In this document: piece after piece, positions 1 through 58,555 of the stretch
How positions within the stretch are numbered: the first letter of the stretch is position 1
Layout: every line of letters starts with the position of its first letter
DNA from: Propionibacteriaceae bacterium
Lineage (GTDB): Bacteria > Actinomycetota > Actinomycetes > Propionibacteriales > Propionibacteriaceae
Assembly (NCBI GenBank): GCA_031285845.1
Contig: JAITVK010000037.1
Location: forward strand, 1-58,555
DNA length: 58,555 nt
Direction: 5' to 3'
Made by a program: the position numbers and the translations under genes
Notes under the pieces: model-generated
Told to the model about the DNA's origin: nothing
What the model saw: only the letters and a program-made list of their open reading frames with translations
Database searches by the model: none

Positions 1-3000
1 GGGTCGTGTACGACGGTTGATGATGGGACGTGTTCGGTTCCGATTACTGACGACAAGGCGGAGTCGGTGACGGTGCATGCGACGTTGGGTGGTTTGGATG
101 TGTCGGGTTCGCCGAAGGACGTGAGCTTCACCCCAGGTGCGATTGGTTTTGGTCCGGGTGCGACGTCGTATGCGGTGGCTCCGACCGGTTCGTCGCCGGT
201 GTTGGCTGATGGTGTTCAGTCGTGGACTGGGACGGTGACGGCGAGGGATGCCAAGGGCAATGTGTTGTCTGGGTTGACGGCGTCGGACTTTGGGTTTGTG
301 GCGGATTCTGGTGTGACGGTGTCGGCGGTGAGTTCGGATGGCGCGGGTCACTATTCGGTGACGTTCACCTCGACGAGTGTGGGTTCTTTCCAGACCAGTG
401 CGTCGTACCAGGCCGGTGACAAGATCACTCCTGGTGATCTGCCGGTGGTGTTCTCTGCTGGTGAGGTGTGTGTGATTGAGGATGGGTGCACGCCGACTGA
501 TCCGGATCCGGCGCATCACACCGGTGTTGTGGTGTCGCGTGATGGGGCCGATGCTGATGGTGTCGCCACCGATGAGGTGACGGCGCGGGCGTTCGACGCT
601 CAGGGGCATCCGGTCGATGGTGTCGAGTTCACGTTGGCGACGACCGACGCCGGGTTGACCTTGGCCGCCGGAACCGTGAAGACCAAGGCTGACGGTGTCG
701 GCACGGTCACCGCGACGTCGCTGGTCGCTGGTGGTCATCAGGTCAAGGCGTCGATTGGCGCGAAGGAGCTGGTGAACTCGGGTTCGCCGATGACGCTCAG
801 CTTCCACGCGACGCAGGCCTCGGCGGCCACCTCGACTTTGACCGTGGACAAGTCGACGACCTCGGTCACCGACCCGATCACGGCCACCGTGGCCGGTCGT
901 GATGCGCAGGGCAATCTGCTGGGCGCGGGTGTGACGTTCGGATTCGCCGTGACCGGTTCGGCCGCTGTGGCCGCCTCATGCACGACGACTGAGTCTGGCA
1001 CATGCGCAGTGACCATCACCGACCACATGGCTGAGACGGTCACGGCACATGCGACGCTGAGTGGTGTCGACATCGTCGACTCGCCGACGGATCTGAGTTT
1101 CACTCCAGGCTCGATCAGCTTCGGTCCGGGCGCGACACAGTATTCAGTGGCGGCGACCGATCCGACGGCCAGCTCGGTTTTGGCTGATGGTGTTCAGTCG
1201 TGGACAGGCACGGTCACGGCGAAGGATGCCAAAGGCAACCTGTTGACGCAATTGTCGGCTGGGGACTTCGGGTTCTGGGCCGAGTCTGGTGTGAAGGTGT
1301 CGGCTGTGACTAGCGACCATGCCGGGCATTACTCTGTGGCGTACACCTCGAAGCTGGTCGGGGACCGTTTGACTCGGGTCTCCTACCATGGGGACGCGAT
1401 TCTTCCCGGAGACCTGCCGATCGTGTTCTCCGCCGGTGGTGTGTGTGTGATCGAGGACGGCTGCACGCCAGTCGATCCTGATCCGAGCCATCGTACGGGT
1501 GTGTTCGTCTCGGTCGATGGCGCCGATGCCGATGGTGTCGCCACCGATGAGGTGACGGTGAGGGCGTTCGACGCTCAAGGCCATCCGCTCGCGGGTGTCG
1601 AGTTCACGCTGTCGACGACCGACGCCACCTTGGCGCTGGCCGGGACGACCCTCAAGACCGGCGCCAACGGGCTGGCCACAATCACCGCGACCTCGACCGT
1701 GGCCGGAGGCCATCAGGTCACGGCTTCGGTGGGCGCGACCGAGCTGGTGAACACCGGTTCACCGTTGATGCTGACCTACAACTCAACTGCGGTGTCTGCG
1801 ACGGCTTCGACCTTGACGGTGGACAAAGACACCGCCAGCGTCGAGGACGTCATCACAGCCACGGTGACCGCGCGTGACGCCCAGGGCAATCAGTTGGGCG
1901 AAGGCATCACCTTCAACTTCACGACCAGTGGCAAGGCGGTCCAGGATCGTTCCTGCAAGACGGGCCCGGACGGGGTCTGCGCTGTGCGGATCACCGATGA
2001 CAAAGCGGAGACGGTCACGCTGATCGTACGCTTGGGTGACGCCGACATCAATGGTTCCCCCAAAGATCTGACCTTCGTCGCTGGCGAGCCTGGGCAGTGT
2101 GTCAAAGACCCGTCCGGCAGCGGACGTCCGGGCAGCCACTTGGTGGTCGATCCGACGGTTTTGACGATCGACCAAACTGCCGGAGTCTCGGTCTTCGTGA
2201 CTGATCGCAAGTGCAATCCGGTCGGACCGGGCCATGACGTCACAGTCAAGGTCGACGGCCAGGCTGGATTGACCGACAAGGATAAGAACGGCCAGGCGTT
2301 GGTCGTCACCACCGGCGAGGATTCGACGGCCAGGGCCACGTTGACGGACAGTCTGGCTGAGACGGTGTCGGTATCCGCTCTGATCGGCGCCGACCAGGTG
2401 ACCGATTCGCCGACGTCGGTGACCTTCACCGCCTGCGCGGTCGATGGACATCAATCCTCGTTGACGGTGGCGCCGGCCACTCAGCAAGCCGGATCAGACG
2501 TGCAAGTCACGATCAACGTCCGTGACCGCAAGGGCAACCCGGTGACCGGGCTGAATCAGTCGGACTTCCAGTTGACTGGAACCTCGGCTGATCGTCCGGA
2601 TCTGAGCTTCGGACGGTTCGCCGCCATCGGCGATGGGACGTACACCTTCTTGACGACCTCGGTGTTCGCCGGGCGTTTCGAGATCGGGGCGACCGTGACC
2701 GGGGTGAAACTGGACGCCAAGGCGTCGGTGGAATTCGTCGCTGGCGATGTCTGCGTGTCCAACTGCCATCCGCAGAACAATCCGGACACCCCCGTTGATG
2801 AGTCGAAGAACCTGACGCGGATCGTCATGGACGTCAATGACGCGTTGGCTGATGGTCATGAGTCTGACATCGCCAAGGCCTACGCCTATGACACTCATGG
2901 CAATCCGATCACCGGGGCGGTGTTCACCGCCGCTGATCTGAGCGGTGCTGACCTGTCGAGGAGCTTGAACCCTGCCAAACAGGATTCGGAGCCGACCGAT

Positions 3001-6000
3001 GCCCAGGGCGTGGCGACGCTGTCTTGGACCTCGATCAGGTCCGGGGTGTTCTCCGCGACCGCCATGGTCCGATCCGGTTCGATGCCGATCGGTGTCGAGG
3101 TGCCGGTCAGTCCGACCAACGGCATCAACGCGATTCGCTTCACCGTCGGAACGGTGTCGCCTGGACAGTCGCAACTGTTGGTGTCGCCGAAAGAAGCGCA
3201 AGAAGTCGCCTCGCTGTTCGACGCCACTGCTGTTGCTCGCGACCCGCAGGGCAACCCAGTGGCCGGTGTGGTCGTCAACTTCACTGTCGACGATCCGAAC
3301 TTCACTGACGACGGTCCGATCAGTCTGGACGCTCCATCGTGTACGACGGTCGACGACGGGACCTGCACAGTACGGATGACCAGCGAGGTGGCGGGCACTT
3401 TCGCCATCCATGCCACCACCATGGTGGGCAGGGTCGCCGCTGAGCTGGGTGGCGGTGGCGATCCGGCTCAAGCCAGTCCACAGTCGGTGACCTTCATCGC
3501 GGGCATGCCTTGTCGGTCGAGCGCTCGCAGCTGCGAGCCCGTCGACGACATTCGCACCCCGGACGAGGACGAGTCCAAGACTCACTTCTCGCGGGTCGAA
3601 GTGGTCCGTGACAACGCCCAGGCCGATGATGACGATGTCGATCAGATGATGATCTACGCCTACGACTTCTATGGCAACCCGGTACCGGGACTGAGCGTGG
3701 GCGCGTTCTCCCCGTTCGATCCGGCGCTGAACTTATATCCGCCGAAGCCGCGTGCGGCCAGGCCCGGTAGTGACCGGTCCTACGCTTTGCCGGTCACTGA
3801 TTCGCAAGGCAAGGCCGAGATGGACGGTTCGACCAAGGTCGCCGGGGAGTACGACGCCGTCATCGTCGTCAATGATCAGTCGTTGGCGGGATCGAACACG
3901 AAGCTGCATTTCTTGGCTGGTCCGCTGGCCAAGATCGAATTGGATATCGACCCGACCACGGCCCAGCCGGCGGGGAGTCGCTTCCGGATCACCGCCAACG
4001 CTCGAGACGATGAGGACAACCGAGTGCAGGGCGCGTCGGTGACCTTCAATCTACCCAAGGGACTGACGACAGTCCCGGCCTCGAGCCCGGCCAACTGTGT
4101 GACCCACGAGACTGGGCAGTGCTGGATCGATGTGACGTCGGTCACGGCCGGTGACTACACCGTGAGCGCTCAAGCCGCTTCCCGGGTGTCGAATCAGGTT
4201 CAAGCTAGATTCGTCGCCTCGGGCGCGGACGCCGCTCATAGTACGGCCGAAGTGGTTGTGAACGGCTCACCGTTCGATGGAGCCACTCCGGATGTGGTCG
4301 AGGTCACGGTGCGCGACATTCATGGCAATCCGATCCAGGGCGCGAAGGTGACTTCCACTGCGGTGGACGGTCAGGCCGACGGACTGGCTGTGATTCCCGT
4401 CATCGCCGCGACTGACACCCAAGGCAAGACCATCGTGTCGTACACCTCGACTCAGCCGGGTGCGAAGCGGGCTGACATTCTGATCGACGGTCGCGTGGTT
4501 CCGCAAGGCTCGCCTGTGGAGCTCCAGTTCGGCAATGGGCAAGGCGATCCGGCGCACTCCGATTGGGATATCGCTCCAACGAGGGCGCTGCCGGTCGGAA
4601 ACGATGACGCCTCCACCTTCACTGCCACGGCCACCGTTCGCGATGTCTTCAACCGGCCGGTCGAAGGCTCGGTGGTGAGTTTCCGCATCGACAAGTCGAC
4701 GACCTCGTGGGGCGCCAGCTCTCATAGCTGCACCACCGACACCGCCGGCGAATGCTCGGTCACGGTCACCTCGACCAAGGCCGGAACTTATCAAGCCTCG
4801 GCCTCGATCAGGCGCGGGGGCATCGGTCAAGCCAAGTCGATGATGTGGGAAGCGGCCGCAGTCAGCGCCGAGAAGTCGCGCGTGTGGGTGAGAGAAGACT
4901 TCGCCAAGGCTGATGGGGTGGCTCATAACCTGGTGGTCGTCGAAGCTCACGACAAGTACGGCAACCCTGTGTCAGGCCAGGTCGTGACGACGACCCCGGC
5001 GACCAACGGTTTGAGGACTCAGACCGGGGTCAAGCCGACCAACGCCGAGGGCATCACGACCGTGTGGTACGCCTCGCCGGTCGCGGGAAGCCATCGGGCC
5101 AGCGTGGCTGTGGGTTCCGGGCTGGTGAGTCCGACCGGATCCCCGCTGGACATGACCTTCGTCGCTGGTGAGCCTGATCTGACCAAGTCGTGGTTGGATG
5201 TCGACTTCAGTCGGGTCAGCGTCGGCCAGCCGGTGACCGCCACGGCCACCGTACGAGACTCCGCGGGCAACGCGGTGCCGAACGCGACGGTGAGTCTGAG
5301 TCTGCCAGCGGACAGTTCGGCGGGCTTCGCTGATCCGGTCCGCGGCGCCGACCATCATGTCATAACCTGTGACACCGCTGCCGCTGGATCGTGTTCACGC
5401 ACGTTCACCGACCTGACCGCCGAGTCAGTCGACGTACGGGCCACGGTGAAGGTGGCCGGTGAGTCGAAGGCCTTGCTCGGGTCGCCGTGGCCGGTGACGT
5501 TCGTCGCTGGCTGTGTGCCGCTGGTCGATCCGGGTTGTCCTGATCCGGGCCCCGACGTCGACAATGACCACCGCAGTCGCGTGCAGGTCAAGGTCGATCA
5601 TCAGCTAGCCGGCGGTCCGGTGGCGGATGTGGCTGAGGTGCTGATCTTCGACCAGTACGGCAACCCTGTCGATCGCAAGGTCACCTCGCGTTCGGACAAT
5701 CCACTGTTGAAGATCGGCAAGCTGACCTCGGTTGGTTCGGGCGCGACTCGGATCCCGTACACCACGGCGACGACGGCTGCGGCCGACCACACCGCTCGAG
5801 TGTTAGTCGACGGACGAGAGCTGAGATTCCTCCCGCAGCCGGGTTCGGCGCTGGACAATCCGGCCGGGATCGCGGCCAACTCCTCGCCGGTCAGTCTGCA
5901 CTTCGTTGGCGAGCTGGTTCTGGCTCCACCGACGATCACCTCGCCCGATGATGGCACGATCACTAACCACCGACCGTTGCCGATCGTCGGCGATGGCCGC

Positions 6001-7611
6001 CCAGGCGCGACCGTGGTCGTGGTGGATCAGTCGGATCGTGAGGTCTGCTACGCCCTAGTCAACCCTGACGGGCATTGGACGTGTGCGGCCGACTTGGCCG
6101 ACGGCGCTCATTCGTTGACCGCCACCCAGCACGATCCGTCGGGTGTGACCTCGGATCGGTGTGAGCCGGTTCGTGTGGTCATCGACACGGTGGGGCCGAA
6201 GGCTCCAGTGGTCGACGAGGCCAACGGTGAGCACGTGACTGGGCATGTTCCTGGTGATGTCAGTGATCATCCGCAGGTGGAGATCACCTGGCCCGACGGC
6301 TCGACCAGTCATGGTCGTGTCGGCGACGACGGCAGTTTCAGTGTGGTGACCCCACCCAACATGCCGTCTGGTCCAATCACGATCGTGGCCAAGGATCCGG
6401 CGGGCAACGTCTCGCCTGAGACCAAGGTCGATCTCGACACTGATCGTCCGGGCACTCCGGTGATTGATGTGGGCAATGGTGATGAGATCACGGGTCGGGT
6501 TCCTGGGCCGGTTGATGATGGCACGAAGGTGGTTGTGACCTATCCGAAGGATGATGGCAGTACGGGCACGATCACGGTTCCGGTGGGTCCGGATGGTCGT
6601 TGGAGTGTGTCGACTCCTGATGATGCGGTTGATGGTCCTTTGGATGTGGTGGCGACGGATCCGGCGGGCAATGTGTCCGATCCGGGCCATGGCCGCCTGG
6701 ACGTGACACCGCCGAAGACCCCGGTGATCGACGTCGGCAACGGTGATGAGATCACCGGTCGGGTTCCTGGCCCGAATGACGATGGCACCCAGGTCATCGT
6801 GACGTACCCGAAGGGCGACGGCAGCACAGGGACGATCACGGTTCCGGTGGGTCCGGATGGTCGTTGGAGTGTTCCGACTCCTGATGATGCGGTTGATGGT
6901 CCTCTGGATGTGGTGGCGACCGATCCGGCGGGCAATGTGTCCGAACCGGGTCATGGCGACCTGAACGTGTCGGGGCCGACCACGCCGATCGTCTATCCGC
7001 CCAACGGGTCTGAGATCGGTGGCGAGGCGGATCCGGGCGATCGGATCGTGATCCGTGACGGTGACTCCAAGCCGATTCCGGGCTGTGAGAACGTGGTGGC
7101 CGGACCGGATGGGCATTTCTCTTGCACGCCGACCACTCCGCTTCACCCCGGTGACACGATCACGGTGGTGGCGAAGGATCCGGCGGGCAATTCGTCCCAG
7201 CCGGTGACGGTCACGGTGGTGGCCTTGGACATGCAGGTGACTCATCCGCGTCGGTACCGTCTGCAGACTCAGGAAGTGACTGGGTTGAACTTCAACCCGT
7301 CGGAGAGTGTCTGTCTGACGGTGTCGCATTCGACGGTGTTGGACGGCGGTTGTCAGATCGCCGGTGTCGATGGGAAGGTGAAGTTCACCTTCACAGTGCC
7401 TCAGACCTTCGATGTCGGAACCCCGACGGCGAGCCTGACGGGGAAGAAGTCGGGCACGGTCGCGAAGACCTTCATCGTCGATGAGGATGTCAAGATCACT
7501 GCCCCCACCGGTGGGACGGTGTCGTCAGAACCACAACTCACGCTCACACAGCGATGGGCCCGACCGATGGTGGATCTGGCGGTGTGGGCCGTCAGAGCCA
7601 CCCAGGCTTAG
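1..7611 (+). CDS. Giant 1: multidomain Ig-like repeat surface protein, 5' end outside window
   Basis: The frame is open from base 1, so at least 2,536 C-terminal residues are visible and the true start lies upstream. The first two thirds is a chain of about 17 Big_1/invasin-like domains. These alternate between a type with a Cys pair in a hairpin (SCTTxxxGTC) and a type introduced by a Cys-containing linker (VCVIEDGCTP) and marked by ADGVATDEV. From about base 5930 come five Big_6-like domains with the signature ATDPAGN. A terminal domain (FNPSESVCLTV) follows, then the motif ITAPTGGT. The close paralogue at 17940-30497 has a hydrophobic helix and basic tail after the same motif. Here a hydrophilic tail of about 30 residues ends at TAG. 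Probable role: a long secreted stalk or adhesin. Function is inferred from architecture only. Loss of the anchor may mean the gene is decaying or the product is released. Confidence 0.85.
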   Translation, partial: GSCTTVDDGTCSVPITDDKAESVTVHATLGGLDVSGSPKDVSFTPGAIGFGPGATSYAVAPTGSSPVLADGVQSWTGTVTARDAKGNVLSGLTASDFGFVADSGVTVSAVSSDGAGHYSVTFTSTSVGSFQTSASYQAGDKITPGDLPVVFSAGEVCVIEDGCTPTDPDPAHHTGVVVSRDGADADGVATDEVTARAFDAQGHPVDGVEFTLATTDAGLTLAAGTVKTKADGVGTVTATSLVAGGHQVKASIGAKELVNSGSPMTLSFHATQASAATSTLTVDKSTTSVTDPITATVAGRDAQGNLLGAGVTFGFAVTGSAAVAASCTTTESGTCAVTITDHMAETVTAHATLSGVDIVDSPTDLSFTPGSISFGPGATQYSVAATDPTASSVLADGVQSWTGTVTAKDAKGNLLTQLSAGDFGFWAESGVKVSAVTSDHAGHYSVAYTSKLVGDRLTRVSYHGDAILPGDLPIVFSAGGVCVIEDGCTPVDPDPSHRTGVFVSVDGADADGVATDEVTVRAFDAQGHPLAGVEFTLSTTDATLALAGTTLKTGANGLATITATSTVAGGHQVTASVGATELVNTGSPLMLTYNSTAVSATASTLTVDKDTASVEDVITATVTARDAQGNQLGEGITFNFTTSGKAVQDRSCKTGPDGVCAVRITDDKAETVTLIVRLGDADINGSPKDLTFVAGEPGQCVKDPSGSGRPGSHLVVDPTVLTIDQTAGVSVFVTDRKCNPVGPGHDVTVKVDGQAGLTDKDKNGQALVVTTGEDSTARATLTDSLAETVSVSALIGADQVTDSPTSVTFTACAVDGHQSSLTVAPATQQAGSDVQVTINVRDRKGNPVTGLNQSDFQLTGTSADRPDLSFGRFAAIGDGTYTFLTTSVFAGRFEIGATVTGVKLDAKASVEFVAGDVCVSNCHPQNNPDTPVDESKNLTRIVMDVNDALADGHESDIAKAYAYDTHGNPITGAVFTAADLSGADLSRSLNPAKQDSEPTDAQGVATLSWTSIRSGVFSATAMVRSGSMPIGVEVPVSPTNGINAIRFTVGTVSPGQSQLLVSPKEAQEVASLFDATAVARDPQGNPVAGVVVNFTVDDPNFTDDGPISLDAPSCTTVDDGTCTVRMTSEVAGTFAIHATTMVGRVAAELGGGGDPAQASPQSVTFIAGMPCRSSARSCEPVDDIRTPDEDESKTHFSRVEVVRDNAQADDDDVDQMMIYAYDFYGNPVPGLSVGAFSPFDPALNLYPPKPRAARPGSDRSYALPVTDSQGKAEMDGSTKVAGEYDAVIVVNDQSLAGSNTKLHFLAGPLAKIELDIDPTTAQPAGSRFRITANARDDEDNRVQGASVTFNLPKGLTTVPASSPANCVTHETGQCWIDVTSVTAGDYTVSAQAASRVSNQVQARFVASGADAAHSTAEVVVNGSPFDGATPDVVEVTVRDIHGNPIQGAKVTSTAVDGQADGLAVIPVIAATDTQGKTIVSYTSTQPGAKRADILIDGRVVPQGSPVELQFGNGQGDPAHSDWDIAPTRALPVGNDDASTFTATATVRDVFNRPVEGSVVSFRIDKSTTSWGASSHSCTTDTAGECSVTVTSTKAGTYQASASIRRGGIGQAKSMMWEAAAVSAEKSRVWVREDFAKADGVAHNLVVVEAHDKYGNPVSGQVVTTTPATNGLRTQTGVKPTNAEGITTVWYASPVAGSHRASVAVGSGLVSPTGSPLDMTFVAGEPDLTKSWLDVDFSRVSVGQPVTATATVRDSAGNAVPNATVSLSLPADSSAGFADPVRGADHHVITCDTAAAGSCSRTFTDLTAESVDVRATVKVAGESKALLGSPWPVTFVAGCVPLVDPGCPDPGPDVDNDHRSRVQVKVDHQLAGGPVADVAEVLIFDQYGNPVDRKVTSRSDNPLLKIGKLTSVGSGATRIPYTTATTAAADHTARVLVDGRELRFLPQPGSALDNPAGIAANSSPVSLHFVGELVLAPPTITSPDDGTITNHRPLPIVGDGRPGATVVVVDQSDREVCYALVNPDGHWTCAADLADGAHSLTATQHDPSGVTSDRCEPVRVVIDTVGPKAPVVDEANGEHVTGHVPGDVSDHPQVEITWPDGSTSHGRVGDDGSFSVVTPPNMPSGPITIVAKDPAGNVSPETKVDLDTDRPGTPVIDVGNGDEITGRVPGPVDDGTKVVVTYPKDDGSTGTITVPVGPDGRWSVSTPDDAVDGPLDVVATDPAGNVSDPGHGRLDVTPPKTPVIDVGNGDEITGRVPGPNDDGTQVIVTYPKGDGSTGTITVPVGPDGRWSVPTPDDAVDGPLDVVATDPAGNVSEPGHGDLNVSGPTTPIVYPPNGSEIGGEADPGDRIVIRDGDSKPIPGCENVVAGPDGHFSCTPTTPLHPGDTITVVAKDPAGNSSQPVTVTVVALDMQVTHPRRYRLQTQEVTGLNFNPSESVCLTVSHSTVLDGGCQIAGVDGKVKFTFTVPQTFDVGTPTASLTGKKSGTVAKTFIVDEDVKITAPTGGTVSSEPQLTLTQRWARPMVDLAVWAVRATQA
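121..2067 (+). repeat. Three-domain module of about 972 bp, repeated inside giant 1
   Basis: Equivalent points (the codon before SFTPG or TFVAG) fall at 121, 1093 and 2068, giving periods of 972 and 975 bp. Each unit encodes three Ig-like domains in the same order: a VLADGVQSWTGTVTA domain, an ADGVATDEV domain and a STLTVDK domain. The sequence at bases 1-120 matches the end of a unit, so at least one further copy probably precedes the window. Copy 1 uses more T- and G-ending codons than copy 2. Confidence 0.8.
6450..6965 (+). repeat. Two near-identical Big_6-type units in giant 1
   Basis: Two consecutive units of about 264 bp (88 residues) share long identical stretches at the DNA level around 6580-6670 and 6840-6930, encoding PVGPDGRWSV and TPDDAVDGPLDVVATDPAGN in both. 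Identity at synonymous positions indicates recent duplication or gene conversion. Confidence 0.75.
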
Positions 7612-7640
7612 GAGGCAACCCCACACACCTCCTAAAGAAG

Positions 7641-7721
7641 CCTCTCGTGCGAGGGGGTCAACACTTCGACCGGCGGCGACATCCAGTTGTCGCTCGGAAG
7701 CGATAATCCTCGTACGAGAGG
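7641..7721. repeat. Imperfect inverted repeat just downstream of giant 1
   Basis: The arms are CCTCTCGTGCGAGG (7641-7654) and CCTCGTACGAGAGG (7708-7721). They are complementary except at one position and flank 53 bases. Each arm is also partly self-complementary (CCTC/GAGG). It lies 30 bases after the stop codon of giant 1. It may be a folded transcript end or the scar of a rearrangement. No open reading frame explains it. Confidence 0.5.
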
Positions 7722-7725
7722 CGCA

Positions 7726-7764
7726 CCAGTGGTGGTCATTCCTCACCAGGATGGCCACCACCGG
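7726..7764 (+). terminator. Stem-loop after giant 1, possible terminator
   Basis: CCAGTGGTGGTCAT (7726-7739) pairs with ATGGCCACCACCGG (7751-7764) over 14 positions, allowing two wobble or mismatched pairs, with an 11-base loop. No T-run follows, so termination is plausible but not certain. It sits between two converging genes. Confidence 0.4.
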
Positions 7765-7863
7765 CGTTGTGGAGGTTTGAGCCCCGCCCGGGACCAACTC
7801 GAGGAGCGGGCGCTTAGAGAGAACTGATGATGACTCATGCGGCGTCCATCCGGCGCCACAGCG

Positions 7864-8451
7864 TTAGGCGTCGCCGCTCTGGTCGTCGGTCGCGCCCAGA
7901 GCGGCGATGACCGTTTCACAGGCCGGTCGGATCAGGTCGAAAACATCGCGATAGACCGCGTCGGTGCCGCCCCACGGATCGGGCAGGTCGAGGGCGGAGC
8001 CCATGACGCCCATGAGCGGGCGGGCCTGGTGGGCGGCCATGATCAGGTCGGCTAGGCGTTGCGCGCTGAAAGGTTCCCCGATCAGATGGCCGGTGTTCCA
8101 TTCCAGGGCGTGGGCGAATTCGAGCAGCGTGAAGGTTCGACTCATCGCGGCGGGGGCGGTTTCGACCACAGCGTTGCGATGGGTAGCTGTCGCCGTCAGG
8201 ATCAGATCGGCTTGGATGATGAGGTCGGCGCACAGTTGACGGGCGGCGAAGCCCGACACGTCCACTCCGTCGGCCCGCAGCAGCGCGGCCATCGGCTGGG
8301 CGATCGGGGCTGCGACGACGGCGTGGGTTCCGGCGCTGCTCACCGCCAGTTGATGTGGCAGGTCGTTGGCGAGGATCCGTTCGATCGCCGGTGAGCGGCA
8401 GATGTTGCCGGTGCAGACGGCTAGAAATCGAATCGATGATATGATCATCAT
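7864..8451 (-). CDS. Low-molecular-weight protein-tyrosine phosphatase (Wzb/Etp type)
   Basis: A cytoplasmic phosphatase of 195 residues. The P-loop CTGNICRS at residues 13-20 is the CX5R(S) catalytic signature, with nucleophile Cys13 and Arg19. The late LDLPDPWGG supplies the general-acid Asp of the DP loop. This family dephosphorylates bacterial tyrosine kinases (Wzb on Wzc, Wzb-like on CpsD). Here the kinase gene starts about 140 bases away on the opposite strand, which supports that pairing. No clear ribosome binding site precedes the ATG at 8451, so a second ATG three bases on, or leaderless translation, is possible. Confidence 0.9.
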   Translation of the reverse strand: MMIISSIRFLAVCTGNICRSPAIERILANDLPHQLAVSSAGTHAVVAAPIAQPMAALLRADGVDVSGFAARQLCADLIIQADLILTATATHRNAVVETAPAAMSRTFTLLEFAHALEWNTGHLIGEPFSAQRLADLIMAAHQARPLMGVMGSALDLPDPWGGTDAVYRDVFDLIRPACETVIAALGATDDQSGDA

Positions 8452-8544
8452 ATTAGTACACTATCAACGAGATATAGGCGATGTGTTTTCCATGACATCA
8501 CAACAACTCGGTCCGACTTCACGACAAGAGACCATACCAAACTC

Positions 8545-8553
8545 TGATACTAT
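8545..8553 (+). promoter_or_regulatory. Extended -10 promoter of the tyrosine kinase gene
   Basis: TGATACTAT matches an extended -10 element (TG, one base, TACTAT). No convincing -35 is seen, as expected for this class. It places the transcript start near 8560, ahead of the AGGGGAGGA ribosome binding site at 8579-8587 and the GTG at 8591. It therefore argues against translation from the ATG at 8552. Confidence 0.5.
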
Positions 8554-8590
8554 GAGCGCCAACTGGGGCGGTTTCAGTAGGGGAGGACCG

Positions 8591-9985
8591 GTGGAGTTTC
8601 GAGACTATCTCGGGATCCTGCGCAAGTATTGGATCAGTGTGCTGGTCATCACCGTGCTCGGTGCGGCCGCTGGGGCCGGGTATTTCCTGCTGGCGCCATC
8701 GGTCTACACCGCACAGGTCACAGTGTTCTTGTCCGCTAGCGGTGACTCGACACCCAATGGTTTGATCCAAGGCAGCAACTACGCGACCGCCCAAGCGCGA
8801 TCCTTCGCCCAGATGGTCACCTTGCCGATCGTGATGGATCCCGTGATCAAAGACGTCGGATCCTCGCTCAGCTCGGATCAGATGGCCGCCAAGGTGACCA
8901 CGTCCATCCCCACCAACACTTCGCTCATCAATATCTCCGTCACCGATGGCGACGCTGGCCAGTCGGCCAAGATCGCTCAAGCGACGGCCGAGGCGTTGGT
9001 CGACGCGATCAAACGGTTGTCCCAAATCGACTCCACGTCCAAACCCGTGATGTCGGGATCCATCGTCCGATCGGCCGCCACGCCGAGCGCTCCGACCAGT
9101 CCAAAGCTGATTCAGTCGCTGGCTCTTGGACTTCTCGCCGGGCTGGTGTTGGCGGTGGGCCAAGCGGTTCTACGCAAAGCGCTCGACGTCAAACTGCATT
9201 CGGAGTCCGATGTGGCCGCTGCGACCGGCTATCCGCTGATCGGCACTGTTCCTCAAGATCCGAAGCTGGCCAGACACCCGGTGTCCCTGGCCGGGCACGC
9301 GATGACACCGACCGCCGAACGATATCGGCAGTTGAGAACCAATCTGCGCTTCTTCAACGTCGACTCCGATCAGGCGCGCAACTTCGTGGTGACCAGTTCG
9401 ATCGAGTCGGAGGGCAAGACAGTCACAGCGATCAACTTAGCGTGGGCGTTGGCCGAGGAAGGTGATCGGGTCCTGCTGGTCGACGCCGATCTGCGTCAAC
9501 CGAAGGTCGCCACCTATCTGGGGCTGCCTGATGGGGCCGGTTTGACCACGGTCTTGACGGAGCGGGCCGGGTTGGCTGACGTCATCCAGCGCTTGGGGCC
9601 GAGCGCGCCCGACGTTTTGGCGGCCGGGACCACGCCCCCCAATCCAGCCGGGTTGCTCGGGTCGGTCAAGATGAAGCAGCTGATGGAGCAGTTGTCCAGG
9701 GAGTATCGCGTGGTCGTCCTCGACGCCGCGCCGCTGCTGCCAGTGGCCGACACTTTGTCAATGCTGCCGTACGTCAGCGGCACCGTCGTGGTGGCTGCGG
9801 CCGAGCGGGTCACTGTGCCTCAATTGCGGGCCGCGTTGGAGTCCATCAAACGAGCCGGGGCGCCGATCGTGGGCATCGTGCTCAATCGGTCCCAACGCCG
9901 ACATCGCTCGAACAACTACTACTACACGCGCCCTGAGGTCGACCATGGGGACTCCTCGCCCACGCCCGCCCGGTCGCTCGCCTGA
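8591..9985 (+). CDS. Polysaccharide co-polymerase / BY-kinase (Wzz + CpsD/Wzc fusion)
   Basis: A membrane protein of 464 residues. The N-terminus is a Wzz chain-length domain with one membrane helix at about residues 15-35 (YWISVLVITVLGAAAG) and a second near 175-200 (LALGLLAGLVLAV). The C-terminal half is a bacterial tyrosine kinase domain: Walker A around Lys276 (SSIESEGKT), Walker A' VLLVDADLRQP and Walker B VVVLDAAP. A C-terminal tyrosine cluster (NNYYYTRP) is the expected autophosphorylation site. These kinases regulate polymerisation and export of surface polysaccharide. No polysaccharide genes lie in the window, so the cargo is unknown. The GTG start is chosen for its ribosome binding site AGGGGAGGA. 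The in-frame ATG at 8552 lies inside the promoter. Confidence 0.88.
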   Translation: MEFRDYLGILRKYWISVLVITVLGAAAGAGYFLLAPSVYTAQVTVFLSASGDSTPNGLIQGSNYATAQARSFAQMVTLPIVMDPVIKDVGSSLSSDQMAAKVTTSIPTNTSLINISVTDGDAGQSAKIAQATAEALVDAIKRLSQIDSTSKPVMSGSIVRSAATPSAPTSPKLIQSLALGLLAGLVLAVGQAVLRKALDVKLHSESDVAAATGYPLIGTVPQDPKLARHPVSLAGHAMTPTAERYRQLRTNLRFFNVDSDQARNFVVTSSIESEGKTVTAINLAWALAEEGDRVLLVDADLRQPKVATYLGLPDGAGLTTVLTERAGLADVIQRLGPSAPDVLAAGTTPPNPAGLLGSVKMKQLMEQLSREYRVVVLDAAPLLPVADTLSMLPYVSGTVVVAAAERVTVPQLRAALESIKRAGAPIVGIVLNRSQRRHRSNNYYYTRPEVDHGDSSPTPARSLA

Positions 9986-10067
9986 TCGCCAGATCCTTCT
10001 CGACTCGTTTTTTCCTGAACGGATCACTAGAATGTTGGCGATATGTCAATAAATCCAGGAGGATGTC

Positions 10068-10907
10068 GTGGCCGCGAATTCCGACACGCTGTTTGATGTT
10101 TCTGGAGCACGACCGCGCGATCCGAACCAGACTCAAGCCTTCGTCATCGCGATGTGCAACCAAAAGGGTGGGGTTGGCAAGACGACCACAGCGATCAATC
10201 TCGGCGCGGCGTTGGCCGAAGTCAACCGGCGAGTTTTGCTGATCGATTTCGATCCACAGGGCTCGCTGTCGGTCGGGTTGGGTATCAACCCTCATGGCCT
10301 GGAAGCCTCGATCTACGACTTGTTGATGGTTCGGGGGACCGATCCACACGACATCATCCAACACACCTCGGTTCCGAGGCTGGATATTCTTCCGGCCAAC
10401 ATCGACCTGTCGGCCGCTGAAGTCCAGTTGGTCTCCGAAGTCGCCCGGGAGCACACTCTCAGTCGAGTCATCCAGCCCCTGAAATCGCAGTACGACATCA
10501 TCATCATCGATTGCGCGCCGTCGCTGGGGTTGTTAACCGTCAACGCTTTGACCAGCGCGGACGGGGTCCTGATCCCCTTGGAGGCTGAGTTCTTCGCTCT
10601 GAGGGGGGTCGCGATGTTGACCGACACCATCGCCAAAGTCAAGGAGCGCCTGAACAGTCGCTTGGAGTTGATCGGCATCTTGGGGACGATGTACGACCCT
10701 CGTACTCTTCACAACCGCGAGGTGGTCGACCGGGTTGAAGAAGCCTTCGGTGACAAGGTGTTCACCACCAAGATTCGGCGTACGGTGAAGTTCCCCGAGA
10801 CCACCGTGGCCGGTGAGCCGATCACGACCTACGCCTCAGGGTCACCGGCGGCCGCGCAGTATCGCGCCTTGGCCAAGGAGGTGCTCGACCGATGCCCGGC
10901 CGCGTGA
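10068..10907 (+). CDS. parA: ParA/Soj-family chromosome partitioning ATPase
   Basis: A 279-residue ParA-family ATPase with the deviant Walker A NQKGGVGKTT, the A' motif LLIDFDPQG and Walker B IIIIDCAPSLG. The GTG start follows a full AGGAGG at 10058-10062, whereas the nearby ATG at 10063 is out of frame. It is the first gene of a tightly packed operon with an RHH-like gene, scpA, scpB and rluB, an order conserved in Actinomycetota. This is probably not the oriC-linked parA of the parAB pair but the paralogue associated with the SMC-ScpAB genes. Its partner is presumably the next gene product rather than ParB. Confidence 0.9.
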   Translation: MAANSDTLFDVSGARPRDPNQTQAFVIAMCNQKGGVGKTTTAINLGAALAEVNRRVLLIDFDPQGSLSVGLGINPHGLEASIYDLLMVRGTDPHDIIQHTSVPRLDILPANIDLSAAEVQLVSEVAREHTLSRVIQPLKSQYDIIIIDCAPSLGLLTVNALTSADGVLIPLEAEFFALRGVAMLTDTIAKVKERLNSRLELIGILGTMYDPRTLHNREVVDRVEEAFGDKVFTTKIRRTVKFPETTVAGEPITTYASGSPAAAQYRALAKEVLDRCPAA

Positions 10908-11188
10908 ACCTGCCTGGCGCGGAGGAACTGTTCCGCGCCACCGGAGCCAAGCCGGTCGAGTCGGCTGAAGGCGCCGCCTCGGGACGAATCCGCCATGATG
11001 AGAAAATCACGGTCTACGTCTCGTCGGACGAGCTGATCGCTTTGGAAGACGCTCGGCTGACTTTGCGCCGTGCTGGCATCGCGGTGGATCGCGGTCGGTT
11101 GGTCCGCGCGGCCATCGCTGCTGGGTTGGCTGAGTTGGAGGCCAAAGGTCCCCAGGCCGACCTCGTGGCCCGATTGGGTTCTTTGTGA
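10892..11188 (+). CDS. Small ribbon-helix-helix-like protein between parA and scpA
   Basis: A protein of 98 residues. After a flexible N-terminus, ITVYVSSDELIALEDARL looks like a beta-strand followed by helices, as in Arc/CopG/ParG-type ribbon-helix-helix DNA-binding proteins, and VDRGRLVRAAIAAGL forms the second helix. It overlaps the end of parA by 16 bases and the start of scpA by 4, so it is translationally coupled to both. Small genes at this position are a known uncharacterised feature of actinobacterial parA-scpAB loci. A role as DNA-binding partner of the ParA is inference. Confidence 0.8.
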   Translation: MPGRVNLPGAEELFRATGAKPVESAEGAASGRIRHDEKITVYVSSDELIALEDARLTLRRAGIAVDRGRLVRAAIAAGLAELEAKGPQADLVARLGSL

Positions 11189-12048
11189 CCCACGCGCCCG
11201 CGACGCCGATCGAGCAGGACGGCGACGGCGTCCCGCTGGCTTTCTCCGTCACACTCGACAATTTCACCGGCCCGTTCGACGTCTTGTTGTCCCTGATCTC
11301 GAAACACAAGCTCGACATCACCGAGGTCGCCCTGTCTCAGGTCACCGACGAGTTCGTCACCTACATCGCCGACCAAGGCCAGAACTGGGATTTGGATCAG
11401 GCCAGCAGTTTCCTCGTGGTGGCGGCCACCCTGCTCGACTTGAAGGCCGCTCGGCTCCTGCCGCAAGGCGAGGTCGACGACGAGGAAGACCTCGTCCTGC
11501 TGGAGGCGCGTGACCTGTTGTTCGCCCGGTTGCTGCAATACAGGGCGTTCAAGCAAGTGGCGCAATGGATGGCCACCGAGCTGGATGAGCAGGGGCGAAG
11601 ACGCCCGCGCCCAGGTGGCTTGGACGAACGGTTCTCCACGTTGCTGCCCGATGTGGAGTTCACCTGCTCGGTTGAGCAATTCGCCCAGATCGCCCTGGAA
11701 GCGATGACGCCGACCGCCCAAGCGGAGGTTTTTGTCGAACACATCTACATGCCGACAGTGTCAGTGTCCGACCAGGCAGGGATTCTGTCGCATCGTCTGC
11801 GCCGTGGCCACACTATGACTTTTCGGGCCTTGGTGGCCGACGCTGCTTCCCGGCTGGTGGTCGTGGCTCGGTTCTTGGCCGTGTTGGAACTGTTTCGAGC
11901 CGATCTGGTCGCCTTCGATCAATTGGATCCGTTCTCCGACTTGGTCATTCGTTGGGTCGGAACCAGTGACGGCGACGTTCAGATCGTCGATGAGTACGAT
12001 GAGGTCGGCGCACCTGACTCATCGCCGACCACCAGTGAGGAGTCCTGA
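11185..12048 (+). CDS. scpA: Segregation and condensation protein A (kleisin)
   Basis: A 287-residue ScpA. The diagnostic N-terminus FTGPFDVLLSLISKHKLDIT EVAL fits the family, followed by SFLVVAATLLDLKAARLLP. The C-terminal winged helix ends with an acidic tail. ScpA bridges the SMC head and neck as the kleisin of the condensin complex. The GTG start overlaps the preceding stop (GTGA), and the stop overlaps the scpB start (TGATG), so the three genes are co-translated. Confidence 0.95.
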   Translation: MTHAPATPIEQDGDGVPLAFSVTLDNFTGPFDVLLSLISKHKLDITEVALSQVTDEFVTYIADQGQNWDLDQASSFLVVAATLLDLKAARLLPQGEVDDEEDLVLLEARDLLFARLLQYRAFKQVAQWMATELDEQGRRRPRPGGLDERFSTLLPDVEFTCSVEQFAQIALEAMTPTAQAEVFVEHIYMPTVSVSDQAGILSHRLRRGHTMTFRALVADAASRLVVVARFLAVLELFRADLVAFDQLDPFSDLVIRWVGTSDGDVQIVDEYDEVGAPDSSPTTSEES

Positions 12049-12779
12049 TGAGCGAACCTGTGGTGTCCGATGACCTGGGGCCGGGCCAGCCGTCCGAAAC
12101 CCTAGGCGACGAGAGAACGATGGAACAGTCGGCCTGCGAGCCGACGACCGAGCAGTCGGCGTGCGAGGCGGATTCATCGGGCTGGCTTGACCCACGCCTC
12201 GAAGCCCTGCTGATTGTGGCCACCGAGCCGGTGTCGGCCACGGAACTGGCTCAAGTGTTGGAGCTTCCTCTGCCCGAGGTCGAGGCCGGTCTGATCCGAC
12301 TGGCCAGCTTCTATGACGCCACTGGGCGCGGCTTCGAGTTGCGTCGCATCGGCGTCGGATGGCGCTACTACACCAGGACACAGTACGACGGTGTCATCGC
12401 CCGATCAGTCGTGGAAGGCCAATCGGGCAAGCTCACCCGCGCCGGATTGGAGACACTGGCCGTCATCGCGTATCTTCAACCCGTGTCGCGCTCAAGGATC
12501 GCCTCGGTGCGCGGGGTCAACGTCGACTCGGTGGTTCGTACGCTTGTCGCCCGCGGTTTGGTCCATGAGGTCGACAAGGACCACGACAGCGGAGCCGGAC
12601 TGCTGGCCACCACGACCTACTTTCTGGAGCGGATGGGGTTGGCCAGCTTGGACGAGCTGCCCCCGTTGGCTCCGAATCTGCCCGACGCGCGAGCGTTGGA
12701 CGAGGAATTGGCCCGACTGGCGAGCGCCGGGGTTGACGGGCACGACACACTGACTGATGGTGACGAAGGAGACTCATGA
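12048..12779 (+). CDS. scpB: Segregation and condensation protein B
   Basis: A 243-residue ScpB with two winged-helix domains. An acidic, low-complexity N-terminus of about 45 residues, not typical of the family core, precedes LDPRLEALLIVATEPVSATE. The core motif GLETLAVIAYLQPVSRSRI is diagnostic. It forms the dimeric KITE subunit that binds ScpA. The stop overlaps the rluB ATG by 4 bases. Confidence 0.95.
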   Translation: MSEPVVSDDLGPGQPSETLGDERTMEQSACEPTTEQSACEADSSGWLDPRLEALLIVATEPVSATELAQVLELPLPEVEAGLIRLASFYDATGRGFELRRIGVGWRYYTRTQYDGVIARSVVEGQSGKLTRAGLETLAVIAYLQPVSRSRIASVRGVNVDSVVRTLVARGLVHEVDKDHDSGAGLLATTTYFLERMGLASLDELPPLAPNLPDARALDEELARLASAGVDGHDTLTDGDEGDS

Positions 12780-13522
12780 CTGACACACACACCGCAGATG
12801 AACCGGTACGCCTGCAGAAAGTGATCGCGGCGGCCGGATTGGCTTCACGGCGTGGAGCCGAGGAGATGATCGTCGACGGTCGCGTCGAAGTCAATGGACG
12901 GCTGGTGACCGAGTTGGGGACCAGGGTTGACCCGATCAACGATGTCGTCCGGGTGGACGGCTCTCGCATCCCCCCGGCACGCCATCACATCTACCTGGCG
13001 TTGAACAAGCCGCGTGGAGTGGTCTCCACGATGGACGATCCTCAAAGCCGTCCCACGGTGGAGGAGTACATTCCGCGCAAAGCGGGGCGACTGTTCCATG
13101 TCGGTCGGCTCGACGCCGACACCGAGGGCTTGCTCATTTTGACCAACGACGGTGACTTCGCCCAGCGGCTGTCGCACCCGTCGTTCGAAATCGACAAGCT
13201 GTATTTGGTCGAGGTCGACCAGCCGATGGAGCCCGCCGCTGTCAAGCGCTTGGCGAAAGGTGTGATGCTGGAAGACGGTCTGGTCAAACCCGACAAGGTC
13301 AAGGTCGTTTCGCGCGGAGCGAGTAAGACCTTGGTGGAGTTGACCCTGCATTCCGGGCGCAACCGGGTGGTGCGGCGGATGATGGAGTCGCTGGGCTACT
13401 CTGTGCGACGGTTGGCCCGACTGCGGGTCGGCCCGATCCGGCTGGGCAACCTGCCCAGCGGCCAGACTCGGGAATTGACGGTCAAAGAGATCGGGGCGTT
13501 GTACGACAGCGCGGGGTTGTGA
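12776..13522 (+). CDS. rluB: 23S rRNA pseudouridine synthase, RluB family
   Basis: A 248-residue enzyme that isomerises uridine to pseudouridine in 23S rRNA. The N-terminal S4 RNA-binding domain covers about residues 11-55 (VRLQKVIAAAGLASRRGAEE). The catalytic motif GRLDADTEGLL places the nucleophile Asp at residue 113. The C-terminus HSGRNRVVRRMMESLGY is typical of the RsuA/RluB/E/F group. Last gene of the parA-scpAB operon. Confidence 0.92.
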   Translation: MTDTHTADEPVRLQKVIAAAGLASRRGAEEMIVDGRVEVNGRLVTELGTRVDPINDVVRVDGSRIPPARHHIYLALNKPRGVVSTMDDPQSRPTVEEYIPRKAGRLFHVGRLDADTEGLLILTNDGDFAQRLSHPSFEIDKLYLVEVDQPMEPAAVKRLAKGVMLEDGLVKPDKVKVVSRGASKTLVELTLHSGRNRVVRRMMESLGYSVRRLARLRVGPIRLGNLPSGQTRELTVKEIGALYDSAGL

Positions 13523-13727
13523 TCATCGGCGGGGTCTGACCAGCGCGAGTATGGAAGCTTCGTCCGACGGCGCAGGGCTCTGATCTGATTTGATCGAGGC
13601 GATGGGTTTCGTGTCAGCCGAAGTTCACGACTAGACTTGGTGAGTTCGCAGACAGGTTGTTTGGGCCGTGCTGCGGTTCACACGACAGCTGCCCGCAGGG
13701 CAGGATCGAAGAAAGGCGGTCAGCCGC

Positions 13728-14768
13728 ATGATGCGAATGGGATGGTTCCGACTGGTTGGTGGAACCGTGATTCTGGGCCTCGGCCTCAGTTTGGCCGCCT
13801 GCACTTCTCCGGGGGCGCAAGACTCACCCTCGCCGTCGACGAGCCCGTCTGCGCCGACCTCGCCTGATTCCAGTGTCGCGCCGTCGGCGAGCGCGTTGCC
13901 GACGGTCAGCCAGCCTGCTCCGTCATCGAATTTGAACGGTGTGGAGGCGACCGGAGCCTTCGGTGAGGCGCCGACGGTGACTGTTCCGTTCCCGTGGGCG
14001 ATCGACACCACTCAGACGAAGGTGCTGGTGGCTGGTGATGGCCCCACGGTTCAAGACGCCGGGATGGTCCAGGTCAACTACTATGGCGTCGATGGACGCA
14101 CCGGTGTGACCTTCGACCAGTCGTACGCCAACGGCAAACCGGTGGATTTTTCCTTGTCGGGCGTGGTCCCTGGTTTTCAAAAGGGTTTGGCTGGTCAGAA
14201 GGTCGGTAGCCGTGTGTTGATCGCGATGCCTGGAGCTGACGGCTATGACGCCTCTGGCGGCAAATCCGAAGCCGGCATCGAAATCGGTGACACCTTGGTG
14301 TTCGTGGTCGACATCCTGCGTACCAGCGTGACCGAGCCCAGTGGGACGGCGACGACGCAGGCCGATCCGAATCTGCCGAGCGTGTCGAATGATCTAGCCG
14401 CTCCGACGGTGACGATCCCCACCGACAAGCCCGCGCCGACCGACGTGGTCGTCGTTCCGCTCATCACCGGCACGGGTCCGGTGGTCGGAGCCAGTGACAC
14501 GTTGGTCGTCAACTACGCCGAGTACATCTGGGGCACCGGGGCGATGGTTCGCCAGACCTATGGTTTCAGTCCGTTGAAGGGTGCTCTGACATCGACGTTG
14601 CCCGGGTGGCAGAAGGCGCTGACGGGTCAACCGATGGGGTCGCGACTGTTGGTGGTCGTGCCGCCGGATCAGGCCTATCCCGAGGGCAACCCGAAGGTCT
14701 CGATCCCGAAGGGGTCGACCATGGTGTACGTCATCGACATTCTGTACACCTCGCCGAACACGTTCTGA
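13728..14768 (+). CDS. FKBP-type peptidyl-prolyl isomerase lipoprotein, two domains
   Basis: A 346-residue exported lipoprotein. The signal peptide ends in lipobox LAAC with the lipidated Cys at residue 25, followed by a Ser/Pro/Thr-rich linker. FKBP domain 1 (about residues 95-200) has VQVNYYGVDGRTG, VVPGFQKGLAGQKVGSR and DTLVFVVDIL. Domain 2 (about 240-346) is degenerate and has lost several aromatic pocket residues. The family catalyses prolyl cis/trans isomerisation of proteins folding outside the membrane. The ATG at 13728 is preferred over the one at 13668 because AAAGGCGG precedes it and it gives a compact signal peptide. Confidence 0.88.
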   Translation: MMRMGWFRLVGGTVILGLGLSLAACTSPGAQDSPSPSTSPSAPTSPDSSVAPSASALPTVSQPAPSSNLNGVEATGAFGEAPTVTVPFPWAIDTTQTKVLVAGDGPTVQDAGMVQVNYYGVDGRTGVTFDQSYANGKPVDFSLSGVVPGFQKGLAGQKVGSRVLIAMPGADGYDASGGKSEAGIEIGDTLVFVVDILRTSVTEPSGTATTQADPNLPSVSNDLAAPTVTIPTDKPAPTDVVVVPLITGTGPVVGASDTLVVNYAEYIWGTGAMVRQTYGFSPLKGALTSTLPGWQKALTGQPMGSRLLVVVPPDQAYPEGNPKVSIPKGSTMVYVIDILYTSPNTF

Positions 14769-14772
14769 GCGA

Positions 14773-15681
14773 TCAGCGACCCGCCCAACAGACGGGATCG
14801 GTCAGCCACGGCTGACGTGGCAGCGCTCCCGGATCGAAGCGGGCGGCCAAGGTGGCCGCGGTCACGGATTCGCCTGGCGCGGCCAGCCCCAGGGAGTGGC
14901 CCAGGCGACCCAGAATCTGACCGACTGTCAGTCCTGCGGCCAACAGTTCATTCAGCCCGATCGCGCCGTCGCGCTTGGCCAGACGCGTGCCGTCCGGGGC
15001 GAGAACCAGCGGCACATGCAGGTACGTCGGTGGCGGATAGCCCAAGGTCTTCGCGAGCCAGGCTTGACGGGGGGCCGATTCCAGCAGGTCGTCGCCTCGG
15101 ACGATCTGGTCGACACCTTGGTCTGCGTCATCGACCACGACGACGAAGTTGTACGCCCACACGCCGTCGGCCCGGCGTACCACGAAGTCATCGACGGGCG
15201 CTGTTCTCGAACCATGGATCGCGTCGGTGATGGTCATGTGAGCCGACCGGGCGTCGATGCGCCACGACGGCTGGCGTCTGGCGCGCCGCTCAGCCTTCTC
15301 GGGCTCGCTGAGCCCACGACAGGTCCCCGGATAGATCGCAGTGCTCCCGTGGGGCGCGCGCGTCGCCTCAGCGATGTCTTTGCGCGAACAGAAGCATTCG
15401 TAGAGATGCGGGCGAAGCTTGGCCATCGCTTGGTCGTAGATCGCGGCGCGTCGACTCTGCCAGACGATCGGCCCGTCATGGTTCAGGCCCAGCCGCGCCA
15501 GATCGTCCAGTTGTCGAGCGGCCACTGCTTCGGCGTGGGGCAGTCTCGGTTGGTCGATGTCTTCGACCCGGATCAGGAATCCTCGACCGCTGGCGCGGGC
15601 CGCGAGCCAGGCGACCAACCCGGTGCGCAGGTTGCCCACATGCAACTCGCCGCTCGGAGTGGGCGCGAATCGACCGAACAT
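14773..15681 (-). CDS. gluQ: Glutamyl-Q tRNA(Asp) synthetase
   Basis: A 302-residue GluRS-like enzyme lacking the anticodon-binding domain. It attaches glutamate to queuosine at the wobble position of tRNA-Asp. The start of the fold is FAPTPSGELHVGN (class I HIGH variant HVGN). A zinc site CFC..Y..C is present (ECFCSRKDI, IYPGTC). LAKRDGA takes the place of KMSKS. The start at ATG 15681 (MFGRFAPTPSG) is chosen by fit to the family. In-frame GTG and TTG codons up to 15735 would add 18 residues. Converges with the FKBP gene, 4 bases apart. Confidence 0.9.
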   Translation of the reverse strand: MFGRFAPTPSGELHVGNLRTGLVAWLAARASGRGFLIRVEDIDQPRLPHAEAVAARQLDDLARLGLNHDGPIVWQSRRAAIYDQAMAKLRPHLYECFCSRKDIAEATRAPHGSTAIYPGTCRGLSEPEKAERRARRQPSWRIDARSAHMTITDAIHGSRTAPVDDFVVRRADGVWAYNFVVVVDDADQGVDQIVRGDDLLESAPRQAWLAKTLGYPPPTYLHVPLVLAPDGTRLAKRDGAIGLNELLAAGLTVGQILGRLGHSLGLAAPGESVTAATLAARFDPGALPRQPWLTDPVCWAGR

Positions 15682-15826
15682 GGCCTGAGGTTCCACCCTT
15701 TCTGGGCGATGAGATGATGTACTAGGACTCACCAACGGCTTGTCAGCCTCAAGCTGATGAGTTCGACGAGCGTCGGTCGACAGTCGACGCGCGCCCGACC
15801 GGATCTACTTTACCTTTCGAGGGGAC

Positions 15827-16789
15827 ATGGCAGCACAGAGCTCTGAGCGTCTGCTCAATCTGGTGATCGCCCTGCTGGCCACCAGACGTTACCTCAGTCG
15901 AGACGAGCTGCGTTCCATGGTCGCCGGATATTCGCGTGCCACCACCGAGCAGGGATTCTTGCGGATGTTCGAGCGGGACAAGCAGGATCTGCGAGCCATG
16001 GGGGTCACGATCCAGACCGGCGGGATCGATCCGGTCACCGAGGAGGTCGACGGGTATCGGATCGAGGCGCGAGACTTCTACCTGCCTGAGCTGTCTCTGA
16101 CTCCGGCTGAGTCGACGCTGGTCGGTCTGGCAAGTTCGGTTTGGGCTGAGCCTGGGGTGGCCGAGGATGTCAAGACCGCTTTGGCGAAGTTGAGAGCCTC
16201 GGGCCAAAGCGTCGACGGCGACGCTGTGTCGTACCTCACACCGCGGCTGACGGCCCGGGACCCGGGGTTCGCCGTCTTGTGGGAAGCGCTGCTGACTCGT
16301 ACGCCGGTGAAGTTCACCTATCATGACAAACCTCGACTGGTTCATCCGTGGCGTCTGATCTTGCGCTCTGGCGCATGGTATCTGCTCGGTCAGGACACGA
16401 CTGCTGGGGTCAGACTGTTCAAGGTGACCCGCGTCCAGGATCTGCCCCAACTGTCGGGTGAGCCGGGCGCCTACGAGCTGCCGTCACCCGATCAGATCGC
16501 TGATCATGCCTCCCAGCTGGATCCGCCCGCGCCGACCGCGGCGGTGACAGTGGCGTTGCGTGAAGGCGCTGGTGTGGCTCTCCGACGACGGGCCCACCCT
16601 GTTCAGTGGCCGTCCCAGGTGTTGGAGGGCTACGAGGTGGTTCAGGTGCCGTACGCCCGCGAGGACGAGATCGTCTCGGCGATCTGCGCCTGCGGACCGG
16701 ATGCTGTGGTGCTGAGCGACGGCGACATCAAGCGCCGGGTCATCGAGCAGTTGACGGTGATGTCGACCTGGGGACGGGAGCAGTCATGA
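15827..16789 (+). CDS. pafB: WYL-domain transcriptional regulator PafB
   Basis: A 320-residue protein with an N-terminal winged helix (SERLLNLVIALLATRRYLSR) and a WYL domain (PWRLILRSGAWYLLGQD). The WYL residues and the RLFKVTRV segment are the ligand-sensing core. In mycobacteria the PafB-PafC complex activates the LexA-independent DNA damage response. A GAGGGG ribosome binding site precedes the ATG. It overlaps pafC by 4 bases (ATGA), fitting an obligate heterocomplex. No proteasome genes (pafA, pup, prc) are visible nearby. Confidence 0.9.
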   Translation: MAAQSSERLLNLVIALLATRRYLSRDELRSMVAGYSRATTEQGFLRMFERDKQDLRAMGVTIQTGGIDPVTEEVDGYRIEARDFYLPELSLTPAESTLVGLASSVWAEPGVAEDVKTALAKLRASGQSVDGDAVSYLTPRLTARDPGFAVLWEALLTRTPVKFTYHDKPRLVHPWRLILRSGAWYLLGQDTTAGVRLFKVTRVQDLPQLSGEPGAYELPSPDQIADHASQLDPPAPTAAVTVALREGAGVALRRRAHPVQWPSQVLEGYEVVQVPYAREDEIVSAICACGPDAVVLSDGDIKRRVIEQLTVMSTWGREQS

Positions 16790-17727
16790 GCACGTCGATG
16801 GAACAGGTGGCACGCCTGCTGTCAGAGATTCCGTACATCCAAGCCCGGCCAGGGATCACGCTGCATGAGATCGCCGAGGTCTTCTCGATCCCGGTGGCTC
16901 AGGTGAAGCGCGATTTGGCGGTGGCGATCTTTTGCGGACTGCCCGGGGGCTACCCATCGGATCTGATCGACGTGGATCTGGACGTGATGGACGACGAGGG
17001 GGTGGTCTATCTGTCGAATCCGACGGCGCTGGACCGTCCGACCCGGTTCACGGTGACCGAAGCGGCGTCGTTGCAGTTGGCGCTGACGGCGCTGCGCAGT
17101 CTTGTCGCCCCCGACACCGCCGCCCAGATCGACGACTTGGTGGCGCGTATCGCGGTGGCGCCGAGTGTGGACATGCGGCTGGCGACGGCTGCCCCCGGCG
17201 TCCGTGACGTGATCAGTTCGGCGATCAGTTCGGCCGAGCGGATCGAGTTGACCTACGAGGGTCAGGCTCGAGGTCAAGTCACTCGCCCGGTGGTCGATCC
17301 GGCGGCGATCTTCTTGGGCGATGGCGTGGCCTATCTGACGGCCTACTCGCTCACCTCAGATGGTTGGCGCACCTATCGATTGGATCGAGTGGTGGCGGCC
17401 TCGCCGACGGGTGAGGCGGCCAGCGACCACGGAGCCCGACCGTCGCTTGAGGAATGGCCGGCTTCCTTGACACAGTCCGATTCGGTCACGGTCCTGGTGA
17501 CGCCGTCGGCCGGCTGGATCGCGGAGTATTATCCGACGCGGTCAGTCGTGAAGGTGGCTGACGGGTTTCAGATCGAACTGCCCGTGGTGAGCCCGAGTTG
17601 GCTGATCCGGCTGTTGTTGAGCTTGGGAGATCACGTGCGGTCGATCGCCCCGATTCAGTACGCGCGAGCGGTTTCGGAACGCGCTCGGCAAGCGCTATCG
17701 ACGTACAACCACCTCGATTCCCTGTGA
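16786..17727 (+). CDS. pafC: WYL-domain transcriptional regulator PafC
   Basis: A 313-residue partner of PafB. The N-terminal helix-turn-helix reads RLLSEIPYIQARPGITLHEIAEVF, then comes a WYL domain (GDGVAYLTAYSLTSDGWRTYRLDRV) and a C-terminal WCX-like extension. It starts at ATG 16786 inside the pafB stop. In mycobacteria and relatives pafBC is followed by tatA-tatC-helY. Here the 12.5-kb giant 2 gene follows and no tat genes are found before helY. Confidence 0.88.
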   Translation: MSTSMEQVARLLSEIPYIQARPGITLHEIAEVFSIPVAQVKRDLAVAIFCGLPGGYPSDLIDVDLDVMDDEGVVYLSNPTALDRPTRFTVTEAASLQLALTALRSLVAPDTAAQIDDLVARIAVAPSVDMRLATAAPGVRDVISSAISSAERIELTYEGQARGQVTRPVVDPAAIFLGDGVAYLTAYSLTSDGWRTYRLDRVVAASPTGEAASDHGARPSLEEWPASLTQSDSVTVLVTPSAGWIAEYYPTRSVVKVADGFQIELPVVSPSWLIRLLLSLGDHVRSIAPIQYARAVSERARQALSTYNHLDSL

Positions 17728-17886
17728 TTAGGCGGGGATAATCCGCTCCGACAAGGTATTTTTCTCATTGGACTAGGAGCATTGCCTAGCTGGCAGCTAT
17801 AAACAATGACTTGACTTCTGTCTCAGTTGGGGGCAGAGTAGGCAACAACTAGTTGTGTTGGGGGTTTCACGACTAGGGGGAGAATG

Positions 17887-17915
17887 AGCACTGTGAACGC
17901 GCAGTGCTGTCTTTT
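17887..17915 (+). promoter_or_regulatory. Leader hairpin with T-rich tail ahead of giant 2
   Basis: AGCACTGTG (17887-17895) pairs with CGCAGTGCT (17900-17908), nine pairs with one wobble, around an AACG loop. GTCTTTTATT follows directly. It lies 15 bases before the ribosome binding site of giant 2 (GAGGGG, 17923-17928). It has the form of an intrinsic terminator placed in a 5' leader, so it could act as an attenuator or simply end transcription from pafBC. A TTGACT -35-like element lies near 17812. Confidence 0.5.
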
Positions 17916-17939
17916 ATTCAATGAGGGGTATTGAATCGT

Positions 17940-20900
17940 ATGCGTACACATCGTCGCGCCGTCATTCACGACGCGCTCTTCAAACCGGGTCAGGACTCGT
18001 CTCGTCAGTCCTCTTCGGTGACCGCGTCCCAAACGCGGACTCATGGGCGGCATTCACTCCGCTCTGCCACCGCCTTGATGGCGGGGTTCGTTCTGACAAT
18101 CGGGGGAGTCTTCCTCGGGCAGGGCTTCCAAGCCGATCAGGCCCAAGCAGCGCCCGGGGCTGGCGAACTGGCCAACCAGGGGTGGGATCCGCACTGGACT
18201 GAGGTTCCAGGGGTCGAAGCCCGATGGCTGCAACCGCTCAGCCAGGAGTCGGTCTACTGGACCTCAGACCGCTCCGTCGGCAATCCTGGTCCGACCGTGG
18301 GCAACACCAACACCATGCTCGGTGAGTCCTATGACTTCTCGGATGATGTGATGAGCTACAAGACTCGTCCGGTCCTCCAATTCGAACGTACGGCCACCGG
18401 GATCGATCCGTTCATCGACCCCACCGGTCTTCAGTTCTCCACTCAAGCGATGGCGCCGATCGGCGGAACCGCTAGTGGAAACGACACTTTGTCCATGTAC
18501 TTCTGGGCTCACGATGGCACAGACCACGTCGCGCCCTCGATCCTCGACTGCGGGGTGGCCACCGGTCGACCCGCCAACGAGTGGATCTCGGTGGTGCGTG
18601 TGACCGATGACAGCCCCACCATTGAGGTCGGCTGCATGCCGGCTCCTGGTGGTCCCGTCGACTTCACCAACGTCACACCCGGAGCCAACATTCCGTTCGC
18701 CACTGGCGGTGAGGCCAACCAGATCAACGGCTTGGTCTACATCCAAGCCGACTATGGTTATCTCGACTCCGTCCCAGCCGATCTCCCGGCCGGTGGTCCC
18801 AACCAGAACTGGGTTCAGTTCGCCGTTTGGGATCCCCAAAGCGGTGAGTTCTCCCTGTCGGGTCCGGTTCAGCCAGCTGACACCCTTGGCGCGATGAATC
18901 AGATCTCCGGAGAGCGCAAGCGTCTGCAAGCCGTCACCAACGGCACCACATGTGTGACCGGGCTGGAAAACGCCTGCACCTATGGTGGAGCCGGTATGGC
19001 GAACCCGGACGCCGGCCCTCAAACCACGGCCGACTTCGGCTTGGACGCCCAGGGGAGCATGTACATGATCGTCGCCAGCCCGTTCGCGGCAGGAGAGAAC
19101 AACAACGGCACAGCCGCGCTGGTCAGGATCCGCCCGGCTCGTGACGAGGATGGCAACATTGTCGACGGGACCAGCGCAAACCCGTGGCGCTACAACGTCG
19201 TCAAGAAACTGAAGAAGGCCGATCCCTCGGTGACGTACCCCAATTCGGGCATCTACACTCCGGGCACCGGCATCCATGACGGCATCTTCCTTGGTGGTGG
19301 CTATACCTCCATCACATCCGATGATTATCCGCTCAATGAGGGCGTGGCCCCGGGGTCGACTGCTTCGATCAACTGGACCGCGTCACGTATGGTGCGGGTC
19401 AACCCGCTCTCCGGTTCGATGGAGCCGATCGGTCCGACCAGCATCGAAGACAATGCGACCACGACAGACACACTGAATCCGGCTGGGTACGTCATGTCCC
19501 AGTTGACCGGCCGCGGTATCACCTATCGTGACAATGCCTCTCCCCAGATGCTGACTGTCATCGAAGGCCACGTCTACAACGACACCAACGGCGACGGCGC
19601 GATCGAAGACCCGAAGGGCGTGGCTGGCGTTCGCGTCGCCATCTACTCCGGTGACGGGACCCTGTTGGGCTCGCAGGCGACCGCGCAAGACGGGTCGTAC
19701 TCTCTGGTGGTCTCCGGCGACGGGACCTACCACGTCCGGGTCGTCCAACCACAGATCGACGGCGTCAACGCCGTGCAGACTTGGGGTTCGACCATCAACC
19801 CGGAGTATCCGAACGCCGTTCTGAACTCTACCCAGATCCACTGTGTCAACGGTGAGATCGGACCGGGTCAGAGCCAGGAATGCCACAACGCGCTGCCTGT
19901 TCCCTTCGTCGATCCGGCGCTGGGTGAAGAAGAGCAGACCTATGATCCGAGCACCTGGCCGACCTATGCCACGGTGACAATGACGTCCAATGAGGAGGTC
20001 GGTTACGCCGACTTCGGCATCTCGACCATGGGCTCCTATGGTGACGCCGACGTCGATCCGACTGAGGTCGCAGACGGCGCGCCCGCGCACGTCGCCAACA
20101 ACGAGGCGACAGTGTGGCTGGGCAGTGAACTCGGCCGTTATGCCGGCCCGGCCACCGATGACAGCCACGCCAGTGACGATGGCCTGCATCTGTCGACCAG
20201 CAACGGCGACATTCCGCTGAAAGGTTCGACGCTGTCGGCCACCAAGGTCTACCAGTTGTCGGGAACCGTGTCCGGCGACGAGACGGCTTCCGCTGCCGCG
20301 TCGGCTCAAGCCTGGACGACGACCCCTGGGGATTCGAGTCCGAACTTCAACTCCGACCCGGTGTGGACCTCCGGCGTCGTCGACGGTGTCGCCACCGGCG
20401 ACTTCCAGGTCGCCAAGAGCGGCAGTTATCGTACGGCTTCGCAGACATGGGTACGCGCCCAGGTCTCGGGCCAGGCGATCACGTTGCCGACCAACGCCGA
20501 CGGCGAGTATCAAGCCCCGGCCAGTATGACCGAGACGTCTGAGAGATACTGGGCCACGAACGGCGAGATCGAAGACTATTCGATCAAAGCGATCGACTCC
20601 GTGGTCCGTCCGATGGTGAACACCACCGCTGGTTCGGGTCAGTTCAAGGTCAACACCACCACGTTGACCGCTGACAACACCAAAGTCACGCTCTATCCTG
20701 AAATCGGTGGGGCTGCTGGCATCAAGCAGAGCCTCCTGTTCTACAACCCGGACACCACCAAGTGGTCGGTGTCCAAGACCGATGTGACAGACACCGCGAC
20801 CGGCCAAGAGATCGACGCCTCGAAGTACGTTGTGACACCGGCGACAGATGGCAAATCCACCACTGTGGAGGTGACTCCGGCGGTTGGCGATGACATCTCT

Positions 20901-23900
20901 GTCTTGGTGACTTACACCCTCGCACCCAGCGCGGCCGACTCGACGCTGACCTTGGACAAGCCGTCCACAACCGTCAACTCTCCGATCACGGCCACGGTCA
21001 CAGTGCGCGCTGCTGACGGTGTGACGTTGCTGCCCGGTCAGACGGTCACCTTCGACAACGCGTCCGATCCGACGACCACCTTGTCGGCCACCACATGTGT
21101 GACTTCAGACAAGGCGGACGCCAGTTTCGGCACCTGCTCGGTGACGATCACCTCGGCCAAGGCTGGGACCTACACCGATGAGCTCACCGCTTCGATCTCC
21201 ACTGGCGAGGTCGATGGTTCTCCTGCGACGGTGACGTACACCTTCGATCAGGGCTCGGTTGGCAACGGCGAATTGACGGTGACCCCGAAGGCCACTGGAT
21301 CGGCCACTCCGCTGACGGTGGGGACTGCCGACGCCAACAAATACACTGCGACGGCCAAAGTCACCGACGCCGCCGGCAACCTCGCTGGCGGCCAGACGGT
21401 CACTTTCGCTGTTGTCCACGCTGAAGACGACTCGGCCGTCGATTCCACCAAGACGACGCTGACCAGCGCCACCTGCGTCACCTCAGACAAGGCTGATGAC
21501 AGCTATGGCACCTGCTCGGTGGATCTGTCGAGCACCGATGACGGGTCTTACAAGGTGTCGGCCACAGTGGCCGATCCGAAGGATTCCACCGCCACAGTCG
21601 CGCTGACCAACTCTCCGGTCACCGTGTCGTACGTCGGCGGCTCGGCCACTGCGGACACGGTGAAACTCGCGGTCTCTCCGACCGCTTCGCCGATCAAGGA
21701 CGACGTGACGGCCACGGCGACTGCGACTGATCAGTACGGCAACGTGCCCGGCACAGCCACAAACGTCGGTTTCACCGTCGACGGCTCGGCGTACTTCATC
21801 GAAGGGGTCGACTCATCCGACAACGGCAAGGCGACCTGCACCATTCCGGCTGGCTCGTCGACCTGTGAGGTCACGTTGAGTGACGACGTGGCCGAGGGCG
21901 TCTCGGTGGCCGGTTTCCTCGGCTCCGACGAGGTGGTGGACTCGCCGATCACGGTGAACTTCGCCAACACGGCGTTCTCGTGCACCAATTCGACCTATAC
22001 CGTGGTCAAAGATCCGGCCAATCCGGATTCGACCAAGGTCGCCGCTGATGGGACGCAGGCATGGATTGGAACTTTGGAGGCGCGCGACGCCAGTGACGCC
22101 GCGATGACCAACCTGACGTTGGCGGACCTGGACTTCACCGCCGCCGCGCCAGTGGTCGTGTCTGATCCGCCGGTGAAGAACGCCGACGGGACCTATTCTG
22201 TGCGTTACACCAGCACGAAGACTGGAACCTACGGCACCAATGTCAGCTACCAGGGCGGCTGCGCTGTCAGCGCCAACCCTGATGGCTCGCCGAAGGATCT
22301 GCCGGTCACGTTCGTGGCTGGTCCGGCCTCCGGGGCGACGTCGACCATCGAAGCGACCTCACCGGTGACCGCTGGTGATCCGACAGGTTCGACGATCACC
22401 GTGACACTGTTCGACGCGCACGGCAACCAGCTGACCGAAGGTGGGGACACGGTCGCAATTCAGGCCGTCGTGCCGAACTCGAATCCGGCCCAGTCCTTCG
22501 GCACTGTGTCGGCGGTCACAGACAATGGCGATGGGACTTACACCGCCACGCTGACCTCGGCCGCGCCAGGCAACGCCACGGTTGGCTTCACCGTCAACGG
22601 CGCCGCAGCCACAGACACCGCTTCAGTGGTGTTCACTCAAGGCGGGGTCTCAGCCCAGTATTCGAGCCTGTGGGTGGTGAAGTCGGGTCAGCAGACCGCG
22701 ACTCAGACCGCCGGGTCGAATGTCGTGGTCGGGGTGACCGCTCACGATGTCAACGATCTGCCGATCACCACGCTGACCTCGGATCAGTTTGATCTGAGCG
22801 GGGTGGCCGATGGTGTTCCGGATCTGGAGTTCACCTACGCCGGCCCGGGAACCAACCCGGGGGAGTATCTGTTCAACACGACCTCGGAACTGAAGGGGAC
22901 GTTCACCTTGTCGGCGACCGTCGATTCGGTCGCGCTGACCCAGCATCCGTCGGTGGAGTTCACCTCAGGCGCGGTCTGTGTGGCCAACTGCACTCCGGTG
23001 GACAACCCGAAGACTCCTGAAGATGAGTCCAAGGAGAATAAGACTCATTTCTGGGTGAGCGCGGATGGCGCGATCGCCAACGGTCAAGCCACCGATGAGA
23101 TCTCAGCCTCGGCGTATGACACCTACGGCAACCCGGTGTCTGAGGCTGAAGTGGTCCTCACCGACCAGACGTCAGGAGCGCTGCAAGGCAAACTCAATCC
23201 GGCCACTGGTCGGGGAACCACCAATGACGACGGCCTGGCCAAGATCACGTTCACGTCGACAGCAGTGGGGACCTACACCGTCTCCGGCGAGGTCGACGAC
23301 CTGACCCCGGCCGATGGTTCGGGGGTTTTGAACCCGTCGTTCGTCTCCGACCAAGTGTCGGCCAAAGACTCGACGCTGACCGTGCTTCCGGCGACCAACG
23401 AAGTTGGAACATCGGCCACCGCCAAGGTGACGACGGTGGACCGTAACAAGAACAAGGTCGGTGGTGTCTTGGTCACTCTGACGGGAAGCTCACCCAACCT
23501 GACGATCGACGGCAAGCCCACCACAGCCAGCTGCACAACCTCCGACGTTGAAGACGATCCGGATTTCGGCACCTGCTCGGTTCCGGTCAGCTCGAAGATC
23601 GCCGACACCTATACGGTGACCGGAACGATCGGCTCTGAGACGGTCGGTTCGGGTGCTGTGTCAGTGACTTTCACCCCAGGAGACGTCTGTTTCACCGACT
23701 GCACGCCAGTCGATGATCCGACCACGCCGATTGATGAGTCGGAAGAGCACTTCACCGGTGTGAAAGTCACCAAGGACGGCGCGGCGGCCAATGGCGTCGA
23801 CGACGATCAGGCGACGGCTTACGCCTACGACGAGTACGGCAACCCAGTCGTCGATGTGATCGTGAACACCACGGCTGTGACGTCGACCTTGACTGCGCCG

Positions 23901-26900
23901 TCAGCGCCGGCCAAGACCAATGACGAAGGTGAGGTTGTGCTGAGCTACACCTCAACCGTGGCGGGGGAGGCCCAGGCCAGGGTCTTCATCGACTCGGTCG
24001 AGCCGAAGGATTCGGCCAAGGGTGACTCGCCGGTGACGATGCACTTCGGTACAGGCAAAGGTGATCCGACCCAGTCGGATCTGACTATCGCGCCGACCAC
24101 GCCCCAGCCGGTGGACTCCATCTTCCAGGTGACAGCGACTGTGCGCGACGCCACCCGTAACCTGGTCACTGGCGCTGTGGTGAGTTTCGATCTCGAACCA
24201 GGTTCGAAGATTGTCTTGACAGATCCCGTCACTGGCGCGGCAGCCACGACCTGCACCACGGGCGACTCGGGGACTTGCGTGTTGAACGCGACGTCCACGA
24301 TCGCTGGGTCCTACCAGATCGGAGCCACGATCCCGAACGCGTCGGGCATCCCGATCGGACTGAACGGCTCGCCGGTGAAGGCGCAGTTCACTGCCGGTGA
24401 TCTGTGTCTGGAATCCGAGGGTTGCGTGTCTGATCCTGGTGTGGCGAAGAGTTCAGTGTCGATGACGAAGAACGGCGCGCTCAACGATGGCCAGGATTCG
24501 AACACAGCCACGGTTGAGGCGTACGACAAGCATGGCAACCCGATCCAGGGCGCTGAGGTCACCTCGGCCCAGGTCGCTGGCGAGACCGGTTTGACGGTCG
24601 TCACTCCGATCAAAGCGACCGACGCTGACGGACGTACGACCATCTCGTACACCTCGTTGGTCGGGGGCGAACCGCTGAAAGCGGACGTGACTGTGACGAA
24701 GGACGATGTCACTGGCGCGCCCGAGGGCTCTCCTGTGACCATGCGGTTCTCGGCTGTCCCAGCCGATGCTGACCAATCCGAGTTCACGGTGATCCCGAAG
24801 ATCGCCGGCACGCCGACCCCGCTGACGGTGGGTGAGGCCGACCTCAACACTTACGAGGTCAAGGCGACGATCCGTGACGAGAACCGTACGCCAGTGGTTG
24901 GCGCGGTTGTGAGCTTCGACATCACACCCGACGGCACGACCTGGGTGAACGATGACGCTAGCTGCACCTCGGGCGCCGGTGGTGTGTGCTCGGCCTTCGT
25001 CACGTCGACCAAGGCTGGCACCTTCGCGGTGACTGCTTCGCTCGGCTCTGATTCGATTCAGCAGGCCAAACCGGCCGTGTGGGTGGCGGACGATGTCTGC
25101 GCTGTCGGCTGTGACCCAGTCGATCCCACGCTGCCGACGGAACTGCGCACTCGCGTCGAAGTGACCCACGACAACGAGGTGGCCGATGGTGTCGCGCGCG
25201 ACATCGCCACGGTCTACACCTTCGATCAGTACGGCAACCCGGTGTCTTCGGTGGTCGCGAAGGCGGCCGCCAAGGCGCCTGACACTGCTGAGACTCTTGG
25301 TGTCCAGCCGGGCATCGCAGGAACAGACGAGGATGGCGTGACCACGATCTGGTTCAGGTCGACCAAATCTGGCGCTCATCAGGCCGACATCACAGTCGAC
25401 ACCGATGACAAGATTCCGGCCGGTTCGCCAGTGACGCTCAACTTCAAGGCCGGTCCGGCCAACGCGAAGAACTCGACACTGGTCCTCGACGCGACGTCCG
25501 CTCCGGTGGGCGGGACGATCACGGGCACGGTGACGACCAAGGACGCCAAGGGCAACCTGGTCGGTGGCGCGCAGGTCACGCTGGGCACGGATGGTTCGGC
25601 CAGTGTGAATCCGTCCAGCTGCCGCACCAGTGAGGCTGATGACGCGACCTTCGGCACTTGCACGCTCAGTGTGACCGATGAGGTGGCCGAGACTGTGCCG
25701 GTGACGGCGATGATCGATGTGTTGGGCTCGCCGACCCCGATCACGGGTTCGGGCGAGGAAGTGACCTTCGTGGCTGACGCCGTGGTGGTCGATCCGTCCA
25801 AGTCGACGTTCGTGGTCGACCCGGTGACCGATCCGGCTGATCGCGACAAGGTCGGCTGGCCTGCCGGTGACGGGAGCGGGATCTACACCGCCACGGTGAC
25901 GCTGCGCGACGCCGACGAGGTCGCGGTGGATCCGCAGAACGTGGACGATCTCGTCTTCGACTCCTCTGAGACCGCCGTGGTGATCTCCAGCGTCGAGCGG
26001 GTCGATGTGGGGCAGTACAAGGTGACCTACACGTACGCCGGTGGGGACAACGCCACCGCGACTGCTGACGCGTCGTTCGCTGGCGCACAGATTGGGACGG
26101 ATCTGCCGATCCCGTTCCATGGCGTCCCGAGCAACGACTGCCCGACACCGGGCATGAAGTCTGGTCTGAGTGTCGACAAGGCCACCGCTGTGGTGCCTGG
26201 TCCGATCACGGCGACCGCTTTGATCACCGACAAGGACTGCCGGCCGGTTCCGAATGCCAAGGTGAGCTTCGCTTTGAGCACGCCGGGTTCGGCCACGCTT
26301 GATCCCGACACCGAGGTGGTCTACACCGACGGCGACGGTCGCGCGGTGGTCAAGGTTAGCGACACTGTTCCTGAGACGGTGACCTTGACGGCGTCGAACG
26401 ACGCCTTGGGCGAACTGTTGGGTTCACCCAAGGATCTGAAGTTCACTAACGAGATCTCCGACGTTCCGCCGGTCATCACTGAACCCACTGACGGCAGCGT
26501 GACCAATGACCTGCCTCTGACCGTGGCCGGAACTGGCCACGACGGGTCCACGGTGACGGTGACCGATGAGACTGGCAAGACACAGTGCACGGCACTGGTC
26601 GTCGATGGCCAGTGGTCGTGTGACGATGTCGAGTTGCGTGACGGTGAGCACACCTTGACCGCGACCCAGGAGGATCCGACCAACGGTCATGTCTCCGATC
26701 CGTCGGAGCCGGTCAATGTCACGATTGACACGGTCGCTCCGGACGCCCCAGTGATCGACACCGCCAACGATGAGACCATCGGTGGCACGGTTCCGGCTCC
26801 GGTGGATCCGGGCACGACCGTGACGGTGACGTACCCGACGGCTGACGGTGTGAAGACTGTCGAGGACGTTCCGGTGAATCAGGACGGCTCATGGTCGACA

Positions 26901-29900
26901 CCGACTCCGAGTGACGCAGTCGATGGTGAGGTCGCCGCTGTGGCGACCGATCCGGCCGGCAATGTCTCGCCTGAGGCGACTCATCCGTTGGATGTGACTC
27001 CTCCTGACGCTCCGGTGATCGACACCGCGAATCAGGATCAGGTCGCCGGCACGGTTCCTGGACCGGTCGATGAGGGCACCACAGTGGACGTCACGTGGCC
27101 TGACGGCACAGTGACCAAGGACGTCCCGGTGGACGACGAAGGCAGATTCCAGGTCGACACCCCCCAGGGCATGCCGTCTGGCGAGGTCTCGGCAGTGGCG
27201 ACTGATCCGGCGGGCAACCAGTCCGATCCGGGCACAGCCGCTCTGGACACGGTTGATCCGGGTAATCCGGTGATCGACACCGCCAACGATGACACCATCG
27301 GTGGCACGGTCCCGGCTCCGATCGATAAGGACACCACTATCACGGTGACGTACCCGACGGCCGACGGTGCGAAGACGATCGAGGATGTTCCGGTGGATCC
27401 GGACGGATCCTGGTCGACACCGACGCCGGACGACGCGATCGACGGTGACGTCTCCGCTGTGGCGACTGATCCGGCGGGCAATGAGTCCGAGCCTGGCGAA
27501 GGTGTGCTGGATGTGACTCCTCCTGAGGCTCCAGTGGTCGACAAGGCCAACGATGATGTCATCTCGGGCACGGTTCCTGGTGACATCGATCCGGGCACTG
27601 AGGTTGAGGTGACCTACCCGAAGGCTGACGGCAGCCAGGGTAGTGCGACGGTTCCGGTGGATCCGGATGGCTCGTGGACGATGCCGACACCGGATGACGC
27701 GGTCGACGGTTCGATTCAGGCTGTGGCCACGGATCCGGCGGGCAACGATTCTGAGCCTGGTGAAGGCGTCTTGGATCGTACGGCGCCGGGCAAGCCCGAC
27801 ATCACGCAGGCCAATGACGAAGTCATCGAAGGCACCGTGCCGACACCGGTCGAGGACGGCACGATGGTCGAGGTGACCTATCCGAAGGCTGACGGCAGCC
27901 AGGGTAGTGCGACGGTTCCGGTGGATCCGGATGGCTCGTGGACGATTCCGACACCGGATGACGCGGTCGACGGCCCGATTCAGGCTGTGGCCACGGATCC
28001 GGCGGGCAACGACTCCGAGCCGGACGACGGGCTGTTGGACCGTACCGGTCCTGCGACTCCGGTGGTTGACAACGGCAACGCCGATGAGGTGACCGGACAC
28101 GTTCCCGAGCCGGTCGAACCCGGCACGACGGTGGATGTGACCTGGCCTGACGGCTCGGTGACGGAAGACGTGCCGGTGGGCGAGGATGGCAACTTCACCG
28201 CCAAGACGCCTGATGGCATGGAGTCTGGCACGGTCGAGGTCGTGGCCACGGATCCGGCGGGCAACCCGTCGGGCGTGGGCCGAGGCGACCTGGACACCGA
28301 AGCTCCGGGCAAACCGCAGATCGACACTGCCAACGATGAGATCATTGAGGGCAGTGTGCCGATGCCGGTCGAGGACGGCACGATGGTCGAGGTGACTTAT
28401 CCGACTGCTGGCGGCGGTCAGGGCAGTGCGACGGTTCCGGTGGATCCGGATGGCTCCTGGTCCTTGCCGACACCGGATGACGCGGTCGACGGTCCGGTCG
28501 AGGCTGTGGCCACGGATCCGGCGGGCAACGAGTCCGAGCCTGGCGAAGGCGTGCTGGATCGTACGCCGCCTGAGACCCCAGTGATCGAGGAAGCCAATGG
28601 CGACCACGTCACCGGTCAGGTGCCTGGGGAAAACAATCCGGGCACGACGGTCGACATCACCTGGCCTGACGGTTCGGTGACCGAAGACGTCCCGGTGGAC
28701 GACGACGGCGCCTTCGAGGTCGACACGCCTGAAGGTATGCCGTCCGGTCCGATCGAGGTCGTGGCCACCGATCCTGCGGGCAACGACTCCGATCCTGGCC
28801 AGGGTCAGATCAACACTGACGCCAATGGCGCTCCGGTGATCGACACCGCCAATGGTGACAACGTCGCCGGTTCGGTTCCTGGTCCGGTTGAGGATGGAAC
28901 GACGGTCGACGTCACCTATCCGACTGCTGATGGGACGCGCACGGTGACCGATGTCCCGGTCGATCCTGAGGGCAACTGGTCGATCGAGACACCAGATGAC
29001 GCGGTCAACGGTACGGTCAAGGCCGTGGCGGTCGATCCGGCCGGAAACTCCTCACCCGAGGGCACTGCCCATCTGGATGTGGTGGATCCGGATAAGCCGG
29101 TGGTCGACGACGCCAACAAGGATCATGTCACCGGCCATGTGCCGGGCGACAATGACCCGGGCACGACGGTCGACATCACCTGGCCTGATGGCTCGGTGGC
29201 CGAGGATGTTCCGGTGGACGATGACGGCAACTTCGAAATCGACACCCCCGAGGGTATGGGCTCTGGCCCGATCACCGTGGTGGCGACTGATCCGGCGGGC
29301 AACCAGTCCGAGCCTGGCAAGGGCGATCTGGACACCACACCGCCGGCTGATCCGACGATCGACACCGCCAATAACGATGTCATCTCGGGCACGGTTCCTG
29401 GTGAGGTCGATCCTGGCACGACGGTCGAGGTGAAGGATGATGACGGGAACACCGTCTGCACGGCGACAGTCGGTGAAGACGGCAAGTGGAGTTGCTTGAC
29501 TCCCGATGGAGTCAAGGACGGTCCGATCACGGCCGTGGCGACTGATCCGGCGGGCAATCCGTCGAATCCGACGCCGGGCTACCTCGATGCGACCGCTCCG
29601 GACGCGCCAGTGATCGATCATGCCAATGACTCGGTCATCGACGGCCAGGCTGAACCGGGTTCGACGGTGACGGTGACGTACCCGAAGAACGACGGCAGCA
29701 CCGGCACGGTGGGTCCGATCACGGTCTCGCCTGAGGGTGATTGGTCGATCCCGACACCGGATGACGCGAAGGACGGTGGACAGATCTCCGCCGTGGCCAC
29801 TGATGAGGCCGGCAACGTCTCCGAGCCGGACACGGCGATCCTGGATCGTACGCCTCCGACGAAGCCTGACGCCTCGTCGCCGAACGGAACTGAGGTGATC

Positions 29901-30497
29901 GGCAAGGGTGATCCGGGTGACACGGCCACAGTGACTGATCCGGATGGCAAGCCGCTGCCGGGCTGTGAGGCCACGGTCATCGGCGTCGACGGGACCTGGT
30001 CCTGCACCCCGACCGACCCGCTGCAACCGGGCGACAAGGTCACCGTCGTGGTGACTGATCCGGCTGGCAATCAGTCGGAGCCGACGGTGGTGACTGTGGG
30101 ATCGCTGCAGATCGAGGTGGCGTATCCGACGAGGAATCCGGGTCAGACCGAGGTCGTGACTGGTTCCAACTTCAACCCGGGCGAGCGGGTCTGCCTGGTG
30201 GTTCATTCCACCGGAGTGGATCTGGGATGCCAGACAGCGGACAAGGATGGCAAGGTGACATTCTCGTTCACTGTCGGTTCAGAGTTGGCAGTGGGCACGC
30301 ACACGGTCACGCTGACAGGGGAGAAGTCGGGTTCGGTCTCGGCGGTCTTCTCCGTCACCACGGCGATTTCAGTCGCCACCGGTGGTACTATGGATTATGA
30401 CAGCAGTTTCCCATATGCTCTGCTGGTGGGTGGCTCTGTCATGGTCTTCACCGGCCTGTGGCTGACTTCGAAGAAGGTCGCCCGCGGGCGTCGGTGA
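17940..30497 (+). CDS. Giant 2: anchored Ig-like repeat surface protein, about 4,185 residues
   Basis: Complete. A signal peptide with a long charged n-region is predicted to be cut after residue 70 (ADQAQA). Residues 75-540 are an unrecognised N-terminal domain. An SdrD B-like domain with the Ca-binding loop NDTNGDGAIED follows at about 542-610. A GEVED-like domain ends in TNGEIEDYSI near 875. About 16 Big_1-like domains span 998-2840 and 14 Big_6-like domains span 2842-4030. A terminal domain (FNPGERVCLVV) follows, then SVATGGT, a hydrophobic helix (YALLVGGSVMVFTGLWL) and basic tail KKVARGRR. ATG 17940 is preferred to TTG 17931, which is too close to the ribosome binding site. The likely role is a long wall- or membrane-anchored adhesin. 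It is a paralogue of the gene at 1-7611. No binding partner can be read from sequence. Confidence 0.9.
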   Translation: MRTHRRAVIHDALFKPGQDSSRQSSSVTASQTRTHGRHSLRSATALMAGFVLTIGGVFLGQGFQADQAQAAPGAGELANQGWDPHWTEVPGVEARWLQPLSQESVYWTSDRSVGNPGPTVGNTNTMLGESYDFSDDVMSYKTRPVLQFERTATGIDPFIDPTGLQFSTQAMAPIGGTASGNDTLSMYFWAHDGTDHVAPSILDCGVATGRPANEWISVVRVTDDSPTIEVGCMPAPGGPVDFTNVTPGANIPFATGGEANQINGLVYIQADYGYLDSVPADLPAGGPNQNWVQFAVWDPQSGEFSLSGPVQPADTLGAMNQISGERKRLQAVTNGTTCVTGLENACTYGGAGMANPDAGPQTTADFGLDAQGSMYMIVASPFAAGENNNGTAALVRIRPARDEDGNIVDGTSANPWRYNVVKKLKKADPSVTYPNSGIYTPGTGIHDGIFLGGGYTSITSDDYPLNEGVAPGSTASINWTASRMVRVNPLSGSMEPIGPTSIEDNATTTDTLNPAGYVMSQLTGRGITYRDNASPQMLTVIEGHVYNDTNGDGAIEDPKGVAGVRVAIYSGDGTLLGSQATAQDGSYSLVVSGDGTYHVRVVQPQIDGVNAVQTWGSTINPEYPNAVLNSTQIHCVNGEIGPGQSQECHNALPVPFVDPALGEEEQTYDPSTWPTYATVTMTSNEEVGYADFGISTMGSYGDADVDPTEVADGAPAHVANNEATVWLGSELGRYAGPATDDSHASDDGLHLSTSNGDIPLKGSTLSATKVYQLSGTVSGDETASAAASAQAWTTTPGDSSPNFNSDPVWTSGVVDGVATGDFQVAKSGSYRTASQTWVRAQVSGQAITLPTNADGEYQAPASMTETSERYWATNGEIEDYSIKAIDSVVRPMVNTTAGSGQFKVNTTTLTADNTKVTLYPEIGGAAGIKQSLLFYNPDTTKWSVSKTDVTDTATGQEIDASKYVVTPATDGKSTTVEVTPAVGDDISVLVTYTLAPSAADSTLTLDKPSTTVNSPITATVTVRAADGVTLLPGQTVTFDNASDPTTTLSATTCVTSDKADASFGTCSVTITSAKAGTYTDELTASISTGEVDGSPATVTYTFDQGSVGNGELTVTPKATGSATPLTVGTADANKYTATAKVTDAAGNLAGGQTVTFAVVHAEDDSAVDSTKTTLTSATCVTSDKADDSYGTCSVDLSSTDDGSYKVSATVADPKDSTATVALTNSPVTVSYVGGSATADTVKLAVSPTASPIKDDVTATATATDQYGNVPGTATNVGFTVDGSAYFIEGVDSSDNGKATCTIPAGSSTCEVTLSDDVAEGVSVAGFLGSDEVVDSPITVNFANTAFSCTNSTYTVVKDPANPDSTKVAADGTQAWIGTLEARDASDAAMTNLTLADLDFTAAAPVVVSDPPVKNADGTYSVRYTSTKTGTYGTNVSYQGGCAVSANPDGSPKDLPVTFVAGPASGATSTIEATSPVTAGDPTGSTITVTLFDAHGNQLTEGGDTVAIQAVVPNSNPAQSFGTVSAVTDNGDGTYTATLTSAAPGNATVGFTVNGAAATDTASVVFTQGGVSAQYSSLWVVKSGQQTATQTAGSNVVVGVTAHDVNDLPITTLTSDQFDLSGVADGVPDLEFTYAGPGTNPGEYLFNTTSELKGTFTLSATVDSVALTQHPSVEFTSGAVCVANCTPVDNPKTPEDESKENKTHFWVSADGAIANGQATDEISASAYDTYGNPVSEAEVVLTDQTSGALQGKLNPATGRGTTNDDGLAKITFTSTAVGTYTVSGEVDDLTPADGSGVLNPSFVSDQVSAKDSTLTVLPATNEVGTSATAKVTTVDRNKNKVGGVLVTLTGSSPNLTIDGKPTTASCTTSDVEDDPDFGTCSVPVSSKIADTYTVTGTIGSETVGSGAVSVTFTPGDVCFTDCTPVDDPTTPIDESEEHFTGVKVTKDGAAANGVDDDQATAYAYDEYGNPVVDVIVNTTAVTSTLTAPSAPAKTNDEGEVVLSYTSTVAGEAQARVFIDSVEPKDSAKGDSPVTMHFGTGKGDPTQSDLTIAPTTPQPVDSIFQVTATVRDATRNLVTGAVVSFDLEPGSKIVLTDPVTGAAATTCTTGDSGTCVLNATSTIAGSYQIGATIPNASGIPIGLNGSPVKAQFTAGDLCLESEGCVSDPGVAKSSVSMTKNGALNDGQDSNTATVEAYDKHGNPIQGAEVTSAQVAGETGLTVVTPIKATDADGRTTISYTSLVGGEPLKADVTVTKDDVTGAPEGSPVTMRFSAVPADADQSEFTVIPKIAGTPTPLTVGEADLNTYEVKATIRDENRTPVVGAVVSFDITPDGTTWVNDDASCTSGAGGVCSAFVTSTKAGTFAVTASLGSDSIQQAKPAVWVADDVCAVGCDPVDPTLPTELRTRVEVTHDNEVADGVARDIATVYTFDQYGNPVSSVVAKAAAKAPDTAETLGVQPGIAGTDEDGVTTIWFRSTKSGAHQADITVDTDDKIPAGSPVTLNFKAGPANAKNSTLVLDATSAPVGGTITGTVTTKDAKGNLVGGAQVTLGTDGSASVNPSSCRTSEADDATFGTCTLSVTDEVAETVPVTAMIDVLGSPTPITGSGEEVTFVADAVVVDPSKSTFVVDPVTDPADRDKVGWPAGDGSGIYTATVTLRDADEVAVDPQNVDDLVFDSSETAVVISSVERVDVGQYKVTYTYAGGDNATATADASFAGAQIGTDLPIPFHGVPSNDCPTPGMKSGLSVDKATAVVPGPITATALITDKDCRPVPNAKVSFALSTPGSATLDPDTEVVYTDGDGRAVVKVSDTVPETVTLTASNDALGELLGSPKDLKFTNEISDVPPVITEPTDGSVTNDLPLTVAGTGHDGSTVTVTDETGKTQCTALVVDGQWSCDDVELRDGEHTLTATQEDPTNGHVSDPSEPVNVTIDTVAPDAPVIDTANDETIGGTVPAPVDPGTTVTVTYPTADGVKTVEDVPVNQDGSWSTPTPSDAVDGEVAAVATDPAGNVSPEATHPLDVTPPDAPVIDTANQDQVAGTVPGPVDEGTTVDVTWPDGTVTKDVPVDDEGRFQVDTPQGMPSGEVSAVATDPAGNQSDPGTAALDTVDPGNPVIDTANDDTIGGTVPAPIDKDTTITVTYPTADGAKTIEDVPVDPDGSWSTPTPDDAIDGDVSAVATDPAGNESEPGEGVLDVTPPEAPVVDKANDDVISGTVPGDIDPGTEVEVTYPKADGSQGSATVPVDPDGSWTMPTPDDAVDGSIQAVATDPAGNDSEPGEGVLDRTAPGKPDITQANDEVIEGTVPTPVEDGTMVEVTYPKADGSQGSATVPVDPDGSWTIPTPDDAVDGPIQAVATDPAGNDSEPDDGLLDRTGPATPVVDNGNADEVTGHVPEPVEPGTTVDVTWPDGSVTEDVPVGEDGNFTAKTPDGMESGTVEVVATDPAGNPSGVGRGDLDTEAPGKPQIDTANDEIIEGSVPMPVEDGTMVEVTYPTAGGGQGSATVPVDPDGSWSLPTPDDAVDGPVEAVATDPAGNESEPGEGVLDRTPPETPVIEEANGDHVTGQVPGENNPGTTVDITWPDGSVTEDVPVDDDGAFEVDTPEGMPSGPIEVVATDPAGNDSDPGQGQINTDANGAPVIDTANGDNVAGSVPGPVEDGTTVDVTYPTADGTRTVTDVPVDPEGNWSIETPDDAVNGTVKAVAVDPAGNSSPEGTAHLDVVDPDKPVVDDANKDHVTGHVPGDNDPGTTVDITWPDGSVAEDVPVDDDGNFEIDTPEGMGSGPITVVATDPAGNQSEPGKGDLDTTPPADPTIDTANNDVISGTVPGEVDPGTTVEVKDDDGNTVCTATVGEDGKWSCLTPDGVKDGPITAVATDPAGNPSNPTPGYLDATAPDAPVIDHANDSVIDGQAEPGSTVTVTYPKNDGSTGTVGPITVSPEGDWSIPTPDDAKDGGQISAVATDEAGNVSEPDTAILDRTPPTKPDASSPNGTEVIGKGDPGDTATVTDPDGKPLPGCEATVIGVDGTWSCTPTDPLQPGDKVTVVVTDPAGNQSEPTVVTVGSLQIEVAYPTRNPGQTEVVTGSNFNPGERVCLVVHSTGVDLGCQTADKDGKVTFSFTVGSELAVGTHTVTLTGEKSGSVSAVFSVTTAISVATGGTMDYDSSFPYALLVGGSVMVFTGLWLTSKKVARGRR
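26740..29860 (+). repeat. Tandem Big_6-type units in giant 2
   Basis: Thirteen consecutive units of 84-88 residues (about 252-264 bp) begin with PVIDTAN-like sequence and end with ATDPAGN. Two classes alternate irregularly: TYPKADGSxG and TWPDGSVTED. Units starting near 27520 and 27784 are almost identical in DNA over about 140 bases (27604-27760 against 27868-28020), showing recent duplication. This is coding repetition, not a CRISPR array. Confidence 0.85.
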
Positions 30498-30584
30498 GGT
30501 AAGGAGAGGCTTCACTACCCTCTTCTGAGAACGCAGGCTGAACAAAGACCGGAAACAACCCCCTTCTAGCCTTGATCAGTCTGA

Positions 30585-30617
30585 GGGGGAGGTCTGGACC
30601 AGGTCCAGACCTCCCCC
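30585..30617 (+). terminator. Strong terminator hairpin after giant 2
   Basis: GGGGGAGGTCTGGACC (30585-30600) and GGTCCAGACCTCCCCC (30602-30617) are perfectly complementary across one base, so the real loop takes in some of the inner pairs. AATCACTCTTTG follows. It isolates the giant gene from downstream genes. Confidence 0.8.
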
Positions 30618-31172
30618 AATCACTCTTTGTGGACCGCGATGCCTCAGATCGAACCATGGGGGCGTCACTCACGTGACGGCGACGTCACGTCGAGGTGAGT
30701 GGATGCGGTTCGCGTCACGGACGGCGATGTTCGTGGGGGTTCAGTGGCGGCATGCGCCTGTGGCGATCGTGGTGAGTTGGTTGATCCCTATGGCGGTGAT
30801 CGGTCGCGAGAATCCGCTGGTGGGTGAGCCCAGCTGGTCACTACTCCAGTGAGCTCACCACGCGGTGTTGGGGCAGACGAAGCAGTTCTCCCATCGCGCG
30901 ATTGACCACATGTGGACGGGATGAGACTCGCGCAGCCTTCAATGAATCCCTGTTTGCCGGAAACAACCCTCTATCTGAGGAGAGTGCAGCCTGCCTGCTA
31001 TCTCCCAACCAGGTCATCATACATCTTTCAGTCGGGGTGAAAAACCCACGGAGCAATCATGGAACGAGCATGATTGTATGATGGTCGACTTCGCGCGTCA
31101 GGGCGATTTTCGGGGCTCGGCTGGCGGTCTCACGCAGGTGTCACGACCTGCGCATGTAGTACGATCAGGGGC
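30618..31172. other. Gene-poor spacer with several small hairpins
   Basis: No convincing coding sequence in 555 bases. Structures seen: a nested palindrome at 30666-30701 (CGTGACG/CGTCACG core at 30672-30689); GGGT-GAAAA-ACCC at 31035-31047; and CAATCATG/CATGATTG at 31054-31076. The last two are adjacent and followed by ATGATGG. They could be leader structures, but no known riboswitch class was recognised. TAGTAC near 31157 may be a -10 for the next gene. Confidence 0.5.
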
Positions 31173-31559
31173 GTGAACTGGATCATCGTGTTCGTCGCGA
31201 TCGCCGTGCTCGGCGCGGTGGTGACCTGGTTGTCAGGACGACGTTTGTGGTCCAGTTGGCGTGGTCTGACCGACGAGGTCGCAGCCTCGTTGACAACGTT
31301 GGGTCAGGCAGGCCAGTTCATGAATGATCTGGGCACGCCGTCCGACGCGTACGCCCAAGCGCGCCGCGAGCAGGTGCCGATGGCGCAGATCGTGGAACGT
31401 CGAGCTGAGTCGGGGGCGGTGTCATCGTCGCGACGTCAGCGCGGTCTGACCGCTCAACCCGCGCAGTCCGACCTGGCGACGACGGGCGCGCCGCCGACCG
31501 GCGCAGGATCGCGCAGATCGTGGTCCGTCACAGTCAGGAGGGGTCCAGATGAGCGCTGA
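31173..31559 (+). CDS. Small membrane protein of unknown function
   Basis: A protein of 128 residues starting at GTG. One N-terminal membrane helix (IIVFVAIAVLGAVVTWL), then a helical segment and a Ser/Ala/Arg-rich disordered tail. It has no TatA-type Phe-Gly hinge or amphipathic helix, so it is not taken as TatA even though that gene usually lies between pafC and helY. It overlaps the start of the lipid kinase gene by 11 bases, suggesting co-expression. Confidence 0.6.
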   Translation: MNWIIVFVAIAVLGAVVTWLSGRRLWSSWRGLTDEVAASLTTLGQAGQFMNDLGTPSDAYAQARREQVPMAQIVERRAESGAVSSSRRQRGLTAQPAQSDLATTGAPPTGAGSRRSWSVTVRRGPDER

Positions 31560-32511
31560 CAATGCCACGACCACATTGGTCGTCAATCCGACTGCCGGAC
31601 GCGGTCGCGCATTGAAGATCCTGCCGCGCGTGCTCAACGAGTTGTTGCGCGGGCTGCCGGAAGGCTCCCTCAAGGTGCTTCAGGCCAACTCCTTCCAAGA
31701 TGCTCAAGACTTTTGCCGCGAAGCCGTCCAGAACGCTCGTGTGACCGCTGACACCAGGGACTGTCTGGTGGTGATGGGTGGCGACGGCATCATGCATCTG
31801 GGGCTCAACGCCGCCGCGAAAACCGGGGTTCCGTTAGGCATGATCCCGGCCGGAACGGGCAATGACCTGTGCCGGAGCCTGGGCATCCCGTTGGACCCGA
31901 TCAAGGCCGCCCATATCATCACCGCCGGCCACATCATCGACATCGATCTGACCAGCGTGGTCGGACAGTTGGCGTACGGCGAGACCCAGCGCTACGTCGG
32001 ATCGGTGGTCGCCACCGGCTACGACGCCAGGGTGGGGATCCGTGGAGCTTCGATGGCAAAAGGCTGGGGCAGTCTGGCCTACGCTGCGGCAGCTTTGGTC
32101 GAACTGCGCACCTTCGAGCCGGTCTACTACCGGCTGCGGATCGACGGCAAGGATCGCGACCTTCCTGCGATGTTCGTGGCGGTGGCCAATGGGGGTTTCT
32201 ATGGCGGCGGGATGCATGTGGCCCCGACGGCGTCGGTGACCGACGGCAAACTGGATCTGACCATCGTCCATCCCGTGTCGAAAGCCACCCTGTTGCGACT
32301 GTTGCCGTCGATGTTCTCCGGGGCGTTCGTGTCCGATCCGGCGATCGAGCGCTGCACGGCGACTGAGGTGATCGTCGACGGTGACGGACTGGTCGGGTTG
32401 GCCGATGGGGAAGCCCTGGGCCAGCCCCCGTTCGGGATCGTCTGCGAGCCTGGTGCGCTGTCCGTGTTCGTGCCGTCGTCCGATCCGCTGACTAGACGTC
32501 GAGCGAAGTAG
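31549..32511 (+). CDS. Diacylglycerol kinase family lipid kinase (DagK/YegS)
   Basis: A 320-residue soluble lipid kinase. NPTAGRG starts the fold, GGDGIMHLGLN is the nucleotide-binding signature, and IPAGTGNDLCRSLGIP is the conserved second motif. The family phosphorylates diacylglycerol or related lipids to recycle them into phospholipid synthesis. AGGAGGGG precedes the ATG. The stop codon TAG shares its G with a GTG that could start the next gene. Confidence 0.9.
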   Translation: MSADNATTTLVVNPTAGRGRALKILPRVLNELLRGLPEGSLKVLQANSFQDAQDFCREAVQNARVTADTRDCLVVMGGDGIMHLGLNAAAKTGVPLGMIPAGTGNDLCRSLGIPLDPIKAAHIITAGHIIDIDLTSVVGQLAYGETQRYVGSVVATGYDARVGIRGASMAKGWGSLAYAAAALVELRTFEPVYYRLRIDGKDRDLPAMFVAVANGGFYGGGMHVAPTASVTDGKLDLTIVHPVSKATLLRLLPSMFSGAFVSDPAIERCTATEVIVDGDGLVGLADGEALGQPPFGIVCEPGALSVFVPSSDPLTRRRAK

Positions 32512-32579
32512 TGGGTCAAGGTGGGCTCGGGCCGGATTCCACCTGGTCGACGCTCACCGGTTGGAGAAAGGTGTGGCCG

Positions 32580-34685
32580 ATGTCTTTGACGCAGTTCGCC
32601 GCCGGCGTGGGGTTCGCGCTGGATTCGTACCAAATTGAAGCCTGTGAGGCGCTGGACGCCGGTCGCGGGGTGTTGGTGGCCGCCCCGACTGGCGCGGGCA
32701 AGACGATCGTCGGTGAGTACGGCGTGCACTTGGCGGTCGAGCATGGAACGAAGTGCTTCTACACCACCCCGATCAAGGCTTTGTCGAACCAGAAGTTCCA
32801 TGACTTGGTTCAGGTCTATGGTCCTGACAAGGTCGGATTGTTGACCGGTGATCAGGTGGTCAACTCGGAGGCCGACATTGCGGTCATGACCACCGAGGTG
32901 CTGCGCAACATGATCTACGCCGGATCTTCCACGCTGGACGGCCTGGAGTTCGTCGTCATGGATGAGGTCCACTACTTGTCGGATCCGTTCCGCGGGCCAG
33001 TGTGGGAGGAGGTCATCCTCGGGTTGTCCTCGGCAGTCAAGATCGTCGCTTTGTCGGCGACGGTGTCCAACGTCGAAGAGTTCGGCGCCTGGTTGTCCAG
33101 CGTGCGAGGCGGCATGACTACGGTGGTGTCTGAGTCGCGCCCGGTGCCGCTGTATCAGCATGTCTTCGCCGGTCGTCGTCTGCTCGATTTGTACGATTCG
33201 ACTGGCGTCGTCGGCAGCGGAATGAAGGTCAACCCGGAGTTGCTGCGTCTGGCCAGCCAGGAGTCGCGCTCGATGCGCGATGATTCCAGGGCGATGCGGT
33301 CTCGATCCGGACGCGGCAAGCGCGGCACCCAACCAGGGGTTGGGGGTCGGCCTCACGGTCGGTGGGCCGAGCGTTCGCGGCTGGCTCCGCGTCGAGTGGT
33401 GGTGGTCGCCGATTTGGAGAAACTGGATTTGTTGCCCGCCATCTGGTTCATCTTCTCGCGCCAAGGCTGCGATCAGGCGGTGGCGCGGTTGGTTGACGAC
33501 GGAGCCTGGTTGACGAAAGCCAGTGAACGCGACGCCCTGCGTGAGATCGCGGAGCGTCACACCTCAGGGCTCACGATCGATGATTTGGAGGCCTTGGGCT
33601 ATCGGGGGTGGCTGGAGGCCTTCGAGCGCGGCATCGCCGCCCACCATGCCGGGTTGTTGCCGACGATCAAACAGGCGGTCGAGGAGGGTTTCAGTCGCGG
33701 ACTGGTGAAAGTGGTGTTCGCCACTGAGACGTTGGCCTTGGGCATCAACATGCCAGCGCGTACGGTGGTGCTGGATAAGTTGGTGAAATACAACGGATCG
33801 GTCCACGCCGACATCACAGCGGGGGAATACACTCAGCTGACGGGTCGGGCAGGTCGCCGTGGCATCGATGTCGAAGGTCACGCGGTCGTCACCTGGCAGG
33901 CGGGGATGGATCCGCGGGCACTGGCCGGGTTGGCCTCACGACGCACCTATCCACTGCGCTCCGCCTTCACACCGACGTACAACATGGCGGTCAACCTGAT
34001 CATGGCGATGGGGCAGGATCGGGCCAAGCGCATGCTGCAAGAAAGCTTCGCCCAATTCCATTCCGACTATGCTCGTCGAGCGGGCGCGAAGCCCTCGCGT
34101 ACTCTGGTGGCCAAGTTCGAGGCCATCGAGTTGGTGTTGGAGTCGCTCGGCTACGTCACCTCGGATCCGGTGACGGTCACTGACACGGGCCGGATTCTGA
34201 CTCGGCTCTACGGCACACACGACCTGCTGGTGGCCGAAGGGATTCGGGAAGGGGTGTTCGACCACTTGTCAGTGCCGTCGTTGGCCGCAGTGCTGTCCAG
34301 CGTGGTCTATGAGTCTCGAGTGGTGGATCGCCGGGCAGATGTGCGGCTGCCTGATCGTGACTCTGCCCAAGCGGTGTCTCAATTGCGCGGACTATGGCGC
34401 AGGTTGCGCTTGGTCGAGTCCGATCATCGTCTGGAGTCCGCTCCGCCCTTGGATGTCGGCTTCGCTCGGTCGGCCTACGCTTGGGCCAGCGGCGCCAACT
34501 TGGGCGAGGTGGTCGACGCCACGGGTATCGCGGCCGGCGATTTCGTCCGCTGGGTGCGTCAATGCGTCGATTGCGCCGGCCAGATCATGGACGCCACGCG
34601 CGGCACAGCCTTGGCCGACACCTGCCACGATCTGGTTCGAGCGATGCGTCGCGGTGTGGTCGACATCGATATGACTCAAGAGTGA
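32580..34685 (+). CDS. helY: DEAD/DEAH RNA helicase HelY, shortened form
   Basis: A Ski2-like helicase of about 701 residues. Walker A is APTGAGKT, the box is DEVHYL, motif III is SAT and motif VI is LTGRAGRRGID. The C-terminal DSHCT-like domain (AGQIMDATRG) is present. Actinobacterial HelY proteins are usually about 850-920 residues. Here FAQFHSDYARR runs almost directly into FEAIELVLESLGY, so about 200 residues that normally include the arch/beta-barrel insertion are missing. ATG 32580 is chosen for its ribosome binding site GGAGAAAGG. GTG 32511 would add 23 residues. Confidence 0.88.
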   Translation: MSLTQFAAGVGFALDSYQIEACEALDAGRGVLVAAPTGAGKTIVGEYGVHLAVEHGTKCFYTTPIKALSNQKFHDLVQVYGPDKVGLLTGDQVVNSEADIAVMTTEVLRNMIYAGSSTLDGLEFVVMDEVHYLSDPFRGPVWEEVILGLSSAVKIVALSATVSNVEEFGAWLSSVRGGMTTVVSESRPVPLYQHVFAGRRLLDLYDSTGVVGSGMKVNPELLRLASQESRSMRDDSRAMRSRSGRGKRGTQPGVGGRPHGRWAERSRLAPRRVVVVADLEKLDLLPAIWFIFSRQGCDQAVARLVDDGAWLTKASERDALREIAERHTSGLTIDDLEALGYRGWLEAFERGIAAHHAGLLPTIKQAVEEGFSRGLVKVVFATETLALGINMPARTVVLDKLVKYNGSVHADITAGEYTQLTGRAGRRGIDVEGHAVVTWQAGMDPRALAGLASRRTYPLRSAFTPTYNMAVNLIMAMGQDRAKRMLQESFAQFHSDYARRAGAKPSRTLVAKFEAIELVLESLGYVTSDPVTVTDTGRILTRLYGTHDLLVAEGIREGVFDHLSVPSLAAVLSSVVYESRVVDRRADVRLPDRDSAQAVSQLRGLWRRLRLVESDHRLESAPPLDVGFARSAYAWASGANLGEVVDATGIAAGDFVRWVRQCVDCAGQIMDATRGTALADTCHDLVRAMRRGVVDIDMTQE

Positions 34686-34737
34686 AGGTGGTGAGACGGG
34701 CGTGGCCAGGGGTTGTGCCGTCGTCTAGAGTGGCCGT

Positions 34738-35508
34738 ATGGCAGTCGCGATTCGGGTCATTCCCTGTTTGGATGTGGATGGTGGTCGTGTCGTCAAGGGT
34801 GTCAATTTCCGCGATCTGCGCGACGCGGGCGACCCGGTGGAGTTGGCTCGTCTCTACGCTGATGAGGGCGGAGACGAGATCACTTTTCTCGACATCTCGG
34901 CGTCGGTCGAGCAGCGGGCCACGATCGCCCAGGTGGTGACCAGCGCCGCTCGCAACGTGTTTGTGCCGCTGACGGTTGGCGGAGGGGTTCGTAGCGTCGA
35001 CGACGTCGACGTCTTGTTGCGGTGTGGGGCAGACAAGGTGGGGATCAACACCGCCGCGATCGCCGATCCGTCGTTGTTGGGCCGAGTGGCTGGCCGTTTT
35101 GGCGACCAGGTCGTGGTGCTGAGCGTTGACGCTCGGCGAGAGATCGGTCGCCCGTCAGGCTTCGGGGTGACCACTCATGGTGGTCGCCGCAGTGCCGGGT
35201 TGGACGCGTTGGAGTGGGTCCGTCAAGCGGTCGAGTTGGGCGTGGGAGAGATCCTGTTGAATTCGATGGACGCCGATGGGACGAAGACGGGCTTCGATCT
35301 GGAGATGATCCAGGCCGTACGCGACGTGGTCGGTGTGCCCTTGATCGCTTCGGGTGGAGCGGGCAAACCTGCGGATTTCGTGGCCGCGGTGGCGGCCGGG
35401 GCTGACGCCGTGTTGGCGGCCAGCGTGTTCCATTTTGGCCAGGTCACGATCGACCAAGTCAAGTCGGCGTTGCGCGACGCGGGTTACCCTGTGCGCGAGA
35501 AGGCGTGA
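34738..35508 (+). CDS. hisF: Imidazole glycerol phosphate synthase cyclase subunit
   Basis: A 256-residue (beta/alpha)8 barrel. [14 protein letters not shown] contains the first catalytic Asp, and [11 protein letters not shown] holds the second. GGGVRS and ASGGAGK bind the two substrate phosphates. With HisH it forms IGP and AICAR in histidine synthesis. No hisH or other his genes lie beside it, so the pathway is split on the chromosome. Confidence 0.96.
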
Positions 35509-35642
35509 CCTGGGGCGATTGGGTGCGCCTGCCACCGAATGCGGCTATCTCCGACGCGAGAAGTTGTGAGACGACCGGCTCGTACGGCTGGCGTAGCGTC
35601 TAGGCTGGTGTTGAAATGAACAACCGTCAGCGAGGAGTCATC

Positions 35643-36047
35643 ATGGACGACTGTGTGTTCTGTTCGATCGTGGCCGGTCGTATCGGTTCCCGGCGGGTGT
35701 GGGAGGATGAAGACGCTATCGCATTTCTCGACATCGCCCCTTATCACCGCGGTCATACACTGGTGATTCCGCGCCGTCACGTGGTGGATGGGACGGCGGA
35801 TCCGGCTGTGTGGGGTGAGGTCGCCCCGGCGATCGTGGCCGTGTCTAACCTGGTGAAGACCAAGCTTGGGGCGCAGGGGGTGAACATCTTGTCCAACGCC
35901 GGTTCTGTCGCTGGTCAGGAGGTGTTCCACTTCCATGTGCATGTTCTGCCGCGCTACGCCGATCGGCCGGGCATGCAGGCGTTGGCTCAGCGTGATCCGG
36001 GGGCCGGTGACGACCTGGACGCTTTACAAGCTCAGTTGCTCGGCTGA
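35643..36047 (+). CDS. HIT-family nucleotide hydrolase/transferase
   Basis: A protein of 134 residues with CVFCSIVAG at the N-terminus (part of a possible zinc site) and the histidine triad HFHVHVLPR near the C-terminus. The family hydrolyses dinucleoside polyphosphates or nucleoside phosphoramidates. GCGAGGAG just upstream supports ATG 35643 over the in-frame ATG at 35616. Confidence 0.9.
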   Translation: MDDCVFCSIVAGRIGSRRVWEDEDAIAFLDIAPYHRGHTLVIPRRHVVDGTADPAVWGEVAPAIVAVSNLVKTKLGAQGVNILSNAGSVAGQEVFHFHVHVLPRYADRPGMQALAQRDPGAGDDLDALQAQLLG

Positions 36048-36141
36048 GGCCGCGGAGTTCTTCCGCCTGCCGTGGTAGCAGCATTTGTCCATGATGCGAA
36101 CGGAGTTGACACCACGATGTGGTTACGGAAAGGTAATCGTC

Positions 36142-36168
36142 ATGTTCAGCACGGTTCTCGTACTCTAA
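36142..36168 (+). CDS. ilvB leader peptide, MFSTVLVL
   Basis: An eight-residue peptide with four of its last five residues Val or Leu, ending at TAA 36166-36168. The ribosome binding site GGAAAGG (36127-36133) stands eight bases before the ATG. The same frame is open from ATG 36091 (25 residues, also containing VIV), but no binding site precedes that start. It lies directly ahead of two hairpins and a T-run upstream of ilvB, the classic layout for attenuation by branched-chain amino acid supply, known for ilv operons of enterobacteria and corynebacteria. Confidence 0.75.
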   Translation: MFSTVLVL

Positions 36169-36170
36169 CA

Positions 36171-36190
36171 GCGCGTTTCAGTGAACGCGC
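36171..36190 (+). promoter_or_regulatory. First attenuator hairpin of the ilv leader
   Basis: GCGCGTT (36171-36177) and AACGCGC (36184-36190) form a perfect 7-bp stem with a six-base loop. It starts two bases after the leader peptide stop codon, so a ribosome at the stop would cover it. It would act as the pause or pre-emptor structure. Confidence 0.65.
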
Positions 36191-36225
36191 ACCCTCGTAT
36201 GCCACCACGGCAGCGGGGGTTTTTT
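36191..36225 (+). terminator. Attenuator terminator ahead of ilvB
   Basis: ACCCTCG (36191-36197) pairs with CGGGGGT (36214-36220), and TGCC (36200-36203) with GGCA (36209-36212), around a short loop. Six T residues follow directly (36220-36225). This is an intrinsic terminator 40 bases before the ilvB start. The 5' sequence CTGCCGTGGTAGCA (36067-36080) can pair with 36200-36213 at 13 of 14 positions and would break the terminator if present in the RNA. Confidence 0.75.
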
Positions 36226-36265
36226 GTTGGGGTGAACGACGAGACCATAGTGGAAGGAGTCGCGT

Positions 36266-37993
36266 GTGACGACGATGACAGGAGCCCAGTCCCTGGTGAA
36301 GGCGTTGGAATCAGTGGGAGTGGAGGTCGCGTTCGGGATTCCGGGCGGTCAAGTGCTGCCGCTGTTCGATCCGCTGTTCGACTCGTCGATTCGCCACATC
36401 CTGGTCCGCCATGAGCAAGGTGCCGCCCACGCGGCCGAAGGGTACGCGATGGCGACCGGCCGAGTCGGGGTCTGCATCGCGACCTCGGGTCCTGGTGCGA
36501 CCAACCTGGTCACCGGTCTGGCTGACGCCTACATGGATTCCGTGCCGATCGTGGCCGTGACCGGACAGGTGCCGTCGACCGCCATCGGCACCGACGCCTT
36601 CCAAGAGGCCGACATTCGCGGGATCACCTTCCCGATCACGAAACACAGCTTTTTGGTGACCCGCGCCGAGGACATTCCGCAGGCCATCGCCGAGGCGTTC
36701 CACATCGCTTCCACCGGCAGGCCAGGACCGGTTCTGGTCGATGTGACCAAGGACGCGCTCAACGGCACGACCCAGTGGCATTGGCCGATTCCGATCGAGC
36801 TGCCCGGCTACAAACCGACCATCACCCCGCACTCGCGCCAGGTCGCTCAGGCGGCCAGGATGATCGCCGAGGCCTCCCGACCGGTGTTGTACGTCGGCGG
36901 TGGTCTGGTGAAGGCCCAGGCGGCGCAGGCGTTGGCCGCCGTCGTGGACCGCGCGCCCATGCCGGTGGTCACCACGTTGATGGGACGCGGCATCTTCCCG
37001 GATTCTCATGATCTCAACTTCGGCATGCCAGGCATGCACGGCACAGTGGCCGCCGTCGGGGCGTTGCAGAAGGCCGACCTGCTGATCGCGGTCGGTGTTC
37101 GATTCGACGACCGGGTCACCGGCGACAAGGCGACCTTCGCGCCGGGGGCGAAAGTCATCCATTGCGACATCGATCCGGCCGAGATCGGCAAGAACCGTGT
37201 GGCAGATCTGCCCATCGTCGGGGACGCCAAGCTGATGCTGACTGACTTGGAGCGGCATCTGGCCGACCTGGAGTTGCCGGATCGCAGCGAGTGGATCGAG
37301 TATCTGGCCAACCTGCGTCGGCGCTATCCGACGTGGGCTGGTGACAAGGGTGACGGGGCGCTCCAACCTCAAGAGGTCATCCGACGTATCGGGCAACTCG
37401 CTCCCGAGGACACCATCTTTGTCACCGGGGTCGGACAGCATCAGATGTGGTCGGCTCACTTCTTGCCCCATGACCAGCCGTACCGCTGGTTGACCTCCGG
37501 CGGGGCGGGCACGATGGGGTACTGTGTTCCGGCGGCGATGGGGGCTAAGGTCGGTTGTCCCGACACGATGGTGTGGGGCATCGACGGCGACGGCTGTTTC
37601 CAGATGACCAACCAAGAGCTGACGACTTGCGCTCTGAATCAGATCCCGATCAAGATCGCGGTGATCAATAACCAGGTGCTCGGCATGGTGCGCCAGTGGC
37701 AGACGCTGTTCTACAACGAGCGATACTCCAATTCGGAACTCCACACCGATCGTTACCCTGACTTCGTCAAACTCGCGGAGGCGATGGGATGCGTCGGACT
37801 GCGGGCCACCACTGAGGAGGAAGTCGACGCGGTCCTCGCCCAGGCGATGATGATCAACGACCGCCCGGTGGTGGTCGAGTTCGTCGTCCAGAAGAACGCG
37901 ATGGTGTGGCCGATGGTGCCCGCTGGGACGAGCAATGAAGAGATCAACTACGCGCGGGACATGGCTCCCACGTGGGAGGAGGAAGACCTATGA
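36266..37993 (+). CDS. ilvB: Acetolactate synthase large subunit
   Basis: A 575-residue ThDP enzyme making acetolactate and acetohydroxybutyrate, the first common step to Val, Leu and Ile. The catalytic Glu lies in [14 protein letters not shown]. The FAD/central domain follows, and the ThDP motif [12 protein letters not shown]...VINN is near the C-terminus. GTG 36266 follows AAGGAG at suitable distance. Overlaps ilvN by 4 bases. Expression is probably set by the attenuator upstream. Confidence 0.97.
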
Positions 37994-38523
37994 GCACGGT
38001 GATCACCCTGTCGGTGTTGGTGCAGAACAATCCTGGGGTGTTGGCCAGGATCGCCGGGTTGTTCGCCAGACGAGGGTTCAACATCGAGTCGTTGTCGGTC
38101 GGCCCGACCGAGCGGGAAGGCTATTCCCGGATCACCTTGGTGGTCGACAGTCGTGACGCCAACACGGCTGAGCAGATCACCAAACAGTTGAACAAGCTGG
38201 TCGAGGTCGTCAAGATCACCGAGATGGAGAAGGGCCAGACCGTACGCCGGGAACTCATCCTCGTCAAGGTCAAAGCGACGGCGTCCGAGCGCGGTGACAT
38301 CCTGGCGTTGGTGGACACCTTCCGTGGCAAGGTCGTCGATGTCGCAGCCGACGCGCTGATGATCGAAGTGACGGGCAAGTTCGGCAAAATCCAGGCATTC
38401 TTGGAGATGATCGCGCCGTACGGGATCAAGGAGCTCGTCCAATCGGGTTCGGTCGCCCTGGCTCGCGGGTCGAAAGCGATCACGGATCGTAGTCGCGATA
38501 AGACGATCCGTGTCAATCGGTGA
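37990..38523 (+). CDS. ilvN: Acetolactate synthase regulatory subunit
   Basis: A 177-residue regulatory subunit. The N-terminal ACT domain [23 protein letters not shown] binds valine and mediates feedback inhibition. The C-terminal ALS_ss domain follows. ATG 37990 overlaps the ilvB stop (ATGA), and GGAGGAGGAAG inside the end of ilvB is the ribosome binding site. Confidence 0.97.
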
Positions 38524-38601
38524 GACGGGAATAGACTGTGGCGGGGTTGAGGCTGGGGATCGCCGAGCGTGGCCGATCTCGCTCCTGTGGTCGCTTCCCG
38601 C

Positions 38602-38629
38602 AACTGAACTCAGTTCGCCTGTGAACTGA
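38602..38629. promoter_or_regulatory. Three alternating half-sites ahead of ilvC
   Basis: AACTGA (38602-38607), TCAGTT (38610-38615) and AACTGA (38624-38629) form two overlapping palindromes, one with a 2-base and one with an 8-base spacer. In RNA they give mutually exclusive hairpins (TCAGTTC/GAACTGA at 38610-38629 is a perfect 7-bp stem). They sit 30 bases upstream of the ilvC start in the 136-base gap after ilvN. An operator or RNA switch is possible. Confidence 0.4.
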
Positions 38630-38659
38630 TGGAGTCAGACAAACAAGTAAAGGATAATC

Positions 38660-39688
38660 ATGGCGAAAATGTTCTATGACGATGACGCGGATCTCTCGGT
38701 CATCCAGAACCGGAAAGTGGCTGTCATCGGCTATGGCTCGCAAGGTCATGCTCATGCTTTGTCGCTGAGAGACTCCGGGGTCGATGTGCGGGTGGGACTG
38801 CGTCCAGACTCGGCGTCGCGCGATAAGGCCGAAGCCGAAGGTTTGCGCGTCGTGCCCGTCGCGACCGCTGCTGAGGAAGCCGATCTGATCATGATCTTGG
38901 CTCCCGACCAGGTTCAGCGTGGGTTGTACGCGGCCGAGATCGCTCCGCATCTCAAGGCTGGCGACGCGGTGTTCTTCGCGCACGGCTTCAACATCCGCTA
39001 CGGCTACATTCAGCCGCCGGCTGGGGTTGACGTCTGCATGGTCGCTCCGAAGGGCCCAGGTCACCTGGTGCGTCGGGAGTACGCCGCCGGGCGCGGGGTT
39101 CCGGTGGTCGTCGCCGTCGAGAAGGACGAGACGGGGCAGGCTTGGCCGTTGACGCTGGCTTACGCTCGTGCGATCGGCGGGCTGCGCGCTGGCGGCATCG
39201 CCACCACGTTCACCGAAGAGACCGAGACGGATCTGTTCGGCGAGCAGGCCGTGCTTTGTGGCGGCATGTCCCATCTGATCCAGGCCGGGTGGGAGACCCT
39301 GGTCGCCGCAGGTTACCAGCCCGAGGTGGCCTACTTCGAGTGCCTGCATGAGATGAAACTGATCGTCGACCTGATGTATGAGGGTGGCATCGCCAAGCAG
39401 CGCTGGAGCGTGTCGGACACTGCGGAGTACGGCGACTACGTCTCCGGGCCCAGGATCATCGACGACCACGTTCGCGAGTCGATGCGGGCGGTGTTGGCCG
39501 ACATTCAGTCGGGCGCCTTTGCGGCGCGCTTCATCGCCGATCAGGACGCCGGCGCTCCGGAGTTCAAAGCCTTGCGCGCCAAAGAGGAAGCTCATCCGAT
39601 CGAGGCCACCGGCCGGGAACTGCGCAAGCTCATGAGCTGGGTCAAAACCCAAGACAGCGATTATGTCGAGGGAACAGCAGCGCGCTGA
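38660..39688 (+). CDS. ilvC: Ketol-acid reductoisomerase (NADP+)
   Basis: A 342-residue class I enzyme converting acetolactate to dihydroxyisovalerate. The Rossmann motif is [17 protein letters not shown]. The metal site motifs are APKGPGH and [25 protein letters not shown] precedes the ATG. The gap from ilvN leaves room for a separate promoter. Confidence 0.97.
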
Positions 39689-39705
39689 CCCTCAGTGATG
39701 TGGAT

Positions 39706-39738
39706 GAACGGTCGGGCCCGTGACGGGCTCGGCCGTTC
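39706..39738. terminator. Terminator hairpin after ilvC
   Basis: GAACGGTCGGGCCCG (39706-39720) pairs with CGGGCTCGGCCGTTC (39724-39738) over 15 positions, two of them G-T, with a 3-base TGA loop. It stands between ilvC and the converging minus-strand gene, so it may serve both directions. No long T-run follows on either side. Confidence 0.65.
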
Positions 39739-39902
39739 GTCATTGCGGGGCTGTCGTGTCTGGGTGTCTCGCGTCAGGGCGCTCAGCCTCAATTGATCGA
39801 CGGGCTCCACGGTTCGACGGGTGCGAGGGACGCGACAATGCGACGGGGTCGACGGTTCGACACCCGGAAGCTCTGCGGATCTGGCCCGCGGCCGGCATTC
39901 GT

Positions 39903-40625
39903 TTAGGTCAGCCACCACGCGATCAGGTCGACCGGTGCGGTGGCCGTACTGACGTGGGCGTCCCCAAGCGGGTCAGGCGGATCGGATGGGGCCTGGTCGA
40001 CTTGGTCGGGTCTGGCTTGGTTAGACCGAGCGTCTCGGTCGGGCAAAGCGGAGATGAAGGCGAGGACGGTGGAGGTGAACGCCTTCGTCTGCTCGGTCAG
40101 CACGGGTTCGGCCGCCGACCAGGCCTGACTCAGATGGTCGATTTTGGCGTGTGGCAGGAAGCCGACAGACAAGGTGGGCGTGGCACGCAAGGGGATGTCG
40201 AGCCGAACCTGCCACAGGTGGCGGATCGACAGCTCGGTGGGAACGTTCTGTCGGACAAGATCGAATTCCATCTCATCGACCCGGTCGACCGGCAACGCGA
40301 TGGTGGTGTGCGCCGTAGCCAACCAATCGAGCCAAATGCCCGCCAGAACCCAGCAGGCGCTCAGCCGATCCGACGCGATGAATCGGCTGGTCATCATCGC
40401 TTCGGCGTCTTGGCGGTTGGGTACCCCGGGAACGATGACTCTCCCTTGCGGTGGGTGACGGGTCAGTGGTCCGAGCATTCCGAGCAAGCCTTTGGGGCGA
40501 TGTGGTGGCGTCGAGATCGCCTGGTCAGTCAAGGCCAGCAGTTGGCTGGCGAGTTCAGGTGGCGCGGCAAAGCACTGGCGGAATGAATCCACACTGACCG
40601 CCCACAGTCGTACTTCTGCTTCCAT
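39903..40625 (-). CDS. Unrecognised protein, 240 residues
   Basis: Not assigned to a family with confidence. The protein begins MEAEVRLWAVSVDSFRQCF and has a central alpha/beta region (SRFIASDRLSACWVLAGIWLDWLA). It has a C-terminal helix near AFTSTVLAFISALPD and a Pro/Asp-rich tail, with no signal peptide or clear membrane helix. Minus-strand coding is preferred over the long plus-strand frame because its codon pattern and composition look like a folded protein. Probably cytoplasmic. Confidence 0.65.
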   Translation of the reverse strand: MEAEVRLWAVSVDSFRQCFAAPPELASQLLALTDQAISTPPHRPKGLLGMLGPLTRHPPQGRVIVPGVPNRQDAEAMMTSRFIASDRLSACWVLAGIWLDWLATAHTTIALPVDRVDEMEFDLVRQNVPTELSIRHLWQVRLDIPLRATPTLSVGFLPHAKIDHLSQAWSAAEPVLTEQTKAFTSTVLAFISALPDRDARSNQARPDQVDQAPSDPPDPLGDAHVSTATAPVDLIAWWLT

Positions 40626-40676
40626 GACCTAACGCTAGCCCATGGTCGGGCCCGAGGGAACGGTTCTGTCCTGACT

Positions 40677-40775
40677 GCGGTCGATTCGATGCGGGCTGTG
40701 TAGAAAAGTGTCGCGCTTCGCGACGCATCCGGGCTCGACACCGGGCCGCGGTCGATTCGGTTCGGGCCGGCTAGA
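40677..40775. repeat. Degenerate direct repeat in the 40.7-kb spacer
   Basis: GCGGTCGATTCG occurs at 40677-40688 and 40748-40759, and each copy continues with similar sequence ending in TAGA about 15 bases later. A GTCGCG-CTT-CGCGAC hairpin lies between the copies. Significance unknown. Confidence 0.4.
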
Positions 40776-40805
40776 CATGGGATAGCGCCGGCTGGGGGTG
40801 GGGTC

Positions 40806-41165
40806 TCAACCGACACTGCCATGGTGGGGTGGCACCTCGGCGAGGAGACGTCGCTCCGCGTCAGTCAGCGTCGTGCGATGGCTGGGCCCACGATGCTCCA
40901 CCGCCAGATCCAGCCGGTCCCTGGCCTGAATCAACCAGGCGTACCATCGCGCGGCGCTCAGTGTCGCGAACTGATCGGTGTCGATCGGGTACGGCCAGGT
41001 CTGTCCCGTCGACCATGCCTGACGGGCTTGATCCGCGATGGCGGCCTGCGACCAACCGCGGTCTTCAAGCTCGGCGAGCACGCAGTCCACGTCCGGGCAA
41101 CTCTCCAGAGCGAACTCCTGCCCGGTGAGGGCGTAGGCCAGAAGAGAACTGATGGTGGCGGTCAT
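40806..41165 (-). CDS. Unrecognised small protein, 119 residues
   Basis: A helical, probably cytoplasmic protein with an N-terminus (MTATISSLLAYALTGQEFAL) that is not a clear signal peptide. AGGA lies five bases before the ATG. The C-terminus is hydrophilic. It ends 180 bases before the next minus-strand gene at 40625 and starts 50 bases from tRNA-Arg. No family recognised. Confidence 0.65.
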   Translation of the reverse strand: MTATISSLLAYALTGQEFALESCPDVDCVLAELEDRGWSQAAIADQARQAWSTGQTWPYPIDTDQFATLSAARWYAWLIQARDRLDLAVEHRGPSHRTTLTDAERRLLAEVPPHHGSVG

Positions 41166-41214
41166 GTTTCCTACCCTAAGGGTTTGTTCGGTATCGTAGG
41201 TAGCCGATGCGCAT

Positions 41215-41287
41215 GGCCCCGTAGCTCAGGGGATAGAGCGAAGGTTTCCTAAACCTTGCGTCGTAGGTTCGAATCCTATCGGGGCCG
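41215..41287 (+). tRNA. tRNA-Arg (anticodon CCT)
   Basis: The 73 bases fold as a complete cloverleaf. The acceptor stem is GGCCCCG/CGGGGCC, the D-arm GCTC..GAGC, and the anticodon stem AAGGT/ACCTT with loop TTCCTAA giving anticodon CCT (41248-41250). The T-arm contains TTCGAAT. CCA is not encoded. It reads AGG codons. No integrase or partial 3' duplicate of this tRNA is visible downstream. Confidence 0.97.
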
Positions 41288-41867
41288 CCTGTTGATCTTG
41301 AGTTTTACCTAGTCAGAGTGTGTTTTGCATAACAATGGAAGTGTGTGAAAGATGACCAGGTCATCATTTGGTCATGATAAGCCCTTTCCTGGGGCGGGGT
41401 TCTCGGGGGTCGGGCGGTCCGGTTGGTGCGGGTTGGTGGACAATGGTCGCCCACCTGGGTGTTATGAGTGGGAAGTTGGGCGAGCGGGCTTTGAAGCCTT
41501 TGTTCAGTCCAACTGTTCTAGTGTCTCAGCTTCGTGGAAGCGGCGGGCCTCGGGCGACAGGGCTGACAACAGCGTCATGTGGGTTGACTGCGCAGCGGGA
41601 AGAGAATCGCGAGTCGGGCCATGTCAGTGATTTCGGTCGTGTGAAGGCGCCAGGAGTGGATTTTGCAGACGGCGTCTGCGAAATCTGGGTATGTGATGAC
41701 TTTGCTCAGGTGATCTCCACAATCTGTTCCGATGGCCAGGAGAGACGAGACTGCCTCATCTGGTGGATGTTGCGCTGTTCGAGGTCTCGCCCATACCGGC
41801 TTGTCAGATCATGGGCGAGACCTGCCATGAGCTCTTGACAGGGTGTCGCGGTCCGTCATCTCTTGGG
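41288..41867. other. Non-coding spacer with two large inverted repeats
   Basis: Frames exist here but their translations lack protein-like composition. Structures seen: GATTTTGCAGAC/GTCTGCGAAATC at 41659-41685 (12-base arms, 3-base loop, one wobble), and AGGTCTCGCCCAT/ATGGGCGAGACCT at 41782-41823 (perfect 13-base arms, 16-base loop). A GATGACC/GGTCATC palindrome lies near 41352. The second large repeat may terminate the minus-strand gene ending at 41868. Confidence 0.55.
41782..41823 (-). terminator. Perfect 13-bp inverted repeat after the SAF-domain gene
   Basis: The arms at 41782-41794 and 41811-41823 are fully complementary. The structure lies 45 bases past the stop codon of the minus-strand gene at 41868-42473, where a terminator would be expected. 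No T-run is seen on that strand, so the call is provisional. Confidence 0.45.
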
Positions 41868-42473
41868 TCATTCGATGGCCACCGAGACTGATCCCACTGA
41901 GGCCGCCGCGTTGATCTGACCGGCCGTGGCTTCAGGAACTTCAACCAGGATGGACTGGGTCGATCCACCGGTGGAGAACGGGCCAGAACCGGTGTTGGTC
42001 GGTGTGGTGACGACTCGGATTCCACGAGCGACTGTGGCTTGGCCGGTTGACAGGTCAGTGAAGAATACGCTGATGCGGCTGCCCGGTTGGATCGCTGCCA
42101 GGATCTGCGGTGACACGGACAATGGGATGACCACGGCGCCGGGAGAGGTTTGGGACTGGCCGATGAAATCGTCCTCGGTCAGAATCGCCCCGGAGGGGAT
42201 GGCGGCGGCGGTCACATGGTCGGCCAACCAATCGATGTCAGTCAGCGCGCCGTCAGGCGCCAGATCAGAGGGCACTGCTCTGGTCTCCACTTGGCTCGTC
42301 GTCGGGGTCACGCCGGCTTCGAGGCGGGTCGTGACGACGAGGACCCTACAAGTCGATCCACCCGCGCCCTGTAAAACAGCGCACAAGGCCAACACCGACG
42401 CCATGGCTGACAGGGCGGCCAGGGCTCGTCGGTGCAACATGACGCGGCGCAGATATGTGGTCAAACGGTTCAT
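41868..42473 (-). CDS. SAF-domain protein, CpaB/RcpC-like
   Basis: A 201-residue protein with one N-terminal membrane helix (ALAALSAMASVLALCAVL), then a SAF domain (LEAGVTPTTSQVETRAVP ... GAILTEDDFIG) and an RcpC/CpaB-like region (IPLSVSPQILAAIQPGSRISVFF). CpaB is the periplasmic part of Flp pilus assembly. No other flp/tad genes lie in the window, so a pilus role is only inferred from the fold. Start chosen at ATG 42473 preceded by GAGG. The frame extends to 42662 but would run through the DnaA boxes. Confidence 0.75.
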   Translation of the reverse strand: MNRLTTYLRRVMLHRRALAALSAMASVLALCAVLQGAGGSTCRVLVVTTRLEAGVTPTTSQVETRAVPSDLAPDGALTDIDWLADHVTAAAIPSGAILTEDDFIGQSQTSPGAVVIPLSVSPQILAAIQPGSRISVFFTDLSTGQATVARGIRVVTTPTNTGSGPFSTGGSTQSILVEVPEATAGQINAAASVGSVSVAIE

Positions 42474-42510
42474 ACCCCTCACCATGCGCCGCGCGATCGG
42501 CGTTGGCGAT

Positions 42511-42550
42511 TTATCCACAGGTGCGTACCTCTGGAGCCGATTTATCCACA
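42511..42550. promoter_or_regulatory. Two perfect DnaA boxes in a divergent promoter region
   Basis: TTATCCACA at 42511-42519 and again at 42542-42550 are exact matches to the high-affinity DnaA box. They have the same orientation and are 31 bases apart, about three helical turns. Both lie within a longer repeat CGATTTATCCACAG. They are between the starts of the SAF-domain gene (minus) and the DUF4192 gene (plus). No AT-rich unwinding element or dnaA/dnaN gene is present, so this is more likely a DnaA-controlled promoter or titration site than an origin. Confidence 0.6.
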
Positions 42551-42600
42551 GATGGACGGGAGAAGAACAATCGCGCGGGACATCGACCCATGGTCCAGAT

Positions 42601-43761
42601 ATGCGAACATCTCTATTTCCGGATCGACCGGTGACTGCCGACCCGCTCCGACTGATCTCCACCGTCCAGAGCCTGGTCGGCTACCAGCCGACTGACCGCC
42701 TCGTGGCGCTGGTGGAGCGAGCCGGACGCTGGTGGTTGACGGCCTGCTGGGAGTGTGCGTTATTCGACGATCGGTCAGGAAGGGCACGGGTTCTGGCCAA
42801 TCTCGCGCCCGTGTTCGGTTCGAGTGACTGCCGAATCACGTTTGTCGCTTACGCGCAGCGAGACCAGGCCAGTGCGAATCTGCGCTGGCTGTGTGGCCAG
42901 GTCGGTGCTGCGGTGGTCGCGGCAGTGATCGTGGAGAACGGACGGTGCCGACCAGTTTATGGCCCGTCCTGGTCGATCGATCTGCCTCATCCGTGCGGTC
43001 AGCGTGAAGACGAGCTTATGGCCACTTTCGTACGGTGTGTGGAGGATGGCCCTGATGAGGATCCGTCCCAATACGCCGAACTCGGCGTGATTCAGCTGCG
43101 CCGTTGGCTCGCAGGCGAGCTTCTGAGCGATCGGGATTACCTGGATGTGGCGATCGCGATGTCCTCGACCGTGGCCCGTGAAGCAGCCTGGGCAGCCGTG
43201 ACCCGATGGGAGCCGACCCAGTGTCTGGGGTTTTGGATCGAGGTCATGGCGCGCTTGCCGATTGGAACCAGGACGGTGGTCGTCGCGATGGCCGGGGTGA
43301 TCGCTGTCATGGCCGGTGAGGATGAGTTTGCTGGCCAGTGTCGCATCGAAGCGGAGAACGCTGACCCCAGTCATCCGGTCGTACGTCTGCTGTGCGATCT
43401 GATGGGATCGAGGAACCGCGGTGTGCGATCATCACCGGATTCATCCGTGATTCACTCGGGTCGCGCTGACTGGGCTTGTGGCAATGGCGCTGAGATCGAT
43501 CTGACTGAGTGGGGCCGCTCACAAGTTCAACTGGACGACATGGCCGACCAGGTAGGTGACACCCATGGTCAGTGCGCCGACGAAGCAGTTTCGCAGCACG
43601 GCACGCAGGATTCTCGCATGCCCCAACCAGGCCGAGACCGAGCCGGTCAGAGCCAAAGCGACGATGACAGCCACGATGGTGGCGACCACTCGAATGGAGG
43701 CTGGGCTGCCGACCATGACGATCAGCGGGATCAGCGCACCGACGGTGAAGGAGACGAATGA
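42601..43761 (+). CDS. DUF4192 family protein with 3' read-through into the neighbouring gene
   Basis: The frame is 386 residues from ATG 42601. Residues 1-280 fit the actinobacterial DUF4192 family (LISTVQSLVGYQPTDRLVAL, AVTRWEPTQCLGFWIEVMAR). Function unknown. From about base 43500 the product turns into a Gln/Asp/Ser/His-rich tail that is simply the antisense of the transporter gene at 43519-44208. The overlap is 243 bases. The normal stop seems to have been lost, or the true end involves a frameshift. Divergent from the SAF-domain gene across the DnaA boxes. Confidence 0.75.
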   Translation: MRTSLFPDRPVTADPLRLISTVQSLVGYQPTDRLVALVERAGRWWLTACWECALFDDRSGRARVLANLAPVFGSSDCRITFVAYAQRDQASANLRWLCGQVGAAVVAAVIVENGRCRPVYGPSWSIDLPHPCGQREDELMATFVRCVEDGPDEDPSQYAELGVIQLRRWLAGELLSDRDYLDVAIAMSSTVAREAAWAAVTRWEPTQCLGFWIEVMARLPIGTRTVVVAMAGVIAVMAGEDEFAGQCRIEAENADPSHPVVRLLCDLMGSRNRGVRSSPDSSVIHSGRADWACGNGAEIDLTEWGRSQVQLDDMADQVGDTHGQCADEAVSQHGTQDSRMPQPGRDRAGQSQSDDDSHDGGDHSNGGWAADHDDQRDQRTDGEGDE

Positions 43762-44208
43762 CGCCACAGCTGCGGCCCACGGCGAGGTTTGCTCATGGGC
43801 TGATATTGAGTAACGGGCCTCTGTCAACGCGGCCACGGCATCTTTGGACGCGTACGCCCGGGCGACTTGGTCGGCCAGGTCAGGATCCAGTCCACGCTGG
43901 GTGTAGATCTGGGTCAGCTCATCCAGGGCCTTGGTCGGATCAGCCGCCAATGTGCTGCGCACGTTTTGGACAGCGGCCAGTTCGGTGTCCTTTTGGCTGG
44001 AGACCGACACGTACTCGCCACCGGCCATGGATAATGCGCCTGCCACGAGTCCAGCCAGTCCAGCGATCAGCAGCGCGGATCCGTTGTCCGTCGCCCCGGC
44101 CACCCCCATGACGATACCTGCGGTCGACACGATCCCGTCATTGGCGCCGAGCACGCCCGCGCGCAGCCAGTTGAGTTTGGCTGACAGCGAAGATGACTTT
44201 GCGACCAT
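43519..44208 (-). CDS. VIT1/CCC1 family iron/manganese transporter
   Basis: A 229-residue membrane protein with five predicted helices. The start LRAGVLGANDGIVSTAGIVMGVAG is the family signature, as is ALSMAGGEYVSVSSQKD. A hydrophilic acidic metal-binding segment of about 70 residues follows helix 2, then three C-terminal helices. The family exports or sequesters Fe2+/Mn2+. Start at ATG 44208 with AGGA upstream. GTG 44241 would add 11 residues. The 3' end overlaps the DUF4192 frame on the other strand. Confidence 0.88.
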   Translation of the reverse strand: MVAKSSSLSAKLNWLRAGVLGANDGIVSTAGIVMGVAGATDNGSALLIAGLAGLVAGALSMAGGEYVSVSSQKDTELAAVQNVRSTLAADPTKALDELTQIYTQRGLDPDLADQVARAYASKDAVAALTEARYSISAHEQTSPWAAAVASFVSFTVGALIPLIVMVGSPASIRVVATIVAVIVALALTGSVSAWLGHARILRAVLRNCFVGALTMGVTYLVGHVVQLNL

Positions 44209-44469
44209 GGTGTCATCCTGCCAAAGAGCATCACGGTTCACAAACTGGTCCCTCGGGCTGACTCGGTCGCCGCGATTTCGCCTGGATGAGGCGCGATAGA
44301 ATGACCGACGGACAAGTCATCGCGAGCTTCGGGGTTCATCAGTCTGACGTCGAGCAGGTTCGTTGTCACCTGGACCGGATGGGAATAGCCCGACTCTTCA
44401 GAGCGCTGTTGAGTTTGCGGCCTGACCGATCAGATGATGCCGTCCAGGACGTACGACGGAAGGATGAAC

Positions 44470-46944
44470 GTGACCGAGACACCAACAGTCGCGGGATATG
44501 ACGCGACCCAGGCTCAGCAGAAGTGGCAGGCCTACTGGCAGGCTCATGAGACGTTCCGCCCGCTTGATGACGGGTCAAAACCTCGTCGCTACGTGCTCGA
44601 CATGTTTCCGTATCCGTCTGGTGATCTTCACATGGGCCACGCGGAGGCCTTCGTCATGGGCGACGTCGTCGCTCGCTATTGGAAGCTGAACGGCTTCGAC
44701 GTTCTGCATCCGCTGGGATGGGATTCTTTCGGTCTGCCGGCTGAGAACGCCGCCATCGCGCACGGCATCCACCCGGCGCAGTGGACGTACGCCAACATCG
44801 AGACTCAGGCCCGGTCGTTTCGGCGATACGGTCTGTCGGTGGACTGGAGTCGGCGCCTGCACACCTCCGATGTGGAGTATTACAAGTGGACCCAGTGGTT
44901 GTTCTTGAAGTTCTTCGAGAAGAAGCTGGCCTACCGCAAGGCCAGCTACGTCAACTGGTGTCCCGGCTGTCAGACCGTGTTGGCCAACGAGCAAGTCAAC
45001 CAGGGGTTGTGCGAGCGCTGCCATTCTGTGGTGACGAAGCGGCGGCTGACGCAGTGGTACTTCAAGATCACCGACTACGCCCAGCGGCTGCTCGACGACA
45101 TGTCTCAGTTGGAGGGTCAGTGGCCGGATCGGGTGTTGGCCATGCAGCGTCACTGGATCGGGCGTTCCCAGGGGGCGTACGTCGATTTCCCCATTCCTGG
45201 TCGTCAAGAACCTGTCACGGTGTTCACCACCCGTCCGGACACGTTGTACGGTGCGACCTTCATGGTGGTCGCCCCGGACTCCGATCTGGCCGACGAGTTG
45301 GTCACCGATGAGTGCCGTGAGCAGTTTGAGGCCTATCTCGAACAGACCAAGCAGGCCACTGAGATTGAGCGTCAATCCACAGAGCGGGAGAAGACCGGAG
45401 TGTTCTTGGGTCGCTACGCGATCAATCCGTTGACTGGCGCGCCGATCCCGGTGTGGACGGCCGACTACGTGCTGAGCGAGTATGGCACGGGCGCGATCAT
45501 GGCTGTGCCGGCTCACGATCAGCGCGACTTGGATTTCGCGCGGAAGTTCGACTTGCCGGTCGTACGAGTGATCGACACCGGACAGCCCGACCCTGCCACC
45601 TCGGGCGTGGCGACGACCGGGGATGGCGCCTATGTCAACTCGGGGCCGCTGGACGGCTTGACCGACAAAAAGTCTGGTGTGGAACTGATCTGCCAGAAGC
45701 TGGAAGATGACGCCACCGGGCGCGGAGCCGTCACCTACCGCCTGCGTGACTGGCTGTTGTCGCGTCAGCGCTTCTGGGGTTGCCCGATTCCGATCATCCA
45801 CTGTCCGGTGCATGGCGAGGTCGCGGTTCCTGAGGATCAGTTGCCAGTCGTGCTGCCTGATTTGCGCGGAGCCGCCTTGGCTCCGAAAGGCGTGTCGCCA
45901 CTGGCCAGCGCGACGGAATGGGTCAACACGACCTGTCCGACCTGTGGTGGTCCTGCCACCCGCGACGCCGACACGATGGACACTTTCGTCGACTCGTCGT
46001 GGTATTTCTTCCGCTACTGTTCACCCAACGAGATCGGAGCGCCGTTCGACCCCGAGGCGGTGGCTCGCTGGATGCCCGTCGACCAGTACGTCGGCGGCGT
46101 CGAACACGCCACCTTGCACCTGCTCTACTCTCGTTTCTTCACCAAGGTGTTGTACGACGAGGGAATGATCGGTTTCACTGAGCCGTTCGCACGTTTGATG
46201 AATCAGGGGCAGGTCATCAACCAAGGCCGGGCGATGTCGAAGTCGTTGGGCAATGGTGTGGATTTGGGCGCGCAAATCGATCAGTACGGCGTGGATGCGA
46301 TTCGTACCACGGTGGTCTTCGCCGGGCCTCCCGAAGATGACATCGACTGGGCGGACGTGTCGCCGTCGGCGACTTTGAAGTTCCTGCAACGTGCCTGGCG
46401 AGTCGCCGCCGATGTGGCGAGCCCGGTTGATGTCGATGTGGCCGCCGGCGATCTCGGGTTGCGACGAACCACCCATCACATCATGGGTGAGATCACCGAT
46501 TTGGTGGAGATGCGCCGGTTCAACGTGTGCGTGGCTCGACTGATGGAGTTGGTCAATGCGACGCGCAAGGCGATCGACACCGGCGCTGGGCCGGGCGATC
46601 CGGCGGTGCGTGAGGCAGCAGAGTTCACCGCTGTCGCTTTGTCGTTGTTCGCCCCCTACGTCGCCGAGGAGATGTGGGAGATGCTGGGCCATGAGCCGTC
46701 CGTCGCCGAGACGACTTGGCCCAAAGTGGATGAGACCTTGCGCGCCGCGCAAACCGTGACCATGGCTGTCCAAGTGCAGGGCAAGGTGCGCGCCAAGTTG
46801 ACGGTACGCTCCGATGTCAGCGAGGCTGAGGCTGAGAAGCTGGCCCTGGCTGATGAGAACGTGCAGCGGTATCTGGCCGGTCGTCCGGTCGCGAAGGTTA
46901 TTGTGCGCGTGCCCAATATGGTGTCCATCGTTCCTGGCCGCTGA
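44470..46944 (+). CDS. leuS: Leucyl-tRNA synthetase
   Basis: An 824-residue class I synthetase. [16 protein letters not shown] contains the HIGH motif (HMGH). The CP1 editing domain includes [13 protein letters not shown] and [13 protein letters not shown] zinc-type cluster CPTCGG is present, and the KMSKS motif appears as AMSKS. The C-terminal domain ends in the conserved [15 protein letters not shown] 44470 is preferred because GGAAGG at 44458-44463 then has a six-base spacer. ATG 44464 would directly abut it. No T-box was found in the leader. Confidence 0.96.
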
Positions 46945-46958
46945 GGCTGGTGTCGGTG

Positions 46959-46995
46959 TGCCACGTCGGTGTCGTCTGGTCGTTCCGACGTGGCA
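46959..46995 (+). terminator. Terminator after leuS
   Basis: TGCCACGTCGG (46959-46969) and CCGACGTGGCA (46985-46995) are perfectly complementary across a 15-base loop, 14 bases after the leuS stop. A separate T-run at about 47033-47041 lies further on. Confidence 0.7.
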
Positions 46996-47076
46996 AGAAC
47001 GTGACTCGCCGCCATTGGGGTAGTCCCGTCTGACTTTTTTTGGGCCCGGCGTGACAATTTTCGTCCCCACCGCACC

Positions 47077-47916
47077 ATGGTGTTCAGTGTGTGGAAACGA
47101 CAGGTTGAGTCTCAGGCGGGGTCCTATCTGGCGCGACTCGGCCTGCTGTTTGAGCGTGGTGATTCGGTTCGGACCAGTGTGGCCCACGTCGATGACGGTG
47201 AGGATCCAGATGGCGATCACCCGGGGTTGGACGACGCTGCTGCGCCGGGCGGCGCGGAAGACCATGGTTCCCGGTGGGCGCGGGTCTTCTCATTCACCGC
47301 TCAGCACACCAAGGTCTTGTCGGCTCTCGCCTTGGTCGCGGTGATCGTCGCCACCTGGATGGTGATGCGGGCGCGCGTGGTTCCTGTGACCCAACCATTT
47401 CCATCGGCCACCCCCAGTTGGAGTACGCCAGAGCCCACAGCGACTGTCGAGGCGCACCCGGATTGGTTGATCCACGTGCTCGGGGCCGTGAACAGCCCAG
47501 GTGTGGTCAAGCTGCCCTATGGCGCCCGTGTGACCGACGCGATCCAGGCGGCTGGTGGTCTGACGGCTCAGGCCGATCCCGCGCAGCTGAACCTGGCCGC
47601 TGAGTTGGCCGATGGCGCGCAAATCGTGGTTGGAACTGTGGATCACCCGCAAGGTGAGGTACGACAAGGTTTGGGCGGCCAACCCGTCTCGGACACGGGC
47701 GCGGCGAACTCGGACGCCGACAGCTCCACCATCGATCTGAACGCCGCGACGGAAGCCCAGTTGGACACTCTGCCCGGAGTCGGTCCTGTGACCGCGCAGG
47801 CGATCCTGACGTGGCGCGAGAAGAGCGGGCCTTTCACGACTGTCAGTCAGTTGCAGGAAGTCGATGGGATCGGGCCGAAGACGTACGCTCAGATTGAGCC
47901 TCATGTCCGAGTCTGA
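47077..47916 (+). CDS. comEA: Competence protein ComEA, membrane DNA receptor
   Basis: A 279-residue protein. A hydrophilic cytoplasmic N-terminus of about 75 residues is followed by a membrane helix near 80-100 (VLSALALVAVIVATWMV) and a Pro/Thr-rich linker. An SLBB domain lies at about 131-165 (IHVLGAVNSPGVVKLPYGA). A helix-hairpin-helix DNA-binding domain from about 218 ends the protein (LNAATEAQLDTLPGVGPVTA). It binds incoming DNA outside the membrane and feeds it to ComEC. Overlaps comEC by 14 bases. Confidence 0.93.
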   Translation: MVFSVWKRQVESQAGSYLARLGLLFERGDSVRTSVAHVDDGEDPDGDHPGLDDAAAPGGAEDHGSRWARVFSFTAQHTKVLSALALVAVIVATWMVMRARVVPVTQPFPSATPSWSTPEPTATVEAHPDWLIHVLGAVNSPGVVKLPYGARVTDAIQAAGGLTAQADPAQLNLAAELADGAQIVVGTVDHPQGEVRQGLGGQPVSDTGAANSDADSSTIDLNAATEAQLDTLPGVGPVTAQAILTWREKSGPFTTVSQLQEVDGIGPKTYAQIEPHVRV

Positions 47917-50290
47917 GACGGTCATCTCGAAGGCTGTCGCGCCGCAGACGCCCGGGCAGGCTGGTGTTGGTGCAGATCGGCCGGATCTTCGGCTGGTCGT
48001 GCCGGGGTTGGCAGTCTGGGCGAGCATGTGGGCTCTGACCGGTTGGCGGTGGTCGGTCTGGATCGTCGCGGGCGTGGCCGTCTGCTGCCTTGGAGTCGGT
48101 CTAGTGTTGCGACGGGTCGGCGCCGCATCAGCGTCGACGCGGTCGGTTGTCGCGAGACTGATGATCGTCGTCGGTTTGCTCACGGCTTCCTGTGTCGTGG
48201 TCGGAGGCATGACAGTGGCGTCGGTCGGTTCCGGACCACTGGCGCAGGCTGGTCAGGACAAGGCCGTGGTGGAGTTCGACCTGCAGATTCGGACCGCTCG
48301 TCTGTCGTCATCATGGGGTCAGGTCTTAGTCAATGGCGTCGTCGAGCAGTTCACCGTACGGGGGCAGACCTATCGGGCCGGTGCTTCGGTGATGGTCAGG
48401 GTCCCGCAACGTGACGCGACTCAGTGGCTCCAGTTCCCGGCTGGGACAACCGTGCGTTTGACGGGAAAGGCCACGCAGGCTCGTCTTAGTGATGGAGTGA
48501 CCGCCTGGGTGAGCGCGCTCAGCCCTGCCAGTGTCATCCGGCCACCTCCCGCCTGGCAGCGGATCATCGAGTCGATGCGCACCGGGTTGGTTCGGGCAAT
48601 GAACGCCAATCCTGCGGAGCAGGCGGCTCTCGTTCCCGCGTTGGTCGTCGGCGAGACGTCGGGCATGCCACCGCAGTTGACCTCCGACTTCACCACGACC
48701 GGATTGACTCACCTGACGGCGGTGTCTGGTGCCAACTTGGCGATTCTCCTGTCGTTTCTCACGGTGGTCGCCCGTTACGTTGGAGTCCGTGGCTGGGGCA
48801 TCTCGGCGGTCTCGGTGATCGGCGTGGCGGTGTTCATTATGCTATGCCATTCAGAGCCCAGTGTGCTACGGGCTGCGGCCATGGGTTTGGTCGCTCTGAT
48901 GGCGCTCGGCCGCGGCACTGGACATGGTGGCGCGATTCGCGGATTGTGTCTGGCTGTCATGGGTCTGTGTTGGCTGGATCCATGGATGAGTCGGTCGTGG
49001 GGCTTCATCTTGTCAGCCTTGGCCTGCCTCGGCATCATTTGGTGGGGGCGACGGTGGTCGGAACTGTTGGGGAGGTGGTTGCCCGCACCCGTGGCGGAGG
49101 CGATGGCCATTCCGCTAGCAGCACAGGTGTCCACTCAGCCGGTCATCTGCTGGTTGTCCGGCGCGGTCAGCGTCTCTGGTTTGTTGGCTAACGCAGGGGC
49201 CGCGCCGTGGGTGGGGCCGGCCACTGTCGTGGGTTTGATCGCCGCTCTGGTGAGTCCAGTCAGCGCCACTGTGGCCTCATGGGCGGGTTACATCGCTGGA
49301 TGGTGCGCGCAGCCGATTCTGCTCGTTGGACATGGGTTGGCTGGCCTGCCTGGCTCGTCTCACTGGTGGCCGGCCACCGTGTGGGGAATGCTCATCGTCA
49401 CGGCGGCCTGCCTGGCAGTGGCCCGAGCGATGCCGCTGCTGTTGTCGTCGCCCTTGATTGTGGTCGTGGTTTCGTTAGGACTGGTGGTGGCAATGATGGC
49501 CGCTCCCTATCATCCCGGGTGGCCGGGTTCTCACTGGCGGGTGGCGGCGTGCGATGTTGGCCAGGCTGACGGTGTGGCGGTCCGTGTGGATGGCGGCGAG
49601 GCCATCGTGATCGACGTGGGTCTGGACACCGGTGAGATGGTTCAATGCCTGCGTCAGTTGGGCGTCACGCACATCCCAGTGTTGGTTCTGACCCATCTGC
49701 ACGCTGATCATGCTGGTGGTCTGGCTGGGGTGATGCAGTCCTTCACAGTCGGTCAGGTCGTGACGCCGCGCGGTGGTGGAAGTCATGGTGAGGTCGATCA
49801 GATCTGTGCTGAGCGAGGCATTCGAGTCGATGTGGCGACGACCGGACAGTCGGTCACCGTCGGTGACGTGCGGTTGAGTGTGGTGTCCGCCTTCCAGGCT
49901 AGCTCAGGCGGTGATGACGCTGAGGAGTCCAGTGGGGAGAACGACGAGTCTTTGATCGTAAGGGTGGACAGCCCGCAGATGAGTTTGATCGACACCGGTG
50001 ACGTGGAGGTGGCTGGTCAACAGGCCGCTCTGCGTCATGCCGATGAGCTGCGAGCCGACATTCTGAAGGTCCCTCACCATGGCTCATCGCGACAAGTGGC
50101 GCAGTTTCTTCAGGCCACGGGCGCTCGATTCGCCGTGATCAGCGTGGGTGCGGACAATGACTATGGTCATCCGACGAAGAAAGCGCTGACGCTATTGTCT
50201 GAGGTGGGCATGGAGGTGATTCGCACAGATGAGCATGGTTCGATCACGTTCGCACGAGATCAGGAGTGGACGCTCACCACCCAGCGGTGA
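47903..50290 (+). CDS. comEC: DNA uptake channel ComEC/Rec2
   Basis: A 795-residue protein. An N-terminal DUF4131-like region comes first, then the Competence domain with about eight membrane helices (AVSGANLAILLSFLTVVARY is the signature). A C-terminal metallo-beta-lactamase-like domain carries HLHADHAGG, IDTGDVE and VPHHGSSRQ, consistent with an active nuclease that degrades the non-transported strand. Starts inside the end of comEA. Presence of comEA-comEC suggests natural transformation or a degenerate remnant of it. Confidence 0.94.
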   Translation: MSESETVISKAVAPQTPGQAGVGADRPDLRLVVPGLAVWASMWALTGWRWSVWIVAGVAVCCLGVGLVLRRVGAASASTRSVVARLMIVVGLLTASCVVVGGMTVASVGSGPLAQAGQDKAVVEFDLQIRTARLSSSWGQVLVNGVVEQFTVRGQTYRAGASVMVRVPQRDATQWLQFPAGTTVRLTGKATQARLSDGVTAWVSALSPASVIRPPPAWQRIIESMRTGLVRAMNANPAEQAALVPALVVGETSGMPPQLTSDFTTTGLTHLTAVSGANLAILLSFLTVVARYVGVRGWGISAVSVIGVAVFIMLCHSEPSVLRAAAMGLVALMALGRGTGHGGAIRGLCLAVMGLCWLDPWMSRSWGFILSALACLGIIWWGRRWSELLGRWLPAPVAEAMAIPLAAQVSTQPVICWLSGAVSVSGLLANAGAAPWVGPATVVGLIAALVSPVSATVASWAGYIAGWCAQPILLVGHGLAGLPGSSHWWPATVWGMLIVTAACLAVARAMPLLLSSPLIVVVVSLGLVVAMMAAPYHPGWPGSHWRVAACDVGQADGVAVRVDGGEAIVIDVGLDTGEMVQCLRQLGVTHIPVLVLTHLHADHAGGLAGVMQSFTVGQVVTPRGGGSHGEVDQICAERGIRVDVATTGQSVTVGDVRLSVVSAFQASSGGDDAEESSGENDESLIVRVDSPQMSLIDTGDVEVAGQQAALRHADELRADILKVPHHGSSRQVAQFLQATGARFAVISVGADNDYGHPTKKALTLLSEVGMEVIRTDEHGSITFARDQEWTLTTQR

Positions 50291-50478
50291 GCTGACACTT
50301 TGGGCCCGGCGATGAGTCCCATGAGGCGTGTCAAAGGACTCCATGAGGTCGAAGGTTCCCACGGGGTTGTGTGCTCTGTCGCCCGCTGTTCCGGTGTTCG
50401 ACGCCCTGGCATGTCCTGCTCCGCTGTGCGACGCTTCTCCGCGCACTGTTCGGGCGTTCGATTCCTGCTGTGTGCTGG

Positions 50479-51465
50479 TCAGGCGCGTCGCCCAGCTCGT
50501 CGAAGTGCCGCCAAGCGGATGAGCAGATGCTCCAGCGCGAAGTCGGGGTCTTGGCCAGCGCCTTTGATCTGTCCGTCAGCCTGGCTGACGGCACGGATCG
50601 CTGCCGCGACCGCCTGTTCTGTCCACGGTCTGGCTGCTGCCGCCACATCTTTCAGTTTCCAGGCGGGAGCCCCGACTTCGGCGGCCGTCGGTGAGTGGTC
50701 GCGGGCCGCCGCCAGGTAGTTGCCGATCTGGCGGAAGGAGGTGGCCAGGGCAGCCGTGACCATGACATGGGCGACTCCGGTCGACAGTGCCCAGCGCAGT
50801 TTCATGATGGCGTCAGACACCCGTCCAGCGACGGCGTCGTCACTCACCGCGTAAGCGCTGATCGTGGCTCGACCGGCGAAGTAACGTGACACGACCGAGG
50901 TGGTGATCCGTCCGCCCTCCGCGTCAGACACAAGTTGGGTGACAGCGGCGGCCAGGCTACGAGTGTCTTGACCGACCGAGTCGACTAACGCCTGGGCGGC
51001 TTCCGCATCGATGGTGGTTCCCGCGTCACGAGCCTCGTGGATGACGAATTTGGCCAAGTTCCAGGCTTTGAGCATGGGGCAGTCGACGATCCGGGCCGCT
51101 AGCGGCTTGAGCTTGTCGAGCAGAGCCTTGCCTTGGTTCGCGCTCGTGTGAGAGATGATGAGCGCGACATCGTCGGGCACGGATCGAGCCAGCGTCAACA
51201 GCGGCGACTCCATCGCTTTGGGTGCCTTGTCGACGTTGGTGATGCGGGCGATTGTTGCCGTGGAGAACAGGTCAGTGCCGCTCATCTGGTCGATCCCCGA
51301 CGCGGTCAACTCCGAACCAGCCGTCGTGACGACGGCGGCGTCTGGTCGGGCTTGTCGTGCGGTCGCGGTCAGACGGGCGACCTCGCGTTCAGCCAAGAAC
51401 TGCTCGGGTCCTGCCACGAGTGTCAGACGGGCGAACACAGGTGTGTCCGATGTGTTGTGTGCCAC
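50479..51465 (-). CDS. holA: DNA polymerase III subunit delta
   Basis: A 328-residue clamp-loader subunit. LVAGPEQFLAEREVARL at the N-terminus and DNVDKAPK-like VDKAP, LIISHTSANQGK and LKAWNLAKFVIHEA in the body fit actinobacterial HolA. The C-terminal collar domain ends FALEHLLIRLAALRRAGRRA. It opens the beta clamp during loading. The GTG at 51465 has TGGAG upstream. A TTG at 51498 would add 11 residues. comEA-comEC-holA adjacency is common in this phylum, though here holA is inverted relative to comEC. Confidence 0.92.
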   Translation of the reverse strand: MAHNTSDTPVFARLTLVAGPEQFLAEREVARLTATARQARPDAAVVTTAGSELTASGIDQMSGTDLFSTATIARITNVDKAPKAMESPLLTLARSVPDDVALIISHTSANQGKALLDKLKPLAARIVDCPMLKAWNLAKFVIHEARDAGTTIDAEAAQALVDSVGQDTRSLAAAVTQLVSDAEGGRITTSVVSRYFAGRATISAYAVSDDAVAGRVSDAIMKLRWALSTGVAHVMVTAALATSFRQIGNYLAAARDHSPTAAEVGAPAWKLKDVAAAARPWTEQAVAAAIRAVSQADGQIKGAGQDPDFALEHLLIRLAALRRAGRRA

Positions 51466-51547
51466 GGCTCCAGTATGCCTTACGACACTGGGGGTCAATC
51501 ACAGTCACCGTGCTCGTCTGCGCGATGGGCGATCCTCGTCACTCCGT

Positions 51548-51682
51548 CGCACGAACGACTGCAGTCCGGCGCCTCAATCTGCTTCCAGTCACAGCCGGTA
51601 CCCTGAACGCACGGACGACTGAGTGTCATGGATTTGCCCTTCTACCTCGGAATGGCCGGTACTCTGAACGTGCGGACGACTG
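51548..51682. repeat. Direct repeats with 60-61 bp period between holA and the transporter gene
   Basis: Units at 51594-51621 and 51655-51682 are 28 bases long and differ at three positions. Both start GCCGGTAC and end CGGACGACTG. A third, shorter copy (CGCACGAACGACTG) lies at 51548-51561, 60 bases before the equivalent point. The last copy ends 34 bases before the transporter ATG, so the repeats occupy its promoter region. Confidence 0.75.
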
Positions 51683-51716
51683 CTGTCCCGACGAGCTGTT
51701 TTGATAGGGTGGCCCC

Positions 51717-53120
51717 ATGGTCGGGTGGTGGTTGACCGTTCCTTTCGTGGTCATGCTGGTGGCGATCGCCGTGTTGCCACTCCTCCGCACCACTCACCGG
51801 TGGTGGGACAATCCCGGTCATCAACTCATCGTCTCGGGCGTTCTCGGCGTGCCGGTGGCAGTGGCCATGATCATCTTGGGGCATCCCGACGAGGTGGCCC
51901 ATGCCCTGATCGAGTACGGGCAGTTCGTCATCCTGCTGTTGGGACTGTTTACGATCGCCGGTGGAATCGCGTTGACTGGGGATTTGGCCGGCTCGCCGAA
52001 GGTGAACACGATCTTTCTGGGTGTCGGCACCCTGCTGGCGTCGTTCATTGGCACCACCGGGGCGGCGATGCTACTGATTCGCCCCTTGCTGATCTCCAAC
52101 GCGCACCGCCGTCATCGGGCACACCTGGTGGTGTTCGGGATCTTCACGATGGCCAACTGTGGTGGGCTACTGACCCCTTTGGGCGACCCGCCGCTGTTCC
52201 TCGGGCTCTTGCGTGGGGTGCCGTTCACGTGGACGCTGAGCCTGTGGCCTCAATGGCTGTTCGTCAACGTCTTGCTGCTGTTCACGTTCTACTGTCTCGA
52301 CTGTGCGTTGGCCTCACCGGAGGAAACCAGCGTCGATGTGGTGGAGCCTTTGGGGATCAAAGGTGGCGTCCAAATAATCTGGTTCGCGGTGGTCATCGCC
52401 GCGGTTGCTTTTGTGCCCTCGACCCACTGGTCACAGGGCCCGACTTATTGGGTGGATCTGGTTCCGTGGCGAGAACTGGTCATCGTTGCGGCGGCGGGTT
52501 TGTCCTGGGTCACATCCAACCGCCGGGCTCGCTTTGACATCAACCACTTCGCTTTCACGCCGATCAAGGAAGTCGCGGCGCTGTTTGTCGGCATTTTTCT
52601 GACCATGATTCCCGCCCTGATGCTCCTCGACGAACATGCGGACAGTCTGCCGCTCAACGCGGTGGCGTTCCACTTGATGACGGGGGGGTTGTCGGCTGTG
52701 CTGGACAACGCTCCAACCTATGCCAGCTTCTTCTCGGTCGCTCAGGGGGCCGCCGCCCACCAGGCGGGGGCCGCTTTGGTCGCGGGGGTGCCTGTGGCAT
52801 TCCTGGCGGCCGTCTCGACCGGGGCAGTGTTTTGGGGGGCGATGACCTACATCGGCAACGGTCCCAATTTCATGCTGCGGGCGATCGCGGTGAATCAGCG
52901 CGTACGCATGCCGTCGTTCGTCGGCTATCTGGCATGGAGTGGACGCTGGCTGCTGCCTGTCTTGGTGGCGTCGATGATGGTGTTCATCGCGGACGCGACC
53001 TGGGCCCACGTCGTCGGCGTGGTGCTCGCCGTGCTCGTGGTGGTCCGAGCTTGGCTGATCCGTTCGCGAGTTGATTGGATCCGTTGTCCAGGAGCGGGCG
53101 ATCCGCAGTCGTCGGGATAA
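51717..53120 (+). CDS. Sodium:proton antiporter / CitMHS-like ion transporter
   Basis: A 467-residue integral membrane protein with about 11-12 helices. It has the inverted-repeat ion transporter fold: the first re-entrant loop region is SFIGTTGAAMLLIRPLL and the matching later loop is GGLSAVLDNAPTYASFF. TPLGDPPLFLG follows the first half. The family is annotated as Na+/H+ antiporter or citrate-transporter-like. Substrate cannot be fixed from sequence. AGGGTGG precedes the ATG. The last 80 bases are partly duplicated just downstream of the stop. Confidence 0.82.
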   Translation: MVGWWLTVPFVVMLVAIAVLPLLRTTHRWWDNPGHQLIVSGVLGVPVAVAMIILGHPDEVAHALIEYGQFVILLLGLFTIAGGIALTGDLAGSPKVNTIFLGVGTLLASFIGTTGAAMLLIRPLLISNAHRRHRAHLVVFGIFTMANCGGLLTPLGDPPLFLGLLRGVPFTWTLSLWPQWLFVNVLLLFTFYCLDCALASPEETSVDVVEPLGIKGGVQIIWFAVVIAAVAFVPSTHWSQGPTYWVDLVPWRELVIVAAAGLSWVTSNRRARFDINHFAFTPIKEVAALFVGIFLTMIPALMLLDEHADSLPLNAVAFHLMTGGLSAVLDNAPTYASFFSVAQGAAAHQAGAALVAGVPVAFLAAVSTGAVFWGAMTYIGNGPNFMLRAIAVNQRVRMPSFVGYLAWSGRWLLPVLVASMMVFIADATWAHVVGVVLAVLVVVRAWLIRSRVDWIRCPGAGDPQSSG

Positions 53121-53185
53121 GAGCCGTGGTGGTTCGAGCTTGGCTGAATCCGTTCGCGGGTGGCGCCGATTCGCTGTCCAAGAGC
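53036..53185. repeat. Partial tandem duplication of the transporter gene 3' end
   Basis: Bases 53036-53095 and 53125-53185 are similar throughout (CGTGGTGGTYCGAGCTTGGC, CCGTTCGCG and GTCCARGAGC in both), with an 89-90 bp period. The first copy lies in the transporter coding sequence, the second after its stop codon. Confidence 0.7.
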
Positions 53186-53413
53186 CACCGATTCTCAACT
53201 GCCAGGGTCACACCCTGGTCGCCGCATGTCGGGACTGTGACGCTAGGTTTGATCCGCCACTGGACCGACAGCCTCGCCCTTGGCTGACGGGCCCACGGCG
53301 CGCCTCGGATGCTCGATCCTGCGTGGTTCGCCCCACAGGCCCCGTCGGATCTGGCACAATGGGTGCGGTTTGGCAGCGAAGCCGATTGCTGCCCTGACGG
53401 GGAAGAGGACGCT

Positions 53414-55147
53414 ATGACAGCGGCTCAGGTGACGATCGCCGATCGTGGGACAACGAACGACTCAGACACGAATGAGGCTGACTGGTGGCGTCAGGCAGTG
53501 GTCTATCAGATCTATCCACGGTCTTTCGCTGACGCCAACGGCGATGGGATCGGGGATCTGGCCGGGATCATGTCCAAGGTGGATTATCTGGCTGGCTTGG
53601 GGATCGACGCTGTCTGGCTGAGTCCGTTCTACCCGTCGGCTTTAGCGGACGGCGGGTACGATGTCGACGACTATCGTCAGGTCGACCCTCGAATTGGGAC
53701 CCTCGATGAGTTCGTCGACTTGGTCGAGCGTCTTCACCGTGTCGGCATCCGTGTGTTCGTCGACATCGTCCCCAATCATTCGTCGAACCGCCATCCATGG
53801 TTTCGCGAGGCGTTGGCCGCCGCACCGGGTTCGCCGGAGCGTGCCCGGTATGTCTTCCGTCGCGGGTCGGGCGAACAGGGCGAGATTCCTCCCAGTGACT
53901 GGACTGCGGCGTTCGGTGGCAGCACCTGGGAGCCGGTCGGGGACGGGTGGTATTACTTTCATCTGTTCGCGCCGGAGCAACCGGATTGGAATTGGGACAA
54001 CGATGAGGTGCGCGAGGATTTCTTGACCACACTACGATTCTGGGCCGATCGTGGAGTCGATGGTTTTCGTGTCGATGTGGCAATGGGTTTGGCGAAAGGA
54101 TTCGGGTCTGATCATCCGGCCACACTGCCGACTCAGGCCGAGCTGGCCGAGATTCCGATCGGGCCGGATCATCCGTACTTCGACCGCGACGACGTGGATG
54201 AGATCTACGCCGGTTGGCGTGAGGTTTTCAATCAGTACGATCCGCCGCGCGTCGCGGTGGCGGAGCTGTGGTCTGAACCCTCGGATCGTAAGGCCCGCTA
54301 CGCCACGCCGCAGTCGCTCGGTCAGGCTTTTTATTTCGACGTCATGCACGCTGGGTGGTCAGCCACTCGGGTCCGCCGGGTCGTCGACATGGTGTTGGGC
54401 TGGGCCGACCAGTCCGGCTCCTCGTCGACCTGGGTGTTGTCCAATCATGACGTGGTTCGTCATGCCAGCCGATTGGGGCTGCCGGATGTTGACGCGGACG
54501 ACCCGTGGGCCTTGGCCGAGCGGGATCGGCGCTGGCTGTTGTCGGGCGGGGTCACCCCATCGGAGAACATCGCGGTCGGTCTTGATCGCGCGCGGGCACT
54601 GTCGGTGTTCCTGATGGGCTTGCCCGGCAGTCTGTACCTCTATCAGGGCGAAGAGTTGGGCTTGCCTGAGGTGGCCGATCTGGACGCTTCCGCTCGTCAG
54701 GACCCGGTCTTCTTCCGCAGTCCTGGTCACAATGTGGGCCGCGACGGATGCCGGGTCCCGCTGCCCTGGACGGCGTCAGGGCCATCGTTCGGCTTCGGTT
54801 CAGCGGGGTCTCATCTGCCGCAGCCGGCCTGGTTCGGCGACTACGCCGTCGAGCGTCAAGAGGCGGATCCGAACTCGACGCTGGCGCTGTATCGCCGGGC
54901 GTTGCAGCTGCGGCGTGAACTGCAAGGTCCACAGCGATTGACCTGGGTCGAGTCCGGGTCGGCTCGCTCTCGTGTGCTTCATTTCGTACGCCCTGGCGGC
55001 TGGCATGTTCTGACCAACTTCGCCGATCATCGACTGACCTGGGGACAACTGGGGCTAGTTCAGCCCAGCGCTGATCGGATCCTGCTCGCCACCACGGAGT
55101 TGACACAGTCCGCAGTTCCAGCTCACACCACGGCGTGGTGGCGGTGA
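53414..55147 (+). CDS. GH13 alpha-glucosidase / oligo-glucosidase
   Basis: A 577-residue family 13 glycoside hydrolase (subfamily of bacterial alpha-glucosidases). YQIYPRSFADANGDGIGDL opens the barrel and DIVPNHSS is region I. DGFRVDV gives nucleophile Asp221, VAELWSEP gives acid/base Glu284 and SNHDVVRH gives Asp346. A small C-terminal beta-domain follows. No signal peptide, so it hydrolyses alpha-glucosides or maltodextrins inside the cell. GGAAGAGG precedes the ATG. No sugar transporter lies beside it. Confidence 0.93.
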   Translation: MTAAQVTIADRGTTNDSDTNEADWWRQAVVYQIYPRSFADANGDGIGDLAGIMSKVDYLAGLGIDAVWLSPFYPSALADGGYDVDDYRQVDPRIGTLDEFVDLVERLHRVGIRVFVDIVPNHSSNRHPWFREALAAAPGSPERARYVFRRGSGEQGEIPPSDWTAAFGGSTWEPVGDGWYYFHLFAPEQPDWNWDNDEVREDFLTTLRFWADRGVDGFRVDVAMGLAKGFGSDHPATLPTQAELAEIPIGPDHPYFDRDDVDEIYAGWREVFNQYDPPRVAVAELWSEPSDRKARYATPQSLGQAFYFDVMHAGWSATRVRRVVDMVLGWADQSGSSSTWVLSNHDVVRHASRLGLPDVDADDPWALAERDRRWLLSGGVTPSENIAVGLDRARALSVFLMGLPGSLYLYQGEELGLPEVADLDASARQDPVFFRSPGHNVGRDGCRVPLPWTASGPSFGFGSAGSHLPQPAWFGDYAVERQEADPNSTLALYRRALQLRRELQGPQRLTWVESGSARSRVLHFVRPGGWHVLTNFADHRLTWGQLGLVQPSADRILLATTELTQSAVPAHTTAWWR

Positions 55148-55163
55148 GCCGTCGCCCACAACC

Positions 55164-56096
55164 TCAGCTCAACCCCCATAGGGCTTGCTTGGCAGTGATC
55201 AGCTGATACAAACAGGTGTTCACTGGCACGGCGATCCCATGCTTGGCGGCCAGGCGCATGATCGCCCCAGCGAAGACCTCGACCTCGGTGGGGCGACGCG
55301 CCAGGACGTCTTGCGCCATCGATGTGTACTGTCGCGGTCCTAACTGGTCGAGAACCTCCAGCCAGGAGTCGATGTCAGCCTCGCTCAGGTCGATCCCTTC
55401 CGCTTGACCGACGCGTACAACCTCTCGTTGGGCCGCGATCATCACATCCCTGGCCGGTCCTTGCGGCGGCTGGACGATGGCGTACGGCGCTTCGAGCGCA
55501 GCGGTGACCTGGTTGACCCCGGTGTTCACCAGGTACTTCCACCACAACTGGTGGATCATGTCGGGGAAGATCTCGTAGCGCAGCCCTGCCGAGTCGAACA
55601 GGTCAGCCAGCCACACCACTGGAGCGGCGTACGGCTCGCGGTTGTGGGCCAACCCGAATCCGATCCGCCCCAAGCTGGAGTACGTCACGTCATGACCGAC
55701 GCGCACGGCGTCGACGCCGAAGGTGATAGACAGCAGCGGATGGGATTGGGGATACCTCTGCTGAACTTCAGCCTCGGAGGTGATGCCGTTCAACAAGCAG
55801 ATGACCACGGTGTTGTCGCCGATGTGATGGGCGATCTGCGGCAGTGCCTCGGCGAAGTCGGTGTACTTCACCGCGACGATGACTAAATCGGCCGGTTCGA
55901 CCCGGGTGTCAGGCTCGACGACGGGGAAGCGATGCCTCACGCCGTTGACGCGGACACCGTCTCGTCGCAGCCGCTCAGCCCGAGCTCCTTCAGCGATCAC
56001 GGTGACGGCGGCGAGCGGACTGTCGTGGAGTTTGGCGGCGTACGAGGCGCCCATGGCGCCCAAGCCGATCACGGAGACTGCGATCATGGGTGTCAT
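55164..56096 (-). CDS. 2-dehydropantoate 2-reductase family (PanE/ApbA)
   Basis: A 310-residue NADPH-dependent reductase. The N-terminal Rossmann motif is VIGLGAMGASYAAKL. The catalytic Lys is in WWKYLVNTGVNQVTA. The C-terminal domain RRPTEVEVFAGAIMRLA is typical. PanE reduces ketopantoate to pantoate for coenzyme A, but paralogues act on other ketoacids, so the gene symbol is withheld. Start ATG 56096 or 56087 cannot be separated by ribosome binding sites. Likely co-transcribed after the MBL-fold gene. Confidence 0.85.
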   Translation of the reverse strand: MTPMIAVSVIGLGAMGASYAAKLHDSPLAAVTVIAEGARAERLRRDGVRVNGVRHRFPVVEPDTRVEPADLVIVAVKYTDFAEALPQIAHHIGDNTVVICLLNGITSEAEVQQRYPQSHPLLSITFGVDAVRVGHDVTYSSLGRIGFGLAHNREPYAAPVVWLADLFDSAGLRYEIFPDMIHQLWWKYLVNTGVNQVTAALEAPYAIVQPPQGPARDVMIAAQREVVRVGQAEGIDLSEADIDSWLEVLDQLGPRQYTSMAQDVLARRPTEVEVFAGAIMRLAAKHGIAVPVNTCLYQLITAKQALWGLS

Positions 56097-56125
56097 CTTG
56101 CCACGAATCTCACCGTGGCCGGTGG

Positions 56126-56785
56126 TCACAGGTACGGATTGGTCGCGATCTCGTTGGACATCGTCGAGGCCGGTCCATGGCCGGGGATGAGTCGGGCCGA
56201 GTGTGGCACGTCCGCTTGAAGTCGGGTCAAACTCGCCGTCATGGCGATCGGGTCGCCGCCGGGGAAGTCGGTCCGTCCGATCGAGCCTGCGAATAGCAGG
56301 TCGCCGGTGAACAACGAGGTCTGGCCCCGGTCAGCGTCGAGCTGGTAGACCACCGAGCCTGGGGTGTGCCCGGGGGTGTGAATCACAGTCAGCTCCAGTC
56401 CAGCGCTGATGACCTGGCCCATGTCGGTCAGATCCACGACTCGGCGTGGCTCGCGAAGCCCATCGGGGTAGGCAGCGTGGGCCCACCATGCCAGATCTGG
56501 GCTGAGTCCGGCTCCCGGATCGGTCAGGAGGTGGCGATCGGCGGGATGGATGTGCAGGTCGATGTCGAAATAGTCGGCCAATCCGGCGGCGTCGCCGATG
56601 TGGTCGATATGTCCGTGGGTCGCGAGGATCGCCGTCGGGGTCAGTCGATGGTGAGCCAGGCGGGCTTTGACAGCCTCGGCGGCGTCCATGCCAGGGTCGA
56701 TGATCACACAGTCGGAGTCGTCGTCTTGAGCCAAGATCGAGCAGTTGGCCTGCAAAGGTCCGCAGGCGAAGGTGAGGGCGAGCAT
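56126..56785 (-). CDS. MBL-fold metallohydrolase (glyoxalase II-like)
   Basis: A 219-residue cytoplasmic metallo-beta-lactamase-fold enzyme. The metal motif THGHIDHIGD supplies the dinuclear site. Further ligands lie in HTPGHTPGS, FTGDLLF and IPGHGP. It lacks the glyoxalase II substrate domain, so it is a short YcbL-type hydrolase; a thioester substrate is likely but unproven. First gene of a probable two-gene operon with the panE-like gene 29 bases on. Confidence 0.88.
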   Translation of the reverse strand: MLALTFACGPLQANCSILAQDDDSDCVIIDPGMDAAEAVKARLAHHRLTPTAILATHGHIDHIGDAAGLADYFDIDLHIHPADRHLLTDPGAGLSPDLAWWAHAAYPDGLREPRRVVDLTDMGQVISAGLELTVIHTPGHTPGSVVYQLDADRGQTSLFTGDLLFAGSIGRTDFPGGDPIAMTASLTRLQADVPHSARLIPGHGPASTMSNEIATNPYL

Positions 56786-56900
56786 GGTTCCAGCCTAGAG
56801 GGTCTGGTGAGACGACTGGATCAGTGGCCCTGTGAGACCAAGGAATTGGGTCGCGGTGAGCCTTGCCGAATCGATGTCATCTCGGCTCTATCATGGATAT

Positions 56901-57485
56901 ATGAATGATTCCTCAAACAATCCTGTCCTTGACGCCATCGCTCGGCGTTATTCCTGCCGTTCTTACACCGGTGATCCTGTCGACGCGGCTGACATCCGCG
57001 CGGTGGCGCTGGCTGGTGTTCAGGCCCCCAGTTCGCGCGGCAACGCGCCTTGGGTGATTGTGGCGGTGACTGATCAGGAGCTCATCACCGACTTGTCGCA
57101 GTCGGCGCTTCGTCTGATCTCACGTCACGAACCAAGCGCAGCCGCCCACTTTGACTCGCTGGGCACAACCTTGTTCTACAACGCCCCGGTGGTGTATCTG
57201 ATCGCGGCCCGTCACACGTGGGACTACACCAGTGAGGATCTCGACGTCGGTTTGGCGGTGCAAAACATGACTTTGGCAGCGACCGCGCTGGGTCTGGGCT
57301 CAGTCATTTGTGGGTTCGTGACTCAGGCCTTCCGCGATGTGAAAGGCGCCGACGCCGCCCGGTTGTACGATCGGGCCGGCCTAGCGCCCGAGTTCGAGGT
57401 GCGCGTCGGGATGGCTATGGGGCACCCCGCCTCTGACGGGCAGCCGCACACCCCTGATTTGACTGCGGTGACCTACATCGACTGA
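56901..57485 (+). CDS. Nitroreductase family FMN oxidoreductase
   Basis: A 194-residue flavoprotein. AIARRYSCRSYTGDPVD binds the FMN phosphate, APSSRGNAPWVIVAV is the second motif, and GLAVQNMTLAATALGLGS is the conserved helix. The family reduces nitro compounds, quinones or enones with NAD(P)H. Natural substrate unknown. No ribosome binding site precedes the ATG, but TATCAT lies seven bases before it, so the mRNA may be leaderless. Confidence 0.88.
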   Translation: MNDSSNNPVLDAIARRYSCRSYTGDPVDAADIRAVALAGVQAPSSRGNAPWVIVAVTDQELITDLSQSALRLISRHEPSAAAHFDSLGTTLFYNAPVVYLIAARHTWDYTSEDLDVGLAVQNMTLAATALGLGSVICGFVTQAFRDVKGADAARLYDRAGLAPEFEVRVGMAMGHPASDGQPHTPDLTAVTYID

Positions 57486-57534
57486 ATCGGTCGCTGGAGT
57501 GGCCCCGGTCGCACCGTGTCGGAGATGACTCCGG

Positions 57535-58398
57535 TCACTCGCCCTGGGATTTGACGGAGTCGAAGGCGCGGAGAATCTGATCCAGATGGGTCAGCAACAG
57601 CTTGATGGTGAAGTCGAAGACGCGATCCGGCGCCAGCGCGGTCGCGGTGGTGATAGCGATCGCCCCGGCTCCGCGACGATACCGCGTCCGCGGATGGGCA
57701 GTGGTGGCAGCGTGAGCGACGACGCGTCCGATCACCGCCGGGTCGGTGGCAAATCCTCGACCGGCCAGTTCTAAAGCAGTGGCGAAGTTGCGCGCCAAGT
57801 CTGCGTATCGGCCCAACCCTGAGGTGGAGCGCAGATGGTCGGCGGCGATGGTCGGCCATTCGGTGTGGATCAGTCCGGGCTCGATGATCACCACGTCGAC
57901 GCCGAAGGATCGTACTTCTTGGCGTAGCGCGTCAGACAGAGCCTCGACGGCGTACTTTGTGGCGTGATACCACCCACCGAACGCCATCGAGAATCGCCCG
58001 CCCATGGACGAGATGTTGACGATGCGCCCGCGCTTGGCGTCGATCATGTGCGGCAGGATCAACTGCGTCAGGCGCATCGCGCCAAAGACGTTGACCTCGA
58101 ACTGACGGCGGGCTTCAGTCAACGGCATGTCTTCGATCGCGCCATACGATCCGTAGCCCGCGTCGTTGACCAGGATGTCGATTCGGCCCTCCCGCTGAAT
58201 CAGCGTCTCCACGCAGGTCGTCATCGATGTCTCGTCGGTGACGTCTAAGGGGAGTGTGTGAATGCCGCGATCCTCCAACTCGGGCATCGCACGGCGTGCC
58301 GCGCCATACACCGTGATTCCGCGGGCGTTCAGGTCTAAGGCGGCTTCGCGGCCGATGCCGGAGGAAGCGCCGGTCACAAGAGCGACTGGGGTGTCCAT
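57535..58398 (-). CDS. Short-chain dehydrogenase/reductase
   Basis: A 287-residue classical SDR. The cofactor motif is TGASSGIG, NDAGYGSYG follows strand 4 (NAG variant), the catalytic Ser is in VNISSMGG and the YxxxK is YHATKYAVE. The C-terminus has an extra helix of about 25 residues (RVFDFTIKLLLTHLDQILRAF). Substrate unknown. Resembles the group annotated as oxidoreductases acting on sterol- or lipid-like carbonyls, with low certainty. Confidence 0.88.
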   Translation of the reverse strand: MDTPVALVTGASSGIGREAALDLNARGITVYGAARRAMPELEDRGIHTLPLDVTDETSMTTCVETLIQREGRIDILVNDAGYGSYGAIEDMPLTEARRQFEVNVFGAMRLTQLILPHMIDAKRGRIVNISSMGGRFSMAFGGWYHATKYAVEALSDALRQEVRSFGVDVVIIEPGLIHTEWPTIAADHLRSTSGLGRYADLARNFATALELAGRGFATDPAVIGRVVAHAATTAHPRTRYRRGAGAIAITTATALAPDRVFDFTIKLLLTHLDQILRAFDSVKSQGE

Positions 58399-58442
58399 GA
58401 CAATAGCTTAGCGATTGATCGCGGCCACCAGAAGGCCTCGAC

Positions 58443-58498
58443 GTGCCTCAGTTTGTTTGAGCGGGTGGTGGGGTGTGGTGCCTCAGATAGTTTGAGCG
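58443..58498. repeat. 21-bp direct repeat near the window end
   Basis: Two copies at 58443-58463 and 58478-58498, 35 bases apart, both begin GTGCCTCAG and end GTTTGAGCG and differ at two positions. They precede GTGAGAGAAGGCAAGATCG at the window edge. Could be the end region of an insertion sequence or an operator. The next gene is outside the window. Confidence 0.5.
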
Positions 58499-58555
58499 CG
58501 TAGCCCTTCGGGGTTCAGGCTTGCTTGTCGTGAGAGAAGGCAAGATCGATATGGC

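Follow-up and report, generated by a model that had tools for sequence, protein, structure and literature searches.

What does it mean that two giant genes of the same kind stand on one strand, on either side of a run of household genes? The question is raised by contig C23 of a Propionibacteriaceae genome (assembly of 2.68 Mb in 37 contigs), whose entire length of 58,555 bases forms the window analyzed here. Both giants are Ig-repeat genes of the forward strand, and the household block between them measures 10.3 kb. Giant 1 is represented by an open frame for its C-terminal 2,536 residues (1..7611), its 5′ end being open because the window starts where the contig starts. Giant 2 (17931..30497) has 4,188 residues if read from TTG; a start at the ATG in position 17940 would give 4,185. 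An earlier note on this DNA described the two as paralogues with the same domain order around a block of about 10 kb, and this description holds. The Pfam order in both is Big_1, followed by Big_6/Big_13 arrays, a domain with the motif FNPxExVCL and a TGG; the collinear Big_1-like blocks (residues 806-1828 of giant 1 and 1565-2607 of giant 2) are 35% identical, and the last 300 residues 51%.

The explanation that we favor, and consider quite probable, is that the giants belong to a dispersed, lineage-wide family of fibrillar-adhesin-like proteins, that the block keeps the ancestral gene order, into which giant 2 came later, and that giant 1 is probably a released or decaying member. A typical protein of the family would consist of an export signal, a head of about 460 residues, an SdrD_B-like piece, a rod of Big_1 and then Big_6 domains, the FNPxExVCL domain, and a tail made of TGG, a helix and basic residues. 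Members occupy separate chromosomal sites beside household operons, giant 2 having been inserted between pafC and dagK of the ancestral block. The head may bind a surface far from the cell, the Ig rod would span the distance, and the tail would fix the whole to the membrane or cell wall.

In regard to the parts of the two proteins, giant 1 has by Pfam 17 stretches of Big_1 and 5 of Big_6, and giant 2 has 14 of each. The ordered Big_1-like block of giant 1 (residues 796-1830; 2386..5490) is collinear with giant 2 and with giants on contigs C17, C32 and C4 of the same genome. It is followed by a Big_6/Ca-tandemer array (approximately residues 1984-2407; 5950..7221) and by the C-terminal domain with FNPxExVCL and TGG (7222..7611, TGG at 7507-7515), after which no hydrophobic helix follows. 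In giant 2, the head (residues 75-540; 18153..19550) is followed by the SdrD_B domain found by Pfam (19569..19754), and further on by the Big_1-like block collinear with giant 1 (22623..25751), a Big_6/Big_13 array (26496..30098), and the FNPxExVCL domain with TGG (30378-30386), membrane helix and basic end (30099..30497). Tandem repeats detected by TRF were short Big_6 arrays only, with a 264-base unit at 1.9 copies with 87% matches and 4.5 copies with 68% matches. The roughly 1 kb of DNA 3′ of giant 2 (30498-31549) shows one weak frame (31074-31559) without a family match.

When the own genome was searched with giant 1, 69 stretches matched, spread over eight contigs. Twelve paralogous frames were read in these loci, ranging from 574 residues to the 4,188 of giant 2; apart from giant 1 and giant 2, they have 3,970, 3,507, 3,188, 2,522, 2,076, 1,888, 1,758, 1,432, 1,037 and 574 residues. 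If two pairs of frames at contig edges are halves of the same genes, the genome would hold about ten giant genes. One of these pairs involves giant 1 itself. The frame C9a on contig C9 (2,522 residues) leaves its contig on the C-terminal side, giant 1 is without its N-terminal side, and from residue 1 to about 690 the best window matches of giant 1 lie on C9, at 54-76% identity. At the DNA level, C9a and giant 1 share 312 bases at 87%, and among the best five matches listed for each pair of different own-genome giants this is the only pair above 86% over more than 80 bases. No exact overlap of at least 10 bases was found between the ends of C9 and C23, and synteny offers no link, as the DNA upstream of C9a shares no neighborhood with the related loci read. 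Giant 1 and the C9 frame are probably one gene that the assembly broke within repeats, and the frames of 1,037 and 574 residues are probably another gene broken likewise.

The head of giant 2 had been called unrecognised in the earlier note. That residues 75-540 form a domain of their own is borne out, while the label itself proved wrong: judged by its alignments, this is a conserved separate family domain of the lineage. The type carried by giant 2, type A, is common to the C34 and C17 giants and is met more distantly in the C32 giant. A profile of four heads found matches to part or whole of it in 20 of 147 genomes of the family, drawn evenly from a larger group, and in 3 of 29 genera. Heads covering most of the profile, 22 in total, were read in 8 of 19 genomes of the genus and in one of another genus, and their full alignment has 42 invariant columns. 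A wider query, residues 46-1000 of giant 2, was matched in 16 of the 19 genus genomes, the own one counted, many of these matches beginning past the head. In the head tree, giant 2 groups with the C34 and C17 giants and three heads of genome G011 (support 91/95), where it branches outside the other five and is not the sister of C34. The sole above-chance Pfam recognition is SdrD_B at the end of the head, in 7 of the 22. Profile searches of the head against the PDB returned non-significant matches only, at E 0.92 and at E 0.41, the latter to a rice protein that we take to be a strictosidine-synthase-like propeller, and AlphaFold2 run from a two-row alignment gave no usable fold (mean pLDDT 28.8). 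Short repeated motifs within the head hint at a propeller, which is a guess from sequence. The head can reasonably be regarded as a putative binding region.

Neither giant is the nearest relative of the other. When compared in windows of 120 residues, the head and tail of giant 2 are mostly nearest to the C34 giant and its middle to other paralogues, while giant 1, after its C9-like start, is nearest to the C17 and C32 giants. The median identity of giant 1 per window is 38% with giant 2, 45% with C17 and 42% with C32, against 33-34% with two giants of another genus, so a comparison of the kind proposed in the earlier note does place the pair above the level of unrelated Big_1/Big_6 proteins. 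The trees are in line with the windows. Giant 2 and C34 group in the tail tree with support of 93/96 (12 rows) and 84/89 (9 rows), and in the tree of the Big_1 block (9 rows) giant 1 stands with C17, C32 and their relatives at 98/99, with giant 2 on the other side. The AU test rejects a pairing of giant 1 with giant 2 in the 9-row trees of the Big_1 block (p 0.030) and the tail (p 0.021), these being moderate values from repeats whose alignment is uncertain; in the Big_1 tree, moreover, the branch of giant 2 is long. Pairs of neighboring giants in relatives served as a control, in a comparison of twelve proteins with C4 left out. The side-by-side pair of G001 match each other best in 35 of 49 and in 36 of 36 windows, the neighboring pair of G121 in 53 of 68 and in 75 of 101, whereas giant 1 and giant 2 do so in just 3 of 41 and 5 of 69. 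The control pairs lie on contig C3 of G001 (locus L084) and contig C54 of G121 (L076 and L077), with frames of up to 7,577 residues on the latter. The best reading of these sequence relationships is that the family multiplied and split into its main lines before the compared species separated.

The block between the giants has the gene content that the earlier note had listed, with two additions at its start: a gene for a low-molecular-weight (LMW) phosphotyrosine phosphatase (7864..8451, reverse strand), seen in 5 of 20 related loci fetched, and a gene for a Wzz/ParA-type ATPase protein (8366..9985). These are followed on the forward strand by a parA-type ATPase gene (10068..10907), scpA (11185..12048), scpB (12048..12779), an rluB-type pseudouridine synthase with an S4 domain (12776..13522) and an FKBP-type isomerase (13668..14768), then on the reverse strand by gluQ with its Glu/Gln-tRNA-synthetase (tRNA-synt_1c) domain (14773..15735), and again on the forward strand by pafB with a WYL domain (15827..16789) and pafC with HTH_PafC, WYL and WCX domains (16606..17727). 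Past giant 2 comes dagK (31549..32511, forward strand). ScpB was matched in 39 of 40 genomes, the own one counted, and the block was fetched from 20 relatives. There, the genes from parA to pafC, then dagK and a DSHCT helicase gene, form a run free of giants. Among the related loci, pafC and dagK are both visible in 13, none of which has a giant between them, and the open frames of all 20 loci gave no giant match at E 1e-6. In 11 of these 13 loci the aligned ends of pafC and dagK are 55-531 bases apart; the gap is wider in G019, at about 1.4 kb, and in G005, at 3.6 kb, while in the own genome 13.8 kb separate the end of pafC from dagK. Five of the remaining seven loci end at contig ends and one at the fetched limit, and the last, G001, is separate, as dagK is absent from the 4.7 kb fetched after its pafC. 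On the other flank, no giant was found in the 1.9 to about 5.4 kb beyond the phosphatase gene in the five loci that have it.

Since the space between pafC and dagK is free of giants in relatives, the block would be ancestral, and giant 2 either a newcomer or a gene lost in the others. The best reading of the gene order is that giant 2 entered later, between pafC and dagK; loss of a giant from this site in the other species is formally possible. The relatives compared are distant ones, their scpB being at most 69% identical to the own one. As a side observation, pyrG and the two next genes, presumably nudix- and xerD-like, precede parA in some relatives (L015 at 15836-19999; L028, L031, L035, L040, L042 and L043). 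In the own genome the same pyrG group follows the C32 giant on a different contig, which indicates an old break of gene order before parA.

Sites of other giants can be matched across species. For the C32 giant, G015 and G011 each hold a positional orthologue, preceded by the same ABC transporter genes; on the 3′ side, pyrG and the two next genes follow in G015, and those two genes only in G011. The tails of the C32 giant and these orthologues are 67-72% identical, compared with the 51% between giant 1 and giant 2. The C34 giant is preceded by folP and folB-folK, an arrangement that recurs with the giants of G013 and G018; the giant of G016 follows folB-folK, at which point its contig starts.

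This second site bears on the alternative that survives best, in which recombination carries whole giant genes or domain cassettes from one site to another, so that heads or genes are swapped. At the folBK site the neighbors are common and the head types differ, type A in C34 and type B in G013, G016 and G018, the three type B heads grouping at 86/88. By its tail, the C34 giant goes with giant 2 and not with G016 and G018 (the G013 giant, on its contig C248, is cut before the tail), and the pieces of giant 2 have differing nearest paralogues along its length. On the other hand, the likeness of the folBK sites is confined to the upstream side, as the giant is followed by a lysS-like gene in the own genome and by a galK-like one in G016 and G018 (names that are partly our assumption), and loss followed by fresh insertion would give the same picture. 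Either heads or whole genes were exchanged at the folBK site, or the site was used twice. Also against exchange, among the best five DNA matches per pair only C9a and giant 1, probably one gene, reach the level given above. As the substrate for recombination that the earlier note had suggested, the two giants are weak: the DNA matches listed between them, five at E 1e-10, have 73-77% identity over 138-289 bases. We regard exchange as a possible but doubtful account of these giants.

It is distinctly improbable that the giants were brought in by mobile elements with a preference for tRNA genes or other particular integration sites. Such an origin could account for the C9a frame starting about 330 bases after the tRNA-Val of a Gly-Cys-Val-Val cluster, for the C36 frame starting about 230 bases after a tRNA-Asn, and, in relatives, for a tRNA-Ala on the other strand about 400 bases before the giant of L067 and a tRNA-Leu about 1.1 kb before that of L089. 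Against it, a third case in the own genome proved to be a stretch within a gene that had been miscalled as a tRNA, the majority of the scanned giant loci are free of tRNAs, many of them being cut by contig ends, the tRNA-Asn is not repeated elsewhere in its locus, and the repeat of the C9 tRNA is the neighboring tRNA-Val. With two own-genome cases, one false call and two weak cases in relatives, tRNA-linked integration was dropped. Searches of plasmids and viral contigs found no relative of the head (in the viral set, 77 pattern stretches, none related), and a phage or plasmid origin was rejected for want of a match.

The explanation first offered for this locus, that one giant gene underwent a local duplication and the household block came later to lie between the copies by insertion, would fit the common strand, the 10.3 kb distance and the equal domain order, but is very improbable, as the block is giant-free in 13 of 13 related loci with pafC and dagK both visible, where the comparison that the earlier note had called for points to an independent presence of giant 2 at its site, and as each giant has nearer paralogues elsewhere.

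What appeared as a local duplication is therefore better read as part of a dispersed family of giant Ig-rod proteins in Propionibacteriaceae, whose positional orthologues and possibly exchanged heads can be traced across species. By anatomy, the giants are fibrillar-adhesin-like in the sense of PMC9210967, which describes such proteins of Firmicutes and Actinobacteria as large, with an N-terminal annotation gap, stalk repeats and a C-terminal anchor. They share with these the size, an N-terminal annotation gap that may be the adhesive region, the repeated stalk domains and a predicted C-terminal anchor, and differ in a head without a Pfam model except SdrD_B at its end, in an xxTGG signal outside the anchor motifs that were searched in that work, and, for giant 1, in the lack of an anchor helix. 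The closest described parallel is the set Giant1-5 of Apilactobacillus kunkeei (PMC12863079), where each genome likewise encodes several surface proteins that are thousands of residues long, with positional homologues and a presumed N-terminal binding domain; there, the genes are five and consecutive and beta-solenoids are predicted in Giant1-4, while here the genes are dispersed, the rods are Ig-like and the head is different. Periscope proteins (PMC9704523) similarly use a rod of repeat domains to hold a tip away from the cell, but their class is defined by high repeat identity and changes in repeat number, and the repeats found here are short Big_6 arrays with 68-87% matches.

The tails of the two giants differ. 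Giant 2 ends in SVATGG, a hydrophobic helix (KD 1.61) and a basic end, and is predicted to be surface-anchored. Giant 1 keeps the TGG and has no membrane helix (7480-7611): its best 19-residue hydropathy within the last 60 residues is 0.55, while the remaining nine tails that are complete in this genome reach 1.61-2.31, and it was not counted as anchored. Read from its tail, giant 1 is probably released or decaying. A giant of G002 (L088) also stops early, five codons past TGG. LPXTG-type anchor models had no match, and the SVATGG of giant 2 departs from the motif L[PA]xTG. The LAXTG substrates of class E sortases (PMC5148588) resemble the giants in having xTG followed by a helix and a basic end; the giants differ in the second G, in having no constant L and A before the x, and in an own class-E homologue without the cysteine.

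That homologue lies on contig C12 (165540-166331; L097:1038-1832, reverse strand) and has orthologues, several of which replace the histidine too. Class-E sortases carry TLxTC at the catalytic-cysteine motif, where the own protein reads TLVTA. In a tree of 44 rows, 17 Cys-less rows of the genus, one per genome and from 17 of 19 genomes, form a single clade at 98/99, and one row of another genus lacks the cysteine separately. Cys-bearing class-E rows were read in 7 of the 19 genomes, and in at least five of these a Cys-less copy accompanies them. The exosortase family PF09721 was matched in 0 of 19.

Tail type and sortase type co-occur in the limited set of loci read. Where only the Cys-less class-E homologue was read, 20 of 20 tails are TGG (nine from the own genome G000, giant 2 included, three each from G001 and G011, two from G015, and one each from G006, G016 and G018), while the four tails from genomes with a Cys-bearing homologue (G004, G007, G012 and G017) are all TG[SA]. 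These counts apply to tails retained by a filter on helix and composition and to the sortase matches read, which are part of all matches; two non-surface rows, the LPFTGG tail of G014, whose contig has further sortase matches, and a TGG tail of G121, from another genus, were set apart. The association makes the attachment of the giants to the cell a testable question. One answer would be that the TGG giants left the class-E route, their signal changing to xxTGG, the Cys-bearing enzyme disappearing, the Cys-less one being kept and a divergent His/Cys sortase-like protein of the type found on contig C25 attaching or processing the giants; we offer this tentatively and think it rather unlikely. 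In a limited search of open-licence literature we found no report of giants in Propionibacteriaceae, of a TGG motif paired with a sortase, or of a Cys-less sortase.

Further candidate enzymes were found as well. A class-F-like protein with His and Cys is encoded on own contig C13 and has matches in G015, G011 and G012, a sortase-like frame with STC lies on C16 of G001, and divergent sortase-like proteins occur in the own genome (C25; L168:1333-2028), G002 and G006 (L166:1066-1866 and L167:1075-1863). The existence of these three kinds of candidate keeps a sortase route available. The view that six genomes hold only a Cys-less sortase was weakened by the divergent His/Cys protein of G002, G006 and G000 and by the STC frame of G001. 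The divergent proteins have no Pfam or NCBIfam sortase match; they share an N-terminal helix and THS and ITC motifs that contain His and Cys, and in G006 and G002 their gene adjoins an ilvD-like sequence.
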